DNA from: Cupriavidus pauculus
Lineage (GTDB): Bacteria; Pseudomonadota; Gammaproteobacteria; Burkholderiales; Burkholderiaceae
NCBI RefSeq assembly: GCF_003854935.1
Contig: NZ_CP033969.1
Coordinates: 1,798,001-1,862,000, forward strand
Direction: 5' to 3'
Length of the DNA stretch: 64,000 nucleotides
The position numbers and the translations under genes are program-made. Shown here piece by piece: positions 1 to 64,000 of the stretch. The notes under the pieces are model-generated. The model did not search any database, was not told the origin of the DNA, and worked only from the letters and a program-made list of their open reading frames with translations. The number at the start of each line of letters is the position of its first letter. Positions within the stretch are counted from its first letter, which is position 1.

Positions 1-219
1 ATTGACGGCGGCATCAGAGATAAGCACGATTAGCAGTCGCGATAGACGAAGTTGCCGCCAGGTTGACGGGGCTTGGCGGTCGATGTCGGCAAAGGCCGGC
101 AGGGCGTTGCGGCTGCACTACAATGGTTCGATAGCTGCCGGGCGACGTTCCGGTCACGCATTCCAGAAAAGCGGCCGCCGGCGTGTCCGGCAGGCCATGG
201 CATCAGGACGGTCAGTCGG

Positions 220-2064
220 GTGATTCCGCAATCCTTCATTCAGGACCTGCTCAACCGCGTGGACATTGTCGACGTGGTGGGCAAGTACGTGCAGTTGAAG
301 AAGGGCGGGGCCAATTTCATGGGCCTGTGCCCGTTCCATAACGAGAAATCGCCGTCGTTCACGGTGTCGCCGACCAAGCAGTTCTACCACTGCTTCGGCT
401 GCGGCGCGCATGGCTCGGCCATCGGCTTCCTGATGGAGTATTCCGGCCAGTCCTACCCCGATGCGGTGCGCGAGCTGGCGCAGTCGGTGGGCCTGTCCGT
501 GCCCGAGGAACGCAACAGCCTGCCGCCGGCCCAGCGCGCGGAGCAGCAGGCGCGGTCCGTGGCGCTGAGCGACGCCATGTCGCGGGCGTCCGATTTCTAC
601 AAGAAGCAGCTCCGCGGGGCGCCCCAGGCCATCCAGTACCTGAAGGGCCGCGGCCTGACCGGCGAGATCGCCGCGCATTTCGGGCTCGGCTACGCGCCGG
701 ACGACTGGCAGGGCCTGGAGGCCGTGTTCGGCAGCTACCGCGACGACGCGGTGGCCGGGCCGCTGATCGAGAACGGGCTGCTGATTGAATCGCAGGACAA
801 GCGCGACGCCGACGGCAAGCCGCGCCGCTACGACCGGTTCCGCGACCGGATCATGTTCCCGATCCGCAACACCAAGGGCAATGTGATCGGCTTTGGCGGC
901 CGGGTCATGGGCCAGGGCGAGCCGAAGTACCTGAATTCCCCCGAAACCCCGCTGTTCAGCAAGGGCACGGAGCTGTACGGGCTGTTCGAGGCCCGCCACG
1001 CCATCCGCGAGAACGGCTACGTGCTGGTGGTGGAAGGCTATATGGACGTGGTGGCGCTGGCCCAGCTTGGCTTTGCCAACGCCGTGGCCACGCTGGGCAC
1101 GGCCTGCACGGCGGTGCACGTCCAGAAGCTGCTGCGCCAGACCGACGCCGTGGTGTTCTCGTTCGACGGCGACGCCGCGGGCCGGCGCGCCGCCCGGCGG
1201 GCGCTGGAAGCCTGCCTGCCCCACGTGGCCGACAACAAGACCATCCGCTTCCTGTTCCTGCCGGCCGAGCACGACCCGGACAGCTACGTGCGCGAGGAAG
1301 GGACCGATGCCTTCGCGCGCCAGGTGCAGAACGCGATGCCGCTGTCGCGCTTCCTGCTCCAGATCGTCACCGAAGAACAGGACCTGCGCCAGCCGGAAGG
1401 CCGCGCCCGCGCCCAGTTCGAGGCCAAGCCGCTGCTCCAGGCCATGCCGGCCGGCGGGCTGCGGCTACAGATCGTGCGCGAACTTGCCGATGCTACCGGT
1501 ACGACGCCGGCGGAAATTGAGGCGGTATGCGGGCTGGGCAGCGATTCGTCGCGCGTCGGCCGGTTCTCGCAGCCGCGCCCGCGCGCCCGGCGCCAGGCGC
1601 CGACCGGGCTGGAGCAGCAGGTGATCCAGCTACTGATGAGCTACCCGGCGCTGGCCGCCCGGCTGGACGACGATGCCCGCGCGCTGCTGCTGGACCCCCA
1701 GCGGCCCGAAACCGAGGTGCTGGCGCACCTGGTGGCGGCCTGCGACGGCATCCAGGGCACGATGAACTTCGCGGCCTTCAACGAACAACTGGCGCAGACG
1801 CCGTTTGCCGACGTCTATGCCAACGCCCGGGCCGCCGTGCTGCGGGAAGACATGGAAGAGGCGTCGGCGACACTTGAATTCGACGGGGCCATCCACAAGC
1901 TGCTGGCAGACCCGCTGCAGCGCGAGCTGGAAACGCTGCTGGCGGCGATATCGGCTGGCACCGCCAGCGAGGACGACAAGGCGCGATACCGCTGGCTGAT
2001 GCCGGAGGTGCAGCGTCGGCGGCAGATGGGCTGGCGCCCTGTGACGTCGGACGATCCGACGTAG
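220..2064 (+). CDS. dnaG: DNA primase DnaG
   Basis: Synthesises RNA primers for Okazaki fragments at the replication fork, working with DnaB. The reading frame is open from position 73, but the family begins with IPQSFIQDLL, which here follows a GTG at 220; that start gives 614 residues, normal for a beta-proteobacterial primase. The N-terminal CHC2 zinc finger is visible as C37-x2-H40 and C58-x2-C61, then the Toprim core with VVEGYMDVV and FDGDAAGRRA, then the helicase-interacting C-terminal domain. It lies directly before rpoD, the usual dnaG-rpoD order of the macromolecular synthesis operon. The 219 bases before it hold no supported gene; a lone -10-like TACAAT sits at 119-124 without a good -35. 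Confidence 0.97.
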   Translation: MIPQSFIQDLLNRVDIVDVVGKYVQLKKGGANFMGLCPFHNEKSPSFTVSPTKQFYHCFGCGAHGSAIGFLMEYSGQSYPDAVRELAQSVGLSVPEERNSLPPAQRAEQQARSVALSDAMSRASDFYKKQLRGAPQAIQYLKGRGLTGEIAAHFGLGYAPDDWQGLEAVFGSYRDDAVAGPLIENGLLIESQDKRDADGKPRRYDRFRDRIMFPIRNTKGNVIGFGGRVMGQGEPKYLNSPETPLFSKGTELYGLFEARHAIRENGYVLVVEGYMDVVALAQLGFANAVATLGTACTAVHVQKLLRQTDAVVFSFDGDAAGRRAARRALEACLPHVADNKTIRFLFLPAEHDPDSYVREEGTDAFARQVQNAMPLSRFLLQIVTEEQDLRQPEGRARAQFEAKPLLQAMPAGGLRLQIVRELADATGTTPAEIEAVCGLGSDSSRVGRFSQPRPRARRQAPTGLEQQVIQLLMSYPALAARLDDDARALLLDPQRPETEVLAHLVAACDGIQGTMNFAAFNEQLAQTPFADVYANARAAVLREDMEEASATLEFDGAIHKLLADPLQRELETLLAAISAGTASEDDKARYRWLMPEVQRRRQMGWRPVTSDDPT

Positions 2065-2180
2065 GCGCCACAGGATCAGCACACAAGAAGCACAACAGAT
2101 ACGTTTTCGGCTTGAGCCGTTGCACAAGTGATCCCAACTGACGGACGAATCCGGGGTCTATCGCTTAAGCCTTGATTTTT

Positions 2181-2199
2181 CAGGTGAAAACCTCACCTG
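2181..2199. repeat. Inverted repeat before rpoD
   Basis: A perfect 7-bp inverted repeat, CAGGTGA and TCACCTG separated by five bases, lies between dnaG and rpoD and ends 25 bases before an extended -10-like element. It could be a small hairpin or an operator for the rpoD promoter. Nothing in the sequence decides between these. Confidence 0.4.
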
Positions 2200-2223
2200 A
2201 CAGGAAGCCGGGGATTGGTGACG

Positions 2224-2232
2224 TGCTACAAT
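2224..2232 (+). promoter_or_regulatory. Candidate rpoD extended -10 promoter
   Basis: TGC followed by TACAAT matches an extended -10 element (TGn-TAtAAT) 55 bases before the rpoD ATG. No good -35 hexamer is seen at the usual distance, as expected for an extended -10 promoter. This would allow rpoD expression independent of dnaG. Confidence 0.4.
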
Positions 2233-2286
2233 GCCCGGTTTGGATTGCGAAATCTCTCTCCAGTACTGGCGAAAGTGAGCGTGCCA

Positions 2287-4857
<2,571 letters not shown>

Positions 4858-4873
4858 GCATCACGCCTTCTAA

Positions 4874-4952
<79 letters not shown>

Positions 4953-4971
4953 ACTCATGCAGTAAGAAGAA

Positions 4972-5003
4972 GGGGCTACGGTTTTCGCCGTAGCCCCTTT
5001 TTT
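4972..5003 (+). terminator. Rho-independent terminator after tRNA
   Basis: A perfect 10-bp stem GGGGCTACGG/CCGTAGCCCC with a six-base loop is followed by six T. It sits 19 bases past the tRNA CCA and would end the rpoD/tRNA transcript. Confidence 0.93.
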
Positions 5004-5053
5004 CGTTGCGATGCGATTTTCTCGGCCTTCATGTCTGCGGCCGTGTGCTCGCC

Positions 5054-5590
5054 CTACATCCGCCCGTCACCTCCCGCTCCCCCGCTCAGATCCACCATAT
5101 CGGCCGTGATGCCGGCGTACGGCAGCACCTTGCCGCCGTGCTGGTGGGCAAACGCCTGGGCGGCTGACTCGTTGCGGAAGCCCGGGATGGTCGGGCCCAT
5201 GGCGCCGTGGCGGCGGCTGCCGATGACGTAGAAGCCGGTGCGGGCGTCGAACCAGTGGCCGCGCGGGGTATTCCAGTCGGCCAGTTCCATGTCCTGCGTG
5301 AAGACGGCGGCGACCGGGCGAACCTGCTCCGGGCGCAGCAGGGTGCTGAACAGTTCCACGGTGTCGCAGTACCAGACTGGAGCCGCCTGGCCGGCGAAGT
5401 AGATTTGCGCCTTGGGGCCGGGATGGTCGGCCAGCAGCATGCCGTCGAGGTCGCAGGCGGTGGCGGGGTCGAAATCGGCCGGGGTCGGGGCGGCCGGGGC
5501 CGGGCGGGAGCATGCCGCGAGCAGGCTCTGCAGCGGCAGGGCGCTGATGGCGGCCAGCAGGATGCGGCGGGTGGGGTGCGGGTGGGTCAT
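5054..5590 (-). CDS. nosL: NosL, copper chaperone for nitrous oxide reductase
   Basis: Outer-membrane lipoprotein that binds Cu(I) and delivers it for assembly of the NosZ copper centres. The 178-residue product starts with a signal peptide ending in a lipobox-like LLAACS, then carries the NosL domain with conserved Met/Cys/Asp positions, for example MLLADHPGPKAQIYF and MGPTIPGF. It is the last gene of the nos operon; its ATG overlaps the nosY stop in an ATGA arrangement, so the two are probably translationally coupled. Confidence 0.93.
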   Translation of the reverse strand: MTHPHPTRRILLAAISALPLQSLLAACSRPAPAAPTPADFDPATACDLDGMLLADHPGPKAQIYFAGQAAPVWYCDTVELFSTLLRPEQVRPVAAVFTQDMELADWNTPRGHWFDARTGFYVIGSRRHGAMGPTIPGFRNESAAQAFAHQHGGKVLPYAGITADMVDLSGGAGGDGRM

Positions 5591-6411
5591 GTCCGGAATC
5601 TCCAGATGGCGAGAAGCAAGGGCGCGGCGATCCACGCCAGCAGGGCGGCGGCCAGTGCGGCGGGGCTGGCGAGTGCGGTGGGGACGATGCTGGCCAGGCC
5701 GTACAGTTCGCGCACGGCGGCCAGCGAGAACACGTTGAGGATGCGGAACAGGCCGGCGGGATTCAGCAGCAGCGCGGTGGCGATCGCGGTGTCGCCGACC
5801 TGTCCCCCGGTTGCCACGAGCGCGCCCACCAGCAGCAGGTCGTAGACCAGCACGAAGAACAGCCAGACGGCGATGGCAAGTCCCGACGCCTGCGCGCGGT
5901 CGCGGGCGAGTACGGAGAGCAGCACGGCGATGCTCAGGAAGGTCATCCCCAGCAGCACGGCGCTGCCACAGAAGCGCAGGAATGGCCCGAGCATCGCGGC
6001 GCCGAACTTCAGGAACAGCGGCACGCCGACCGTGGCGAAGCCCGCCAATGTCGCCAGCCCCAGCGCGGCCGCCAGGCCCAGGTACTTGCCGAGCAGCAGT
6101 TCCACGCGCGTCAGGGGGTACGACAGCAGAAGCCCCAGCGAGCCGCGCTCGCGCTCGCCGACGATGGCGTCGAAACCGAGCAGCAGGGCAATCATCGGAA
6201 TCAGGTAGATCGCCAGGCTGACCAGGCTGGCGATCACGAACGCGGCCGAGCGCAGACCGACCTCGCCCTGCTGCGCCCCGCCGAAGTAGCCAATGGCCAG
6301 CGAGAACGCCGCGAAGCCCACCGCGATGACCAGCACCCAGCGGTTGCGCAGGCGGTCGCGCAGCTCCTTGTGCGCCACCGTGCCGATCTGGCGCCATTCA
6401 ATCCATGCCAT
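5587..6411 (-). CDS. nosY: NosY, ABC transporter permease
   Basis: Membrane part of the NosFY ABC transporter that works with periplasmic NosD in building the Cu-Z site of nitrous oxide reductase. The 274-residue protein has about six hydrophobic segments and the ABC-2 permease signature GFDAIVGERERGSLGLLLS typical of NosY. The start chosen, MAWIEWRQIG, overlaps the end of nosF by 14 bases; upstream in-frame Met codons lie deep inside nosF and are unlikely. Confidence 0.94.
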   Translation of the reverse strand: MAWIEWRQIGTVAHKELRDRLRNRWVLVIAVGFAAFSLAIGYFGGAQQGEVGLRSAAFVIASLVSLAIYLIPMIALLLGFDAIVGERERGSLGLLLSYPLTRVELLLGKYLGLAAALGLATLAGFATVGVPLFLKFGAAMLGPFLRFCGSAVLLGMTFLSIAVLLSVLARDRAQASGLAIAVWLFFVLVYDLLLVGALVATGGQVGDTAIATALLLNPAGLFRILNVFSLAAVRELYGLASIVPTALASPAALAAALLAWIAAPLLLAIWRFRT

Positions 6412-7321
6412 GGGTGGCCTCCATGCCGAAGAAGACATCTTCGAGCGTGGGCTCATCGATGCGCAGGTCATCAAGGCAGTCGGCCAGCAGCCCCACCAGC
6501 GTCATGCAGGTGTCGGGCGGGCAGACCAGGCAAAGCATCGGGCCGGCGCCGTACATCGCTACCTCGGGAAGTGCTTCGAGCCGCCGCTGGATCAGGCGCA
6601 GCGTGCCCGGCACGATGCGCACGCGCAGCCGCAGCGGCAGTTGGTGCCGCCCGCGCAGCGCCGCCACCGTGCCGAGCGCCTGCACCTTGCCATGGCGGAG
6701 CAGCGCCAGCCGGTCCACGCGTTCCTGAAGCTCGCTGAGGATGTGCGAGGTGATGACGATGGTCACGCCGGCCTGCTGCCGCTCGCGCAACAGCGCGTGC
6801 ATATCGTGCAGCGCCACCGGGTCAAGGCCGTTGCCCGGCTCGTCGAGAAACAGCACGCGCGGGTTGCCAAGCAGCGCCTGGGCCAGGCCGAGCCGCTGGC
6901 GCATGCCCTTCGAGTACTCGCGCACCGGACGCCGCGCCGCGTGGGCGAGGCCGAGGCGGTCGAGCAGGGCGAAGCCGTCGTCCTGGCTGGAGCCTTTCAG
7001 GCGGGCGAAGAAGCGCAGGGTTTCCAGTCCGCTGAGGTTGTCGTAGAGCGCCAGGTTCTCCGGCAGGTAACCGATGCGGCGGCGCGCGGCGCGAAAAGCC
7101 GAGGTGCCGACGGCGGCGCCGCCGACCTCGATCGTCCCGCGCGAGGGTGGCACCAGCCCGAGCATCATCTTGAACAGCGTGCTCTTGCCGGCGCCGTTGT
7201 GGCCGATCAGGCCGAACATCTCGCCCGCATGCAGTTGCAGGCTGATGCCGTCCACGGCGCGGATCGGGCCGTAGTACCGGGCCACGTCCTGCAGCACGAC
7301 GGTCACGTCAGGTGCCTTCAC
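6398..7321 (-). CDS. nosF: NosF, ABC transporter ATPase
   Basis: Cytoplasmic ATPase partner of NosY. The 307-residue protein shows Walker A GHNGAGKS, the ABC signature YSKGMRQRLGLAQ and Walker B VLFLDEP, in that order. I place the start at a GTG (7321) preceded by GGAGA on the minus strand; it overlaps the nosD stop by 14 bases. The frame is open further upstream inside nosD, but that part does not look like the family. Confidence 0.94.
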   Translation of the reverse strand: MKAPDVTVVLQDVARYYGPIRAVDGISLQLHAGEMFGLIGHNGAGKSTLFKMMLGLVPPSRGTIEVGGAAVGTSAFRAARRRIGYLPENLALYDNLSGLETLRFFARLKGSSQDDGFALLDRLGLAHAARRPVREYSKGMRQRLGLAQALLGNPRVLFLDEPGNGLDPVALHDMHALLRERQQAGVTIVITSHILSELQERVDRLALLRHGKVQALGTVAALRGRHQLPLRLRVRIVPGTLRLIQRRLEALPEVAMYGAGPMLCLVCPPDTCMTLVGLLADCLDDLRIDEPTLEDVFFGMEATHGMD

Positions 7322-8576
7322 GCCATCGTCTCCAGTCAGGATGCGCGGGAGCCATGCGCGGCGCGGCATCCACCACACTGGGCGCGCGCATGACGGGAAA
7401 CTGCCGCGCCACCACGCGCAGCGCCTGCACGGCCGGGCTGGCGAACAGCAGTTTCACGGAAGGGTGCCGCCATGTCAGGCGATCGACCACGTCGTTGGCG
7501 GCATGCGGGATGTCGCCGATGCCGTCGCCATTGCGGTCCCAGCCAAGGTAGTTGCTCCAGTAGTTGCCGCCGGGCTGGCCGGCGGGGGCGCCCCACGGCT
7601 CGTCGCGCGCCCCCACGTAGCGCACCGATTCGCGGTTGCCGATGAAGTCGTTGCGCTGCACCACGTTGCGCGTGGAGCCGGCCGAAAGGTGCACGCCCAC
7701 CGCGTTCCCGGTCACGAGGTTGCCACGCAGCGTCACGTACTCGGCGTCGTAGACGAAGAAGCCCCGCGCATTGCCGGCCACCACGTTGCCCTCGACCAGG
7801 GCGTCCTGCACGGTGCGCAACATGATGCCGTGGTCGGTGTTACCCCAGGTGCGGTTGTTGCGCACGGTCTGGTCGCGCACCTCCATCAGCGCCAGCCCGC
7901 CGCGGTTGCGGTAGCTGTCGTTGTCTTCCCAGAGGTTGTAGTAGGAGTTCATGTAGTGGCTGCCGTAGCGGCTGTGGTGGAGCCGGTTGCCGCGGAACAC
8001 GGCATGGTGCGAGACGTCGATGTAGAGCGCGTCGCGCACGAAACTGATCTGGTTGCCCACGATCTGCGCGCCTCGGGTGTTGTAGAGCTGGATGCCGTTG
8101 CCGCGCTGCGACGATTGGAAATCGCGCTTGCCGGTGATGACGTTGTGCGTCACGCGCACGTCGTTGGCCTTCTCGATCCACAGGCCGAACAGGTTGTAGG
8201 CGAGCGTGCAGCCGGTGACGGTGGCCCGGTGCGCGCCCGGGCGCAGGTAGATGCCCGCGTCCTGCCCCTTCAGGCTGGCGCCGGAATCGCGCACGATCAG
8301 GCCGTCGAGCGTCACGTCGGGCGCGGTCACCGTGATCGTGTTGCCCTGCAGGCCGCCGCTGATGGTGGGTCGCCCCACGCCGCGCAGCGTCAGCGGCCTG
8401 TCGATGCGCAGGTTGCCGGCATAGCGGCCCCGCGCGATGCGGATCTCGTCGCCGTCCCGCGCGGCGTCGATGGCTTGCTGGATCGACGCGCCGGGCGCCA
8501 CGTCGATCACGGCGGCATGGACGCCGCTTCCACCCATCGCGCAGGCCAGCAGGAACAGCCGGACGGTGGGCATCAT
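7308..8576 (-). CDS. nosD: NosD, periplasmic copper-maturation protein
   Basis: Periplasmic right-handed beta-helix protein needed for assembly of the NosZ copper centres, working with NosFY. The 422-residue product begins with a Sec signal peptide (cleavage near GVHAA) and then consists of PbH1/CASH-type repeats rich in Asn and Gly, such as VEGNVVAGNARGFFVYDAE. Two adjacent ATG codons could start it; the first overlaps the nosR stop in the ATGA manner. Confidence 0.95.
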   Translation of the reverse strand: MMPTVRLFLLACAMGGSGVHAAVIDVAPGASIQQAIDAARDGDEIRIARGRYAGNLRIDRPLTLRGVGRPTISGGLQGNTITVTAPDVTLDGLIVRDSGASLKGQDAGIYLRPGAHRATVTGCTLAYNLFGLWIEKANDVRVTHNVITGKRDFQSSQRGNGIQLYNTRGAQIVGNQISFVRDALYIDVSHHAVFRGNRLHHSRYGSHYMNSYYNLWEDNDSYRNRGGLALMEVRDQTVRNNRTWGNTDHGIMLRTVQDALVEGNVVAGNARGFFVYDAEYVTLRGNLVTGNAVGVHLSAGSTRNVVQRNDFIGNRESVRYVGARDEPWGAPAGQPGGNYWSNYLGWDRNGDGIGDIPHAANDVVDRLTWRHPSVKLLFASPAVQALRVVARQFPVMRAPSVVDAAPRMAPAHPDWRRWREGT

Positions 8577-10735
8577 GAGTCGCCTCCGGGGTCCCGCGTG
8601 ATCGGCGTGAAGTAGCCGTCCCGGCCGATGCGGGTCAGCGGCAGGCCCTCACGCTCGCGGCGCTTGCGTTCGCGGGCGAGCGGCGGGCAGCCGTGGTCGT
8701 CGGTATAGAGCACCAGGCAATCGAGGCAAAGCAGGCACTCGCGCGGATCGATGCGGCCCCGGGCGTCGATGGCCTGCGCGCCGCATCCCACCGCGCACGC
8801 GCGGCAGGTCGTGCAATCGGGTTTGCGGCGCAGCCGAAAGACCGGCCGCGCGCTGGGCACCGCCAGCGCCGCGCCCAGCGGACACAGGTATTTGCAGTAG
8901 GGCCGTTCCGTGAACAGCGAGAGCGCGAGGATGGCGCAGACGAACAGGCCGAACGGCCAGGCGCGATGCTGGATGCCGACCAGGAACGTGGTCTTGAACG
9001 GCTCGATCTCGGCGAGCGTTTCCGCCAGTCCCATCGACAGTAGCGAAATCGCCAGCAGGCCGGCAAAGACACCGTACTTCAGCCATTTCAGGCGGTCATG
9101 CAGGCGGCGCGGAAGCTGAAACTGGAAGCGCCGCAGGCCCACCCGCCTGCCCACGCGGAATAGCGCCTCGGACAGCGATCCGAACGGGCAGAGCCAGCCG
9201 CAGAACAATCCGCGCCCCCACAGCAGCACGGTGATGGCAATGAAGATCCAGAACAGGAAGAGGAACGGGTCCGACAGGAACAGCGACCAGCGCCACTGGA
9301 ACAGCAGCGCGTGTACCCACGTCAGCACCTGCGTGACCGATGGCTGGGCCATCACCCCGAACCCCACGAACACGATGCTGATGGTCCAGGCGGCGTACTT
9401 GAACACGTCTACCGGCCACTTGTTGCGACGCGTGGCCCGGCGTGCCAGGCGGCCGCGGCAGGCGTGGACGACCCCTACGGCCACCAGAAAGGCCGCGAAC
9501 AGGCCGATGCCGACGGGCCGCGTGCTCCAGGCGCGCAGCCATGGCGGCGCCGGCGTGTCGATCTTCGGCCGGCCCCCTTCCAGTAGGCTGGCGGGCAGCC
9601 AGTAGTCAGCGTCGAAGCTGGCGAACGTCCGGGCGCCAGTGGCACGGTCCACACGGTTGCCGAGGAACACCAGCTTCCACGGCCACGCCGGCGAGAACGC
9701 GCCCGAGCGCACGATGAAGATGGCCGATTCCGTATAGGCCGGGGCGTCGGCGGGCGCCAGTCCATACAGGTTCAGGTAGTCGAGATCGCGGAACGTCAAT
9801 GTGTCGTCGCCCTGGCGCAGTTGCACGCGGTCGTACAGGCCGCCCCGGACAAAGCCCGAGCCCTTGAACGACGCGCTGCCAGCGGTCCGGATCACGAAAA
9901 TCGCATGGTCGCCAGTCCCCAGGCCCTGCCGCAGGTTCTGCCAACCCCGCTCGCCGAGCACGCTGCGCCCCACATCGGGATGGTTCAGGTCGCCAAACCA
10001 TAGTTCGATGTAAGGCATCGTCGAAGGCGCCAGCCCAACCTGCGTGGTCTCGACACGTAGCCGTTTCACGAGTTTCTGCTCGACCAGCGCCTGCCATGCA
10101 AGTTGCGGATGGCCCGGCGCAAAGCGTGCCGGCGTGCGCTGGATGGGCGGCAGGATACCCACCTGCCGCGCGACCGCTGCACCCGAACGTGTCACGACCT
10201 GGTTCTGGGCGATCACCGTCACGGTGGCGCCCGAGATCGCATCCACGCCAAGCACGCCCTCGTCGGGCCGCGCGCTGCCGATCTCGAACTTGTCGGTTAC
10301 CGACTTGCCGAGGTACTGGGCGTTGAAGCGCGGCAGGGCCGTTTCCGGGATGCCGAGCAGCAGGATCGGCTCGGAGTGCTTCAGCACCTTGATGCCGACG
10401 AAGCGGCCGGCGTTGTCCATGCCGATCAGCGTCACCACAGGCTTGCCCGAATAGGCGGGAATGTCGGTGATGTCGGTCGACAGCATCACGTAGCCCAGCC
10501 GTGGACGACCGCCATCGGCCGTGGCAGGACCGTAGGCCTCGACATACGGCGGCTGTCCCATGCGCGCGGAAAACGACTCCGCGCCCGGGAATACCTCGGC
10601 GCACGGTACCCGGGCACAGAGGTCGGGCGCCGTGGCGAGATCGTCAGGCAAGTGCGCTTCATAGGCCGTGTCGGCCAGCGCAGGCTGCCACGCATGGCAA
10701 AAAAGCCAGAACGCGGCGAGCAGCAGCCGGCGCAT
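8573..10735 (-). CDS. nosR: NosR, membrane flavo-iron-sulfur protein
   Basis: Supports electron transfer to NosZ and nos transcription. The 720-residue protein has a signal peptide, a periplasmic FMN-binding domain with the SGAT flavinylation motif (VDAISGATVTV), several membrane helices with the two CxxCP-type motifs CGWLCPFG and CKYLCPLG, and a C-terminal polyferredoxin part with CTTCRACAVGC and CLLCLDC. The covalent FMN at the SGAT Thr is expected to be attached by an ApbE-type protein, encoded just across the divergent promoter region. Its ATG overlaps the nosZ stop (TAATG). Confidence 0.96.
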   Translation of the reverse strand: MRRLLLAAFWLFCHAWQPALADTAYEAHLPDDLATAPDLCARVPCAEVFPGAESFSARMGQPPYVEAYGPATADGGRPRLGYVMLSTDITDIPAYSGKPVVTLIGMDNAGRFVGIKVLKHSEPILLLGIPETALPRFNAQYLGKSVTDKFEIGSARPDEGVLGVDAISGATVTVIAQNQVVTRSGAAVARQVGILPPIQRTPARFAPGHPQLAWQALVEQKLVKRLRVETTQVGLAPSTMPYIELWFGDLNHPDVGRSVLGERGWQNLRQGLGTGDHAIFVIRTAGSASFKGSGFVRGGLYDRVQLRQGDDTLTFRDLDYLNLYGLAPADAPAYTESAIFIVRSGAFSPAWPWKLVFLGNRVDRATGARTFASFDADYWLPASLLEGGRPKIDTPAPPWLRAWSTRPVGIGLFAAFLVAVGVVHACRGRLARRATRRNKWPVDVFKYAAWTISIVFVGFGVMAQPSVTQVLTWVHALLFQWRWSLFLSDPFLFLFWIFIAITVLLWGRGLFCGWLCPFGSLSEALFRVGRRVGLRRFQFQLPRRLHDRLKWLKYGVFAGLLAISLLSMGLAETLAEIEPFKTTFLVGIQHRAWPFGLFVCAILALSLFTERPYCKYLCPLGAALAVPSARPVFRLRRKPDCTTCRACAVGCGAQAIDARGRIDPRECLLCLDCLVLYTDDHGCPPLARERKRREREGLPLTRIGRDGYFTPITRDPGGDS

Positions 10736-12657
10736 TACGCTTCCACGATCATGCGGGTACGCATTTCGAGGTGGAGCGCGTGGCAGAAGTGGGTGCAGTA
10801 GCACCAGAACACGCCGGGCTGGTCGGCGACGAAGGTCACAGAGGCGGTTTCCTGCGGGTTGACGATGAAGTTGATGTTGTACTTCGGGATGGCAAAGCCG
10901 TGCGTCAGGTCCTCGACCTTGTCGAGGTTGGTCAGGATCAGCGTGACCTCGTCGCCCTGGCGCAGCCTGAACTCGCGCGGGGTAAAGACCGGCGCCTGCG
11001 ACGTCATGCGCACCGTGACCTTGCGGCCGGCGCGGGTCACGCCTGCCTGGTCGGGCGCCACCGCCAGCGGAAAGTCCTCCATGGCGTAGACCTGCTTCGG
11101 TTGCAGGAGGTCGCGCCGGAAGATGATGAAATCGTGGGGCTCGCCGCGCACCGGGGGGTCGGCCAGCAGCACCATGCGGTCTCCCGAGATGTCCACCAGT
11201 TGCTCGTTCTCGGCGTGCAGCGGGCCCACGGGCAGGAAGCGGTCCTTCGAGAACTTGCAGCCCACGGCGAGGTACTTGCCATCGGCGGCGATGGTCTCGG
11301 ACTGCGACGCGTTGACGTGGCCGGGCTGGTAGTGCACGTCGAGGCGGTCCAGCACGTACTTGGCGTTGCGGTCGCCCGCATGGAAGCGGATGGCGGCGTC
11401 GACGTTCCATTTCACCAGCTGGCTGTCCAGGAACAGCGTGGTGTAGGCGTTGCCCCGGCCGTCGAAGGCCGTATGCAGCGGCCCGAGGCCCAGTTCGACC
11501 TCGGCCACGATGGCGTCGTCGATCTTCGCCAGCTTGCCGTCGAACCAGTCGAGCACCTTCGCCAGTTCGATTACCGTGCAGGTCGGCGACAGCTTGCCGG
11601 CGCAGATGAAGTACTTCTGGTCGGGGCTGGCGTTGACGCCGTGCGGGTTCTTCGGCACCGAGACATAGGCGGTCAGCGCGGTCAGCGGGTCCTGGTTGGC
11701 GGCATGGGTGCCGTCCACCACCGGCACCTTCGAGTCGCCGTAGGTCTTGAACTTCCCGGCTTTCACGGCGGCCTCGATGCGCGCGACGTGGAAGAACAGG
11801 CAGGCATCGCGCTCGGCCGACATCATCTCCTCGAAATGCACGCCGTTCTCGCTGTTGTACTGGTTGGTGGCGGCCAGCTTGCCGTCGTAGGACGTGGCCA
11901 CGAGGTCGCAGTTGCCGTCGATCATCACCTGCCAGCGCACGGCCATGGTTTCGGCGTCCACGCACGAGAACAGGCTGCGGTACTTCGTGCCGTCATCGGT
12001 GGGCGTGTTCGGCAGCGGAATGGCGAACTCGGCGCCGCAGAACACGCGCGTGGTGTAGTTGATGGCCGGGTCCACGGGGTCGCGCTTGTCCGGGAAGATG
12101 CCGTGGAAGCCCTGCACGTTGGGCAGCTCGGTAATCTTGTCGCAGACGAAGTAGTCGAGCCGGATACGGGCCAGGCGCGCGTTGATCTTGTCGTTGATCC
12201 AGGCGTAGCGGCCGTCGTAGTTGCCATCGCGGTACGAGGCGTGCGTATGGTGCGTGTCGCCAACCGTGTAGCGCAGCGTACCGTCAGGCCGGGTGCCCAT
12301 GACCCGCTTCGATTCGTCGGTGATGCCCCAGCCCACGAGCGCGTCGGGCACGAAGCAGGGGATGCGCAGCAGCTCGCGCCCCGAGGGCAATCCCAGCACG
12401 CGCATGTCGCCGGTGTGCCCGCCGCTCCAGAGGCCGTAGTAGGTATCGAGCTCCCCCGGCTTCAGGTGGACGTTGCCGACGCTGCCGTCGTGCGGCGCCC
12501 CTGCTGCCGATGCCCCCGCGCCGGTGGTGCCCGGCCCGGCATCGCCTTTGTCCGAGCATGCCGCGATGCCGGCCAGGCCGGCCGCGGCGGCCGTGCCAAG
12601 GAACTGGCGGCGGCCGAAGCCGCCGTTGGCGGCGTGGTTCTTGTCCTGCTTGCTCAT
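10735..12657 (-). CDS. nosZ: Nitrous oxide reductase NosZ
   Basis: Periplasmic copper enzyme reducing N2O to N2, the last denitrification step. The 640-residue protein starts MSKQDK and carries a twin-arginine signal (GRRQFLGTAAAAGLAG), which places it in the Tat-exported clade I. The C-terminal cupredoxin domain has the CuA ligands in FWCYCTHFCHALHLEM. The frame is open far upstream to 13092, but that stretch is the antisense of apbE and the promoter region. The SD-like GGGAGCAA lies a few bases before the ATG. First gene of nosZRDFYL. Confidence 0.97.
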   Translation of the reverse strand: MSKQDKNHAANGGFGRRQFLGTAAAAGLAGIAACSDKGDAGPGTTGAGASAAGAPHDGSVGNVHLKPGELDTYYGLWSGGHTGDMRVLGLPSGRELLRIPCFVPDALVGWGITDESKRVMGTRPDGTLRYTVGDTHHTHASYRDGNYDGRYAWINDKINARLARIRLDYFVCDKITELPNVQGFHGIFPDKRDPVDPAINYTTRVFCGAEFAIPLPNTPTDDGTKYRSLFSCVDAETMAVRWQVMIDGNCDLVATSYDGKLAATNQYNSENGVHFEEMMSAERDACLFFHVARIEAAVKAGKFKTYGDSKVPVVDGTHAANQDPLTALTAYVSVPKNPHGVNASPDQKYFICAGKLSPTCTVIELAKVLDWFDGKLAKIDDAIVAEVELGLGPLHTAFDGRGNAYTTLFLDSQLVKWNVDAAIRFHAGDRNAKYVLDRLDVHYQPGHVNASQSETIAADGKYLAVGCKFSKDRFLPVGPLHAENEQLVDISGDRMVLLADPPVRGEPHDFIIFRRDLLQPKQVYAMEDFPLAVAPDQAGVTRAGRKVTVRMTSQAPVFTPREFRLRQGDEVTLILTNLDKVEDLTHGFAIPKYNINFIVNPQETASVTFVADQPGVFWCYCTHFCHALHLEMRTRMIVEA

Positions 12658-12721
12658 CGCTTGCTCCCGGGGTGTCGCACTGGAATGGGTGGAATACTCC
12701 GGGCACTTTTCGAAGAGGGGA

Positions 12722-12735
12722 TTGATGGCGGTCAA
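12722..12735 (-). promoter_or_regulatory. FNR/Dnr-like box upstream of nosZ
   Basis: TTGAT-GGCG-GTCAA matches the FNR/CRP-family consensus TTGAT-N4-ATCAA with one mismatch. It lies 65 bases before the nosZ ATG in the 190-bp nosZ-apbE intergenic space, a good position for activation by an FNR or NO-responsive Dnr/NnrR protein under low oxygen. No such regulator gene is in the window. Confidence 0.65.
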
Positions 12736-12847
12736 CGGTGCAAGGGAACTACGATTCCTGACCACAGTTTGATTTGCTCCATCGTGCGCCGCTTGCGAAC
12801 TTCCTAGAATCGACCGTTTGCGCAGGCGACGTCGACAGGAGCGGATC

Positions 12848-13891
12848 ATGGGCACGGCAGCAGAGGGTTCCACGCACGGTGTGTCACGGCGGAGGTGGAT
12901 GCAGACGGCGCCGCTGCTGGCGCTGGCGCCATGGCTGACGCCGGCCATGGCTGTGGCCGGGGCCGAAGTCAGCCGTTCCACACGGACGCTGATGGGAACG
13001 CGGGTCGATATCGCGGTGGACGGCCTGGCTGCGCCCCGCGCCGAGGCCGCCATGGCGGCCGCCTGGGCGGACATGACGCGGCTGGCGAACATGATGAGCC
13101 GCTACCGGCCTGGCAATCTGGTCCACGCGCTGCACCTGCTGGCGGGCCTGCAGGCTGTGCCGGTGCCGCCCGCAATGCTGCGCGTGCTGACGGCGGGGCA
13201 GGCGCTGGCCGCGCGCAGCGACGGCGCCTTCGACATGACCGTGGGTGGGCTGACCGGCTGGCGCTTCGACCGTGCCGAGGCCGTGGTGCCTGCCGCCGGC
13301 GAGATCGCACGCGAGCTGCCCCTGGTCGACTACCGTGACCTGATCGTCGATCCCGTGCGCCAGACCGCTTTCCTGCGTCGGCGCGGCATGCGGCTCGATC
13401 TCGGCGGCATCGCCAAGCTGCCCGTGCTCGAAGCCGGCATGGCGGCCCTCGCGCAGCACGGCGCGGCGTCGGCGCTGATCAACGGCGGGGGCGACGTACT
13501 GGTCCGCGGGCGGCCGCGTGGGGCGGGCTGGCGGGTGGCCGTGCGCGACCCGCTGGCGCCGGCCGATCTGCTGGGGGTGCTAAGGCTGCACGGCGATGCC
13601 GTGGTGGCGGCTTCCGGCGACTATGAGCGCGCCTTCACGCTGAACGGCAGGCGCTACCACCATATCCTCGATCCCCGCACCGGCATGCCCGGTACGCGGA
13701 TGCGCGGGGTCGTGCTGGTGGCGCGTGACGCCGCAGCGGTCAACGGGCTGGGCGCGGCCATGATGGTGGCGGGGCCGGCGGCGGCGCGCCGCTGGCTGGG
13801 CGATATGCCCGGTGTCGACGCGCTGCTGGTCGATGCGGACGGCGCGCGCTGGATGTCGCCCGGCATGCGGGCCAGGCTTGCCGCCGGCTAG
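12848..13891 (+). CDS. nosX: ApbE-family FAD:protein FMN transferase (NosX-like)
   Basis: Periplasmic flavin transferase that attaches FMN to a Thr of target proteins; beside nosR it is expected to serve the NosR SGAT motif. The start at 12848 is preceded by AGGAG seven bases upstream; the product is 347 residues with a twin-arginine-like signal (SRRRWMQT). ApbE features include TLMGTRVDIAV, LDLGGIAKLPVLE, LINGGGDVLVRG and the Tyr/His segment RRYHHILDPRTG. It is divergent from nosZ and convergent with the next gene, their stop codons overlapping. The name nosX is by context; apbE is the neutral family name. Confidence 0.9.
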   Translation: MGTAAEGSTHGVSRRRWMQTAPLLALAPWLTPAMAVAGAEVSRSTRTLMGTRVDIAVDGLAAPRAEAAMAAAWADMTRLANMMSRYRPGNLVHALHLLAGLQAVPVPPAMLRVLTAGQALAARSDGAFDMTVGGLTGWRFDRAEAVVPAAGEIARELPLVDYRDLIVDPVRQTAFLRRRGMRLDLGGIAKLPVLEAGMAALAQHGAASALINGGGDVLVRGRPRGAGWRVAVRDPLAPADLLGVLRLHGDAVVAASGDYERAFTLNGRRYHHILDPRTGMPGTRMRGVVLVARDAAAVNGLGAAMMVAGPAAARRWLGDMPGVDALLVDADGARWMSPGMRARLAAG

Positions 13892-14664
13892 TCCGCCACG
13901 GCCACCGTCACCTGCTTGAGCGCATGGAACGGTTCGAGCTGCGCCGCGCTGGCGCCGGCATCGGTCACCAATGTCCAGGCGCGTTCCAGTGGGGTCCAGT
14001 GCTGCTGGCGGGCGCGGCCGAGCTTGGTGGCATCGACGAGTACGAAGATGTCGGCGGCCTGGCGGATGATGCATTCCTTCAGGTAAGCCTGCTCGGCGGT
14101 GGCCTCGCACAGGCCCACGCCGGCCACCACGCCGTCGGCGCCCAGGAATGCCTTGTCGACGCTGATGCGCGACAGCGCCACCTGGGCTAGCGGGCCGAAG
14201 GTGCCCATGCTCGACGGGCGCACATCGCCGCCGATCAGCGTCACGCGGATCTTCGGCAGGCCGGCCAGCGCCGTCACGGCCAGCAGGTTCGTGGTGTACA
14301 CGTGCAGGTCCTCGCGCGCGGCCAGCAGGCGGGCCAGCGCGGCGGCCGTGGTGCCGCTGTCCAGCAGCACGGCGTCGCCGTCCTGCACAAAGCTCGCGGC
14401 CAGCCGGGCGATGGCGTCCTTCTGTTCGCGCTGCAGCGCCTTGCGTTCTTCCAGCGGTGCCTCGGGTTCGTGTCCGCCCACCTGCATCAGCGCGGCGGCG
14501 CCGCCGTAGGTCCGCACGATGCGGCCCTCGCGCGCCAGCGCGGTCAGGTCGCGCCGCACGGTGGCTTCCGACACGCCCAGGCTTGCGGTCAGGCGTTCGA
14601 CGTTGGCCTCCTCGCCCGCAAGGACGAGTTCGAGGATGGCGCGGCGGCGGTCGGCGGCTTTCAT
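13888..14664 (-). CDS. DeoR/GlpR-family transcriptional regulator
   Basis: 258 residues from the ATG at 14664. The N-terminal winged helix-turn-helix has the DeoR signature VSEATVRRDLTALAREGRIVRTYGGA spread over residues ~30-55, and the C-terminal part is the phosphosugar-sensing DeoR domain (LLDSGTTAAALA, LIGGDVR, VSADKAFLGADG-like KAFLGADG). It is the last gene of a minus-strand operon with pdxA2, a DUF1537 kinase and a permease, so it probably responds to a phosphorylated acid sugar of that pathway and represses it. Palindromes upstream of the first gene are candidate operators. Confidence 0.88.
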   Translation of the reverse strand: MKAADRRRAILELVLAGEEANVERLTASLGVSEATVRRDLTALAREGRIVRTYGGAAALMQVGGHEPEAPLEERKALQREQKDAIARLAASFVQDGDAVLLDSGTTAAALARLLAAREDLHVYTTNLLAVTALAGLPKIRVTLIGGDVRPSSMGTFGPLAQVALSRISVDKAFLGADGVVAGVGLCEATAEQAYLKECIIRQAADIFVLVDATKLGRARQQHWTPLERAWTLVTDAGASAAQLEPFHALKQVTVAVAD

Positions 14665-14755
14665 GGGGCGGCTTGGCAACGAAAAAAAGGGGATCGAAAA
14701 AACGATCCCCGATCTTACAGCAGCGGACCTGGGCGCAGGCCCGCCGGGTGGACGG

Positions 14756-15757
14756 TCAGGCGCGGCGCGTGGCCAGCTCGGCGCCCTGGCGCAGTGCTTC
14801 CAGCAGGCTGCGCTCGTCGGCGATGCCCTTGCCGGCGATGTCGAACGCCGTGCCGTGGTCCACCGAGGTACGGATCACCGGCAGGCCCACCGTGATGTTC
14901 ACGCCCGCCTCCAGCCCCAGCACCTTGACCGGGCCGTGGCCCTGGTCGTGGTACATCGCCACCACCAGGTCGAAGTCGCCGCGGCCGGCGCGGTAGAACA
15001 GCGTATCGGCCGGCAGCGGGCCTTCCACGTCCAGACCCTGCGCGCGCAGCGCTTCCACGGCCGGGATGATCTTCTGCTCTTCCTCGCCCTGGCCGAACAG
15101 GCCGTTCTCGCCCGCGTGCGGGTTGATGCCGCAGACGCCGATACGCGGCCGGGCGATGCCGGCGCGCTGCAGCGTGGTGTTGCCGCGCTCGATCGTGCGC
15201 TGCACCAGGCCCGGCTCGATCTTGCGGATGGCGTCCATCAGGCCGATGTGCGTGGTCACGTGGATCACGCGCAGCTTGGGCGCCACCAGCATCATCGAGA
15301 CTTCCGGCGTGCCGGTCAGGTGCGCCAGCATCTCGGTATGGCCCGGGAACTTGTGGCCCCCGGCGTGCAGCGCTTCCTTGTTGAGCGGGGCGGTGCAGAT
15401 CGCGTCGATCTTTTCCTGCTGGGTGAGCTGCACGGCGCGCTCGATGTAGCGGAACGCGGCGTCGCCGGCCACGGCCGACAGCTTGCCGAACGGCAGGTCT
15501 TCCGGGATCAGGCCCAGGTCGATGCAGTCGATCGTGCCCGGTGCGAACTGCGCTTCCTCGGGCGTGGCAATGGCCCGCACCTTCAGCGTGGAGCCGACGA
15601 GCTTGCCGGCCTGTTCCAGCCGGCGCGCGTCGCCAATCACCAGCGGACGGCATTGGGCGTAGACGCTGTCGTGCGCCAGGCTCTTGACGATGACTTCGGG
15701 GCCGATGCCCGTGGCATCACCCATCGTGATGCCGATAACCGGAATGTAGTCGCTCAT
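14756..15757 (-). CDS. pdxA2: PdxA2-type 4-phosphate dehydrogenase (D-threonate pathway)
   Basis: 333 residues of the PdxA family (GITMGDATGIGPEV at the N-terminus, metal-binding MYHDQGHGPVKVLGL near residue 275, NHGTAFD-like DHGTAFDIAGKG). Neighbouring a DUF1537 kinase rather than ksgA/surA, it belongs to the PdxA2 branch shown to oxidise D-threonate 4-phosphate, which decarboxylates to dihydroxyacetone phosphate. The vitamin B6 enzyme PdxA is the alternative, but the operon argues against it. Start at MSDYIPVIG. Confidence 0.88.
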   Translation of the reverse strand: MSDYIPVIGITMGDATGIGPEVIVKSLAHDSVYAQCRPLVIGDARRLEQAGKLVGSTLKVRAIATPEEAQFAPGTIDCIDLGLIPEDLPFGKLSAVAGDAAFRYIERAVQLTQQEKIDAICTAPLNKEALHAGGHKFPGHTEMLAHLTGTPEVSMMLVAPKLRVIHVTTHIGLMDAIRKIEPGLVQRTIERGNTTLQRAGIARPRIGVCGINPHAGENGLFGQGEEEQKIIPAVEALRAQGLDVEGPLPADTLFYRAGRGDFDLVVAMYHDQGHGPVKVLGLEAGVNITVGLPVIRTSVDHGTAFDIAGKGIADERSLLEALRQGAELATRRA

Positions 15758-15784
15758 TGTCTGTAGGTCCCGTTCAGTGGGCAT

Positions 15785-17008
15785 TCATGTCGGGCGCATG
15801 GCCTGCCAGGCAAGCCATAGCGCGGATTCGGTGCCGAACGCGCCCGCCTTGGTGACGATGCGGCGCGCCGGGGCGGTCATGGTTTCTGAAAGCGGTACGC
15901 CCGGTTCCACCTCGCGTTGCAGGCGCAGCGCGCCAATGCCGGCCGCGGCCAGCATCGCCCGCGCCGTCTCGCCCCCCGTGGCGACCAGGCCGCCGACGTG
16001 GCCGAACGCGGGCAGCACCAGCTGCGCCAGTGCGCTGGCCAGCTTGGGGCCTTCGGCCGGGTCGAACGCGTCGTCGCGGCCGATGCAGACCAGCAGGTCG
16101 CGGCCGGCCGTCAGGCATTCGGCCACGGCGGCCTGGGCGTCGGTCCAGTCGGCATGGCCCGGGCCGTCGCGCAGCGCCTGGGGCGGCACGACGAGCGAAT
16201 CGATGCCGGCGCGCTCGCAGAGGTAGCGGGCCTGCTGGCCCGAGACGCCCGACATGCTGCCGACCATCGTCAGCACCGGGCCGTCATGGGCGGCGGACGG
16301 GGCGCCGGCCGGGCGGCGGCGCGGCAGCGGCGAGACCGCCGCCAGCGCGCGGGCCAGCCCGCCGGAGCCGACCCAGAAGGCCGGGTAGTCGAGGTCGATG
16401 GACGCCTCGGCCAGCGTGATCAGGTCTTGCGCCACCTCGGCGTCGCAGACCACGGCGTGGTAGCCCTCGGCCTGCCAGGCGTCCAGTTGCGATCGCACGG
16501 CGGTGGCGCCGGCCTGCAGCGTGTACAGCGAAATGCGCGCGGTGCGCAGGCCCTGGGCGGTCAGCAACGCGGCCATGTCGGCCGCGCCGTCGATCCCTTC
16601 CAGGCGCCAGATGTCGGTATCTTCGAGCGGCTGGCCGTTGACCAACATGCGGCCGTCGCGCGTGGTGCGGCCCGTCGCGGGGAAGGCCGGGGCCACGATG
16701 GCCAGGCCGGCCAGCGGCTGCAGCGCGGCCGTCTCGGCGGCCCAGTTGCCGCGCAGCGTCGAATCGATCTTCTTGTAGAGCCGGCGGCCCTCGGCGTGGC
16801 CGCAGCGCCAGGCGTCCACGTTGCGCGCGGCGGCATCGGCCGGCGGCAGGCGACGGCTGTCGGCATCGGCGGCCACCACGTCGGCACCGGTCACGTCCGT
16901 GGCGGCGGCCGCGTCCAGCGTGACCACCGTGCGCGCCCCGAGCGCGGCGAAGCCGATCGCACAATCGGCCGCGCCGGACAGGTCGTCGGCGATGATCAGC
17001 CAGCTCAT
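15785..17008 (-). CDS. dtnK: DUF1537 four-carbon acid sugar kinase (DtnK-like)
   Basis: 407 residues. The N-terminal substrate domain begins [15 protein letters not shown], has the family motif [11 protein letters not shown] and [13 protein letters not shown], and the C-terminal nucleotide-binding domain has [11 protein letters not shown] and [13 protein letters not shown]. Kinases of this family phosphorylate four-carbon acid sugars; paired with PdxA2 the substrate is most likely D-threonate. The stop is 27 bases before pdxA2 and the start overlaps the permease stop by ATGA. Confidence 0.88.
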
Positions 17009-17988
17009 GCGGGGGTCCTGGCCATCGCGGCGCCGGACTTCATGGCCACGCGGCGCGCCACGAAGGCGGTCAGCAGCGGGGTGAGCACGGCGGTCACCAC
17101 CACGCAGGCGGCCACCAGGATGGTGGCGTGCTTGGCGGCTTCGGTATAGACCGGGTTGGCCGCCGCGACCAGCGTGGGCACCGCCGCGGCGTTGCCGGCC
17201 GTGCTGGCGGCCGCCACGCCCGCCACGCCGGTGCCGCCGCTCAGGCGGTCGGCGATGTACAGCGTGAAGCCGGTGACGACCACCACGGCCACGCCGAGCC
17301 CCAGGCCCAGCATGCCGGCCTGCCACACCTTGTGCAGGTCCAGCCCGGCGCCCAGCGCCAGCGCGAAGAACGGGATCATCACGGGTACGGCCTTGCTCAG
17401 GAATTCGCGCATCTCACGGTCCAGGTTGCCCAGGATCATGCCCAGCATCAGCGGCAGGATGCTGCCGACCAGCGTCGGCCACGGAAAGGCCGACAGGCCG
17501 GCCACGCCCAGCGTCACCATGGTCAGGAACGGGCCCGATTCCAGCGACATGATGGTGTACGCGCCCACGTCCTCGGGCTTGCCGTACTGGCCCATCAGCG
17601 CCATGTACAGGCCACCGTTGGTGTCGTTCATCGCGGCCACCACGGCCAGCGTGGACAGCCCGGCAAACATGCCGGCGCTGATCGGCGCCTCGCCCAGGAA
17701 GTGGCCCAGCACCACGCCCAGCAGGATCGCCGTGCCGACCTTGGTGGCAAACAGCACGCCGCCTTTCTTGACGATGTAGGGGGTGGCCTTGACGCTGATG
17801 CTCGCACCCATGCAGACGTAGAACACGGCCAGGATGGGCAGGGCGCCCGTGAACAACGCGTTGGTGAACGACCCGAAAAACTTGGGCCCGTCCGGGGCAA
17901 ACGTCGCGACCAGCGAACCGATCAGCAGCGGCACGATCATCATGCCGCCCGGCACGCGCTCGATGGCGCGCTTGATATGAATCTGCAT
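17005..17988 (-). CDS. KdgT-family acid sugar permease
   Basis: 327 residues, almost all hydrophobic (about 10 membrane helices), of the 2-keto-3-deoxygluconate permease family: [18 protein letters not shown] at the N-terminus and [20 protein letters not shown] near the C-terminus. ATG at 17988 preceded by AGGAGA. First gene of the operon, so it is likely the proton symporter for the acid sugar (D-threonate or similar) used by DtnK and PdxA2 rather than for KDG itself. Confidence 0.88.
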
Positions 17989-18040
17989 CGTCGTCTCCTG
18001 CCGCGTGGGGTGCGGCAACTGTGTGTTTTGCGCAGTCGCC

Positions 18041-18055
18041 TGATCGAATCGATCA
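18041..18055. promoter_or_regulatory. Palindromic operator candidate 1 (acid sugar operon)
   Basis: A perfect 15-bp palindrome, TGATCGA-A-TCGATCA, 53 bases upstream of the permease start and in the space to the divergent GST-like gene. A likely site for the DeoR regulator at the operon end. Confidence 0.55.
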
Positions 18056-18090
18056 AACGTGGGGCGAAGTGTAGGTCAATCGTGCGGATT

Positions 18091-18105
18091 TGACTAGTTC
18101 GATCA
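18091..18105. promoter_or_regulatory. Palindromic operator candidate 2 (acid sugar operon)
   Basis: TGACTAG-T-TCGATCA keeps the right half of candidate 1 exactly and lies exactly 50 bp from it start to start, about five helical turns, so both sites would face the same side of the DNA. This fits cooperative repressor binding. Confidence 0.45.
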
Positions 18106-18209
18106 AAAAAATGATTGAAATGGTCATATGGTCACTCGACGGGCGCAGCGGCACGACGTGCGCTATCGTATGGCTCCCAATCTACCTGCCTACCTTGACG
18201 GAGACTTCA

Positions 18210-18818
18210 ATGAGACTGATCGGCATGCTCGATTCCCCGTATGTGCGTCGCGCGGCGCTGACGCTGCGCCTGCTGGGTCTGCCCTATGCGCTGGAGCAGG
18301 TGTCGGTGTTTCGCACGTTCGAGCAGTTTCGCGCGATCAACCCCGTGGTCAAGGCGCCGACGCTGGTTTGCGACAACGAGATCGTGCTGATGGATTCGAC
18401 GCTGATCATCGACTACGCCGAGACGCTGGCCGGCCGCAGCCTGATGCCGGACGACCTGCCGGCACGCCAGTGCGCGCTGCGGATCATCGGGCTGGCGCTG
18501 GCGGGTTGCGAGAAGGCGGTGCAGAACGTCTACGAGCACAACCTGCGGCCGTCGGAGAAGGTGCACGCGCCGTGGGTGGCGCGCGTGGACGGCCAGCGGG
18601 CCAGCGCGTTTGCGATGCTGGAGGCCGAGATGCGGCGGGTGCCGGTGCCTGTGGCCGAGCAGGAGATCGATCAGGCGGGCCTGACCGCCGCCGTGGTCTG
18701 GACGTTCACGCAGGCGATGCTGCCGGGGCAGGTCGACCCCGCCGCGCATCCGGCGCTGGATGCCTACACCCGGGCCGTCGAGATGTTCCCGGCCTTCCAG
18801 GCCCTGCCGCACGCATAA
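18210..18818 (+). CDS. Glutathione S-transferase-like protein
   Basis: 202 residues from the ATG at 18210, which has GGAG seven bases upstream. The N-terminal thioredoxin-fold domain looks like GST: MRLIGMLDSPYVRRAALTLR, cis-Pro segment VKAPTLVCDN and the glutathione-contact segment LMDSTLIIDYAE; the rest is helical. Substrate unknown. It is divergent from the acid sugar operon and shares the intergenic space with the palindromes. Confidence 0.85.
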   Translation: MRLIGMLDSPYVRRAALTLRLLGLPYALEQVSVFRTFEQFRAINPVVKAPTLVCDNEIVLMDSTLIIDYAETLAGRSLMPDDLPARQCALRIIGLALAGCEKAVQNVYEHNLRPSEKVHAPWVARVDGQRASAFAMLEAEMRRVPVPVAEQEIDQAGLTAAVVWTFTQAMLPGQVDPAAHPALDAYTRAVEMFPAFQALPHA

Positions 18819-18990
18819 CGTTGGTACGGGCCGCCGCGCCGGCGCGCCACGTGCCCGGTTGATCGCACAACATGTGCGATACCCCACCAAGACCCCCACA
18901 ATCGGGTGATGTGGCCGCGCCCGGCTTGCACCACGATACGCGACGGGGCAACAGGATCCTTGCCCCGCTACCACTTCCGCCCCGCGACCT

Positions 18991-19010
18991 CCCCGGCCAG
19001 CGGGGCTTTT
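18991..19010 (+). terminator. Probable terminator after GST-like gene
   Basis: A short stem CCCCG/CGGGG with five-base loop followed by CTTTTTCCTTTTT, about 170 bases after the gene. The stem is short, so confidence is moderate. Confidence 0.5.
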
Positions 19011-19037
19011 TCCTTTTTGGCTTCGGTAGTGGTGGTT

Positions 19038-19163
19038 GCTCCCCTCTCCCGCTTGCGGGAGAGGGGTCGGGGGTGAGGGCAGGCCGTTCAACGGGCGACT
19101 TGACTCAATTTGAACCGCTGGCCCTCACCCCCAGCCCCTCTCCCGCGCGCGGGAGAGGGGAGC
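19038..19163. repeat. Pair of REP-like elements in inverted orientation
   Basis: The 395-bp gap 18819-19213 holds no supported gene. It contains two near-identical ~43-bp units, 19038-19080 and 19121-19163, in opposite orientation. Each has its own hairpin built from CCTCTCCCGC and GCGGGAGAGG, and together they could form a long stem around a 40-base centre. Such units look like dispersed intergenic repeats; a related, shorter copy lies at 37295-37318. Confidence 0.75.
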
Positions 19164-19213
19164 ACACCAGCGCGAATTGTTGGCTTGCCGGCTCCAGCGG
19201 CTCTCCAGCAACC

Positions 19214-20032
19214 TCACCGCGCCCGCAAAATCCCCTCGATCTTTTCCGCCGCCGTGCGCAGTGGCGGCAGGTAGTGCGTTTCCAGATGGCCCTGGTCGCG
19301 GCTGCCCAGCACCATGCTCAGGCCCAGGCCGGCCACGACCTTGCCGGTCTGGTCGTGCAGCGGCACTGACACGCCCGCAAAGCCGTCGGCCAGTTCGCTG
19401 ACCAGCGTGCACCAGCCGTCGGCGCGCACTTGCGCCAGCTTGCGGGCCAGGGCCGGGCGGGACGTGATCGTGAACGGCGTCAGCTTGCGCAGGTCGGCGC
19501 TGGCCAGGTAGGCGGCCAGCGCGGCGTCGTCGAGCCCGGCCAGCAGCACCCGGCCCAGCGAGTGGGCATAGGCGGGCATGCGGCGGCCGATGGCCATGTC
19601 CACGCGCAGCAACTGGCGCGGTTCCTCGCGGGCCACCAGCACCACCGAGTCGCCGTCGAGCATGCCGATCGAGCAGCTTTCGCCCACCTCGGCGCACAGC
19701 GCCTGCAGGAACGGGCGGGCGAGCTGCGGCAGGTTCATCGACGCAAAGTAGGCGTAGCCCAGGTCCATCACCTTGGGCGTCAGCGTGAACTGGCGGCCTT
19801 GCTGGGCAAGGTAGCCGTTGTGCGCGAGCGTCAGCAGCAGGCGCCGCGCCGCCGCGCGCGTCACGTCTAGCTGTTCGGCCACTTCCTGCATCGTCAGGTG
19901 CTCCACGCCGCTTGCGTACAGGCGCAGCAGCGCCAGCCCCTTGGTCAGGGAATCGAGCAGTTCGTCCTTCTTCGGGATGTCGGGCGCGTCTTCGGAGTTG
20001 GCGGCGGACGGGGCTTCGGCGCGAGGCGGCAT
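19214..20032 (-). CDS. IclR-family transcriptional regulator
   Basis: 272 residues from the ATG at 20032. N-terminal winged HTH (LTMQEVAEQLDVTRAAARRL) followed by the IclR effector domain (MDLGYAYFASMNLPQLARPF, GDSVVLVAREEP, PAYAHSLGRVLLAGL, VSVPLHDQTGKVVAGLGLS). It resembles the PcaR/PobR branch that senses aromatic acids. Divergent from pct with 141 bp between, which holds a palindrome, so it may control pct and tctC. Confidence 0.9.
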   Translation of the reverse strand: MPPRAEAPSAANSEDAPDIPKKDELLDSLTKGLALLRLYASGVEHLTMQEVAEQLDVTRAAARRLLLTLAHNGYLAQQGRQFTLTPKVMDLGYAYFASMNLPQLARPFLQALCAEVGESCSIGMLDGDSVVLVAREEPRQLLRVDMAIGRRMPAYAHSLGRVLLAGLDDAALAAYLASADLRKLTPFTITSRPALARKLAQVRADGWCTLVSELADGFAGVSVPLHDQTGKVVAGLGLSMVLGSRDQGHLETHYLPPLRTAAEKIEGILRAR

Positions 20033-20111
20033 GGTGGCGTTGGCAACAGGGTATCTGCGGGTCAGCCCCGACTTGGCGTCCGGCGGGCCGATCCGTATGA
20101 TAGGTGTTTCC

Positions 20112-20125
20112 CGAACATTTGTTCG
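20112..20125. promoter_or_regulatory. Palindrome between iclR and pct
   Basis: CGAACA-TT-TGTTCG is a perfect 14-bp palindrome 80 bases upstream of the iclR start and 49 upstream of pct. It is a candidate IclR-family operator. Confidence 0.45.
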
Positions 20126-20173
20126 CAAAACGTGGCTCGGTAGAAACCACGACCAGGGTTCCAGGAGACGGCA

Positions 20174-21817
20174 ATGAAGGTGATCACCACCGCGCAGGCG
20201 GCTGCGCTCGTGCAGAGCGGCTGGACCGTGGCCAGCGCCGGGTTTGTCGGCGCCGGCCATGCCGAAGGCGTGACCGAGGCGCTGGAGCAGCGCTTTCTGC
20301 ACGATGGCCTGCCGCGCGACCTGACGCTGGTCTATTCGGCCGGGCAGGGCGACCGCGGCGCGCGCGGCGTGAACCATTTCGGCAATGCGGGCATGACGCG
20401 GGCCATCGTCGGCGGGCACTGGCGCTCGGCCACGCGGCTGGCCACGCTGGCGATGCAGGAGGCGTGCGAGGGCTTCAACCTGCCGCAGGGCGTGCTGACC
20501 CACCTGTACCGCGCCATCGCCGGCGGCAAGCCCGGCGTGCTGACGAAGATCGGCCTGCACACGTTCGTGGATCCGCGCACCGCGCAGGACCCGCGCTACC
20601 ACGGCGGCGCCGTGAACCAGCGTGCGCGCGACGCCATCGCGGCGGGCACGGCCAACTGGGTCGAGGCCGTCGAGTTCCGGGGCGACGAATACCTGTTCTA
20701 CCCAAGCTTCCGCATCGATTGCGCGCTGATCCGCTGCACGGCGGCCGACACGCGCGGCAACCTGAGCACGCACCGCGAGGCGTTCCACCACGAACTGCTG
20801 GCGATGGCCCAGGCCGCGCACAACTCGGGCGGCATCGTGATTGCCCAGGTCGAGTCGATCGTCGACGCCCATGAGGTGCTGCAGGCCGTTCACGTGCCCG
20901 GCATCCTCGTCGACTACGTGGTGGTCAGCGAGCAGCCCGCGCATCACCAGATGACGTTTGCCGAGGCGTACAACGACGCCTACGTGCGCCCCTGGCGCGG
21001 CGAGCGTGCCGACGCGGACGAGCGCGCCCGGGAGGCCCAGGCGCTGCCGCCGGCCTCGGCGCCGCTCGACGCGCGCACCATCGTCCAGCGCCGCGCCGTG
21101 ATGGAACTGGCCCCGCGCAAGCCGCGCGTGGTGAACCTGGGCGTGGGCATGCCGGCGGCCGTTGGCGCGCTGGCCCACCAGGCCGGGCTTGGCGGCTTCA
21201 CGCTGACCGTCGAGGCGGGCCCCATCGGCGGCACCCCGGCGGACGGGCTGAGCTTCGGCGCGTCGGCCTACCCCGAGGCCGTGGTGGACCAGCCCGCGCA
21301 GTTCGATTTCTACGAAGGCGGCGGCATCGACCTCGCCATCCTGGGCCTGGCCGAGCTGGACGGGCACGGCAACGTCAACGTCAGTAAGTTCGGCGAGGGC
21401 GAAGGCGCGCTGATTGCCGGCGTGGGCGGCTTCATCAACATCACCCAGAGCGCGCGCGCCGTGGTCTTCATGGGCACGCTGACCGCCGGCGGGCTGGAGG
21501 TGCGGGCCGACGACGGCCGCTTGACCATCGTCAAGGAAGGTCGGGTCCGCAAGATCGTGCCGGAGGTGTCGCACCTGAGCTTCAACGGCCCGTACGTGGC
21601 GTCGCTGGGCATCCCGGTGCTGTACGTGACCGAGCGCGCCGTGTTCGAGATGCGGGCCGGGGCCGACGGGCAGCCGCGCCTGACGCTGGTGGAGATTGCG
21701 CCGGGCGTGGACCTGCAGCGCGACGTGCTGGACCAGTGCGCCACACCGGTGGCCGTGGCCGACGACCTGCGCACGATGGATGCGCGGCTGTTCCGCCCCG
21801 GCCCGATGCGGCTCTGA
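20174..21817 (+). CDS. pct: Propionate/acetate CoA-transferase (Pct type)
   Basis: 547 residues with both halves of a family I CoA-transferase fused: the N-terminal half (QGDRGARGVNHFGNAGMT) and the C-terminal half with the catalytic Glu in TLTVEAGPIGGTPADG. It moves CoA between short-chain acyl groups such as propionyl/acetyl and lactate. From memory it closely resembles the Cupriavidus necator propionate CoA-transferase over its whole length, which is one basis for the genus call. Start MKVITT has AGGAGA upstream. tctC follows after 64 bases. Confidence 0.93.
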   Translation: MKVITTAQAAALVQSGWTVASAGFVGAGHAEGVTEALEQRFLHDGLPRDLTLVYSAGQGDRGARGVNHFGNAGMTRAIVGGHWRSATRLATLAMQEACEGFNLPQGVLTHLYRAIAGGKPGVLTKIGLHTFVDPRTAQDPRYHGGAVNQRARDAIAAGTANWVEAVEFRGDEYLFYPSFRIDCALIRCTAADTRGNLSTHREAFHHELLAMAQAAHNSGGIVIAQVESIVDAHEVLQAVHVPGILVDYVVVSEQPAHHQMTFAEAYNDAYVRPWRGERADADERAREAQALPPASAPLDARTIVQRRAVMELAPRKPRVVNLGVGMPAAVGALAHQAGLGGFTLTVEAGPIGGTPADGLSFGASAYPEAVVDQPAQFDFYEGGGIDLAILGLAELDGHGNVNVSKFGEGEGALIAGVGGFINITQSARAVVFMGTLTAGGLEVRADDGRLTIVKEGRVRKIVPEVSHLSFNGPYVASLGIPVLYVTERAVFEMRAGADGQPRLTLVEIAPGVDLQRDVLDQCATPVAVADDLRTMDARLFRPGPMRL

Positions 21818-21881
21818 GGCGCCGCGCGGCAACGATCAGAAAAGTGGCCGGCCCGAGCCGGCCCATATTGGAGGAAGCAAC

Positions 21882-22880
21882 GTGCAAGACCGTCAACACC
21901 GCAGACATCGTCGTCTGGCCATTTCCGCGCTGGCACTGGCCGCCGCGCTGCCGTTCGCGCCGGCGCAGGCCCAGCAGAACTACCCGGACAAGCCGATCCG
22001 CCTCGTGGTGCCGTTCCCGGCCGGCGGCCCGACCGACACCGCCGCGCGCATCATCGGCCAGAAGATTGGCGAAACGCTCAAGCAGACCGTGGTCGTCGAC
22101 AACCGCCCGGGCGCGTCGGGCACCATCGGCACCGAGACCGTGGCCAAGTCCGCGCCGGACGGCTACACGCTGGTGATGCTGGCCACCCCCACGCTGCTGG
22201 CGCCGCACCTGCTGCCGCGCAAGAGCTACGACATCTTCAAGGACTTCACGCCGGTCGGTAACGCCTACGAGCTGCCGATCGTGATGGTGGTGAACCCGAC
22301 CGCGCTGCCGGACGTGACCGACCTGCCGTCGTACATCGCCAAGGCCAAGGCCGCGCCGGGCAAGATGAACTACACCAGCGCCGGCAACGGCAGCTTTGGC
22401 CACCTGTCGACCGAGCTGCTGAAGAACCTGGGCCATTTCGACGTCCAGCATGTGCCGTACAAGGGCAGCGCGCCAGCCATTTCCGACCTGCTGGCCGGAC
22501 AGGTGCCGATGATGTTCTCGGACATGATCGCCGCGCTGCCGCATATCAAGGCCGGCAAGCTGCGCCCGATCGCGGTGGGGTCGGCCAGGCGCGTGTCGTT
22601 CGCGCCGGACGTGAAGACCGTGGCCGAGCAGGGCTTTCCGGGCTTCGACGCGTCGTCGTGGGGCGGCCTGCTGGTGCCGGCCGGCACGCCGAAGGACGTG
22701 GTGGCCAGGCTGTCCGACGCGCTCAAGGGCGCGCTGGCCGATCCGACCGTCCAGCAGAAGATGCTGGGCGCCGGCACCGTGGCGTCGTACCAGACGCCCG
22801 AGCAGCTTGCCGCCCGGATGCAGAACGACTACGCCCGGTGGGGCAAGGTCATCAAGGACAACGGGATCAAGAGCGACTGA
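21882..22880 (+). CDS. TctC-family (Bug) periplasmic binding protein
   Basis: 332 residues from a GTG at 21882 preceded by GGAGGAAG. Signal peptide (RRLAISALALAAALPFAPAQA), then the tripartite tricarboxylate receptor domain with the hallmark YPDKPIRLVVPFPAGGPTD, NRPGASGTIGTE and YTSAGNGSFGHLS. Such proteins bind carboxylates or related small molecules; the family is greatly expanded in Cupriavidus and Bordetella. No TctAB membrane genes are adjacent, which is common. Confidence 0.93.
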   Translation: MQDRQHRRHRRLAISALALAAALPFAPAQAQQNYPDKPIRLVVPFPAGGPTDTAARIIGQKIGETLKQTVVVDNRPGASGTIGTETVAKSAPDGYTLVMLATPTLLAPHLLPRKSYDIFKDFTPVGNAYELPIVMVVNPTALPDVTDLPSYIAKAKAAPGKMNYTSAGNGSFGHLSTELLKNLGHFDVQHVPYKGSAPAISDLLAGQVPMMFSDMIAALPHIKAGKLRPIAVGSARRVSFAPDVKTVAEQGFPGFDASSWGGLLVPAGTPKDVVARLSDALKGALADPTVQQKMLGAGTVASYQTPEQLAARMQNDYARWGKVIKDNGIKSD

Positions 22881-22926
22881 TCCCGGCCGGGCACGGCGCG
22901 CCGGATCCCGCTGCGGGGTGCGCGGA

Positions 22927-24522
22927 TCAGGCTTGCGCCTGCAACACCTGCTGGAACTGCGACACGCCGTTCAAGTCACGAAGGTCCACGGTCAGCGCGC
23001 GCGACGCGGGATCGATGTTGACCTCGCCAAAGAACTGGAATCCGGCGAATGGCGACATGTTCTGGACGGTGGGCGCCTTCTGGAAGACCACGCGCGGCCC
23101 GAACGTGTTGTCCAGCGGATTCGGGCCGAAGCTGCCCGCGTTGAGCGGCCCGGCCACGAATTCCCAGAACGGGTCGAAATCCTGGTACTGGGCGCGCTCG
23201 GGCGCGTAGTGGTGCGCCGCGCAGTAGTGCACGTCGGCGGTGATCCAGACCACGTTGCGCAGCCCGGCCCGGCGGATGCGCGACAGCAGCCGCGCGGTTT
23301 CCAGCTCGCGGCCCAGCGCCGGGCCGTCGCCGTTGGCGATGGCTTCCCACTTCGCGCGGCCCTGCGCGTCCTTGCCGTCGGGCACGTTGAGGCCGATCGG
23401 CATGTCGGCGGCAATCACCTTCCACGTGGCCTGCGAGGCCGTCAGCTCCGCCATCAGCCAGTCCAGTTGCGCGTTGCCCAGGAACGCGGTGCCCGGGCCT
23501 TCGGCCGTCTCGCGGTTGTAGCCGTTGGGGCCGCGATAGCTGCGCATGTCCAGCACGAACACGTCGAGCAGCGGGCCGTAGGCGATCTTGCGATGCACGC
23601 GCTCGGCCAGCCCCTGGCGGTGCCAGCGCATCGGCGCGTTTTCCAGGAAGGCGCGGCTGCCGCGCGCCACCAGCAGGCGCACGTCCTTTTCGGTATAGCG
23701 CGCGTCGGCCGACAGGTCCTTGGCATCGGACCAGTTGTTGGTCACCTCGTGGTCGTCCCACTGCCAGATCTGCGGCACCTGGCTGGCAAAGCGGCGCACG
23801 TTGGCGTCGAGCATGTTGTAGCGGTGGCGGCCGCGGAATTCCTTGAGCGTCTCGGCCACCTTGCTCACTTCCTCGGTGACCACGTTGCGCCAGATGCGGC
23901 CGTCCTCGGCCTTCTGCTCGGCCGCGATCGGGCTGTCGGCGTAGATCGTGTCGCCGCTGTGGATGAAGAAGTCGGGGTCGCGCTGGCGCATGGCCTCGTA
24001 GATGCGCATGCCGCCCAGGTCCCGGTTGATGCCCCAGCCCTGGCCGGCCGTGTCGCCGGACCAGACGAAGCGCACCGGACGGTCGGCCGTCATCGCGCGG
24101 GTGCGGAAGCTGCCCGCCATCCACGCGCCCTGGCCGCGACGCTGGCCCGGCTGCTCGAAGGCCACGCGCACGTGGTACGACTGGCCGGGCACCAGGCCGG
24201 TCAGCTGGGTGCGGGCCGTGAAATCGGTCTCGCTGGTGGCCAGCGGGCCGGAGATGCGCGTGGCGTCCCGAAAGTCGGGGCGGGTGGCGTATTCGACGAC
24301 CATCCGCGCGGGGGCGTCGGCGCGGGCCCAGACCACGAGGCCGTCGTCGGACGGATCGCCAAGCTGGATGCCGTCGGGCGCGCCGGGCCGGCCCGCGGCG
24401 ACCACGGCCGGCGCCGCCAGGCCGGTGGCAACGCCTGCGGCCAGCCCCAGGAAGCGGCTGGAAGTGCGCAGGAAGCCGCGGCGGGCGGCGTCGGTCGGTT
24501 CGGTGGGCAGGCGGTCGGTCAT
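22927..24522 (-). CDS. phoD: PhoD-family alkaline phosphatase/phosphodiesterase
   Basis: 531 residues with a twin-arginine signal (ARRGFLRTSSRFLGLAAG), an N-terminal Ig-like PhoD domain and the metallophosphatase core: VWSGDTAGQGWG, HSGDTIYADSP, WDDHEVTNNW and WITADVHYCAAHHY, which supply the metal ligands. It releases phosphate from organic esters in the periplasm or outside the cell, using Ca/Fe. The start at 24522 removes 12 residues of weakly supported upstream frame. A PHO box precedes it. Confidence 0.94.
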   Translation of the reverse strand: MTDRLPTEPTDAARRGFLRTSSRFLGLAAGVATGLAAPAVVAAGRPGAPDGIQLGDPSDDGLVVWARADAPARMVVEYATRPDFRDATRISGPLATSETDFTARTQLTGLVPGQSYHVRVAFEQPGQRRGQGAWMAGSFRTRAMTADRPVRFVWSGDTAGQGWGINRDLGGMRIYEAMRQRDPDFFIHSGDTIYADSPIAAEQKAEDGRIWRNVVTEEVSKVAETLKEFRGRHRYNMLDANVRRFASQVPQIWQWDDHEVTNNWSDAKDLSADARYTEKDVRLLVARGSRAFLENAPMRWHRQGLAERVHRKIAYGPLLDVFVLDMRSYRGPNGYNRETAEGPGTAFLGNAQLDWLMAELTASQATWKVIAADMPIGLNVPDGKDAQGRAKWEAIANGDGPALGRELETARLLSRIRRAGLRNVVWITADVHYCAAHHYAPERAQYQDFDPFWEFVAGPLNAGSFGPNPLDNTFGPRVVFQKAPTVQNMSPFAGFQFFGEVNIDPASRALTVDLRDLNGVSQFQQVLQAQA

Positions 24523-24589
24523 TGGCGCGTCGACGGGTTGGGGTGGATGCGGAGGCACGGGGCCGGGCCGCTATGCTCGCCAGCGATTG

Positions 24590-24616
24590 TGACGTGTTGT
24601 TGACACGTCATTGACA
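24590..24616 (-). promoter_or_regulatory. PHO box upstream of phoD
   Basis: Read on the minus strand, three TGTCA-like half-sites (TGTCA, TGTCA, CGTCA) recur every 11 bp, the pattern of tandem PhoB-P binding sites. The site ends 68 bases before the phoD ATG. An 8-bp inverted repeat (24590-24597 with 24603-24610) is embedded in the same bases. Fits induction under phosphate starvation. Confidence 0.7.
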
Positions 24617-24802
24617 TCCCCGGCGCCGATACTGCCCCAGTGTGCCCGTGTCCGCTGCCCGACTCTGGTGGTAGAATCCAAGTCTTTGATTTTCCGGGCA
24701 ATTCATCTTTTCGCGACTTTACCTGCCGCGACTGGCCCGTAGAACCGTTCCAGACGCGTGTCCGATTGCCCCGGCGCCACGCCGTTGCAAAGACACCTAT
24801 TG

Positions 24803-26320
24803 ATGACGATGACGAACACCCCAGACCAGACCCCGGCCGCAGAGCAGACGTTCGAAAGCTTCGGGCTGGACGCACGCATCCTGCGCGCATTGTCCGACCA
24901 GGGCTACACCAAGCCCACGCCGATCCAGGCGCAGGCCATCCCCGTGGTGCTGCTGGGCAAGGACGTCATGGGCGCCGCACAGACCGGCACCGGCAAGACC
25001 GCCGGCTTTGCGCTGCCGATCATCCAGCGCCTGCTGCCGATGTCCAACGCCAGCGCCTCGCCCGCGCGCCACCCGGTGCGCGCGCTGATGCTGACGCCCA
25101 CGCGCGAACTGGCCGACCAGGTCTACGACAACGTGGCCCGCTACGCGCAGCACACCGACCTGCGCAGCACCGTGGTGTTCGGCGGCGTCGACATGAACCC
25201 GCAGACCGACGCGCTGCGCCGTGGCGTGGAAATCCTGGTGGCCACGCCGGGCCGGCTGCTGGACCACGTGCAGCAGAAATCGGTGAACCTGTCGCAGGTG
25301 CAGATGCTGGTGCTGGACGAGGCCGACCGCATGCTCGACATGGGCTTCCTGCCAGACCTGCAGCGCATCATCAACCTGCTGCCGGCGCAGCGCCAGACGC
25401 TGCTGTTCTCGGCCACGTTCTCGCCCGAGATCAAGAAGCTGGCGTCCAGCTACCTGAAGCAGCCGGTGACGATCGAAGTGGCGCGCAGCAACTCGACCAA
25501 CGAGAACGTGCGCCAGGTGGTCTTCCAGGTGCCGGACGGCCACAAGCAGGCCGCCGTGGTGCACCTGCTCAAGCAGCGCGCGTCGCAGCAGCAGTCCAAG
25601 CAGTGCATCGTGTTCGTCAACAGCAAGATCGGCTGCTCGCGCCTGGCGCGCCACCTGGAGCGCGAAGGCATCAACGCCGCCGCGATCCATGGCGACAAGA
25701 CCCAGACCGAGCGCATGCAGACGCTGGACGGCTTCAAGAATGGCTCGATCGACGCGCTGGTGGCCACCGACGTGGCCGCGCGCGGGCTGGACATCCCGGC
25801 CATGCCCTGCGTGATCAACTTCGACCTGCCGTTCAGCGCCGAAGACTACGTGCACCGGATTGGCCGGACCGGCCGTGCCGGCGCCAGCGGCGATGCGCTG
25901 TCGATCTACGTGCCGGGCAACGATGACCGCCTGCTGGCCGATATCGAGAAGCTGATCAAGCGCAGCGTGCCGCGCGGCACGCTCGAAGGCTTCGACCCGA
26001 CCGGCGAGCGCGCGCGCCAGGACGAATCGGACCGCCGCCGCCAGCGCACGGACGTGCGCCGGACCCGCGATGGCGGAGGCAGCAGCAGCGAAGGCGAGGC
26101 CGATGCCGCCGCGCCGCGCCGTCGTCGCACCGAGCCGAACGGCCGCCCGGCCTTCCGCCCGTCGGACGATCCGTTCTTCTCGCGTCCGTACGAGCCGTCG
26201 GGCAACTACACGCCGGCACCGAAGCCCGAAGACCAGATCGCCGCCGCGCTCACGCGGGGCCGCCAGTCGCCCAAGCGCCCCGTGGCCGCGCTGCTGGGCG
26301 GCGCGCCGCGCAAGTCGTAA
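24803..26320 (+). CDS. rhlE: DEAD-box RNA helicase, RhlE type
   Basis: 505 residues. Q motif TFESFGLDARILRAL, motif I AQTGTGKT at residues 59-66, Ia PTRELADQV, motif II LVLDEADRM, motif III SAT, then IVFVNSKIG, and motif VI YVHRIGRTGRAG, followed by a basic, disordered Arg/Ser/Pro-rich tail of about 120 residues typical of RhlE-like helicases. Acts in rRNA maturation and mRNA turnover. The ATG at 24803 fits the usual beginning; the frame is open from 24758. Confidence 0.93.
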   Translation: MTMTNTPDQTPAAEQTFESFGLDARILRALSDQGYTKPTPIQAQAIPVVLLGKDVMGAAQTGTGKTAGFALPIIQRLLPMSNASASPARHPVRALMLTPTRELADQVYDNVARYAQHTDLRSTVVFGGVDMNPQTDALRRGVEILVATPGRLLDHVQQKSVNLSQVQMLVLDEADRMLDMGFLPDLQRIINLLPAQRQTLLFSATFSPEIKKLASSYLKQPVTIEVARSNSTNENVRQVVFQVPDGHKQAAVVHLLKQRASQQQSKQCIVFVNSKIGCSRLARHLEREGINAAAIHGDKTQTERMQTLDGFKNGSIDALVATDVAARGLDIPAMPCVINFDLPFSAEDYVHRIGRTGRAGASGDALSIYVPGNDDRLLADIEKLIKRSVPRGTLEGFDPTGERARQDESDRRRQRTDVRRTRDGGGSSSEGEADAAAPRRRRTEPNGRPAFRPSDDPFFSRPYEPSGNYTPAPKPEDQIAAALTRGRQSPKRPVAALLGGAPRKS

Positions 26321-26356
26321 TTTCCTGAATCTCTCCCGCCGGCGGATGCGCGCGAC

Positions 26357-27238
26357 TCAGTTGCCGATCCGCCAACGGCGCGCCCATTGCGCCGTGGCCG
26401 CTGCCAGCCAGGCGGCGACCGTCGCTTCCCCGTTCACGATGTCCAGATGGGCGCCCGCCTGCCGCAGCGCGTCCAGCGGCGCGGTGGCGTCCAGCGCCTG
26501 CGCGCCGCTCTGCTTGCTCAGCTTTTCGCCATCGGCGTTGACCACCACCGGCACATGCAGGTACGACGGCGTCGGCATGCCCAGCAGGTGCTGCAGGTGG
26601 ATCTGGCGCGGCGTGGAATCGAGCAGGTCGGCGCCGCGCACGATGTGCGTGATGCCCTGGGCGGCATCGTCGACCACCACGGCAAGCTGGTAGGCCCACA
26701 GCCCGTCGGCCCGGCGCAGCACGAAATCCCCGAGTTCCGTTTCCAGGTCCTGGCACTGGCGGCCCTGCCAGCGGTCGTCGAAGCAGAGGATGGCCGCCGG
26801 GCCGTCCGGCACGCGCACGCGCCAAGCGCGCGGCAGCTTGCCGTGCAGCCCGTTGCGGCAGGTGCCGGGATAGCCCAGCGTCTGGTGGCGCTGGCGCACG
26901 TGCACCAGCGAATCGGCGATTTCCTTGCGCGAGCAGCCGCACGGGTAGAGCTGGCCGGCGGCGTCGAGCCGGCGCAGCGCATCGGCATAGAGCGATTCGC
27001 GGCGGCTCTGCCAGACCGGCGGCTCGTCGGGATGTAGCGCCAGCGCGTGCAGCGTGCGCAGGATGCCGGTGTCGGCGTCCTTCACGCAGCGCGGATAGTC
27101 GATGTCCTCGATGCGCACCAGCCAGTCGCCGCCATGGGCGCGGGCGTCGAGCCAGCTCGCCAGGGCGGTGACCAGCGACCCCAGGTGCAGCGGGCCGGTG
27201 GGGGAGGGGGCAAAGCGCCCCCGGTAGCGTTGCGGCAT
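26357..27238 (-). CDS. gluQ: Glutamyl-Q tRNA(Asp) synthetase
   Basis: 293 residues resembling the catalytic domain of glutamyl-tRNA synthetase without the anticodon-binding domain, the mark of GluQ (YadB), which attaches Glu to queuosine in tRNA-Asp. HIGH-type motif in [16 protein letters not shown], zinc ligands in YPCGCSRKE and the KMSKS-type motif EKLSKQ are present. Confidence 0.94.
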
Positions 27239-27250
27239 GGGACGGCGCCG

Positions 27251-28183
27251 TTACTCGAACGACTCCATCTGCTGCGGCGCCTGCTGCAGCAACGCCTGCG
27301 CCAGGCGCGGGTCTTCAAGCTTGCTGGCCCACCACTGCAGCGCCTTGCCGCGCGTGTTGGTGCGCCAGGCGGCCTTGAACGTGCCCGGCGCGCGCACTTC
27401 CACGGTCTCGCGCACCTGCAGCACGCCGCTTTCGATATGGGGCTGCGCCATCGGGGCCGGCAGCCAGCCGCAGCCCAGGCCGCGGATCTGGGCTTCGAGC
27501 TTGTCGCGCATGGTCGGCACCACCAGCACGTCCTGGCCGGCCAGCACGCCATGGGTGCGCGCGGGCAGGTTGCGCGAGGTATCGCCCACGGCCACGATGC
27601 GGTGCTTGGCGATCTGGATCGTCGTGAGCGGGCCTTCCTCGGTGGCCAGCGGATGGTGGGCGGCCACCGCGAACACGAACGGGATGGTGCCAAGCGGCCG
27701 GACCTGGAAGCCCTGGGTGCTGGGCAGTTCGTAGGCGCCGCCGATGATCATGTCGGCGCGGTTGCTGACCAGCGCGTCCCAGGTGCCGCCGAGCACTTCC
27801 TTCGAAAAACGCAGCCGGGTGGCCGTGTTCTCGGCGTAGAAGTCCTGGATCACCGGCAGCAGCGCGCGAAAGTTGATCAGGTCGTCGACGGCGATGTTCA
27901 GGCTGGCCTCCCAGCCCGTGGCCAGCCGCTTTACGCGCCGCGCCAGGTCGTCGGCCGCGTGCAGCAGGTGGCGGCCCTCGTCCAGCAGGGCGCGCCCGGC
28001 CGGCGTCAGCTCGGCCCGGTGGCGCCGGCGGTCGAACAGCAGCACGTCCAGATCTTCTTCCAGCTTGCGGACGACGTAGGTCAGGGCCGAGGGCACCTTG
28101 CCCATCTCGTGGGCGGCGGCGGCGAAACTGCCTTTACGCTCGATGGCGTCCAGGACTTCAAGGGATTCAAGTGACAGGGGCAT
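27251..28183 (-). CDS. LysR-family transcriptional regulator
   Basis: 310 residues from the ATG at 28183. N-terminal HTH (LEVLDAIERKGSFAAAAHEM ... VPSALTYVVRKLE) and the LysR co-inducer-binding domain. Divergent from a pirin gene, 145 bp apart, which suggests it controls that gene and itself. Stop lies 13 bases before gluQ on the same strand, so the two may be co-transcribed. Confidence 0.92.
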   Translation of the reverse strand: MPLSLESLEVLDAIERKGSFAAAAHEMGKVPSALTYVVRKLEEDLDVLLFDRRRHRAELTPAGRALLDEGRHLLHAADDLARRVKRLATGWEASLNIAVDDLINFRALLPVIQDFYAENTATRLRFSKEVLGGTWDALVSNRADMIIGGAYELPSTQGFQVRPLGTIPFVFAVAAHHPLATEEGPLTTIQIAKHRIVAVGDTSRNLPARTHGVLAGQDVLVVPTMRDKLEAQIRGLGCGWLPAPMAQPHIESGVLQVRETVEVRAPGTFKAAWRTNTRGKALQWWASKLEDPRLAQALLQQAPQQMESFE

Positions 28184-28184
28184 A

Positions 28185-28199
28185 TTCAGAATTTCTGAA
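28185..28199. promoter_or_regulatory. Palindrome abutting lysR start
   Basis: TTCAGAA-T-TTCTGAA is a perfect 15-bp palindrome ending one base before the lysR ATG. In the divergent lysR-pirin region it may be an autoregulatory site; it would also cover the lysR ribosome-binding region. Confidence 0.45.
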
Positions 28200-28328
28200 C
28201 AACTGCTTCTAACGCGGTGCCCGCCAATATACTCCCGCTCCCCTAAACTGCCTAGCATCGAAACGCCGCAGGGCCTGCAGCCAGACGCTGGCAGGTTCGA
28301 ATGCCAGGCCACAAGGAGGGCCATCAAA

Positions 28329-29030
28329 ATGATTGAAATCCGTAAGTCTGAAGAGCGCGGTTATGCGGACCATGGCTGGCTCAAGTCGTACCACAGCTTC
28401 TCGTTCGCCGATTACTACGACCCGCGCCACATCCAGTTTGGCCCGCTGCGTGTGATCAATGAGGACCGTGTGGCGCCCGGCATGGGCTTCGGCACGCACG
28501 GCCACCGTGACATGGAGATCATCAGCTACGTGCTGGACGGCGAACTGGCGCACAAGGACAGCATCGGCAACGGCAGCGTGATCCGTCCCGGCGACGTCCA
28601 GCGCATGAGCGCCGGCACCGGCGTGCGGCACTCGGAATACAACCACGCCGCCAACGATACGACGCACTTCCTGCAGATCTGGATCGTGCCGGATCGCCAG
28701 AACTTGGAGCCCGGCTACGAGGAAAAGCGCTTCGATGCCGAGGACAAGCGCGGCCGGCTGCGCCTGGTGGGCAGCGCCGACGGCGCCGAGGGCTCGGTGG
28801 TGATCCATCAGGACGTGCGGCTCTACGCCGGCCTGTTCGATGGCGACGAGGCCGCCACGCTGGCCCTGCAGCCGGGCCGCCAGGCCTACGTCCACGTGGC
28901 CCGGGGCCGGATCTCGGTCAACGGCCAGCCGCTGGAGACCGGCGACGCGGCCAAGCTGTCCGGCGTGGATGCGATCGCGCTGGACCGGGGTGCCGACGCC
29001 GAGGTGCTGGTGTTCGACCTGCCGGCCTGA
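28329..29030 (+). CDS. Pirin-family bicupin protein
   Basis: 233 residues: N-terminal cupin MIEIRKSEERGYADHGWLKS with the metal ligands in GFGTHGHRDMEIISYVLDGE and SAGTGVRHSEYN, then a second cupin without ligands. This is the YhhW-like class, some members of which have quercetinase activity; the physiological substrate is unknown. Strong RBS AGGAGGG upstream. Divergent lysR is the likely regulator. Confidence 0.93.
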   Translation: MIEIRKSEERGYADHGWLKSYHSFSFADYYDPRHIQFGPLRVINEDRVAPGMGFGTHGHRDMEIISYVLDGELAHKDSIGNGSVIRPGDVQRMSAGTGVRHSEYNHAANDTTHFLQIWIVPDRQNLEPGYEEKRFDAEDKRGRLRLVGSADGAEGSVVIHQDVRLYAGLFDGDEAATLALQPGRQAYVHVARGRISVNGQPLETGDAAKLSGVDAIALDRGADAEVLVFDLPA

Positions 29031-29216
29031 CCGTCGCCGCGAGGCATTGACCGCCCCGCCCGGCACGACGCCCGCCCGCAAGGGTGGGCGTTGTCGCATC
29101 GAGGTGTCGGTAACCAGTGCTTACAGGTACTGGAAAGTGTTGCCGCTATGCTATCGTCTGGCTATCCGCCATGCGACCGCCGCGGCACATCGCCGCCCGC
29201 CGATTCACGTCACGCG

Positions 29217-30194
29217 ATGACCTTCGTATCCATTCTTCTGGCGCTGATTGCCGAGCAGTTCCGTGCGCTCGGCCGGAACAATCCCATCTACGACATCGTG
29301 CGTGTGCTGGGTGACCGGGCCGAGCATGCCTTCGACACCGGCCGGCCGCGCGATGCCGCGCTGGCCTGGCTGACCGTGGTGCTGCCGCTCACGCTGGCCG
29401 CCGTGGTCGTCCACTACCTGCTGGCGTCGATCAGCGTCGCGCTGACGCTGGTCTGGAACGTCCTGCTGCTCTACCTGACGCTGGGCTTCCGCCAGTTCAG
29501 CCACTATTTCACCGACATCCACGAGGCGCTGAACCGCGACGACCTGCACACCGCGCGCACGCTGCTGCACGAGTGGACCGGGCTGGACACGGTGGAGATG
29601 CCGGTCAGCGAGATCGTCCGCCATACGCTGGAAGCCGCCATCGTGGCCGTGCACCGGCACGTTTTCGGCGTGTTCTTCTGGTTCCTGGTGCCGATCGGCC
29701 CCGGCGGCGTGGTGCTCTACCGGACCGCCGAATTCCTGAATCGCCAGTGGAACCTGCCGTCCAACGAGCGCAGCCCGGCGCTGGGCCGGTTTGCCGCCCG
29801 GGCGTTCTACGTGCTGGACTGGATTCCGTCGCGCCTGACCGCCATCGGGTTTGCCATCGTCGGCAACTTCGAGGATGCGGTCTACGCCTGGCGCAACCAC
29901 GCGCGCAAGTGGGACGACGCCGTCAACGGCATCCTGCTCGCCAGTGGCGGCGGGGCGCTGGGCGTGCGGCTGGGCCAGCCGCTGGCCGAGGAGGATTCGA
30001 GCGTGATGCTGCGCACGAGCCTGGCCGGCGTGGACTACGCGCCGGGCATGGGCGAGGCCGAGCCGGTGCCGCCCGAATTCGGCGCGGACCCGGGCATCCG
30101 CACGCTGCAGTCGGCCGTCGGGCTGGTCTGGCGCGCGGTGATTCTCTGGATGCTGTTGCTGGCGATGATCTCGCTGGCGCTCTGGGTAGGCTGA
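29217..30194 (+). CDS. CobD/CbiB-family membrane protein
   Basis: 325 residues with about five membrane helices, starting MTFVSILLALIAEQFRALG. It matches the CobD/CbiB-type family of beta-proteobacteria that sits outside cobalamin operons; no other cob genes are near, so a role in adenosylcobinamide synthesis is not supported. The C-terminal helix ends just before a bidirectional terminator. Confidence 0.8.
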   Translation: MTFVSILLALIAEQFRALGRNNPIYDIVRVLGDRAEHAFDTGRPRDAALAWLTVVLPLTLAAVVVHYLLASISVALTLVWNVLLLYLTLGFRQFSHYFTDIHEALNRDDLHTARTLLHEWTGLDTVEMPVSEIVRHTLEAAIVAVHRHVFGVFFWFLVPIGPGGVVLYRTAEFLNRQWNLPSNERSPALGRFAARAFYVLDWIPSRLTAIGFAIVGNFEDAVYAWRNHARKWDDAVNGILLASGGGALGVRLGQPLAEEDSSVMLRTSLAGVDYAPGMGEAEPVPPEFGADPGIRTLQSAVGLVWRAVILWMLLLAMISLALWVG

Positions 30195-30212
30195 AGGCCC
30201 GCCCCCGCATCA

Positions 30213-30236
30213 GGGCCGGCGCGTGCCGGCCCTTTT
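30213..30236. terminator. Terminator between convergent genes
   Basis: Stem GGGCCGGC/GCCGGCCC with a four-base loop followed by TTTT, located after the cobD-like stop and reaching the stop of the convergent DUF2007 gene. Confidence 0.8.
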
Positions 30237-30541
30237 CATTCGGCGCTGGCGCCGCATTGCCAGCAGGCCGCGAACTGGGCCTCGTGCCATTCTCCGCAGC
30301 GGCGGCACTGCCAGCGCGGCCCCGGCGACGGATTGGCCGCCGCGTTCAGCGCGGCCCACGCCGCCGGCTCATCCCCATCGTCGACGATCCACACCTGCGG
30401 CGCGCTTTCCAGCAGCGGGATGTCGCCCGCCGCGCCCGCCAGCCAGGTGTTGCGCACCTCGGCGCGGATGCCGGCCGCGCGCAGCACATTCTCGCAATGC
30501 GCGGCGTGGACCAGCGAAGGCGTCCTCAGCAGCAGTTTCAT
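30236..30541 (-). CDS. DUF2007 protein with C-terminal zinc ribbon
   Basis: 101 residues. The N-terminal part (MKLLLRTPSLVHAAHCENVL ... VWIVDDGDE) is the DUF2007 ferredoxin-like domain, often annotated as putative signal-transducing; the C-terminus has CRRCGEWHEAQFAACWQCG, a four-Cys zinc ribbon. Function unknown. It is 33 bases after rsgA on the same strand, likely one operon. Confidence 0.87.
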   Translation of the reverse strand: MKLLLRTPSLVHAAHCENVLRAAGIRAEVRNTWLAGAAGDIPLLESAPQVWIVDDGDEPAAWAALNAAANPSPGPRWQCRRCGEWHEAQFAACWQCGASAE

Positions 30542-30574
30542 GTTCGGCGCGGCAAGCCAGCAGGTGCGCCCAAG

Positions 30575-31552
30575 TTACCACGGCTTCTGCTGCCGCGACT
30601 CGTGCAGCAACTGGGTGTAGAGCTGATGGCGGCGCGGCGAGATCGTGCCGCCGTCGATGGCCGTCAGCACGCCGCAGCCGGGCTCGTTGATATGGTGGCA
30701 GTTATAGAAACGGCATTCGGTCAGGCGCTGCCGGAACTCCGGAAACGCGCGCTCCAGCATGCCTTCGCTCAGGTGGTGCAGGCCGAATTCCTGGAAGCCC
30801 GGCGAATCGATCAGGTAGCCAGGCCGGCCGTCGACCACCGCCCAGGTGTCGGGCAGGTGGTAGAGCCGCGTGAACGTGGTGGTGTGCTTGCCCGAATCCA
30901 GCTTGGCCGAAATCTCGCGCGTCTGCGCCTCCACGCCGGGGATCAGCAGGTTCAGCAGCGACGACTTGCCCATGCCCGACTGGCCGATCAGGATGCTCGA
31001 CACCCCGGCCGTGCGCGGCTGCAGCGCCGCCAGCGCCTCGTCGGGGCGGCCGTGCACGGACAGCTCCAGCGTGTCGTAGCCAAGGTCCTGGTACAGCCGT
31101 AGCCGGCGGCGCGCGTCGTCCAGGCGGTCGGTCAGGTCGGTCTTGTTCAGGATCACCAGCGGGCGGATCTCCAGCGCCTCGGCCGACACCAGCGCCCGGC
31201 CGAGCAGGTCTTCCGAGAAGCTCGGCTCGGTGGCCAGCACGATGATGACCTGGTCGATATTGGCCGCCAGCAGCTTGGACTTGAACTGATCGGACCGGTA
31301 CAGCAGGTTCTTGCGCGGGTCGATGGCGGTGATCACGCCCTGGTCCACGGCGGCCAACTCGATGCGGACGTGGTCGCCCACGGCGGCGTCGCTCTTCTTG
31401 CCGCGCGGGAACGCATGCAGGTGCGAGCCGTCGGCGCGCTCCACCACGTAGTGGCGGCCGTGCGCGGCGACGATCAGTGCGGATTCGGCATCGGCCCCGG
31501 GGCCCTTGCCGGCACCCTTGCCGGCGTTGTGGTGGCGCGCGCTGCGGGTCAT
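30575..31552 (-). CDS. rsgA: Ribosome small subunit GTPase RsgA
   Basis: 325 residues. N-terminal OB fold, then a circularly permuted GTPase with the motif order G4 (ILNKTDL), G1 ([12 protein letters not shown]), G3 ([10 protein letters not shown]), and a C-terminal zinc site C-x5-C-x-H-x5-C. It acts late in 30S maturation. Its ATG overlaps the stop of the M48 protease upstream (ATGA), a common pairing in this group. Confidence 0.95.
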
Positions 31553-32799
31553 GCGTGCGCCAGCAGGCGGTCGATCCGCTGGGCGGCGGGCGGATGCGAG
31601 TAGTAGAACGCGCTGTAGAGCGGGTCGGGCGTCAGCGTGGACGCATTGTCCTTGTACAGCTTGACCAGCGCGGACACCAGGTGCCCGGCGTTGGTCTGGT
31701 GCGCGGCGAACTCGTCGGCCTCGAACTCGTGGCGGCGCGACGACTGGCTCGCCAGCGGCCCCAGGATGAACGTGAACACCGGCAACGCCAGGAAGAACAG
31801 CACCAGGGCCAGCGCGTGGTTGCTGGCGCCGAAATTGGGCAGCACGCCCAGCCCCGTGTAGAACCACTCGCGCGTGGCCAGCCAGCCCAGCAGGGCCAGG
31901 AACACCAGCGACAGCGCAAACGTCACCGCGATCATCTTGGCCACGTGGCGGCGCTTGAAGTGGCCCAGTTCGTGGGCCAGCACCGCTTCCACCTCCTCGC
32001 CGTCCAGCCGGGCCAGCAGCGTATCGAAGAAGACGATCCGCTTGGCCGCGCCAAAGCCGGTGAAATAGGCGTTGCCGTGCGCGCTGCGGCGGCTGCCATC
32101 CATCACGAACAGGCCCTTGCTGGCAAAGCCGCACTTGCGCAGCAGCGCCTCGATGCGCTCGCGCAGGCTGTCGTCGGCCAGCGGCTCGAACTTGTTGAAC
32201 AGCGGCGCGATGAACGTGGGCACGATCACCTGCAGCAGCAGGCTGAACGCCACCCAGAGCAGCCACGTGTAGAGCCACCAGTAGGTGCCGGCCCGGTCCA
32301 TCAGCCACAGCACGGCCAGCAGCAGCGGCAGGCCCAGCACGCAGGCCACCAGCGCCATCTTGGCCAGGTCGGCCAGCCAGAGCCCGAACGTCATCTTGTT
32401 GAAGCCAAAGCGCTGCTCGATCACAAACTGGCCGTAGAGCGAGAACGGCAGGTCGAACAGCCCGCCGATCACGGCCACGCTGGCGATCAGCGCCACGCCG
32501 TAGAAGTAGCCGCCGCCGTCGAACACGTGCAGCCAGAACTGGTTCAGCGCGTGCAGGCCGCCGAGCATCGTGAAGCCGATCAGCACGGCCGCGCCGGTCA
32601 GCACCTCGATCATCGACAGGCGGGTGCGGGCGATGGTGTAGTCGGCCGCCTTCTGGTGTGCGGACAGCGCGATGGTGTCGGCAAAGCGCGCCGGCACGGC
32701 GTTGCGATGGCGCGCCACATGGCGGATCTGGCGCGAGGCGAGCCAGAGTTTGGTCACAACCATGATGACCAGGGCGGCAAGAAAGATCAGCGTGAACAT
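31549..32799 (-). CDS. Ste24/CAAX-type M48 membrane metalloprotease
   Basis: 416 residues with several membrane helices and the zinc site [10 protein letters not shown] plus the downstream Glu in [12 protein letters not shown]. The N-terminal CAAX-protease domain (DRYTIART-like [14 protein letters not shown]) places it with the Ste24-like rather than the HtpX branch. Likely handles membrane-protein quality control. Operon head for rsgA and DUF2007. Confidence 0.92.
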
Positions 32800-32961
32800 C
32801 GGTGGCCTTGGTGGCGATGGCGCGGTGCACCATCGGAAAAACCGGAAGTGCGGGGCGGGCCATCTGGGGCAGATATGCGAGAATTATAAATTGTTCGTCC
32901 CCGGCCACCCGCGTTGCTGGGGCGTTTTCCTTCCGAATCCCATATCAAGCCGTACCGCCAG

Positions 32962-33588
32962 ATGACAAGTCCCGCCGCCGCCTCCGTCAAAAGTGAAAAC
33001 AACCTTGTCTGGCTGGACATGGAAATGACCGGCCTGCAGCCGGACAGCGACCGGATCATCGAAGTGGCGGTGGTGGTCACGGATTCCGAGTTGAACATCC
33101 TGGCCGAGGGCCCGGTGCTGGTGATCCACCAGCCCGACGCCGTGCTGGACGCGATGGACAACTGGAACAAGGGCACGCACGGCCGCTCGGGCCTGATCGA
33201 CAAGGTCAAGGCGTCCACGCTGACCGAGGCCCAGGCCGAGGCCGAGCTGATTGCCTTCCTGAAGCGCTGGGTGCCGGCCGGCAAGTCGCCGATGTGCGGC
33301 AACTCGATCTGCCAGGACCGCCGCTTCATGGCCCGCTACATGCCGAAGCTGGAGGCGTTCTTCCACTATCGCAACCTCGACGTGTCCACGCTCAAGGAAC
33401 TGTGCAAGCGCTGGGAGCCGGCCATCCACAAGGGGTTCCACAAGCGCCAGCTTCACACGGCGCTGGCCGACATCCTGGAATCGGTGGAAGAGCTGCGCTA
33501 CTACCGCCAGCATTTCATCAAGACGCCGGCCGAGGCCGCCGCGTCGGTCCCGCCGGCACCGGCCGCCCCTGCCGCCCCCGCGGCATAA
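32962..33588 (+). CDS. orn: Oligoribonuclease
   Basis: 208 residues with the DEDDh exonuclease motifs: [33 protein letters not shown] and [12 protein letters not shown]. Degrades 2-5 nt RNAs and pGpG to mononucleotides. A short Ala/Pro-rich C-terminal tail is added. ATG at 32962; the M48 gene is divergent. Confidence 0.96.
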
Positions 33589-33666
33589 CGCCCGATCCTG
33601 CCAAGCCGGCGGGCGGTTCCAGGACGGGACGGCCACGCCGATCCGCCCGTCCAGCCGCCCCCCGCC

Positions 33667-34548
33667 ATGTTCACGCGCATCGTCTCGATCATCACGCCGG
33701 TCATCCTGATCATCCTGATCGGGTGGATCTACGGGCGGCGCGCCCATCCGGACATGACCGGCATCAACCGGGCCATGCTGGAAGTGATTGCGCCGCTACT
33801 TGTGGTGTCGGCCTTCATCAGCAAGGACTTCGTGCTGGCCGACCACCTGGTGCTGCTGGCCAGCGCCGTGGCGGTGGTGATCGGCTCGGGCATCCTGGCC
33901 TGGATCGTGGCGCGGATGAGTGGCGCCAACCCGCGTACCTTCGTGCCGCCGATGATGTTCAACAACAGCGGCAACATGGGCCTGCCGCTGTCGGTCTTCG
34001 CGTTCGGGCAAGTGGGGCTGGCGCCGGCCGTGGCGCTGTTCGCGGCGTCCAACCTGATGCATTTCACCATCGGGCTGAAGATCGTGAACCGGCAGGCGTC
34101 GATGGCCCAGATCGCCCGGAATCCGATGGTGCTGGCGACGGTGGCCGGCGTGGCGCTGTCGCTGGCCCGGCCCGTGTTCGCGCTGCCGCAGCCGGTCTAC
34201 GAGTCGATCAAGCTGCTGGGCGATGCCACCGTGCCGCTGATGCTGTTTGCGCTGGGCGTGCGGATGAAGGACGTCAGCCTGCGCAACTGGGGCATGGGCG
34301 TGCTGGGTGCCGTGGTCTGCCCGCTGGCGGGCATCGCCGTGGCGCTGCTGATCGTCTGGTGGGTGCCGATGACCGAGCTGCAGCGCGGCCTGCTGTTCGT
34401 CTTCGCGGCGCTGCCGCCGGCCGTGCTGAACTTCCTGGTGGCCGACCACTACCGGCAGGAACCGGACCAGGTGGCCTCGATCGTGCTGCTCGGCAATATC
34501 GCGGCGGTGGTGTTCGTGCCGGTCGGGCTGTATCTGGGCCTGAAGTAG
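33667..34548 (+). CDS. AEC-family transporter
   Basis: 293 residues, about 8-10 membrane helices, with the auxin-efflux-carrier-family signature FNNSGNMGLPLSVFAFG. Bacterial members export or import organic acids such as malonate or malate; no substrate can be deduced here. It follows orn after 78 bases. Confidence 0.88.
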   Translation: MFTRIVSIITPVILIILIGWIYGRRAHPDMTGINRAMLEVIAPLLVVSAFISKDFVLADHLVLLASAVAVVIGSGILAWIVARMSGANPRTFVPPMMFNNSGNMGLPLSVFAFGQVGLAPAVALFAASNLMHFTIGLKIVNRQASMAQIARNPMVLATVAGVALSLARPVFALPQPVYESIKLLGDATVPLMLFALGVRMKDVSLRNWGMGVLGAVVCPLAGIAVALLIVWWVPMTELQRGLLFVFAALPPAVLNFLVADHYRQEPDQVASIVLLGNIAAVVFVPVGLYLGLK

Positions 34549-34579
34549 GGCCGGGCGGCTGCGCCCGGACCCGCCCGCG

Positions 34580-35223
<644 letters not shown>

Positions 35224-35227
<4 letters not shown>

Positions 35228-35841
35228 GCCTGGGGCTCCTCGGGGTTGGCGGGCGCGCCGTCTTCGTCGCCGTCATCGCCGCCTTCCAGCGCGGCCTTGA
35301 TGACCTGGAACAGCTCGCGGTAGTACTTCGGCGGCTTGCCGAGTTCCTTTTCCCTGCGGGCGCCGCGGATGATGTTGCGCACGGACTGGACGTCCACCTC
35401 GGGGTGCTCGCCCAGGAATTTCGTGAGCTGGGCGTCGTCGGCCAGCAGCAGGTCGCGCCAGCGCTCGATCAGGTGCAGCCGGGCCGTCTCGGCCTTGCTG
35501 GTGCCCTTGAAGCCTTCCAGCGCGGCGCGGATGGCGGCCACCTCGTCGTCGTCCAGCCCGCGCATGACCTTGCCGACGAACTGCATCTGGCGGCGCTTGC
35601 CTTCGTGGCTGGTGATCTTGCGGGCGGCCAGGACGGCGTCGGCCAGCGCCTCGGGCATCGGCACGCGCGCCAGGCGGTCCTTGGGCAGCGCCTCCAGCTC
35701 GGCGCCCAGGTCCTGCAGCGCGGTCATGTCGCGCTTGCGCTGCGACTTGCTCTTGGGCTGGTCGTCGTCCTCTTCCGGCGCAAAGGCGCCGGGGAAGCGG
35801 CCGTGGGGGCCTTGGGAGTTGTTACGGGTATTTCGCGTCAT
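35224..35841 (-). CDS. darP: Ribosome biogenesis protein DarP (YjgA, DUF615)
   Basis: 205 residues; family features [19 protein letters not shown] and [20 protein letters not shown]-like segments, then [11 protein letters not shown]. Acts in late 50S assembly. An upstream Met three codons earlier (35850) is possible. An acidic C-terminal tail is extra. Divergent from pmbA, the frequent arrangement. Confidence 0.93.
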
Positions 35842-35898
35842 GGCCGGCATTTTATCTTGCTATGATTCCCGTTTGGACTTTTGATCACGCCCGCCCAT

Positions 35899-37266
35899 AT
35901 GAGCCAGACCGCCGAGAAGACCGCGCATTTCACCTATACCCAGGACCAGCTCAAGGCCATGGCGGCCGATGTGCTGCGCGTGGCACGCGAGCTGGGCGCG
36001 ACGGACGCCGCCACCGAGATCTCCGAAGGCAGCGGCCTGTCGGTGACCGTGCGCAAGGGCGAGGTGGAGACCATCGAGCAGAACCGCGACAAGGTGGTGG
36101 GCGTGACGGTGATGATTGGCCAGCGCCGCGGCAACGCCAGCACGTCGGATTTCTCGCCGGCCGCGCTGCGCGCCACGGCCGAGGCGGCGTACAACATCGC
36201 CCGCTTCACGGCCGAGGACGACTGCGCCGGGCTGGCCGAGGAAGCGCTGCTCGAACGTGATCCGCAGGACCTGGACCTGTTCCACCCGTGGACCATCGAC
36301 GCCGAGGGCGCCATCGACATCGCGCGCCGCGCCGAGGCCGCGTCGTTCGCGGTGTCGCCAAAGATCCGGAACAGCGACGGCGCCAGCGTGTCGGCCCAGC
36401 ATTCGCAGTTCGTGCTGGCCACGTCGCGCGGCTTCGTGGGCGGCTATCCGTACTCGCGCCACTTCATCTCGGCCGCGCCGATCGCCGGTTCGGGCAGCGG
36501 CATGCAGCGCGACGACTGGTACTCGTCCAAGCGCTCGCCGCTGGCGCTGGCCGAGCCGGAGGCCATCGGCCGCTACGCCGCAGAGCGCGCGCTGGCCCGG
36601 CTGAATGCCCGCAAGCTGTCCACGCGCAAGTGCCCGGTACTGTTCGAGGCGCCGCTGGCGGCCGGCCTGCTCGGCGCCTTCGTCCAGGCGGTGTCGGGCG
36701 GCGCGCTGTACCGCAAGTCGACGTTCCTGTACGACACGCTGGGCAAGGCCGTCTTTGCGCCGCACATTCAGATCAACGAGCAGCCGCACGTGCCGGGCGC
36801 CATGGGCAGTGCCCCGTTCGACGAGGAAGGCGTGCGCACCCAGGCCCGCGACGTGGTGCGCGACGGCGTGGTGCAGGGCTATTTCCTGTCGACCTACTCG
36901 GCGCGCAAGCTGGGCATGCAGACCACCGGCAACGCGGGCGGGTCGCACAACCTGACGCTGACGTCCACCCTGACGCAGCCCGAGGATGATTTTGCCGGCA
37001 TGCTGCGCAAGCTGGGCACCGGCCTGCTGGTGACGGAACTGATGGGGCAGGGCGTGAACTACGTGACCGGCGACTACTCGCGCGGCGCGTCGGGCTACTG
37101 GGTCGAGAACGGCCAGATCCAGTACCCGGTGGAGGAAATCACCATCGCCGGCAACATGGTCGAGATGTTCCGCCAGATCGTCGGCATCGGCGCCGATGCA
37201 CTCGTGCGCGGCACCAAGGAAACCGGCTCGATCCTGATCGAGCAGATGACGATCGCGGGGAACTGA
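35899..37266 (+). CDS. pmbA: Metalloprotease PmbA/TldE
   Basis: 455 residues of the TldD/PmbA family, starting MSQTAEKTAH. It shows the TldE type pattern without the HExxxH zinc motif, which is on the partner TldD (not in the window). TldD/E degrades unfolded peptides and processes some modified peptides. Family segments include VRKGEVETIEQNRDK, GYFLSTYSARKLGM and NMVEMFRQIVGIG. Confidence 0.94.
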   Translation: MSQTAEKTAHFTYTQDQLKAMAADVLRVARELGATDAATEISEGSGLSVTVRKGEVETIEQNRDKVVGVTVMIGQRRGNASTSDFSPAALRATAEAAYNIARFTAEDDCAGLAEEALLERDPQDLDLFHPWTIDAEGAIDIARRAEAASFAVSPKIRNSDGASVSAQHSQFVLATSRGFVGGYPYSRHFISAAPIAGSGSGMQRDDWYSSKRSPLALAEPEAIGRYAAERALARLNARKLSTRKCPVLFEAPLAAGLLGAFVQAVSGGALYRKSTFLYDTLGKAVFAPHIQINEQPHVPGAMGSAPFDEEGVRTQARDVVRDGVVQGYFLSTYSARKLGMQTTGNAGGSHNLTLTSTLTQPEDDFAGMLRKLGTGLLVTELMGQGVNYVTGDYSRGASGYWVENGQIQYPVEEITIAGNMVEMFRQIVGIGADALVRGTKETGSILIEQMTIAGN

Positions 37267-37294
37267 GGGCCCAGGGCGGCCGTCCTGGCCTGCG

Positions 37295-37318
37295 GCCCTC
37301 TCCCGGCAGGGGGAGGGC
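37295..37318. repeat. Hairpin of the REP-like family
   Basis: GCCCTCTCCC-GGCA-GGGGGAGGGC, one mismatch in the stem, between the convergent pmbA and folA stops. It shares the CCCTCTCCC core with the pair at 19038-19163 and may end transcription from both sides, though no T run follows. Confidence 0.5.
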
Positions 37319-37326
37319 AAGAAACG

Positions 37327-37827
37327 CTACTCTTCCCCCGACGCCGGCCGTTCGTACGTCACGAACGCGTAGTCGAAGCCGTTGGCGGCCGAATGGTGCG
37401 TCTCCCGCGCGACCTCGTTCCATCGGGACCGGTCGACGGCCGGGAAGAAGGCGTCGCCTTCGATGTCGGCATCGATCTCGGTGACGATAAGGCGGTCCGC
37501 GCTCGGCAGCGCCTCGGCGTAGAGCTGGGCGCCGCCGATCAGGAAGACCTGCTCCACGCCCACGCACAGCCGTTGCGCGTCTTCCAGCGACGCCGCCACT
37601 TCGGCACCTTCCAGCTTCAGATCCCGGTTGCGGCTCACCACGATGTTGCGGCGGCCGGGCAGCGGGCGGCCAATCGAATCCCAGGTCTTGCGTCCCATGA
37701 TGATCGGCGCGCCCAGCGTGGTGCGCTTGAAATGCTGCAGGTCTTCCGGCAGGCGCCAGGGCAGCGCGTTGTCGCGGCCGATCACGCCGTTGCGGGCGCG
37801 GGCGACGATCAGCGTCAGCAGCGTCAT
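37327..37827 (-). CDS. folA: Dihydrofolate reductase
   Basis: 166 residues with canonical DHFR segments: [36 protein letters not shown] and [10 protein letters not shown]. Reduces dihydrofolate formed by ThyA. Its ATG overlaps the stop of the thyA remnant, the normal thyA-folA coupling. Because thyA is cut, folA now lies downstream of island DNA and must use a new or internal promoter. Confidence 0.96.
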
Positions 37828-38354
37828 ACGGCCACCGGGGCCTTGATGGCCGGGTGCGATTCGTAGCCGACCAGCTCGAAATCCTCGTACCGGTAATCGA
37901 AGATGCTGTCAGGCTTGCGGCGAATGTGCAGCGTCGGCAACTTCATCGGCGCGCGCGCCAGTTGCGTCCGCACCTGCTCGAAGTGGTTGCTATAGATATG
38001 GCAGTCGCCGCCGGTCCAGACGAAGTCGCCCACGCCCAGGTCGCATTGCTGCGCGATCATGTGCGTCAGCAGCGCGTAGCTGGCGATGTTGAACGGCACG
38101 CCCAGGAAGATGTCGGCGCTGCGCTGGTAGAGCTGGCAGCTCAGCTTGCCGTCGGCCACGTAGAACTGGAAGAACGCGTGGCAGGGCGGCAGCTTCATCT
38201 GCGGGATCTCGCCCACGTTCCAGGCCGAGACGATCAGCCGGCGCGAGTCCGGGTTGCTGCGGATCTGCTGCACCACCTCGCTGATCTGGTCGATGTGCCG
38301 GCCGTCCGGGGTCGGCCACGCGCGCCACTGGTAGCCGTAGATCGGCCCGAGGTC
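37824..38354 (-). pseudogene. thyA: Host thymidylate synthase, 5' part removed by island
   Basis: The frame encodes the C-terminal 176 residues of a ThyA very like the E. coli protein, from [14 protein letters not shown] to [10 protein letters not shown], matching E. coli residues 89-264. The catalytic Cys ([11 protein letters not shown]) is kept, but the N-terminal 88 residues with the phosphate-binding Arg and the folate-contact Trp are missing. Upstream of the Asp codon (38352-38354) the sequence changes to unrelated, AT-richer DNA. An in-frame ATG at 38408 within the island end gives a 194-residue fused reading frame, not a working synthase. Confidence 0.92.
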
Positions 38355-38416
38355 ACTTTGCCGGCCACCGGACTGTCTATTACGTTGTGTTTTCGCCCTT
38401 CGCATCAATTAATCCT

Positions 38417-38440
38417 TGAACAATTAAGTATTATTGTTCA
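38417..38440. repeat. Inverted repeat near island left end
   Basis: TGAACAAT and ATTGTTCA separated by eight bases form a perfect 8-bp inverted repeat 63 bases inside the island. It could be a recombinase or transposase site or an operator. Confidence 0.5.
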
Positions 38441-38511
38441 GTACATGTTGTCGTAAGGGATTTTACAGCGTTCGAGCCTTGCGGCGCAGTATCTAGTGTT
38501 GCCAACGAAGG

Positions 38512-38544
38512 GCTGTGGATAAGCTGTGGATAAGCTGTTGATTT
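38512..38544. repeat. Tandem DnaA-box repeat near island left end
   Basis: The 11-bp unit GCTGTGGATAA occurs twice in tandem and a third, degenerate unit (GCTGTTGAT) follows. Each full unit contains TGTGGATAA, the exact complement of the consensus DnaA box TTATCCACA (38514-38522 and 38525-38533). It lies in the 259-bp non-coding left end between the thyA break and the XRE gene, which otherwise shows nothing. Confidence 0.65.
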
Positions 38545-38613
38545 CCTGTGAATTACCTGGGGCGGCGTCCTCCCCCTTTGCTTCTGAACTATCGTCAGGC
38601 GTCCTCTGACGCT

Positions 38614-38970
38614 CTACTTTCCTGCCCGAGAGCGCTTCGGTTTCGGCCCTTTGAGGTTTTCGAGTGTCTCATCAAGCGTACGCTCGCGACCTTTCTCTAC
38701 CCGTAATGCTTCATCCAGGCGAGCCATTTTTGCGGCGCTCGCATCAATTTGCTCGATGAGTTCGCTGGCATTGATGTCCAGCGCCCTACACCAGTTGCAC
38801 AGTTCAACGGGGTCCAGGCGCCTTTGGCCTTTCTCGACTCTGCTTACGTACTGTTGGTGTTGACCGAGAAACTCGGCGAAGTCGATTTGCGAGAAGCCAG
38901 CACTCTGCCTTGCTTCCTTGAGCAGGGCACGCATAAGCGCGTACGTTTCTTCATATACGGGGTTTCTCAT
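38614..38970 (-). CDS. XRE-family transcriptional regulator
   Basis: 118 residues from the ATG at 38970 (MRNPVYEETY). A Cro/C1-type helix-turn-helix is clear: LLKEARQSAGFSQIDFAEFL then HQQYVSRVEKGQRRLDPVEL, with a coiled-coil-like C-terminal half rich in charged residues. It points outward to the left end of the island. The frame is open to 39279, but the upstream part includes a palindrome that fits an operator, so the shorter form is preferred. Probably an autoregulator of island genes. Confidence 0.85.
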   Translation of the reverse strand: MRNPVYEETYALMRALLKEARQSAGFSQIDFAEFLGQHQQYVSRVEKGQRRLDPVELCNWCRALDINASELIEQIDASAAKMARLDEALRVEKGRERTLDETLENLKGPKPKRSRAGK

Positions 38971-39019
38971 TGCCAGCGGGAAGCATGTGATGAACCCGCC
39001 AGCTTGCAGCCATTCGCAA

Positions 39020-39040
39020 AATACACAAAAATTGTGTATT
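39020..39040. promoter_or_regulatory. Palindromic operator upstream of XRE gene
   Basis: AATACACAA and TTGTGTATT, separated by AAA, make a perfect 9-bp inverted repeat of 21 bp, 50 bases before the XRE start. The 335-bp stretch 38971-39305 between the divergent genes holds no gene; this palindrome is its only clear signal and is the likely XRE binding site. Confidence 0.65.
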
Positions 39041-39305
39041 CTTAAATCGCCGAAATCGCAAGTTTCATGCACTTTCCCGCGCAGCGGGCTACGAATCCTC
39101 AATGTTTGCGAAGCGGTCCGAACTGACTCTCCTCGGTTGTAACCGGCAGCACAACGTCCTGTATCCGACCTCCTCATCTGCTTACCGGCAACAAAGTGCC
39201 CTTTGTTGCGAGTCGATTTCCTGGCACAGCGCCAACGCCCGTAGTTTCCATCCCGTCCATGCCCATTCTCCCGACCCACTCAGTCGGGCTGTTCGTTTCC
39301 TCCCC

Positions 39306-39644
39306 ATGAAGACCATAAACATCACCGAGGTGCCGGAGGACTTTCCTCGGCGCTCCATCCCTGCTGTCGTTTCGGGCGTTCAATCGAAGATTGGTGTTGT
39401 GCTGTCCGAAGGGAGGTACTTCGCAGGTGAAACACCGGAAAGCCGATACGAGCGTTGGGACATTTGCGAAGACCTGGCTCGCCAGTTGGCGCCTGTCGCA
39501 CAAAAGGACGGAGCTAAACATCCCGAGCATTCCATTGAGCAGACGCTTGCGCGTTTGCGCGTCTCCGTTTCCCAAAAGGGATGGGTCTCCGAGGCGGAAC
39601 TGGATTGGCTCATGAACAGAATCCGAGTAATTCTCGAGTGGTGA
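39306..39644 (+). CDS. Hypothetical protein
   Basis: 112 residues, not recognised. Starts MKTINITEVPEDFPRRSIPA and ends in a hydrophobic/aromatic segment AELDWLMNRIRVILEW. Mentions of conserved pattern: GRYFAGETPESRYERWDICE. It is the first of four plus-strand genes spaced by 11 and 16 bases and a 4-base overlap, probably one operon. Frame is open upstream to 39102 but the ATG at 39306 is the first that fits the spacing from a possible promoter region. Confidence 0.6.
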   Translation: MKTINITEVPEDFPRRSIPAVVSGVQSKIGVVLSEGRYFAGETPESRYERWDICEDLARQLAPVAQKDGAKHPEHSIEQTLARLRVSVSQKGWVSEAELDWLMNRIRVILEW

Positions 39645-39655
39645 CAGGACCCGGC

Positions 39656-40261
39656 ATGAGCGAACGAGATAAAAGCACCGTCGAGCGTCCGGGATACACA
39701 GGCGAGCTCATACGGTACGTCCCGATACCGGCGCTTCATTTGGGAAGCGTCGTCAGCGATATTCCGCCTGTGGTTCATGCAGTAGGTCGAGTTAAGGCGC
39801 GCCACCCAGTTGAACTGATTTACCACTGGGGTCGCTACGGCTTTCCTCGGTACGGCGTCGAAGACTTCGAAAACAGAGACTGCTGGACGTTTTCGAACGA
39901 CCTGCAGGAGGCCGCAGCCATCGGGTTCAAATGGCTCGAAAACAACTGCGCGTTGGAACAGATTCCCGAAGACCAGGATGGCGAAGTCACTTACGGGTAT
40001 GTCGCTCGCGGCGTCGTTGACGAGCCTGACCTTGAACACCTTCTTTACAGTGGTGACATATGGAAGGCCGCCGGCGCAGACATGGATGAAGTCGCGACGC
40101 CGGAAATCCTGACTCGCGTCCGCAATGAGCTTCTCAGGGTCTACGCATCGAGAGGCGGAGGCCCGTTCTTCCTGCTGGATTTTTCCGACCCGAAGAAGGT
40201 GAGTCAGTACCTGTCTGATTGGGCCAACGAGATTGACGACGAAAGGCTGTACGGCGAATGA
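39656..40261 (+). CDS. Hypothetical protein
   Basis: 201 residues from the ATG at 39656, not recognised. Soluble, no signal or membrane segment; aromatic-rich middle (YHWGRYGFPRYGVEDFENRD). It begins 11 bases after the previous gene and ends 16 before the phosphatase-like gene, so it is likely part of the same operon. Confidence 0.65.
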   Translation: MSERDKSTVERPGYTGELIRYVPIPALHLGSVVSDIPPVVHAVGRVKARHPVELIYHWGRYGFPRYGVEDFENRDCWTFSNDLQEAAAIGFKWLENNCALEQIPEDQDGEVTYGYVARGVVDEPDLEHLLYSGDIWKAAGADMDEVATPEILTRVRNELLRVYASRGGGPFFLLDFSDPKKVSQYLSDWANEIDDERLYGE

Positions 40262-40277
40262 GCCTGGTTGCCCCCAA

Positions 40278-40784
40278 ATGAAACAGTATCTGTCTGAGGT
40301 TGTCACCGCCCTATATCGCGCGCCGCGTGCTGGCCTGCGACGAGTATTTGCGCTTTCGCGAGAGGAGGCCGGGCGGCTTCCATCGCTGCCGACGTTCGCG
40401 ATTATCTCGATTACTGCGCCGGAGCGCCCGCCAGCTAATCTGAATTCTCCAGCCCATGTTTTGCGATTGAGCTTCGCCGACGTTGATTTCCACAGCGCAG
40501 ACCTGTCGCTTCGCGCGCAGGCAAAACTTCCGTACGCCTTTACGACGGAACAGGCAAACGAAGTGCGGGATTTTGTTGAATCGCTCACGGACGACGTGAA
40601 CGCGGTTGTGGTCCATTGCGAGGGCGGATTTTCGCGGTCCTGCGCAATCGCGTTGGCGCTTCATCGCCTCTACGGCTACGAGGCGGATATCGAACGGCTT
40701 ACCCAGGCCAACCCTTCGGTGCTTCGCCTAATGATGGAGCAATCTCAGAGTTCGAAGAAACGTAAGAATCGCCGTTCCAAATGA
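40278..40784 (+). CDS. Dual-specificity/tyrosine phosphatase-like protein
   Basis: 168 residues from the ATG at 40278. The signature VVVHCEGGFSRSCAIALAL carries the CX5R phosphatase loop (C114 to R120) followed by a Ser, as in cysteine-based protein phosphatases. The N-terminal half has no other recognisable motif and the general acid Asp is not certain. The C-terminus is Lys/Arg-rich. The stop overlaps the next gene by ATGA. Related proteins are common on mobile elements; the target is unknown. Confidence 0.75.
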   Translation: MKQYLSEVVTALYRAPRAGLRRVFALSREEAGRLPSLPTFAIISITAPERPPANLNSPAHVLRLSFADVDFHSADLSLRAQAKLPYAFTTEQANEVRDFVESLTDDVNAVVVHCEGGFSRSCAIALALHRLYGYEADIERLTQANPSVLRLMMEQSQSSKKRKNRRSK

Positions 40785-41143
40785 CGAGGTATTACACCCC
40801 AAAAGAGATGGAGGCCGTTCTCGGGGAGCACCTGCGGACTCACCGAATCCATCGAAACATCGACCAGGAAACGCTGGCTGAGCGTGCTGGCATCAGTGTG
40901 CGCGCATTACGGAATCTGGAGTCCGGGGGCGGTTCATCGACACATACTCTGTGTCGAGTCTTAAAAGCGCTGGGCCGCGAAGCCTGGCTAGACACGATTG
41001 CGCCGTATCCCACCATCAATCCGCTGATGCTGACCAGGCAAGCAAAACCTCGACAGAGGGCAAGCAAACCGAGGAAGCGCTTGAAAGATATGTTGGGCAA
41101 GATGCCAGACGTAGGCATCGATAAGGACTTCGGCAGCAGGTAA
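40781..41143 (+). CDS. HipB-like XRE DNA-binding protein
   Basis: 120 residues. Cro/C1-type HTH (HRNIDQETLAERAGISVRALRNLE) followed by STHTLCRVLKALGREAWLD, a pattern seen in HipB-type antitoxins, then a basic tail. No HipA kinase gene is adjacent; the gene before it is a phosphatase-like protein translationally coupled to it. It may regulate the four-gene cluster. Confidence 0.8.
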   Translation: MTRYYTPKEMEAVLGEHLRTHRIHRNIDQETLAERAGISVRALRNLESGGGSSTHTLCRVLKALGREAWLDTIAPYPTINPLMLTRQAKPRQRASKPRKRLKDMLGKMPDVGIDKDFGSR

Positions 41144-41251
41144 TGCAAGATTTGCGAGCGGGATGTGTGACAAACCCCCTCGTTGGTAGGGTGTGTCGGC
41201 TTGACTGCCCTCGTAGGTCAACTACCGACCTAAGGGGTCTTGCGCTCTGCG

Positions 41252-42802
41252 TCAGTCGTCAGTGAGGCTACTCGACTCTCTGATGGGGCCTTTCCCGGCA
41301 ATTCGCGCGAACCAGCGATTGCTGTCAGCGGGTCTGCAGGATAGCTGCACGGGAGAACCATACTTCAATATGGCTGGGCCCACCACTTCGACCATTGTTT
41401 CAAGGCACCCGACCTCGACGGTGTACATGCCACAGTCTAGTCCAAGCAAATGCAGGTGCATTTCGTGGGTGAGCCGCAGGTCCACAGGCCGACGAACCTG
41501 AATCTTTTCCATCAGCTCTTCAAACACAGCTGACTTGTCTGCTACCAATGTGAAGGTCATCTGCGGGTCTTCTGCCTCGGCAATGCAAACGAGCTGCAGC
41601 AACTCCTCAAGAGAGTCTATGTCTTCGAAGACGTCTTTGGGAGATGGCGGTATAACTAGATGGAGGACGAAGAACCTATCGAGCCTTCGAAGTATGTCTA
41701 TCTGCCCCAAGAATCTGCGATGAAGTTGAATCAGTGGCCCGCCAGGTAGCGTGCCGCCTCCGGAGAATATTTCCTCTCCGTCAACTTCAATCGAGATGCT
41801 TGCAGTAGCTTCATCCGCAATCAATCGAACGAGCTCGCGCAATCTATCAAAATAGGGCAGCTTCAGTACAGGCTTGCCTATCCACGCGTTTGGATTGATG
41901 TCGAGTTTCAGGGGCGCATGACGAGAGCCAACATCGCTACTGAGCGAAACTGTCGCGAGTTCCCCCAAAGTGCGCCCAGTGAACCGCATCCCCCTAGTTC
42001 CCCGGCTGGCATGGCCATGAAACTCAATAAGCGTGGTCCCTACGATTGCTGATGTCAGCCGTAGCGTCAGCAAGGCCTCACTGCGGCTTGTTGAAAGCTC
42101 AAGTTTTCGCATGGTTCCGGAGGAGTTGGCGAACAACGGGGAGCCTTCAATGTCGGCGACAATATTCTCGAACTGGATTGCACCGCCATAGTTTTGAAGT
42201 TCTTGGAGTCCCTGAGCGAAGCGTTCTCTATCTTCAGCACCGACAACAATCTGTGCGTCGACGTTCCGCCTCGCCCGGAGCTCATAGAGCGTCGCGCCAT
42301 TCAGATGTGCTACAGAAACCGCGAAACGAGGGTCTATCGCTTCTTGGCGGGCCGCTTCATTCTTGCAGAAAATCTCCACTGCACGCGAGATATCGGCATG
42401 TGACGAGGGCACTGGTAAGGCAATTGTCGGGGGTTTTCCTAGTCTGCCTCTCGCGACAGACTCTGCCCGCGACTTCAGCTCGATGAGTCGCTCTACAGGG
42501 TACGCACTGGCATCTGCGTCGATAATAGTGGAGCAGTTAGAGCATAGCCAAATGCCGTTCGCTACTGAGCTGCGGTCCTCCTTTGATTGATTCGGGTCAA
42601 ACCTTGGCCCACCCGGCGCCGCGGCTCTAATATGAGCAGCAACTCCGATGCCAACTGCTCCGTCGGATTGAGTCTCAGGTCCGGACGTCTGCGTGTCACA
42701 GATGGAGCAGTGGTAATTGACACGTCTCGCAAGAGTCTGCTTTTGCTTCGCAGCAAAATTGTGGCGAGTGGTTGTGCGCCTAGCAGGTCGGATGTCTGTC
42801 AT
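41252..42802 (-). CDS. HNH-type protein with large unknown C-terminal domain
   Basis: 516 residues. The first ~105 form an HNH-like zinc domain: C32-x2-C35, AAHI with H57, ANGIWLCSNC with N82, C87 and C90, as in proteins with the GVAAHIRAA.PGGPR pattern. The remaining ~400 residues are not recognised. This N-terminal module is often joined to different effector parts in defence-type genes, so a nucleic-acid-cutting role is plausible. Last of three minus-strand genes. Confidence 0.7.
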   Translation of the reverse strand: MTDIRPARRTTTRHNFAAKQKQTLARRVNYHCSICDTQTSGPETQSDGAVGIGVAAHIRAAAPGGPRFDPNQSKEDRSSVANGIWLCSNCSTIIDADASAYPVERLIELKSRAESVARGRLGKPPTIALPVPSSHADISRAVEIFCKNEAARQEAIDPRFAVSVAHLNGATLYELRARRNVDAQIVVGAEDRERFAQGLQELQNYGGAIQFENIVADIEGSPLFANSSGTMRKLELSTSRSEALLTLRLTSAIVGTTLIEFHGHASRGTRGMRFTGRTLGELATVSLSSDVGSRHAPLKLDINPNAWIGKPVLKLPYFDRLRELVRLIADEATASISIEVDGEEIFSGGGTLPGGPLIQLHRRFLGQIDILRRLDRFFVLHLVIPPSPKDVFEDIDSLEELLQLVCIAEAEDPQMTFTLVADKSAVFEELMEKIQVRRPVDLRLTHEMHLHLLGLDCGMYTVEVGCLETMVEVVGPAILKYGSPVQLSCRPADSNRWFARIAGKGPIRESSSLTDD

Positions 42803-42892
42803 GCTTTAGTGTATTGGCTCAGGCGGGCTCTTTAGCAACGTTCCACGCTGAGGCCACAAAGTCGGCAGTCAGCCGATTTCTGACGGGTTGAT

Positions 42893-43570
42893 TCAAAGCG
42901 TCAGCAATCCGTTTGAAGTCGAACCGGCACGAGGACTTGGTTGGACGAAATCTTTGAACAGCTCTTGGTGTGCGATGCGTTGCTGCTCCAGATAATTGGC
43001 ATGCCTTTCCAGCCTTTCCTTGAACGCATCGTGGACCCATCCGTAGTGATGAGATTCAAGGCTGGCAGGATTGACCCCAGCAGAGGCTCGCAGAGAGAGT
43101 GCAAGTTCCCACGCCTTTTGCCCATACTCAGCAGACTTGACTGCCTGCTTGCTGGCGACATCTGAGGGGTCGTCAGCATGTTCGGCGTGCTCCGAAATGT
43201 AGGATTTCACTCCTCGTACAGCCTCAACAAAGTCCTTTAGTCGTGCCGCTTCTTGTTTCGTGAGTGCTCTCCAGTTGAATGAATCCGGGGGCACGAATTC
43301 CGGAAATTGAACTGCATAGTAGGCGTCCCACGACTGGTCGTCCCACGCGACAGGCGGCGCAGCTCGTTCGGTGGAAATCGTGTCACCGCATGCCTTTACG
43401 AACCGCTCGAGCAGGACCGCTACCTCTAGAAGCACATGATGTCGCTCGTGCTGGCGATTCTTGTTCTCTCGTACGCTGGTTTGGAGCCAACTGATACCCG
43501 AGCTGACGGCAGCACCTATAACAGCGGAGGAGGCGACAATCTTGACGAAGTCAGTGGCGTCGAGGGGCAT
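42893..43570 (-). CDS. Membrane-anchored hypothetical protein
   Basis: 225 residues from the ATG at 43570. One N-terminal hydrophobic helix (FVKIVASSAVIGAAVSSGISW), then a charged, mainly helical cytoplasmic part with no known motif. The frame extends to 43786 but that part overlaps the nuclease gene. It sits between the PD-(D/E)XK gene (58 bases) and the HNH gene (90 bases) and may anchor a complex to the membrane. Confidence 0.65.
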   Translation of the reverse strand: MPLDATDFVKIVASSAVIGAAVSSGISWLQTSVRENKNRQHERHHVLLEVAVLLERFVKACGDTISTERAAPPVAWDDQSWDAYYAVQFPEFVPPDSFNWRALTKQEAARLKDFVEAVRGVKSYISEHAEHADDPSDVASKQAVKSAEYGQKAWELALSLRASAGVNPASLESHHYGWVHDAFKERLERHANYLEQQRIAHQELFKDFVQPSPRAGSTSNGLLTL

Positions 43571-43628
43571 AGTTGTAATTGATTCAAAACGCTGGGCGTG
43601 AATGTGGTCCTGGCTAACGGCCGGTGTG

Positions 43629-44723
43629 CTACGAAAGCTGGCTTTCAAGAAAAGCCTCGAGCGTGGTCCCATCGGCAAGAGCGTAGCGGCTTGGTGCAGT
43701 CTCGTATAAAACGTGGATTCCCTGGGAGCGCAAGAATGTGTTCGCGTGAACAGCATCGTCTTTGACCTCTCCTGGCAGAACGACACTCAATAGGGTGTCA
43801 TCGTCACCTCGCTTCCAACGATAGTGCAGCAGTTGCCCGAGCGCTTTGTACAGTTGGTCGCTAAGGGAGCCCGCGGTTTTGACCTCGAAGATGGCGCGAG
43901 CAATACCGTTGCTTCCAACGATAGCCGAATCGATATTCTTCGTGCTGCGCACGACGAAACGTCCCTTCGCCCACGCATCCAGGGCACTCGACAGACGATT
44001 GCACAGTGGGCCATGCTGAAATTCGTAAGAGACCGGCGCGCGAGCCTTAAGTGATTTCGTGCCCTCGAACTCAGCGTTATCGTGCCACGGCCATGAGTGT
44101 TCTGGGTGCTCAGTCTGCGCAGGAATCGAAATTGCATTATTTTCCGCATCCACGCCGCTTGGCTTCGCCTTAAAATAGTCTTTGAATGCAATAACACGAA
44201 GAACAAAATCCTCAATGTCTCCCACGAAAGTTGGGGAGTCCAGCGCGACGACGGGAATGACTTTACGTTCCTCTTGGTTGCCTGTCTGAACGGATACGGT
44301 GTGGTCCCCGAAGAATTCTAGGGTGTCCGCTTCTTTGATTCTTCCCCGGTACGCGTTGAACATCGCCCGTCTTCCGAGGACTACGCGCTCGTCTTCGATG
44401 GCAAACAGACCTCCAACGGCGCGACCACCCGTCATCGAGACGTTGACTTCGGCATTCGGAGAGAAGGCTGGCGTCGGTTCAGCGTGATGGTCGACCAAAC
44501 GGAAGAGGTGAGCGTACGAGTCGGTACGCATTTTGTTATCGTCGACGCCTACGTATATGTCGTGAGAATGAGCACGGAGCACAAACGTATCTAGTTGCTC
44601 GCGGCCTCCGTTCGGGAAGCCCCATACAACTTGCTGTTCGCGATAGGCGTGGGTGCGCAGTTTCTCACGCAGCTTATTGGTCGCGCCTTGTAGCTGATTA
44701 GCGTCTAGGATTTGGGTAAGCAT
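43629..44723 (-). CDS. PD-(D/E)XK nuclease-like protein
   Basis: 364 residues. The C-terminal third shows a restriction-type active site: D265 in NIDSAI, E280-x-K282 in IFEVKTAG, then QLYKALGQLLHY, the QxxxY-like helix seen in RecB/Mrr-type nucleases. The N-terminal 230 residues are not recognised. First of three minus-strand genes. Divergent from a pseudogene fragment that starts at its very beginning. Confidence 0.72.
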   Translation of the reverse strand: MLTQILDANQLQGATNKLREKLRTHAYREQQVVWGFPNGGREQLDTFVLRAHSHDIYVGVDDNKMRTDSYAHLFRLVDHHAEPTPAFSPNAEVNVSMTGGRAVGGLFAIEDERVVLGRRAMFNAYRGRIKEADTLEFFGDHTVSVQTGNQEERKVIPVVALDSPTFVGDIEDFVLRVIAFKDYFKAKPSGVDAENNAISIPAQTEHPEHSWPWHDNAEFEGTKSLKARAPVSYEFQHGPLCNRLSSALDAWAKGRFVVRSTKNIDSAIVGSNGIARAIFEVKTAGSLSDQLYKALGQLLHYRWKRGDDDTLLSVVLPGEVKDDAVHANTFLRSQGIHVLYETAPSRYALADGTTLEAFLESQLS

Positions 44724-44794
44724 TGGCGAAAGGTTCTGATTATTTAGTGAAGCGTAGCACCAAGCGGCTGTCAGCCGCTGCTACCTCGCCTTTG

Positions 44795-44983
44795 CTGGTG
44801 TTTGCCCCACTCAACTGGGACATGTCGCAAGGTGGCGAGGACCGGTCCATCACAATGACTCACGAAGACTTCGCGCTGCAGGTTAAAGAAGCGGAACTAC
44901 TATCTCAGCAGCATTGGATGCTGACAAAGAAGTATGGCGGGCACGCGTACACGGGGCACTGGCTTAACGAGTCCCCCTCCTAG
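44795..44983 (+). pseudogene. C-terminal fragment of a HEPN-like gene
   Basis: The frame encodes SPLLVFAPLNWDMSQ..EDRSITMTHEDF..QVKEAELLS....TKKYGGHAYTG, clearly related to the C-terminal half of the product at 52543-52854 (PLLVFVPLDWDMSPN, VTKYGEHLYPG). The N-terminal half is missing, and the frame can begin only at a TTG at 44723. It is therefore a broken copy, not a complete gene. Confidence 0.75.
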
Positions 44984-45127
44984 GGGGTAGGCTCCGCAGC
45001 GCAATATGCCGATGTAAACTGCGTTCGGGCGGCAATCAAGATATTAGTATCAATTACATCTGGTCTAAGTTACGTTGTGCCAGGGGCATAGGGTCGTCTG
45101 GCGCCGGTTAAGAGGTGGTGTTACCGA

Positions 45128-46102
45128 ATGCAAGATGAGCCTTTTCCGTCGGATTCCCGAGCGGACAGAATAAGTAGCATCGTCGATTCTCATGCTGTCG
45201 ATGTGCGCATCCGCCGCGTTGACTTCACGTCTACGGCTGTGCCCTGCGTAAACGCGCATTTCCTATATCCAGTCTTCAAAGGCCGCCAACCGACAATGGA
45301 AGCGCTGGCGAAGATGTTGGTTAAGGAGATTACGAAGTTCTGCGCTACGCGCGCGGACCGTCGTAAAGCCAGGCGCTTGGACCACGAAGCAGGAGACCTC
45401 GAGACAGGGGCGGTTGAAGACCTTGTTGCGAAGGCGCGGAGTCTGTTCATGGCGCCAGACGCGGATGCCCGGTCTGGCGAAGCAGGGGAGCTCCTCCTGT
45501 ATGCGCTTATCGAGCACTATCTCCGTGCCCCCTTGATTGTGTCGAAGATGCGGTTGAAGACCAGCGCCAATATGCCAGTCCACGGTGCAGACGGGCTTCA
45601 TGCAGGATGGTGCGAGAAGACAGATTCACTGATTCTCTATTTTGGAGAATCAAAGATGCACCAAACCTTCGCAAGTGCCATGCAAGATGCCGCGGAGTCC
45701 GTGGCGGCCCTTGTGACGAATAAGGATGGGCGCCTGGAGCGCGAGCTCGAGCTGGTGTCGAACTTCCACGACTTGGGGAACTTCCCCGAGGAAGGTATCG
45801 AATATCTGCTTCGCTTTCTCAATCCCTTCGAAACGGAGGAAGGCAATCGGCGAATTGACCGCTTCGCAATACTTGTAGGCTTCGATTATCACGCTTACGC
45901 GAAGGTTGCCAACGTGCCTCTAGCGGAGGTCGAAGAGACGTTCCTCCGCCACTACAAAGGGGCGATGAATCAGAAAATCGGTACGGCTCGAACCCATCTC
46001 AAGAGCAACGCGATTGAGCTCGAGAATGTGGATTTGTTCATCTTCCCAGTGCCGTCGGTGGAGCTGTTTCGAGACTGTTTTCAGGAGGCGATGAATGGCT
46101 GA
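45128..46102 (+). CDS. hamA: Hachiman defence protein HamA (DUF1837)
   Basis: 324 residues of the DUF1837 family, the effector nuclease of the Hachiman anti-phage system. The family block GADGLHAG (D155) followed by LILYFGESKMH supplies the nuclease residues E174-x-K176 known in HamA. The gene overlaps hamB by 8 bases, with the hamB ATG inside its end. In the known system HamA is held by HamB and is released to cut DNA when HamB meets damaged or phage DNA. Confidence 0.9.
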   Translation: MQDEPFPSDSRADRISSIVDSHAVDVRIRRVDFTSTAVPCVNAHFLYPVFKGRQPTMEALAKMLVKEITKFCATRADRRKARRLDHEAGDLETGAVEDLVAKARSLFMAPDADARSGEAGELLLYALIEHYLRAPLIVSKMRLKTSANMPVHGADGLHAGWCEKTDSLILYFGESKMHQTFASAMQDAAESVAALVTNKDGRLERELELVSNFHDLGNFPEEGIEYLLRFLNPFETEEGNRRIDRFAILVGFDYHAYAKVANVPLAEVEETFLRHYKGAMNQKIGTARTHLKSNAIELENVDLFIFPVPSVELFRDCFQEAMNG

Positions 46103-48662
46103 GTTCGCTTTCAGGCTCGCAGAACGCATTGAATCCAGCCCGCTTTTCCAGGAGGCGCTTGCGGAACTGCTGCAGCAAAGCCTGATACCACTGGTCGGCG
46201 GGCAATCCAGGCTGGAGACGGTTCGGACAGCAAGGTTGAGTGAGGCGGCTGTTGCTTTGGCGCGCTCGAGCGAGGCCAGGCACCATGGCCTCGCTCAGGA
46301 CATTGCGTACTCATTGGTCGCCTGTCATCCAGACTCCAGGCTCCGCGGCGTGTGGCGCCACATATTGGCAGAAACGGGAAACTTCCCTGCCGGTGATTAT
46401 GTCTCCGACCGTCCTCTCGTTGAACAACAACTGCCGTGGACGCTAAAGGTCCGCGAAGCGGCACGTCGGGACCAGAACACCGTCAGTGTTCTCGGTCAAG
46501 AGATTGTCTTCACGGATTTCCAGGCAGATGTTTGGTCGCAACTGCATGGACACCAATTCGTCAATGTGTCCGCGCCCACTTCCGCGGGAAAGTCCTTTCT
46601 CGTCCAGACGTACTTGCTGGATGAGCTGGCTAACACCCAGACCACCAGAAACATCGTCTACCTAGTACCTTCTCGTTCGCTCATTTTCGAGGTGCAGGCC
46701 GGGCTAACTCACGCTCTAAAGCCGTTGGCTGACAGGGTGGTAGTTAGCAGCGTTCCCCAAGTTCATGATGACTTGCACGCAGGGAAAAGTTTGGTCTTCG
46801 TGCTTACGCAAGAGCGTCTTCAGACCATTCTGAACGAGTCCACGATTAAGTTCGATGTCGTAATCGTGGATGAAGCACAGCAAATCGGTGACGCGGACAG
46901 AGGAATTATGCTCCTCGGATGCTTGGAGGAAGCTCTTGCCCGACGTCGTGGAAGCAAGATGCTGTTCATTACTCCCAGTTCCAAAGACGCCCGAACCATT
47001 GCACCGTTGCTTGGAGTGACAGAAGTGCAGACGGTTCGCAGTGCGGTCCGACCTGTACGGCAAAACTTGTTGTTCGTAACGTGCAGCGGTCGTAAGCCCA
47101 AGCGGATGATTTCAGTTCAACTGCATCGGCAAGACCAAGAGAAGCTGACCGTCGGTAGCGTGCGGACGGAGCGAAGTATCGCAGAGAACGAAAGGCTTGT
47201 GACAGCTGCGCTGGAGCTCGGGAAGGACGGACAGAGCATCGTGTATGCGTGGGCACCGGCGTCTGCTGACAGCACTGCTTCGAAACTCGCTAATGGCTTG
47301 CCCGAGCTTGATAACTTCATTGATTCTCCGCTTGAGAAGCTGTCCAGTTTCGTTGCCGAGCACATCCATCCAGAATTCAAACTTGCGAAGGTACTCAGGA
47401 AGGGTGTCGGCGTGCACTATGGGCGCTTACCGACGACCATTTCGAAGGCGGTCGAGGAGTACTTCGACGACGGTCATATCAAATACTTGGTCTGTACTTC
47501 CACGCTGCTCCAAGGCGTGAACCTTCCGGCGCGGAACATCTTTCTGAAGAATCCTAAGAAGGGGACACAAGGGCCGTTGGAGGCCAATGAGTTCTGGAAC
47601 CTTGCGGGGCGTGCGGGAAGGTTGAAGCGAGATACGCACGGAAACGTGTTTCTGGTCGACTACGAGGAGTGGGAGTCCCAACCAGTCTCCGACCAGCAGA
47701 CGACGGACGTAGAGCCATCGATTTGCGACGCCCTTGGCACCAAGCAAGAGCTTGTCTTGACGTATGCGCAAGACCTTCACCATAAATCTGGCGTCAAAGA
47801 CGAGGCGCTCGCTGAAAGCGTATTCACGCGGTTGTTCCTGGATGCCCGGGACGGCTCAATCGACCAGACCATTGAGCGTGCTCTGGCACGGTATCCAACC
47901 GTAAGTGCCTCGGCTTTGAAGGACGCCGTGATGGCCGCGCAGGAGCGTGTGTCCTTGCCCACGTCGCTGCTCAGACGCAATAGCCTGATTTCGCCACTGC
48001 GCCAGCAAGAACTGTACAACCACTTCACCGACCGTGCGTCCGACAAAGTACTGAGCGCCATGATACTTGTTCATCCTCGGAGCAAGCACCCAGACGCGAA
48101 GACGCGAATGGAGACGGCCTTCCGGGCGATTCATACTCATCTTGAAGGCAAGCTGACCAACGCGGAGACTTACTTCGGCTGGTTCGCGCTTGCTTGGATG
48201 CGTGGTGACTCACTTCGTTCGTTGATTGATAATCGGGTGGCTTGGGAACTCAAGGAGGCGAAACTCGATGAGTTTGAGCCCGAGAAAATTGGGTCATTCG
48301 CAAGACAGGTGATGGAGCAAGTAGAGACGAAGTTGCGCTACCACTACGTCAAGTACCTGCGGTGCTACATGGATATCCTCACGCACAAGCTCATTGAAAT
48401 TGGGCGTGATGAGGAAGCAGATATGCCGCCCATCCCATTGTTCTTGGAGCTTGGCGCATCGGAGAGAACACTGGTCTCTGCAATGCAGCTCGGCATGTCG
48501 CGAATCGCTGCCATCGAAGTGTCGAAATTCCTGCCGAAGGAGATGGATGCAGAATCCATACGACAAGAGTTGAGGGCAAAATGGTTCTGGCGCGGTGAGG
48601 TGTCGCCGTTTGTTGTTCGGGAACTTGAACGACTTGGATTGTTGGACGGGGCTGGTTCTTAA
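46095..48662 (+). CDS. hamB: Hachiman defence helicase HamB
   Basis: 855 residues of a superfamily 2 helicase. Walker A APTSAGKS at residues 160-167, motif Ia YLVPSRSLIFE, DExH-type box VIVDEAQQIGD, motif III TPSS, then the second RecA domain with CTSTLLQGVNLPARNIF and FWNLAGRAGRLKRDTHGN. Long N- and C-terminal extensions are as in HamB. RBS AGGAGG at 46083-46088 in the end of hamA. Together they form a complete Hachiman operon. Confidence 0.92.
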   Translation: MAEFAFRLAERIESSPLFQEALAELLQQSLIPLVGGQSRLETVRTARLSEAAVALARSSEARHHGLAQDIAYSLVACHPDSRLRGVWRHILAETGNFPAGDYVSDRPLVEQQLPWTLKVREAARRDQNTVSVLGQEIVFTDFQADVWSQLHGHQFVNVSAPTSAGKSFLVQTYLLDELANTQTTRNIVYLVPSRSLIFEVQAGLTHALKPLADRVVVSSVPQVHDDLHAGKSLVFVLTQERLQTILNESTIKFDVVIVDEAQQIGDADRGIMLLGCLEEALARRRGSKMLFITPSSKDARTIAPLLGVTEVQTVRSAVRPVRQNLLFVTCSGRKPKRMISVQLHRQDQEKLTVGSVRTERSIAENERLVTAALELGKDGQSIVYAWAPASADSTASKLANGLPELDNFIDSPLEKLSSFVAEHIHPEFKLAKVLRKGVGVHYGRLPTTISKAVEEYFDDGHIKYLVCTSTLLQGVNLPARNIFLKNPKKGTQGPLEANEFWNLAGRAGRLKRDTHGNVFLVDYEEWESQPVSDQQTTDVEPSICDALGTKQELVLTYAQDLHHKSGVKDEALAESVFTRLFLDARDGSIDQTIERALARYPTVSASALKDAVMAAQERVSLPTSLLRRNSLISPLRQQELYNHFTDRASDKVLSAMILVHPRSKHPDAKTRMETAFRAIHTHLEGKLTNAETYFGWFALAWMRGDSLRSLIDNRVAWELKEAKLDEFEPEKIGSFARQVMEQVETKLRYHYVKYLRCYMDILTHKLIEIGRDEEADMPPIPLFLELGASERTLVSAMQLGMSRIAAIEVSKFLPKEMDAESIRQELRAKWFWRGEVSPFVVRELERLGLLDGAGS

Positions 48663-48750
48663 GTGATATGCGCCGGTGCGGTATCGTTCGCCCGCGGAGT
48701 CGTTGCTGCGTTGCGCTCGTTAAAGCAATCATCGTTCGAAGGGACTCAAC

Positions 48751-50355
48751 TTGATAGATACAAGCTCCTTGATGACCATGCTTGGCATCATTGCTGCTGT
48801 TTGGGCGGTCGTGCCGGCGACCTCCACGCTGACATTTCGCCTCAGCTTCTCTCGTTTCGACTGGCTCGTTATCTGGGCAGGCGCGTTGGCAATCCACGTT
48901 CTTGTCTTCGAGCATGTTCTGCGGACTGTGCATGCGTATCCAGATTTCGGACCGTGGAGGTGGGGGCTCGACAAGAATGGGGCGATGTACCTGTTGTTCT
49001 TGTCGCTCGCCATCTACATTTATCTTCGCTCCAGGAAAACTAGGCTGAGCCGGCGGAGCTTGCCACTGTTCGAGAAACTTGCGACGTCGCTGCTTCATGC
49101 CCGGAAATTCGAAGAGCTCGGACAGCTATTGGAACTACATCTCAAGACGGTCGTGGATATTGCCAGCGTCCCCGACTTGAGAGAACGCCTCTCGGTTTGG
49201 ATTCGTCCAGAATCCCCGCCACGTCCCTGGGAATGGGAGTTTACGAACGTGGCGGCACCGCCGCTGCCGAATTTCTTCCTTCGCTCATTTCGCAAAGTGC
49301 GTTCTCGCTTGTCGCAGGAAATTCAGCCCTCGGAGACTGTTCGCCGAGACGCGACAAACGTCGTTAAGATGTTGCTCGCTTCCAGAGGCCTGGTAGCTTA
49401 CCTTGCGCGTGCGTATCCTTATCTGTGTCTTGATGTGATGAAGGTGGTAGAAACAGAACGCCTTGCGGAGGAGTTTCAAGATAACTTTTTCGAGGCCCTT
49501 CTCGCCGACGACGGCAGCGTGTTCTTTGCCGAGTTGAAGAATAACCAGAACTTGGCTGGTGCAGACCATCGCCTTCATATTCCTGATGAGAACCAACTCA
49601 TCTCGTTCTATCTCGCCGATGTAGGGCTCGCCAAGGACCTAGCTGTGTACCGGTCGCTGGGCGAGGCCATGCTTTCGCGCATCAGCTATGACCGTGCGCT
49701 CGTTGACCACCTGAATGGGCCGCTGCTCACATACTCCGATGTGGGCCGATTCCACTGCCCTATCGACAGCGGAATTCGGTTCTTCCGCATCATGGTTCTC
49801 GAAGGCCTTCACCAGCGCTTACCGGACCATCTCTGGCTGCATTACCTACCGCACTTCACGAACCGCATACTTGAGAACGCTCGTGAAGCAGTCGAGGAGG
49901 ATGAGTGGGAGGAATTTGCGACGCCATTCAGCTATCTGCTCTATGAGATAGTCGACGCCGCCTCTGACTGGGTCGAAGAGGCGATTAAGCTGACGCGAGA
50001 CCGTGGAGTGGTGATGCAGGACCAGCTCGAAGGCGACCACGTCTATATTGCGTTCGAAGCAGCTAAAGCTCTTGGTGGGGTTATGGAAGCAATCCTCTCC
50101 TCCGAGAAGGTATCTCACCGACTCAAGGAAGAGTTGTTGACTATGGTGGTGCGAACTTACAGCCGCGTAAAGCAAGCGCCAAACCTCGTGGCGCTCCTTG
50201 CGGCAATCAAGATGGCAATGGTTCGGCCCTTTAGCATGCGCGGTAAGCGTACCTATCTGCTAGCTCTCGATGCTACGTACGCTGAGGTGGACTACATTTT
50301 ACGAATGGAGACTGAGGACTTCGAAGAAGCCATCCAAAACGCCCTAGCGGAGTGA
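48751..50355 (+). CDS. Hypothetical three-helix membrane protein downstream of hamB
   Basis: 534 residues from a TTG at 48751 (GAAGGGA 8 bases upstream); an ATG at 48772 is the alternative. Three predicted membrane helices near residues 7-26, 37-57 and 77-93, followed by a ~440-residue soluble helical part with no recognised motif. It starts 88 bases after hamB on the same strand and has no promoter I can point to, so it may be transcribed with hamAB. It is not a known Hachiman component to me. Confidence 0.7.
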   Translation: MIDTSSLMTMLGIIAAVWAVVPATSTLTFRLSFSRFDWLVIWAGALAIHVLVFEHVLRTVHAYPDFGPWRWGLDKNGAMYLLFLSLAIYIYLRSRKTRLSRRSLPLFEKLATSLLHARKFEELGQLLELHLKTVVDIASVPDLRERLSVWIRPESPPRPWEWEFTNVAAPPLPNFFLRSFRKVRSRLSQEIQPSETVRRDATNVVKMLLASRGLVAYLARAYPYLCLDVMKVVETERLAEEFQDNFFEALLADDGSVFFAELKNNQNLAGADHRLHIPDENQLISFYLADVGLAKDLAVYRSLGEAMLSRISYDRALVDHLNGPLLTYSDVGRFHCPIDSGIRFFRIMVLEGLHQRLPDHLWLHYLPHFTNRILENAREAVEEDEWEEFATPFSYLLYEIVDAASDWVEEAIKLTRDRGVVMQDQLEGDHVYIAFEAAKALGGVMEAILSSEKVSHRLKEELLTMVVRTYSRVKQAPNLVALLAAIKMAMVRPFSMRGKRTYLLALDATYAEVDYILRMETEDFEEAIQNALAE

Positions 50356-50429
50356 ATCCTGATTCGATGTTCTCTTCCATGAAGCATTGTCCTTCGGGCA
50401 CGCAAAGGGGGCGATTAAATGACAGGCCG

Positions 50430-51632
50430 TCATTTCAATTCAGCCAGAAGGGTTGGCCAATCTGCGATGCTGGCGGTGCAGCCGGACTCGAAGACAACCT
50501 TGTCCTCAAACGTACCGCTATCGTTTGGAAACAGAACGACATTTTGGCCGGATGGTCGCACGGTACTCTGATAGACGATGCCGTCCAGCTGCTCGCCACG
50601 CTCATCCTGAAACATCTTTGCGAAGTACTCTGAGACAACTTGGGAGGGGACATAGTTGATATGTTCTCTGCCGTCCTTCGCTACTGGGGTGGTGATTGCT
50701 TCAACAAATCCCTCGAGGAACGTCAACGCGGTCCACTCGCCACGACGCTCATTGTCAAATAGGGATGGCATCGAAGGCAGCACGGCCAGGTCCAAAACAC
50801 GAAGAGGCCTGCTGACTCTGAACTGCGCTAGGGCTCCAACGCAAGGAGGTCGAGACAGAGTTTCGGCGAGCGCCGTCTGTTGTTCCCTCGCGAGATACAA
50901 GTATGAGATTCCAGCAGGATTCATACGTCCCGCAGCGGCCTTATCGGGCGGTGGAGCGCCCATGGTCTCAGCTTCGGGAGTCAGGTCTTGGTCTGTCCAG
51001 ATACGTGCGCGATACAACAGGGAGTCTGCGTCAATCTGCTTGCATAAATCGAGTTCGAGTGCAAAGTTACCAATCTGGGCTAAAAGCTCAGCAGGTCCCA
51101 GTTCCCGATTCCAAGCGTCCTGTGCATGCCCTGGTTGGGAAAAGAAGTAGCGCGTCCTGTGCTTCACAAGCTCGACAAATGAGTCCCAAGAGCCGCTCAA
51201 CATCTCATGCGGGTGTGACGAAGCCCAGTGACCTTGAGCAGAGGGTGCCCAAAAATCCGTGGTAAAGCTCGTCTGGATGTCACTGAACAATGCGTCGTTA
51301 CAGGAGAGGCCCAACGAAAACAAGACATCGCTTGTATGTGACAAGCCGGTCTGCCAGCCACCTTCTGCGGATTCATAGGGGACCCCTGCTGCCGTTGGTT
51401 CGCAATAGAAGTAGCCGACTGTCCGAGCAATTTCCTCCTGAATGCAGGAGACTGGTGCTGCGATTGGCTCCTCCGCTGTCTCGTTGCAGTAATCGCAAGT
51501 ACACACTGTGACATTGGCAGAGATGGTTTCCCTCAGGTACTCGTCTTCAACGCAGTCTGCGCAAACAAAGTTATCGCAAGTAGTCCACCCACGCTCCTGA
51601 GCCTCCTCCCAGGCTGCCTTGGCACGGCCCAT
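50430..51632 (-). CDS. HEPN/RES-domain protein
   Basis: 400 residues from the ATG at 51632, with AGGGAGAGG just upstream. The N-terminal part has the zinc-like VCADCVEDE and CTCDYCN with APV as in HEPN_RES N-terminal domains. The C-terminal part is the RES domain: LLYRARIW, RMNPAGISYLYLA, PLRVLDLA and LDGIVYQSTVRPSGQNVVLF. RES toxins degrade NAD+. No Xre-type antitoxin is adjacent, as is common for the HEPN-RES form. Convergent with the Hachiman-side membrane gene. Confidence 0.85.
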   Translation of the reverse strand: MGRAKAAWEEAQERGWTTCDNFVCADCVEDEYLRETISANVTVCTCDYCNETAEEPIAAPVSCIQEEIARTVGYFYCEPTAAGVPYESAEGGWQTGLSHTSDVLFSLGLSCNDALFSDIQTSFTTDFWAPSAQGHWASSHPHEMLSGSWDSFVELVKHRTRYFFSQPGHAQDAWNRELGPAELLAQIGNFALELDLCKQIDADSLLYRARIWTDQDLTPEAETMGAPPPDKAAAGRMNPAGISYLYLAREQQTALAETLSRPPCVGALAQFRVSRPLRVLDLAVLPSMPSLFDNERRGEWTALTFLEGFVEAITTPVAKDGREHINYVPSQVVSEYFAKMFQDERGEQLDGIVYQSTVRPSGQNVVLFPNDSGTFEDKVVFESGCTASIADWPTLLAELK

Positions 51633-51886
51633 GTACCTCTCCCTAGAACTGAATATATAGTTACGTCGAATAACTTCGAGAACGTCTACTTTCCAATTCG
51701 CACGCAATCAACGTATGCTTTTCGGCGAACGCGTGGCATCTCGTGCCATACCGAGCCAATGTCTAGCGACTTGAATTCGCGACTGTGTTGTCAATAGGAA
51801 CGTAGCCGATAAAGTGTATCTGTATCCGACGCGTTTGAGATACATGTCCGCGCTATTATTAGAACGCCGCCCAAACAGGAGAATTC

Positions 51887-52201
51887 ATGGCAACGTACAA
51901 GCAGCTGCTGGCACAAAAAGAAGCTCTCGAGGCTCAGCTTGTAGAAATGCATGCCTCAGAAGTCGCAGGCGTGATTGAGAGAATCCGCGCCTTGATGGAT
52001 GAGTATGGCCTGTCCGTGGACGACATCGCGGGAAAGCGTCGTCGTGGCCGGCCTGCTGGTAGCGGAGCAACGAAGGTTGCGAAGGAACCCCTACCACCAA
52101 AGTATCGCGACCCGAAGACTGGCAAGACCTGGTCGGGGCGTGGCAGGACACCGGCATGGCTTGGGAAGAATCCGAATCGGTTCCTCATCGCTGAAGAGTG
52201 A
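51887..52201 (+). CDS. H-NS-like nucleoid protein
   Basis: 104 residues: N-terminal coiled coil for oligomers (KQLLAQKEALEAQLVEMH), a linker with the AT-hook-like KRRRGRPAGSG and the H-NS C-terminal DNA-binding motif YRDPKTGKTWSGRGRTPAWL. RBS AGGAG upstream. Within an AT-richer island it likely silences island genes (xenogeneic silencing). A weak promoter candidate is TTGTCA 51788-51793 and TAAAGT 51810-51815, spacing 16. Confidence 0.92.
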   Translation: MATYKQLLAQKEALEAQLVEMHASEVAGVIERIRALMDEYGLSVDDIAGKRRRGRPAGSGATKVAKEPLPPKYRDPKTGKTWSGRGRTPAWLGKNPNRFLIAEE

Positions 52202-52270
52202 GCCGTCAATCGCGCGAGACGCCATGTCTAAAGCAACATCGCACACGTTAGGCTCGACAGAGAACTATCT

Positions 52271-52546
52271 ATGGTTTCATCCAAGCGTGTAGATGCCTGG
52301 CGTCAGATTGCGGAGACCGACTTCGAGAGTGCGTTTCATCTACTGCTCGGCTGGCTCGTCCATGCCATCGCCAGGTTGGACTTCAATATAGGGCTGCAGT
52401 TGCGCTATTGGGGCCATGAGGACGACTCAAGGATTCGTGCACTGCTAAAACCTAGAACCCCAAAGCTTGACGAACGGCTGAGAGTCCTGGAGCAATTGGT
52501 GGCCGCCGCATGGTCAGATGCTAATGATGAGGGGCAAGAGCAATGA
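52271..52546 (+). CDS. HEPN-like unit, N-terminal ORF
   Basis: 91 residues, helical, not recognised alone (FHLLLGWLVHAIARLDFNIG, then LKPRTPKLDERLRVLEQLV). Its stop overlaps the start of the next ORF by ATGA. The next ORF supplies the conserved C-terminal half, so this pair is either two coupled genes or one gene split by a frameshift. Confidence 0.6.
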   Translation: MVSSKRVDAWRQIAETDFESAFHLLLGWLVHAIARLDFNIGLQLRYWGHEDDSRIRALLKPRTPKLDERLRVLEQLVAAAWSDANDEGQEQ

Positions 52547-52854
52547 GCGGCTGGTTTGAGCGCGCTCACAAGGCTCGAGGATTCCGGAACGAGTACGCTC
52601 ACGGGCGGTGGGGCGTGCCGGGAAAGCACTTACATGCCGAGTCTGGCCGCCTCTGCGACGCAACACCGCTGCTTGTCTTCGTGCCGCTCGACTGGGATAT
52701 GTCGCCAAATCGCGAGGACAAATCAATTGAGCTGACCCTGGACGAATTTGTTGCTCAGGTTGAAGAGGCGGAGCAGCTATCAGTCCATTTCTTGAATATT
52801 GTGACGAAATATGGGGAGCACCTTTATCCTGGCCGACGACTGAGCGGGGTCTGA
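52543..52854 (+). CDS. HEPN-like unit, C-terminal ORF
   Basis: 103 residues with RNEYAHGRWG near the start, resembling the R-x4-H motif of HEPN ribonucleases, then PLLVFVPLDWDMS and the C-terminal VTKYGEHLY. A related but truncated copy is at 44795-44983. If the pair is one gene, the frameshift lies at the ATGA overlap 52543-52546. Confidence 0.6.
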   Translation: MSGWFERAHKARGFRNEYAHGRWGVPGKHLHAESGRLCDATPLLVFVPLDWDMSPNREDKSIELTLDEFVAQVEEAEQLSVHFLNIVTKYGEHLYPGRRLSGV

Positions 52855-52912
52855 GGGACACCCGTTTCGCCGAGCGAACCCTGGCTGACCATCGCTGCAA
52901 ACCTATTGGAAA

Positions 52913-53338
52913 ATGACCGTAGTAAAGCGTTCAGCAGGCCTGGTAGTGATGCGGCAATTCGATGGCCAGTGGCATTGCCTAGTCCTGCGCGCGTATCGGA
53001 ACTGGGACTTCCCGAAAGGGCAGCCTAACCCCGGCGAAGAACCGTTGCAAGCGGCACTGCGCGAGGCCAGAGAGGAAACGGGGTTGTCTGAGCTGGATTT
53101 GCCTTGGGGCGGGGACTATCGCGAGACCGAGCCGTATTCGAAGGGAAAGGTCGCGCGCCTATATCTTGCGCTGTCGAGCCACGGTGATGTGAGCCTTCCG
53201 GTCAGTGCCGAACTGGGTCGCCCCGAACATCACGAGTTTCGATGGGTACCGCTTGATAGAGCCCAAGAGCTGTTGCCACCACGGTTCTGGCCGACGCTGC
53301 GTTGGGCGCAGGATATCGTTGGTACCGCGAGCGTTTGA
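52913..53338 (+). CDS. Nudix hydrolase
   Basis: 141 residues with a full Nudix box between G36 and L58 (GQPNPGEEP ... REAREETGL), so hydrolysis of a nucleoside diphosphate linked compound is expected. N-terminus SAGLVVMRQFDGQWHCLVLR. Substrate unknown. The 276 bases after it (53339-53614) hold no supported gene. Confidence 0.92.
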   Translation: MTVVKRSAGLVVMRQFDGQWHCLVLRAYRNWDFPKGQPNPGEEPLQAALREAREETGLSELDLPWGGDYRETEPYSKGKVARLYLALSSHGDVSLPVSAELGRPEHHEFRWVPLDRAQELLPPRFWPTLRWAQDIVGTASV

Positions 53339-53614
53339 CTTGGCCGCGGCACTGTCATCCCAGAAGCCAGATGTCCGTGGAACCTGGCGTTCAGAACGCT
53401 GGAGATATTGCATTCTGGTCAGGTAAGACGAGAGCTCGGCTCCTTACTCTTCTTCTGCAATGCAGAGGCGGTGAGGTCGTTCGCCGAGGCACCCCAGATG
53501 CGGCTGCGTCCTGACCTGGTCTTGCCGGTCTCCGGGGCGCCATATTAGGGAGGTAACCGCTCCCTTGACTCCCCGGGTGCACGACTGCCGACAGCGCGTA
53601 CGCCGCCGAGCATC

Positions 53615-56600
53615 CTATATTCGTGCTGCCCCGTGGTGGTTTGCCGAGGTTGCTCTTAGTGCCTCATATAGCTGCGCGGGCCCAAGCAGAATCTCTTTGA
53701 GCCCTTCCCGCACCCTCTCCGAGCCGAGAGCCTGTGTGCTCATCGTATTGTGAGCGTCGAGCGCATCCATGATGGCGTGCAATAGCGCGTCCTTGAGGTC
53801 CGGTGAGTTGGCGAACTGCTCTTTGCTATTACTCATGGCCTGCTGAACAAGCGTCTCGTTTTCAAGCAGCTTGCCCTTGAGTACGCCGTTGACATACACA
53901 AGTTGGTCGTCATTGGTGAGGTCACCTTCGAACAGCCCGTTGACCTTCTGAATGATTTCGTCGAGCAAGGCCCGCTGCTTGTCCTGAACCGCTCCACTGC
54001 CGACGGCGTCCATCGGGGGTAGCTTGGGAGCTTCGCCTTGATTCAGGCTCAACGACTGGCGGCCTGTATTCCTTAGGCTATGGTGGGTTAACACGACCTT
54101 GGACAGGTCGACAATATCGCGTTCTCGGCCGAACTCCAGCAGCGGGATGAGTCGCTTGTAAACCAGGAAGCGCTTCTCAATATCCGTGTTTCCGTAATCG
54201 AAAATCTGCGATAGGAAGGCATACAAGCGCACAAACGCGCCCATATCGTTCTTGAACAGGACCAGCGCATCGAGTGTGTTCTTAGCGGCCTGCGCGGCCT
54301 TGTCCTCCTGCTTGGCTTCGGCGGCTGCCTTGTCCTCCTGCGCTGCCCTGTAACGCTTGAGCAGACGGTCGGCCACTGGCGCTATGGCAGTGCTCAACTG
54401 CGCCTGCGTGCCTTTCGGGTCCAATTCAACCTTCGCCACACGGTCGACCTCAAAGTCATCGTAGTAACCAGCGGCATCAAGCTTGGCGCGCAGGTCGTAG
54501 ACATGATGCGGGTCGGTGGTGGCCTCCAATTCGGCGGTCTCATAGTAAGTCTTGAACGCCTTCAGGATGTCGCCGGCGTCGTTAACGAAGTCGAGGATGT
54601 AGGTAGTGTCCTTGCCAGGAAGTGCGCGGTTTAGCCGAGACAAAGTCTGCACTGCCTGGATGCCCCCGAGCATCTTGTCGACGTACATACCGCACAGCAA
54701 AGGCTGGTCAAAGCCGGTCTGGAACTTGTTCGCAACGAGGAGCAGGTGATACTCGGGCTCGGCGAATGCGTCACGGATGTCGCGCCCCTTGAGGCCAGGA
54801 TTCAGGTCTTTGCTGGACTCGGTGACCGGCGCTGGGTAGCTCTCAGGGTCGTCAATTTCGCCGGAGAACGCTACCAAGACGCCCAGTGGATAGTTCTGTT
54901 TCTGGATATAGGCGCGAATCGCCTTCTGCCAACGTACGGCTTCCTTACGGCTGCCTACCACGACCATTGCTTTGGCCTTGCCCTCCAGCAGAGGCTGAAC
55001 GTTCTCTCGGTAGTGCTCGACGACGATTTGCACCTTCTGCGTGATGTTGTACGGGTGCAGCCGGACCCACTGCATGATTCCCTTCATCGCGGCACTGCGC
55101 TCGACCTCCTTCTCGTCGTATTCCTGTCCATCATGGGCCAGCTTGAACGCGAGCTTGTAGGTCGTGTAGTTTTTCAGGACATCGAGAATGAAGCCCTCCT
55201 CGATGGCCTGGCGCATCGAGTACACGTGGAAGGGCTGCGGCATCCCGTCCAGACTGGGTCGGCCAAAGAGCTCCAGTGTCTTCTGCTTGGGGGTAGCGGT
55301 GAAGGCCACGTAGGTCAGCCCCTTGGTGCCGGTGCGCGCCTCCATTTGGGCTGCCAATACCACTTCGGTGTCAATTTCACCGCCATCCTGCAACTCGGCC
55401 CATTCTTCGGCTGACAGCAGCTGCTTGAGCTTGGCCGCCGACTCGCCAGTCTGCGAGCTGTGGGCTTCGTCTGCGATGACGGCGAAGCGCTTGCCTTCGG
55501 TCGCCGCCAGTTCCTGAACCGCTTGCAAGGCGAACGGGAAAGTCTGGATGGTACAGACGATGATTTTCTTACCGTCCTTAAGCGCCTGGCCCAGTTGCGC
55601 GCTCTTGCTCCCGTGCTCATTAGTGATAGTGGCTACCACACCGGTCGTGCGCTCGAAGTCGAAGATAGCTTCCTGCAGCTGAGCGTCGAGCACAGTGCGG
55701 TCCGATACCACCAGCACGCTGTCGAACAACTTGCGGTGCTCAGCGTCGTGCAGGTCCGCGAGGAAGTGTGCGGTCCAGGCAATCGAATTCGTCTTGCCCG
55801 AGCCTGCCGAATGCTGAATGAGGTATCGCTGACCAGGACCTTTCCCCAAGACATCGGCCACCAGCTTGCGTGTGGCATCGAGTTGGTGATAGCGGGGGAA
55901 GATGACGCCTTTCAGCTGCTTCTTATCGTCGCGCTTGCCAATCAGGTAGCGGTGCAGGATGTCGAGCCAGCTCTCGCGCGCCCACACCTCCTCCCACAGG
56001 TAGGCGGTGGCGAAGCCATCGGGGTTCGGTGCGTTGCCAGCCGCGCCTGCGTTGCCTCGGTTGAACGGCAGGAAATGCGTGGCCGGCCCAGCCAGCCGCG
56101 TTGTCATCATCACTTCAGCTTGGCTTACCGCGAAGTGCACGAGTGCTCCGCCAGGAAAGCCCAGCAACGGTTCCAACTGCCCACCCTTGGGCTGCGGATG
56201 ACGGTCAAAGCGATACTGGTCCACCGCATCCTGCACACATTGCGTGAAGTCCGACTTCAGCTCGGCGGTGGCGACCGGGATGCCGTTGACGAACAGTACC
56301 AGGTCCAGTGCGTCCTGCGGGTGGTTCGGTGAATGCCGCACCTGGCGCACCACGCGCAGGCGGTTGGCGGCGAAGTGCTGCAGGATGACCGGATTGATGG
56401 CCAGCGCCGGCTTGAACTGCACCAGCGAAAGCGGCTCCTTCAGCCCTAGCATTTCCACTCCACGGCGCAGAACGTCCAGCGTGCCGCGCTCATTGAGGCT
56501 CTTGCGCACTCGCTCGGCCAGGCGCTCCTTGAGGGCGAAGCCGTGAGTCTTGGTCAGGCGCTGCCAGGTGTCAGACTGGGTCCCCTCAATCCACGCTAAT

Positions 56601-56731
56601 AGGTCGGGCAAGAAGAGCGCATTGGCGCGATCGTAGTGCGCCGCATCGCCTTCGGCATAAAGCCAACCATTGGCGGCCAGAGATTGGCAGATTTCTGCTT
56701 CGAAGTGGTGTTCCTGGTGCAGGTTGCTCAT
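53615..56731 (-). CDS. hsdR: Type I restriction enzyme R subunit HsdR
   Basis: 1038 residues. N-terminal PD-(D/E)XK nuclease (D143 in LDLVLFVNG; E157-L-K159 in TAELK), Walker A HSAGSGKT at 307-314, DEAH box IADEAHSSQ, motif III FTATPK and the second helicase half with QTLSRLNR. Cuts unmethylated DNA after translocation. Separated from hsdS by 180 bp that hold a gene remnant, so the operon is interrupted. Confidence 0.96.
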   Translation of the reverse strand: MSNLHQEHHFEAEICQSLAANGWLYAEGDAAHYDRANALFLPDLLAWIEGTQSDTWQRLTKTHGFALKERLAERVRKSLNERGTLDVLRRGVEMLGLKEPLSLVQFKPALAINPVILQHFAANRLRVVRQVRHSPNHPQDALDLVLFVNGIPVATAELKSDFTQCVQDAVDQYRFDRHPQPKGGQLEPLLGFPGGALVHFAVSQAEVMMTTRLAGPATHFLPFNRGNAGAAGNAPNPDGFATAYLWEEVWARESWLDILHRYLIGKRDDKKQLKGVIFPRYHQLDATRKLVADVLGKGPGQRYLIQHSAGSGKTNSIAWTAHFLADLHDAEHRKLFDSVLVVSDRTVLDAQLQEAIFDFERTTGVVATITNEHGSKSAQLGQALKDGKKIIVCTIQTFPFALQAVQELAATEGKRFAVIADEAHSSQTGESAAKLKQLLSAEEWAELQDGGEIDTEVVLAAQMEARTGTKGLTYVAFTATPKQKTLELFGRPSLDGMPQPFHVYSMRQAIEEGFILDVLKNYTTYKLAFKLAHDGQEYDEKEVERSAAMKGIMQWVRLHPYNITQKVQIVVEHYRENVQPLLEGKAKAMVVVGSRKEAVRWQKAIRAYIQKQNYPLGVLVAFSGEIDDPESYPAPVTESSKDLNPGLKGRDIRDAFAEPEYHLLLVANKFQTGFDQPLLCGMYVDKMLGGIQAVQTLSRLNRALPGKDTTYILDFVNDAGDILKAFKTYYETAELEATTDPHHVYDLRAKLDAAGYYDDFEVDRVAKVELDPKGTQAQLSTAIAPVADRLLKRYRAAQEDKAAAEAKQEDKAAQAAKNTLDALVLFKNDMGAFVRLYAFLSQIFDYGNTDIEKRFLVYKRLIPLLEFGRERDIVDLSKVVLTHHSLRNTGRQSLSLNQGEAPKLPPMDAVGSGAVQDKQRALLDEIIQKVNGLFEGDLTNDDQLVYVNGVLKGKLLENETLVQQAMSNSKEQFANSPDLKDALLHAIMDALDAHNTMSTQALGSERVREGLKEILLGPAQLYEALRATSANHHGAARI

Positions 56732-56785
56732 GGATGACCCGTATGCGTTCGATATTGTTCTTGGATGGGGCGGGCGGAGCGTCCT

Positions 56786-56911
56786 CTAGCCTTCCGAGTA
56801 ACTGCGCTCCATCAGTGGCTTGGCGCGCTCCAAGTCCGCCAGAGTATGCAGACTCACTTCGAGGTCACCCGTGCCCCAGTGACTGATTTGGCTGACATCA
56901 CGGACTGTCGC
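56786..56911 (-). pseudogene. C-terminal remnant of a DUF5655-family gene
   Basis: The minus-strand frame right after the hsdS stop reads VRDVSQISHWGTGDLEVSLH then TLADLERAKPLMERSYSEG and a TAG. This matches the C-terminal end of DUF5655 proteins (RDVTGLGRWGNGDVEVRL), which often occur in type I RM loci. Only 41 codons remain and there is no start, so it is the end of a deleted gene. Confidence 0.65.
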
Positions 56912-58252
56912 TCATGCGGCCAGCTCCTCTTGCTGCTGTGCCACTGCGCCACGCACGTCGATTTTGCCGGTAACCGCAGCAGCAATCAGAGCACTGCGGC
57001 GTTCTTTGAGTAGGTCGATGGCGCGGTTGGCTTCGGCCTTGAGGGCGTCGAATTTCAAGAGTTCGGAATCGACGAATTCTGATATTTGCTCTTGTTCCTC
57101 AATCGGCGGCTTAGCCACAACCATCTGGCTAAGGTGCGTTGGTCCAAAGTGCTGAATTGTTGCGCCAGCCTTAAGAAGCTCAATCTGAATAGAGAATTGG
57201 TTGGAAATTGCCAAATGCCGAATAAATCCTTTCCTCATTTCCCCCGGAATGCCTCGAAGCCTAATAAGACCAGTGTAAGGAATTGCACCAACTGTCTCAT
57301 TGCCCACTTCGCATACTGTACCCATGCTTGCACTCGCACTGATTAAGAGGTCGTCCTTCTCGAGGCGAAAGTGCTCCCACTTTTCAGCGACCCTCTCAGG
57401 GTCTAGATAATTACATCCCTCGAGACTTGCCCAATATTGTTGAACGCCGGAAACTCTCAGTAGCGGGACGCCCTCATCATGGAAATCGACTGCCAGGATT
57501 CCTGGGCCTTCCTGAAAGCTGATGCAGTAGCGAAGCGGCTTCACGTCCCAATGCGCCGGCACCTCACCCAGCCAGGCCACGCCAGAGTCCTTCATCGGCG
57601 CGTCTGGTTTGAGGCCACGGGTGACGGCGTGCGAGATGGTGGCCTGGCGCTTTTCTGCCAGCAGAGTCAGGAGCTTTTCCTGCTCAGCAACCAGCGCATC
57701 AATCTTGCCAGTCTCGTGGTCGAGGAAGGCGGCGATAGCTAATTGCTCTGCCATAGGGGGCAAGGCAATTTGGAGACCCTTAAAGTCCTCCCAGTACAGG
57801 CGAAGACGAAAGTCTGTAATTCCTCGCGAATACCTCTTTATTTCCGCAATAGCTGTCGGTGTTCGCAGGAGCATTTCGATGTGGGACGTCAGGGAGTCGC
57901 ACATTGGACGAGCGACGACATAGGCCGGACTCACCATGCCGTGTACGGTGACCGTGCCGAATCCGCCCTGCCATGCCCTCATCATGTTGTAGGTAAGGTC
58001 TCCCGGGGCTACAGCTTTGTATTTTGAGCGGTCATCACTCCTCGTAACCTTCCTTTCCATCTCTTTTTCGTCGAGCTCTCTATCTGAGACTCCTTCGTGA
58101 ATGGAAACGCTCAGGACAGGCAGGTCATCATTCCCAGGCTCGTTCACCTCACGGAAAATCGTGGCAAGACGGGCGCACACCCAATGCGCCGGCACCTCCC
58201 CTAACCACTCGACCCTGCTGTCCTTGTACTTCGGATATCTCGGCAAACTCAT
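56912..58252 (-). CDS. hsdS: Type I restriction specificity subunit HsdS
   Basis: 446 residues with two target-recognition domains and conserved linkers, each unit beginning with a W-L-G-E-V-P-A-H-W element ([11 protein letters not shown] near the start and [11 protein letters not shown] near residue 225). It sets the bipartite DNA target. Start overlaps the hsdM stop by ATGA. Confidence 0.95.
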
Positions 58253-60090
58253 TCGGCTAACTCCTCGAGCATCTTCATGATGTTGGCCGACACCGCTTTA
58301 AGCTCCTCATCAATCTCGTGCAGGCCGCGCGGCGGTTCGAACACATAAAAATGCCGGTTGAATGGGATTTCATAGCCGACCTTGCTCTTATCCTCATCAA
58401 TCCATGCATCCGGCGCATGCGGAAGCACCTCACGTTTGAAGTAGGCTTCGATGTCCTCCGAGAGCGGTACATTCTCGGTGTCACGCAGCGCGCTGTCAGC
58501 CTGCGGTTTGCCCTTCTGCTTGCCTTTGGCGCCGAGTACCACCTGGCCCTGCTCGTCGCGCAACGGGCGCTCCACGGTAATCGTCGCGTAGCCGAACTCC
58601 TCGTTCTTGAAGATGCGAGAGATAGGCGTCAGCTTTACTTTGCCACCGGCAGGCGCATCAGGCACGCTTGCGGTGGCGGCCACTACGTAGCGGCCGACTT
58701 CCTTGCCCTCGGAGTCCAGCACTGTCGCCAGCTCCGCCTCAAGGAAATTGCCGAACAGCTGAGTCACCATATCGATATGGTCGTCGCTGAGTTCCTTGCG
58801 TTTGCTGCCGAGGCTCTTGCGCATCTTTTGCCAGAAACTTGAAGCGTCGATGAGCTGGACGTAGCCCTTGCGGTCATCCGGCTTCTTGTTCGACAGAATC
58901 CACACGTACGTGGAAATCCCCGTGTTGTAGAACATGTCGGTCGGCAAACCGACGATGGCCTCCACTAGGTCGTTCTCCAGCACGTAACGGCGAACTTCGC
59001 TCTCGCCGCTGCCGGCTCCGCCAGTGAACAGCGGGGAGCCATTCAGCACGATGCCGAAGCGGCTACCTCCCTCCCGGGCGGGGCGCATCTTCGACAACAG
59101 GTGCATCAGGAACAGCATCGAGCCGTCTGACACGCGTGGCAGCCCGGGCCCGAAGCGCCCGTCGAAGCCTTTCTGTTCATGCTCCTGGCGTACGGACTTC
59201 TCTACCTTCTTCCACTCGACGCCAAACGGAGGATTGGAGAGCATGTAGTCGAACTTGCGTCCGCCATGGCCGTCATCGGACAGCGTGTTGCCCGAGACAA
59301 TGTTCGCGACGTCCTGGCCCTTGATGAGCATGTCCGCTTTGCAGATAGCGTAGGACTCGTCGTTGAGCTCCTGGCCAAACATGGTCAAGCGGGCGGCCGG
59401 GTTGTGCTCCAGCAGGTATTCGCCTGCCACCGACAGCATGCCGCCCGTGCCCGCCGTGGGGTCATAGATGGTGCGCACCACGGCATTGCCGGGCGTCAGC
59501 ACATCGTCGTCCTCGATGAACAGCAGGTTGACCATCAACCGGATGACCTCGCGTGGGGTAAAGTGCTCCCCGGCAGTCTCGTTCGAGATTTCGGCAAACT
59601 TCCGAATCAGTTCCTCGAAGACCAGCCCCATCTGGGCGTTGTCCACGGTCGCCGGGTGTAGGTCGATGTTTGCGAATTTCTCGGTGACCAGGTAGAGGAG
59701 GTTGGCCTTGGCGAGCCGTTCGACCTGGGTGTAGAAGTCGAAGCGCTCGAAGATGTCGCGAGCCGCTGGCGAGAACCCTTGGACGTATGCGTAGAGGTTC
59801 TGACGGATGTGGTCTTGGTCGCCGAGCAGCTTGCCCAAGTCAAGTGGCGAGGTATTGTAAAACTTGGTGTCGCCGGCCAAACGCAGCAGAAAAGGCTCCG
59901 GGTTGAGGCCAGCCTTGGACTTGGATGCGAATTCCGCAAGCACCGCCGCCTTCGTGGGCTCCAGTACACAGTCCAGCCTGCGAAGGACTGTGAACGGCAG
60001 GATGACGCGACCATACTCGGATTGTTTGTAGTCGCCACGCAGCAGGTCAGCAACGGACCAGATGAATGAGGATAGGGCTTGGTGGTTCAT
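58249..60090 (-). CDS. hsdM: Type I restriction methyltransferase subunit HsdM
   Basis: 613 residues. N-terminal helical HsdM domain, SAM-binding motif [11 protein letters not shown] and catalytic NPPFG (N6-adenine type) in the order of gamma-class methylases. Partner of hsdS and hsdR. First gene of the operon, divergent from the gene at 60263. Confidence 0.96.
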
Positions 60091-60262
60091 TTACTCGGGG
60101 ACGTTGTCGGCCAATTGGTCAGCGGCGTTCTATAGCCCTGCGACCAAGGTGTCGCGGCCGATTTGTGGGGCGCGGATACGCTAAGGATTTTACCTTGCGG
60201 GCGGCGCAATCGGTTGGAGAGGGCCGAAGGCCCGGGTGGGAAGCTCATTACGGAATTGACGT

Positions 60263-61576
60263 ATGCACAAAGGAGACACCTTCGGTGGCAATCAGTCCCA
60301 GGGCGGAAGCCTCGAGTCGCCCTCAGGCGTTGTCAGTCGCGAATCGCTATACGAACTTGTCTGGTCTGAACCGATGCTAAAAGTGGCCGCCCGGTTCGAG
60401 GTCTCGTCCAGCTATATGGCCAGGGTATGTACATTGCTCAATGTTCCCCGTCCCGAGCGTGGATATTGGGCGAAGTTGGCCGTTGGAAAGTCGCGCCCGA
60501 AGCCTAGTCTTCCCGACGCTCGTCCTGGGGATGAGCTTGTGTGGGCTCGGGGTGACGCTCAGTGGGGAACTAGGCGCCTACTCCCAGAGCCACCCTCAGA
60601 CGGACCCAGCCGGCGGGCCAAGCGCATCAAACGGACAAACACCGAGCACGCCCTAGTGCCCGGGGCCAAGGCACTATTCGAAGAAGGCCGGGTAGCTTAC
60701 GGCGTTGGGTACCTCAAGCCAAGAAAGAGGTTGCTTGTTGACATACTCGCCACCAAGACAGGCCTTGATAAGGCTCTCTCGTTCGCAAATGAGTTGTTCC
60801 TCACCTTGGAAGAAGGTGGCTATCGCGTTGTCATCGCACCTCATGGAGAGCATCTCACGCGAAGTGATTTCGATGAGCGCGAAGTACCTCGGAAGGGTAA
60901 TAGCTACCGTGACAGATGGTCACCTGGTCGCTGCACGGTTGTCTACATCGGTACGGTTGCCATCGGACTAACGATTTTTGAGATGTCAGAAGAGGCGGAA
61001 GTGAGGTACGTCAACGGTGAATACGTGCGACTCAGTGAGTACGTTCCTCCGAAGCGGCGACGTTACGTTTCTGACCAAGGATGGACCAGCAAACAAGATT
61101 TTCCAACCGGCCGCCTTTGCTTGCAGGCTTACTCTCCATACTGGCGTGCGGAGTGGAATCGGCAGTGGCGGGAGAAACCGGGCCGTGACATCACGGGTCT
61201 CATTCCAGTCATTGTGAAGGAACTGAGACAGTAGGCTCCCGAAGTCGCTAGGTTAGCTGCGGAGGGCGAGCGGCAAGCTGAACTTGAACATCAGCGCTGG
61301 GAAGCCCAGCGCGAGCAATGGCGCCGAGAGGAAGCGGAGAAGCGAGCGGCGAAGGCATTGAAGGACAGTACGGAGGAGCTCCTTCAAATCACTGACGGCT
61401 GGGCTCAGTCGAGGCGATTGGCCGACTTCTTCTCCGATGCCGAACGTGGATTGAAAGACTTGGGCACCGATGAACAAAACAAGATGCGTGAACGCCTAAG
61501 ACGAGCTCGGGAGCTAGTTGGCAGCGTCGATGCACTAGAGCGCTTTCGCTCGTGGAAGGCACCGGAGGAGCGCTAG
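60263..61576 (+). pseudogene. Amber-interrupted gene of unknown function
   Basis: One frame runs 60263-61576 apart from a single TAG at 61232-61234. The first part (323 residues) has SRESLYELVWSEPMLKVAAR and PRPERGYWAKLAVGKSRPK, a pattern of unassigned proteins seen on mobile elements; the part after the stop continues in the same frame for 113 codons with a coiled-coil (RQAELEHQRWEAQREQWRRE) and ends in a natural stop. It reads like one ~437-residue protein broken by an amber codon, or read through if a suppressor exists. Confidence 0.7.
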
Positions 61577-61663
61577 TAATGGACCTCCCACGAACCTGCT
61601 GGCGTGCACCACAGTGCCTGCCGGCCCTTTCACCCTATGTGGACACGGCTCGCGCTGCGCTGC

Positions 61664-62059
61664 ATGCGGATGGCTACCTCGGCTTCAGGTAGAGCTGTTT
61701 TTGGGACTGACTTGGTGGCCGATGGCGTCGGCGCGGTTGCTGACGTCGTATCCGAGAATCCCGGCACCACTGCCGCTGTCGTGTTGGGCGCCGTGGCCAC
61801 GGGAGGTGCGGCCCTGGCCTTCACTCCGGCTATCGGTGCCGCAGCTAGCGCTGCAGGCCTCTGCGTAGCAGGCGGAACGCTCTCCGGTGCAGCCGTTAGT
61901 TCGGCCGGTCTCGCAGCCCTGGGCGGCGGCAGTCTCGCAGCGGGCGGCATGGGGATGGCCGGCGGTACTGCGGTTGTGACGGCAGCTGGCGCAGTCGCTG
62001 GTGCGGGCGTATCCGGCGGCGCAGCTGTCGCAGCGAATACGCTTTCCGAGCAGGCTTAA
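61664..62059 (+). CDS. Gly/Ala-rich small hydrophobic protein
   Basis: 131 residues from an ATG at 61664 (another at 61670). Very rich in Gly, Ala and Val with glycine-zipper-like runs (AAVVLGAVATGGAALAF, GGGSLAAGGMGMAGG), able to insert in membranes. Composition could suggest a pore-forming or bacteriocin-like peptide, but nothing proves this. The codon use fits a real gene poorly enough that it may be a chance frame. Confidence 0.45.
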   Translation: MRMATSASGRAVFGTDLVADGVGAVADVVSENPGTTAAVVLGAVATGGAALAFTPAIGAAASAAGLCVAGGTLSGAAVSSAGLAALGGGSLAAGGMGMAGGTAVVTAAGAVAGAGVSGGAAVAANTLSEQA

Positions 62060-62080
62060 CACCAAGGGCGCGAACTGCGA

Positions 62081-62305
62081 CTAGACGTCGCGGTTCGCCT
62101 CACATATAGCGGCCGTGGACTCAGAAGGGATTGCGACGACTTCGCCGCAGGCGTCGCACACCGCTACGAGGATGTTCTCGGCAACACGTTTTCTGCTGTC
62201 ACCGACGGAGACATCCCTGCGAACGAAGGTCGTGCCGACGACCTTTCCGCAATCCGGGCAGATAGCTTTGCTCCTATCGCCCTCGTGAATTCGTGCAATG
62301 CTCAT
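62081..62305 (-). CDS. Small zinc-ribbon protein
   Basis: 74 residues from the ATG at 62305. Two Cys pairs (ICPDCGK and VCDACGE) 35 residues apart form a likely zinc ribbon, with basic residues between. Similar to YgiT-like and other zinc-ribbon antitoxin-type N-termini, but no HTH follows. Stop of the upstream gene is 17 bases away, so they are likely one operon. Confidence 0.6.
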   Translation of the reverse strand: MSIARIHEGDRSKAICPDCGKVVGTTFVRRDVSVGDSRKRVAENILVAVCDACGEVVAIPSESTAAICEANRDV

Positions 62306-62322
62306 TGCTCGGTCCAAACCTT

Positions 62323-62772
62323 CTATCGGCGGCGGGCCAAGAAGGAGAGCCAATCCGATGCATATGCGCACTGCATCGGCTCGGAATCCTCCTCGATAAC
62401 TGGACACGTCGAATACTCGATGTGCTTGCGGAAGTAGGTCACTGCCGGCTCGAGGATTTCCCCGAGACGAACGTAGCTGGTGTCTCCCGACAGATGAATG
62501 GGAACACGCAGGGCCAGAGGTCGTGGTGGCAGCTCTTCTGTTCCGGTCAATCCTACTGCTAGCGCACGAGCTACCAAGTCGAAGACGGACGATGCATAGC
62601 GAGGGTAGCCATGCAGCGCCCGCTTCTCGCCATCGCCAAACGGGGGCTCGTTAAGTTGCACGGCGTAGTCAGCCACAGCGCTACGCTCGAGCCTGCCAAT
62701 GTACGCCGTCGCTATCTGCCTTCCCGGGCCATTGCGTCCTGGCCCGACGACTTCCACGGTGACTTTTAGCAT
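62323..62772 (-). CDS. Hypothetical protein
   Basis: 149 residues from the ATG at 62772. No known motif; segments RQIATAYIGRLERSAVADYA and GDGEKRALHGYPRYASSVFD, C-terminal region with EEDSEPMQCAY. Located before the zinc-ribbon gene on the same strand; the two may act together. The frame is open to 63078, but that part overlaps the divergent HAD gene. Confidence 0.6.
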   Translation of the reverse strand: MLKVTVEVVGPGRNGPGRQIATAYIGRLERSAVADYAVQLNEPPFGDGEKRALHGYPRYASSVFDLVARALAVGLTGTEELPPRPLALRVPIHLSGDTSYVRLGEILEPAVTYFRKHIEYSTCPVIEEDSEPMQCAYASDWLSFLARRR

Positions 62773-63023
62773 GATTGATTTCGCGAGAGCGGGACGCAAT
62801 GTGTATGGCGATTTTAGCGCCACACGGGAGTGTGGCTCGGCTGCCAGTGTGCAAAAAATGTAGTGTATCAACGCAATCGGCGGAATCTTGCCGGTCGTTG
62901 TCGAGTCGCTCCGAAATCGTGGTTCGAGATTTGCAGATGCTGGTCGCGGTGAAGATAATTGCGCAATCAGCACTACGAGGAAACATCGATGGGCCGGGCG
63001 AATTGCAAGCAACGCGTCAGCGG

Positions 63024-63575
63024 ATGAATGAGATGAGCATAGAGGATTCATCGGTGGCGGCGGACCCACCCGGAGCACCGCTGCACGTGCTCTATGTCGA
63101 CTACGATGGCGTCTTGCATCCTGACTCGGTTTACCGCACGCGCAACGGAATCGAACTCCTGCACCGGCCAGGGCATACGTTGTTCGAAAACGTGCCGCTC
63201 ATGGAGGCCGCACTAGAGCCGTATCCCAATGTCAGTATTGTCCTATCGACATCTTGGCTGCTTATTAAGGGTAACTACGAACACGCCAAATCGAGGCTGT
63301 CTGGGTGCCTGCAGAAGCGATGCATTGGCGGAACGTTTCACCGACGCGAAATGCGAAAGACCTGGTTTGAGAGCATCCCACGGCCTGACCAAGTCATACG
63401 AGATGTACAAAGACGACAGCCCGCGCGGTGGGTGGCGGTAGACGACTGCCCGGAAGAGTGGCCCACTTGGGTGCGAGACAAGGTCGTGCGCGCCGACCCT
63501 GAACGTGGCATCGCCGCCAGCGAGATGCTAGAAGACTTGGAGGCGAAGCTGCTGCGCGAGTTTGGAGGGTTGTAG
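63024..63575 (+). CDS. HAD-like phosphatase-domain protein
   Basis: 183 residues from the ATG at 63024 (another at 63033). Motif I VLYVDYDGVLHPDS with the DxD nucleophile pair, motif II IVLSTSWLL, motif IV-like WVAVDDCPEEW. Small HAD domains of this kind are annotated in DNA/RNA repair and mobile-element proteins; the substrate is unknown. Confidence 0.75.
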   Translation: MNEMSIEDSSVAADPPGAPLHVLYVDYDGVLHPDSVYRTRNGIELLHRPGHTLFENVPLMEAALEPYPNVSIVLSTSWLLIKGNYEHAKSRLSGCLQKRCIGGTFHRREMRKTWFESIPRPDQVIRDVQRRQPARWVAVDDCPEEWPTWVRDKVVRADPERGIAASEMLEDLEAKLLREFGGL

Positions 63576-63660
63576 GGAGCTATTTCGGTTGGCGACGGTG
63601 CTCTGCTGTTGAGATACAAAATTGACCAAGCCAACTTGAGCTTCTCCAGCTGAGTTCGAA

Positions 63661-63689
63661 CGTTGATGGAGGCGTCTGCTCCATCAACG
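63661..63689. terminator. Hairpin downstream of island thyA
   Basis: A perfect 11-bp stem CGTTGATGGAG/CTCCATCAACG with a seven-base loop lies 8 bases after the stop of the island thyA. It lacks a T run, so it may be a weak or Rho-assisted terminator. Confidence 0.5.
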
Positions 63690-63697
63690 TCTCCTGC

Positions 63698-64000
63698 TCA
63701 CACAGCCATCGGAGCGGTTAAAGAAGCATGGTGCCTATAGCCCTCTAGCATGAAATCTGTTGGCTCGACACGCTCCAACCATTCCGGCTCATACTTGCCA
63801 GTGGCAGCAAAGTCAGGGATTCGGTCAGAGAGGACCAATTGGGGCGCAGGGAATGGCTTACGGCTCAACTGCTCTCTAAGCATTTCCACATGATTTTCGT
63901 AGATATGCGCATCACCGATGAAGTACGTGAACCAGCGTGGCGTATAGCCAGTTAGCCGACCCACAAGATGCAGGAGCGCAGCACCTTCAGTGAGATTGAA
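63698..64000 (-). CDS. thyA: Island-borne thymidylate synthase (Pseudomonas-type), C-terminal part
   Basis: The last 100 residues of a Thy[22 protein letters not shown] to the normal end [17 protein letters not shown], with the dUMP-site FNLTEG and the folate/dUMP-contact [13 protein letters not shown]. It is the longer ThyA type of Pseudomonas and relatives, unlike the E. coli-type host remnant at 37824. The gene continues past 64000. Being complete at its 3' end and carried by the island, it should replace the function lost in the host thyA. Confidence 0.93.

Follow-up and report, generated by a model that had tools for sequence, protein, structure and literature searches.

A GInt-like genomic island in Cupriavidus pauculus splits the host thyA gene and carries a complete ThyA of another type

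The window, by which we mean the whole 64,000-nucleotide stretch of Cupriavidus pauculus DNA that was analysed, ends inside a genomic island that interrupts the host thyA gene. The features of the locus are listed below in window coordinates, which are continued past 64000 for features beyond the window; positions on the contig carry the prefix C2.

37824..38360, minus strand: host thyA 3' part (PF00303 profile positions 87-266 at C2:1835827-1836360, window 37827-38360)
38355..38480, no strand: distal island end, GC 0.42, with one terminal 9-mer GTTCAGTAC at 38436
38361..64000, no strand: island cargo region in the window (the island continues to about 70207)
45128..48662, plus strand: cargo, HamA-HamB (Hachiman) anti-phage pair
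50430..51707, minus strand: cargo, HEPN/RES-domain protein
53615..60090, minus strand: cargo, type I restriction-modification genes
53615-56731, minus strand: HsdR-like
56912-58252, minus strand: HsdS
58249-60090, minus strand: HsdM
63698-64678 (63698..64000 inside the window), minus strand: substitute thyA, complete, 326 aa (PF00303, NF010393)
64725-65237, minus strand, beyond the window: ginD-like
65234-67108, minus strand, beyond the window: ginC-like
67105-69231, minus strand, beyond the window: ginB-like (start uncertain)
68957-70099, minus strand, beyond the window: ginA-like
about 70207-70482, minus strand, beyond the window: host thyA 5' part (PF00303 profile positions 1-93, C2:1868207-1868482)

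Searching the C. pauculus genome with PF00303 yielded three pieces, two partial and one complete, all on the minus strand. The two partial pieces are the parts of the host gene, which lie either side of the island, 31.8 kb apart on one contig, and the cut falls at about 38354, within codons of the conserved motif E-L-G-P-[IV]-Y-G, where the first-pass annotation of the window had correctly placed it. The span of 37824..64000 given there for the island has to be revised, since the right end is actually at about 70207 (island size about 31.85 kb); the host thyA 5' fragment that was to be sought past the island is present just beyond this point. The GC content, 0.687 in the left flank, is 0.555 for the island and falls to 0.42 in its last 126 bp, so that the island has the AT-rich distal end that is a trait of GInt islands. 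The terminal 9-mer occurs three times in the island, always near the ends, and not once in the 37.8-kb left flank. GInts are flanked by imperfect direct repeats of at least 10 nt; at the two junctions here we could make out only an imperfect core of 6 bp, GAACTT / GACCTC.

Joining the flanks in silico produces an open thyA of 264 codons, and exact excision should therefore restore the host gene; only an inexact loss would remove thymidylate synthase. Compared with 11 siblings, the joined gene has a dN/dS of 0.07-0.10 for nine and of 0.145 and 0.258 for the remaining two. Because these values fall in the range of sibling pairs, the insertion looks young, and the two host thyA parts showed no decay when this was tested. 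Comparison with related strains, proposed at first pass, finds exactly one full-length ThyA match in 57 of 60 sampled congeneric genomes; the other three are C. pauculus, with a split match and a complete one, a genome with two overlapping pieces (G262) and a genome, 54% complete, with no ThyA match (G786).

The complete PF00303 match (C2:1861701-1862675, window 63701-64675) is a ThyA of another type than that of the host and scores 626 bits against NF010393, for which the cut-off is 576, so that its early description as a complete gene of a different type is upheld. It is the sole complete ThyA found in the C. pauculus genome, where the search turned up no unbroken copy of the host thyA, and ThyX was found in none of the 11 genomes searched, C. 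pauculus included. At 66 of the 68 positions where 26 host ThyAs all agree, the protein has the shared residue, and the eight catalytic residues checked are kept by all 24 substitutes compared; dN/dS is 0.02-0.11 in seven of nine substitute pairs, those with estimable dS. We infer from its sequence that the substitute supplies thymidylate synthase activity in the cell. The open joined gene, the lack of another intact thyA and the lack of ThyX together support the initial proposal that inexact loss of the island would leave the cell with no thymidylate synthase; the substitute probably keeps the island in place, and an island that carries it may be lost only with great difficulty. In a tree of the substitutes, the window's ThyA is an acquisition separate from the other 23, and the substitutes of these elements appear to be of at least two types, acquired separately. 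The idea that substitute and host gene always belong to different ThyA types was rejected: it is true for the window and fails in other elements, the hosts of which have a thyA 75-79% identical to the substitute-type ThyA.

Integrase genes, which had been anticipated past position 64000, are found there as a four-gene tyrosine-recombinase operon at one end of the island. Its first three genes encode tyrosine-recombinase-like proteins and its last a small protein of 170 residues, and all four frames are open. Pfam Phage_integrase matches the first three proteins, above cut-off in the first only, and the substitute thyA follows the ginD-like gene after 46 nt, that is, cargo stands directly after ginD. 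Between the host thyA 5' part and ginA, one terminator-like hairpin was found (0.5 expected in shuffles) and a promoter scan found nothing. The operon resembles ginABCD of the GInt islands, whose cargo is variable (Bardaji et al. 2017, PMC5385486), the resemblance being judged by layout. As that paper's main text describes them, GInts likewise bear at one end three genes of the tyrosine-recombinase kind with a small fourth one, begin their cargo right after ginD and have an AT-richer distal end and high target specificity. A further GInt trait is excision as a circle, for which all four genes are required. According to the same text, GInt insertion probably leaves target genes not completely inactivated, whereas in C. 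pauculus the cut runs through conserved codons and a cargo gene takes the place of the target; the term 'thya' is absent from that main text. The first arginine is reported there as missing from GinC, and lack of this residue or of the RHRY set in the third protein is a GInt trait; in our alignments, read by eye, it is the second protein that has an asparagine where Arg-I would be, and the third has the arginine, with its nearest tyrosine off the usual spacing. For this reason we use the label GInt-like. Strand-biased circularizing elements (SEs), as described in the text of PMC10214605, from which 'thya' is also absent, share a four-gene recombination operon, a small last gene and few target sites, the operon of SE-6283 and SE-6945 being intA-tfp-intB-srap; they are distinct in sequence from GInts, with no Betaproteobacteria homologues found in that study, and are likened here by description only. 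Among open-access titles and the beginnings of abstracts, we recognised no GInt targeting thyA or nadE.

From these observations, we consider it very probable that GInt-like elements land in genes for essential enzymes and supply the enzyme themselves, which makes the cell dependent on their presence. The gin-like operon would bring the island in by site-specific recombination, using a short site that lies within highly conserved thyA codons, and the insertion breaks the host gene. Since the element's diverged thyA adjoins the recombination operon, it could be expressed at once and so supply thymidylate synthase; its sequence differs from the target site. The cell would then need the element, unless exact excision restored the host thyA. 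The same arrangement recurs at different sites and in both orientations, with at least two ThyA types and with nadE as a second target.

Family, phylum, genus and contig searches, with a search profile of four thyA-linked proteins and one unlinked, gave 25 genomes in which a relative of the operon occurs together with a split thyA. All 25 also have a complete thyA, and in the 20 whose matches are fully listed it is the sole full-length match; in G798, contig breaks hide any contact between the operon and the thyA parts. It might be held that an ordinary GInt hit thyA where the cargo or another element already held a thyA, so that nothing special ties the cargo to the target, as the variable cargo of published GInts (in the main text of PMC5385486) and the separate acquisition of the window's substitute would allow. 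We think this very unlikely. The insertions occupy four places in thyA, in or beside codons of conserved ThyA motifs and in both orientations, and such recurrence of the pairing of target and substitute makes coincidence improbable; of 24 elements compared, 22 have a gap between ginD and thyA of -4 to 46 nt; and, in the genus of P. poae (149 genomes), at least three PF00303 matches occur in 8 of 11 with a GinB-like gene (one more, G1274, has two) against 1 of 138 without (G1280, a local duplication). In Herbaspirillum (G787) the substitute lies at the far island end, not behind ginD. The relatives G255, G797 and G1251 have one intact thyA each.

Not every element is intact. The thyA pieces of G787 and G630 contain a stop within the matched stretch, and G1226, in which the gap from ginD to thyA is 108 nt, has broken ginC and ginD, as might be expected if such islands were immobile leftovers and the second thyA a xenologue that survived the death of the host gene. 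For C. pauculus, with four open gin-like frames and a joined host thyA that gives no sign of an old insertion, we regard this as the least probable of the readings weighed. A further reading is that the thyA cargo serves mainly antifolate tolerance or nucleotide supply, insertion in thyA being a by-product of target choice; thymidylate synthase is indeed among phage protein families (PHROG 160), and one plasmid has ginABCD-thyA with no thyA remnant beside it. We judge this very improbable, given that two Pseudomonas relatives have nadE split instead and carry a complete NadE of another type, an unrelated enzyme matched to its target (in one of the two, G1232, the operon is visible only as ginA plus a part of ginB), and that the tmk islands of PMC10653934, as its main text presents them, carry a thymidylate-kinase substitute.

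A GinC-like alignment run on a class-level sample of 369 genomes found only C. pauculus itself convincingly, the other four of five rows being partial (E 3.5e-6 to 4.6e-4), and thus provided no independent control GInts. A scan of genome contigs with a single GinA-like protein gave no match, whereas a GinB-like alignment did find relatives. Viral contigs held no relative of the operon and a phage collection gave one partial match (E 2e-8). In a plasmid collection the GinA query matched one record and the GinB query six, five of the latter being matches in Cupriavidus, at 28%, that are partial and weak.

The usual view holds that mobile elements keep out of essential genes or else restore the ends of these; the related elements described here appear to break and replace an essential gene, for at least two enzymes. 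On balance we lean, with some reserve, towards the view that an element lineage evolved essential-gene substitution: it would hit the most conserved catalytic codons, and so gain a broad host range, and make itself needed via a diverged enzyme, usually the fifth gene of the operon; after decay of the element the substitute would stay as a host gene that could be hit again, so that mobile elements would replace core enzymes (thyA, nadE, tmk) one time after another. Breaking and replacing a gene in this way gives a path, open to test, by which core genes could be exchanged for xenologues. It may account for odd ThyA types with a scattered distribution, and it points to an addiction mechanism that needs no toxin. 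We stress that, where a genome has a split thyA or nadE, the sole complete enzyme may sit on an island.

The closest printed precedent is the tmk island of P. putida KT2440 with dNMPK (PP_1964), whose function was shown experimentally (Wirth et al. 2023, PMC10653934). As its main text, from which the term 'GInt' is absent, describes it, an essential nucleotide-metabolism gene is likewise split and a different enzyme supplied near recombinase genes, and stand-alone substitutes occur in other strains; unlike the C. pauculus island, it involves another enzyme and another module layout. In the genus of P. poae we found ten dNMPK genomes and inspected seven of the ten loci (L162, L163, L165, L168, L169, L170 and L171), setting aside the first four, which have a short dNMPK type and surroundings that look phage-like by eye. 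The G1241 locus has dNMPK directly beside a tmk remnant, with four genes following, two of them with Phage_integrase matches.

A search of the window's genome (6.18 Mb in four contigs, the window being C2:1798001-1862000) with the thymidylate synthase family PF00303 returned three matches, all on the minus strand: the 3' part of the host thyA, a complete ThyA and the 5' part of the host gene. The host parts are separated by 31.85 kb, with a GC content of 0.555 as compared with 0.687 in the left flank. ThyX (PF02511) was found neither in this genome nor in ten further genomes. Since PF00303 gives a single complete match and PF02511 gives none, the island ThyA, which the first-pass annotation had supposed to be complete and to stand in for the broken gene, is the sole complete thymidylate synthase revealed by these two family searches. 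The uninterrupted site in a sibling (locus L055) reads GGCGAACTCGGGCC, and the window's genome has GGCGAACTTTTTCC on one side of the island and AAAGTGACCTCGGGCC on the other. Joining the host flanks in silico yields an open thyA of 264 codons, whose dN/dS is 0.07-0.10 for nine of the 11 siblings compared and 0.145 and 0.258 for the remaining two, all inside the range of the 12 printed sibling pairs (0.008-0.31). Because the joined gene is open and its dN/dS lies within the sibling range, the insertion seems to be recent, and the host gene should be restored if the island excises exactly. Between the substitute and the restored host site, 8 of 24 bases differ.

Four minus-strand genes, encoding 380, 708, 624 and 170 aa (ginABCD-like), directly adjoin the host thyA 5' part, and the fourth is separated from the substitute thyA by 46 nt. 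Phage_integrase matches the first three proteins, only the first exceeding the curated cut-off; the true start of the 708-aa frame is probably further in, because alignments with its relatives begin at about residue 90. The 9-mer GTTCAGTAC, which we read as a putative recombinase site, is present in three copies in the island, one close to one end and two, in inverted orientation, close to the opposite end; the 37.8-kb left flank has none. Between the host thyA 5' part and ginA lies a terminator-like hairpin (fold computed; one found versus 0.5 expected in shuffles), and no promoter-like site passed a scan of the same interval. Set against the published description of GInts (Bardaji et al. 2017, PMC5385486), the operon is GInt-like and a possible member of GInt proper. 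The repeats seen at the window's island are shorter than those described there, and, read by eye, the catalytic residues of its operon proteins do not appear to be placed as in that account.

Does the arrangement recur? Among 399 genomes of the family, 4, the window's included, encode a GinA-like protein at E up to 1e-20. Of the other three, two carry a distant operon (26-31% identity) in which thyA comes straight after ginD and a remnant of thyA precedes ginA; in the third, G255, no thyA is present at this place. A GinB-like profile found 7 of 398 genomes of the phylum, again including the window's, and all six others show the same pattern. Scanning genome contigs gave 18 loci; at 14 of them the operon is accompanied by a partial thyA, a complete one or both (two of the 14 are the halves of a single genome). 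L037, a short contig, has gin genes alone, and L030 and L041 have no visible thyA. The pattern is the same in Herbaspirillum (L029), where only the thyA 5' part is at the operon and the substitute lies at the far end of the 40-kb island. Four thyA-linked proteins and one unlinked went into the search profile, and the counts given here hold for that profile. In total we counted 25 genomes in which thyA is split and such an operon is present.

Genomes with a split thyA and a gin-like operon (25)
G000 (window's genome), G787, G062, G288, genome of L043, G603, G633, G761, G737
G729, G630, G788-G796, G798, G1224, G1226, G1236, G1285

Handles with identical match coordinates were counted once (G1202/G791, G1214/G792, G1219/G788), L040, L042 and L045 were taken as G062, G288 and G633, and for G798, whose junctions are hidden by contig breaks, the operon-thyA link was inferred. 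In 11 of the 25, the two parts of the host gene share a contig. The complete thyA is the sole full-length PF00303 match in all 20 genomes whose matches are fully listed; G1224, G1226, G1236 and G1285 have one complete thyA each among the matches listed (three matches each, one or two unlisted), and L043, seen as a locus only, has ginABCD, a complete thyA and a 3' remnant. Within the genus of P. poae (G633), 11 of 149 genomes carry a GinB-like gene, with at least three PF00303 matches in eight of these and a single match in the other three; the 138 others have one match in 136 cases, two in G1274 and three in G1280, where the extra matches come from local repetition of the end of the genome's own thyA. 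These repeats are partial copies of the 3' end, downstream of the gene (L141:2129-3950).

Four insertion places were seen, in or beside codons of conserved ThyA motifs, the operon running in the same direction as thyA at places 1 and 2 and opposite to it at places 3 and 4.

Insertion places in thyA
Place 1, E-L-G-P-[IV]-Y-G: window's genome, read in DNA; Herbaspirillum G787, by residue position
Place 2, R-S-x-D-x-x-L-G-x-P-[FY]-N: Pseudomonas elements with junctions read; G729 and G737, by profile position
Place 3, D-A-H-I-Y-E-N: G062, G288, L043; G603, by profile position, junction not readable
Place 4, P-C-M-H beside the catalytic cysteine: G630

The gin proteins of G787 share 43-53% identity with those of the window's element.

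We compared 24 substitutes, 23 from interrupted genomes and one from a plasmid, leaving out G796 and G798 (contig breaks). They retain 61 to 67 of the 68 residues invariant among 26 host ThyAs, and all keep C146, R126, R127, R166, D169, N177, H207 and Y209, which we take to be ThyA catalytic residues. Seven of nine substitute pairs had an estimable dS, and their dN/dS is 0.02-0.11. On the tree, the window's substitute stands apart from the other 23, beside the host ThyA of G255 (100/99), and from this position an independent acquisition by the window's element seems likely. Between P. poae and Pseudomonas sp. MF4836, thyA dS is 0.125 and ginB is saturated, suggesting an exchange of thyA and gin modules. 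The P. putida plasmid pZXPA-20-602k (L021:10019-16881) carries ginABCD-thyA without a thyA remnant on the plasmid, and is a possible vehicle.

The other 23 substitutes form one group with six single-copy host ThyAs of Pseudomonas (277 aa; L172-L177), at modest support (80/80). These six occupy the lgt-thyA locus, and the 8-kb stretches around them contained no recognised gin-like gene. We infer that the six may be assimilated substitutes; in the reverse direction, the substitutes may have been taken from such hosts. In P. helleri (L032:5944-15187) a native-type thyA part (residues 1-195) comes first, then a 277-type part (1-193), then ginABCD with a complete thyA; we read this order as two rounds of interruption, an apparent serial replacement.

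The pattern extends to nadE: of three genomes in the genus of P. poae with a GinB-like gene and intact thyA, two (G1203, G1232) have a split nadE, with its 5' part before ginA. In G1203 the 3' part lies on the same contig at a distance of 41.4 kb; in G1232, where only ginA and part of ginB are seen, it is on a different contig. Near the 3' part, at 250-290 bp, each genome has a complete NadE of another type, 565 or 573 aa long (L113, L115, L139, L140). Both substitutes match NF010588 (PRK13981), and both parts of the broken G1203 gene best match NF001979 (PRK00768); the longer NadE type uses glutamine. A full-length NAD_synthase match is present in each of the other eight genomes searched. Three relatives, G255, G797 and G1251, show neither the split-thyA nor the split-nadE pattern. 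G1241 (L171:165-8382) has a tmk remnant, dNMPK and then four genes, two matching Phage_integrase; it resembles tmk islands as far as these are described in Wirth et al. 2023 (PMC10653934), and the layout of its four-gene recombinase module differs from that of ginABCD.

The cargo of the window's island comprises a Hachiman pair, a type I restriction-modification set and a HEPN/RES protein, and the island is therefore a defence island too. The defence stretch (41252-60090) also encodes proteins with weaker matches to CBASS-like effector and candidate defence models. Far to the left of the island lies a nos (nitrous oxide reductase) cluster (5628-12624), matching Cupriavidus replicons at 78-79%.
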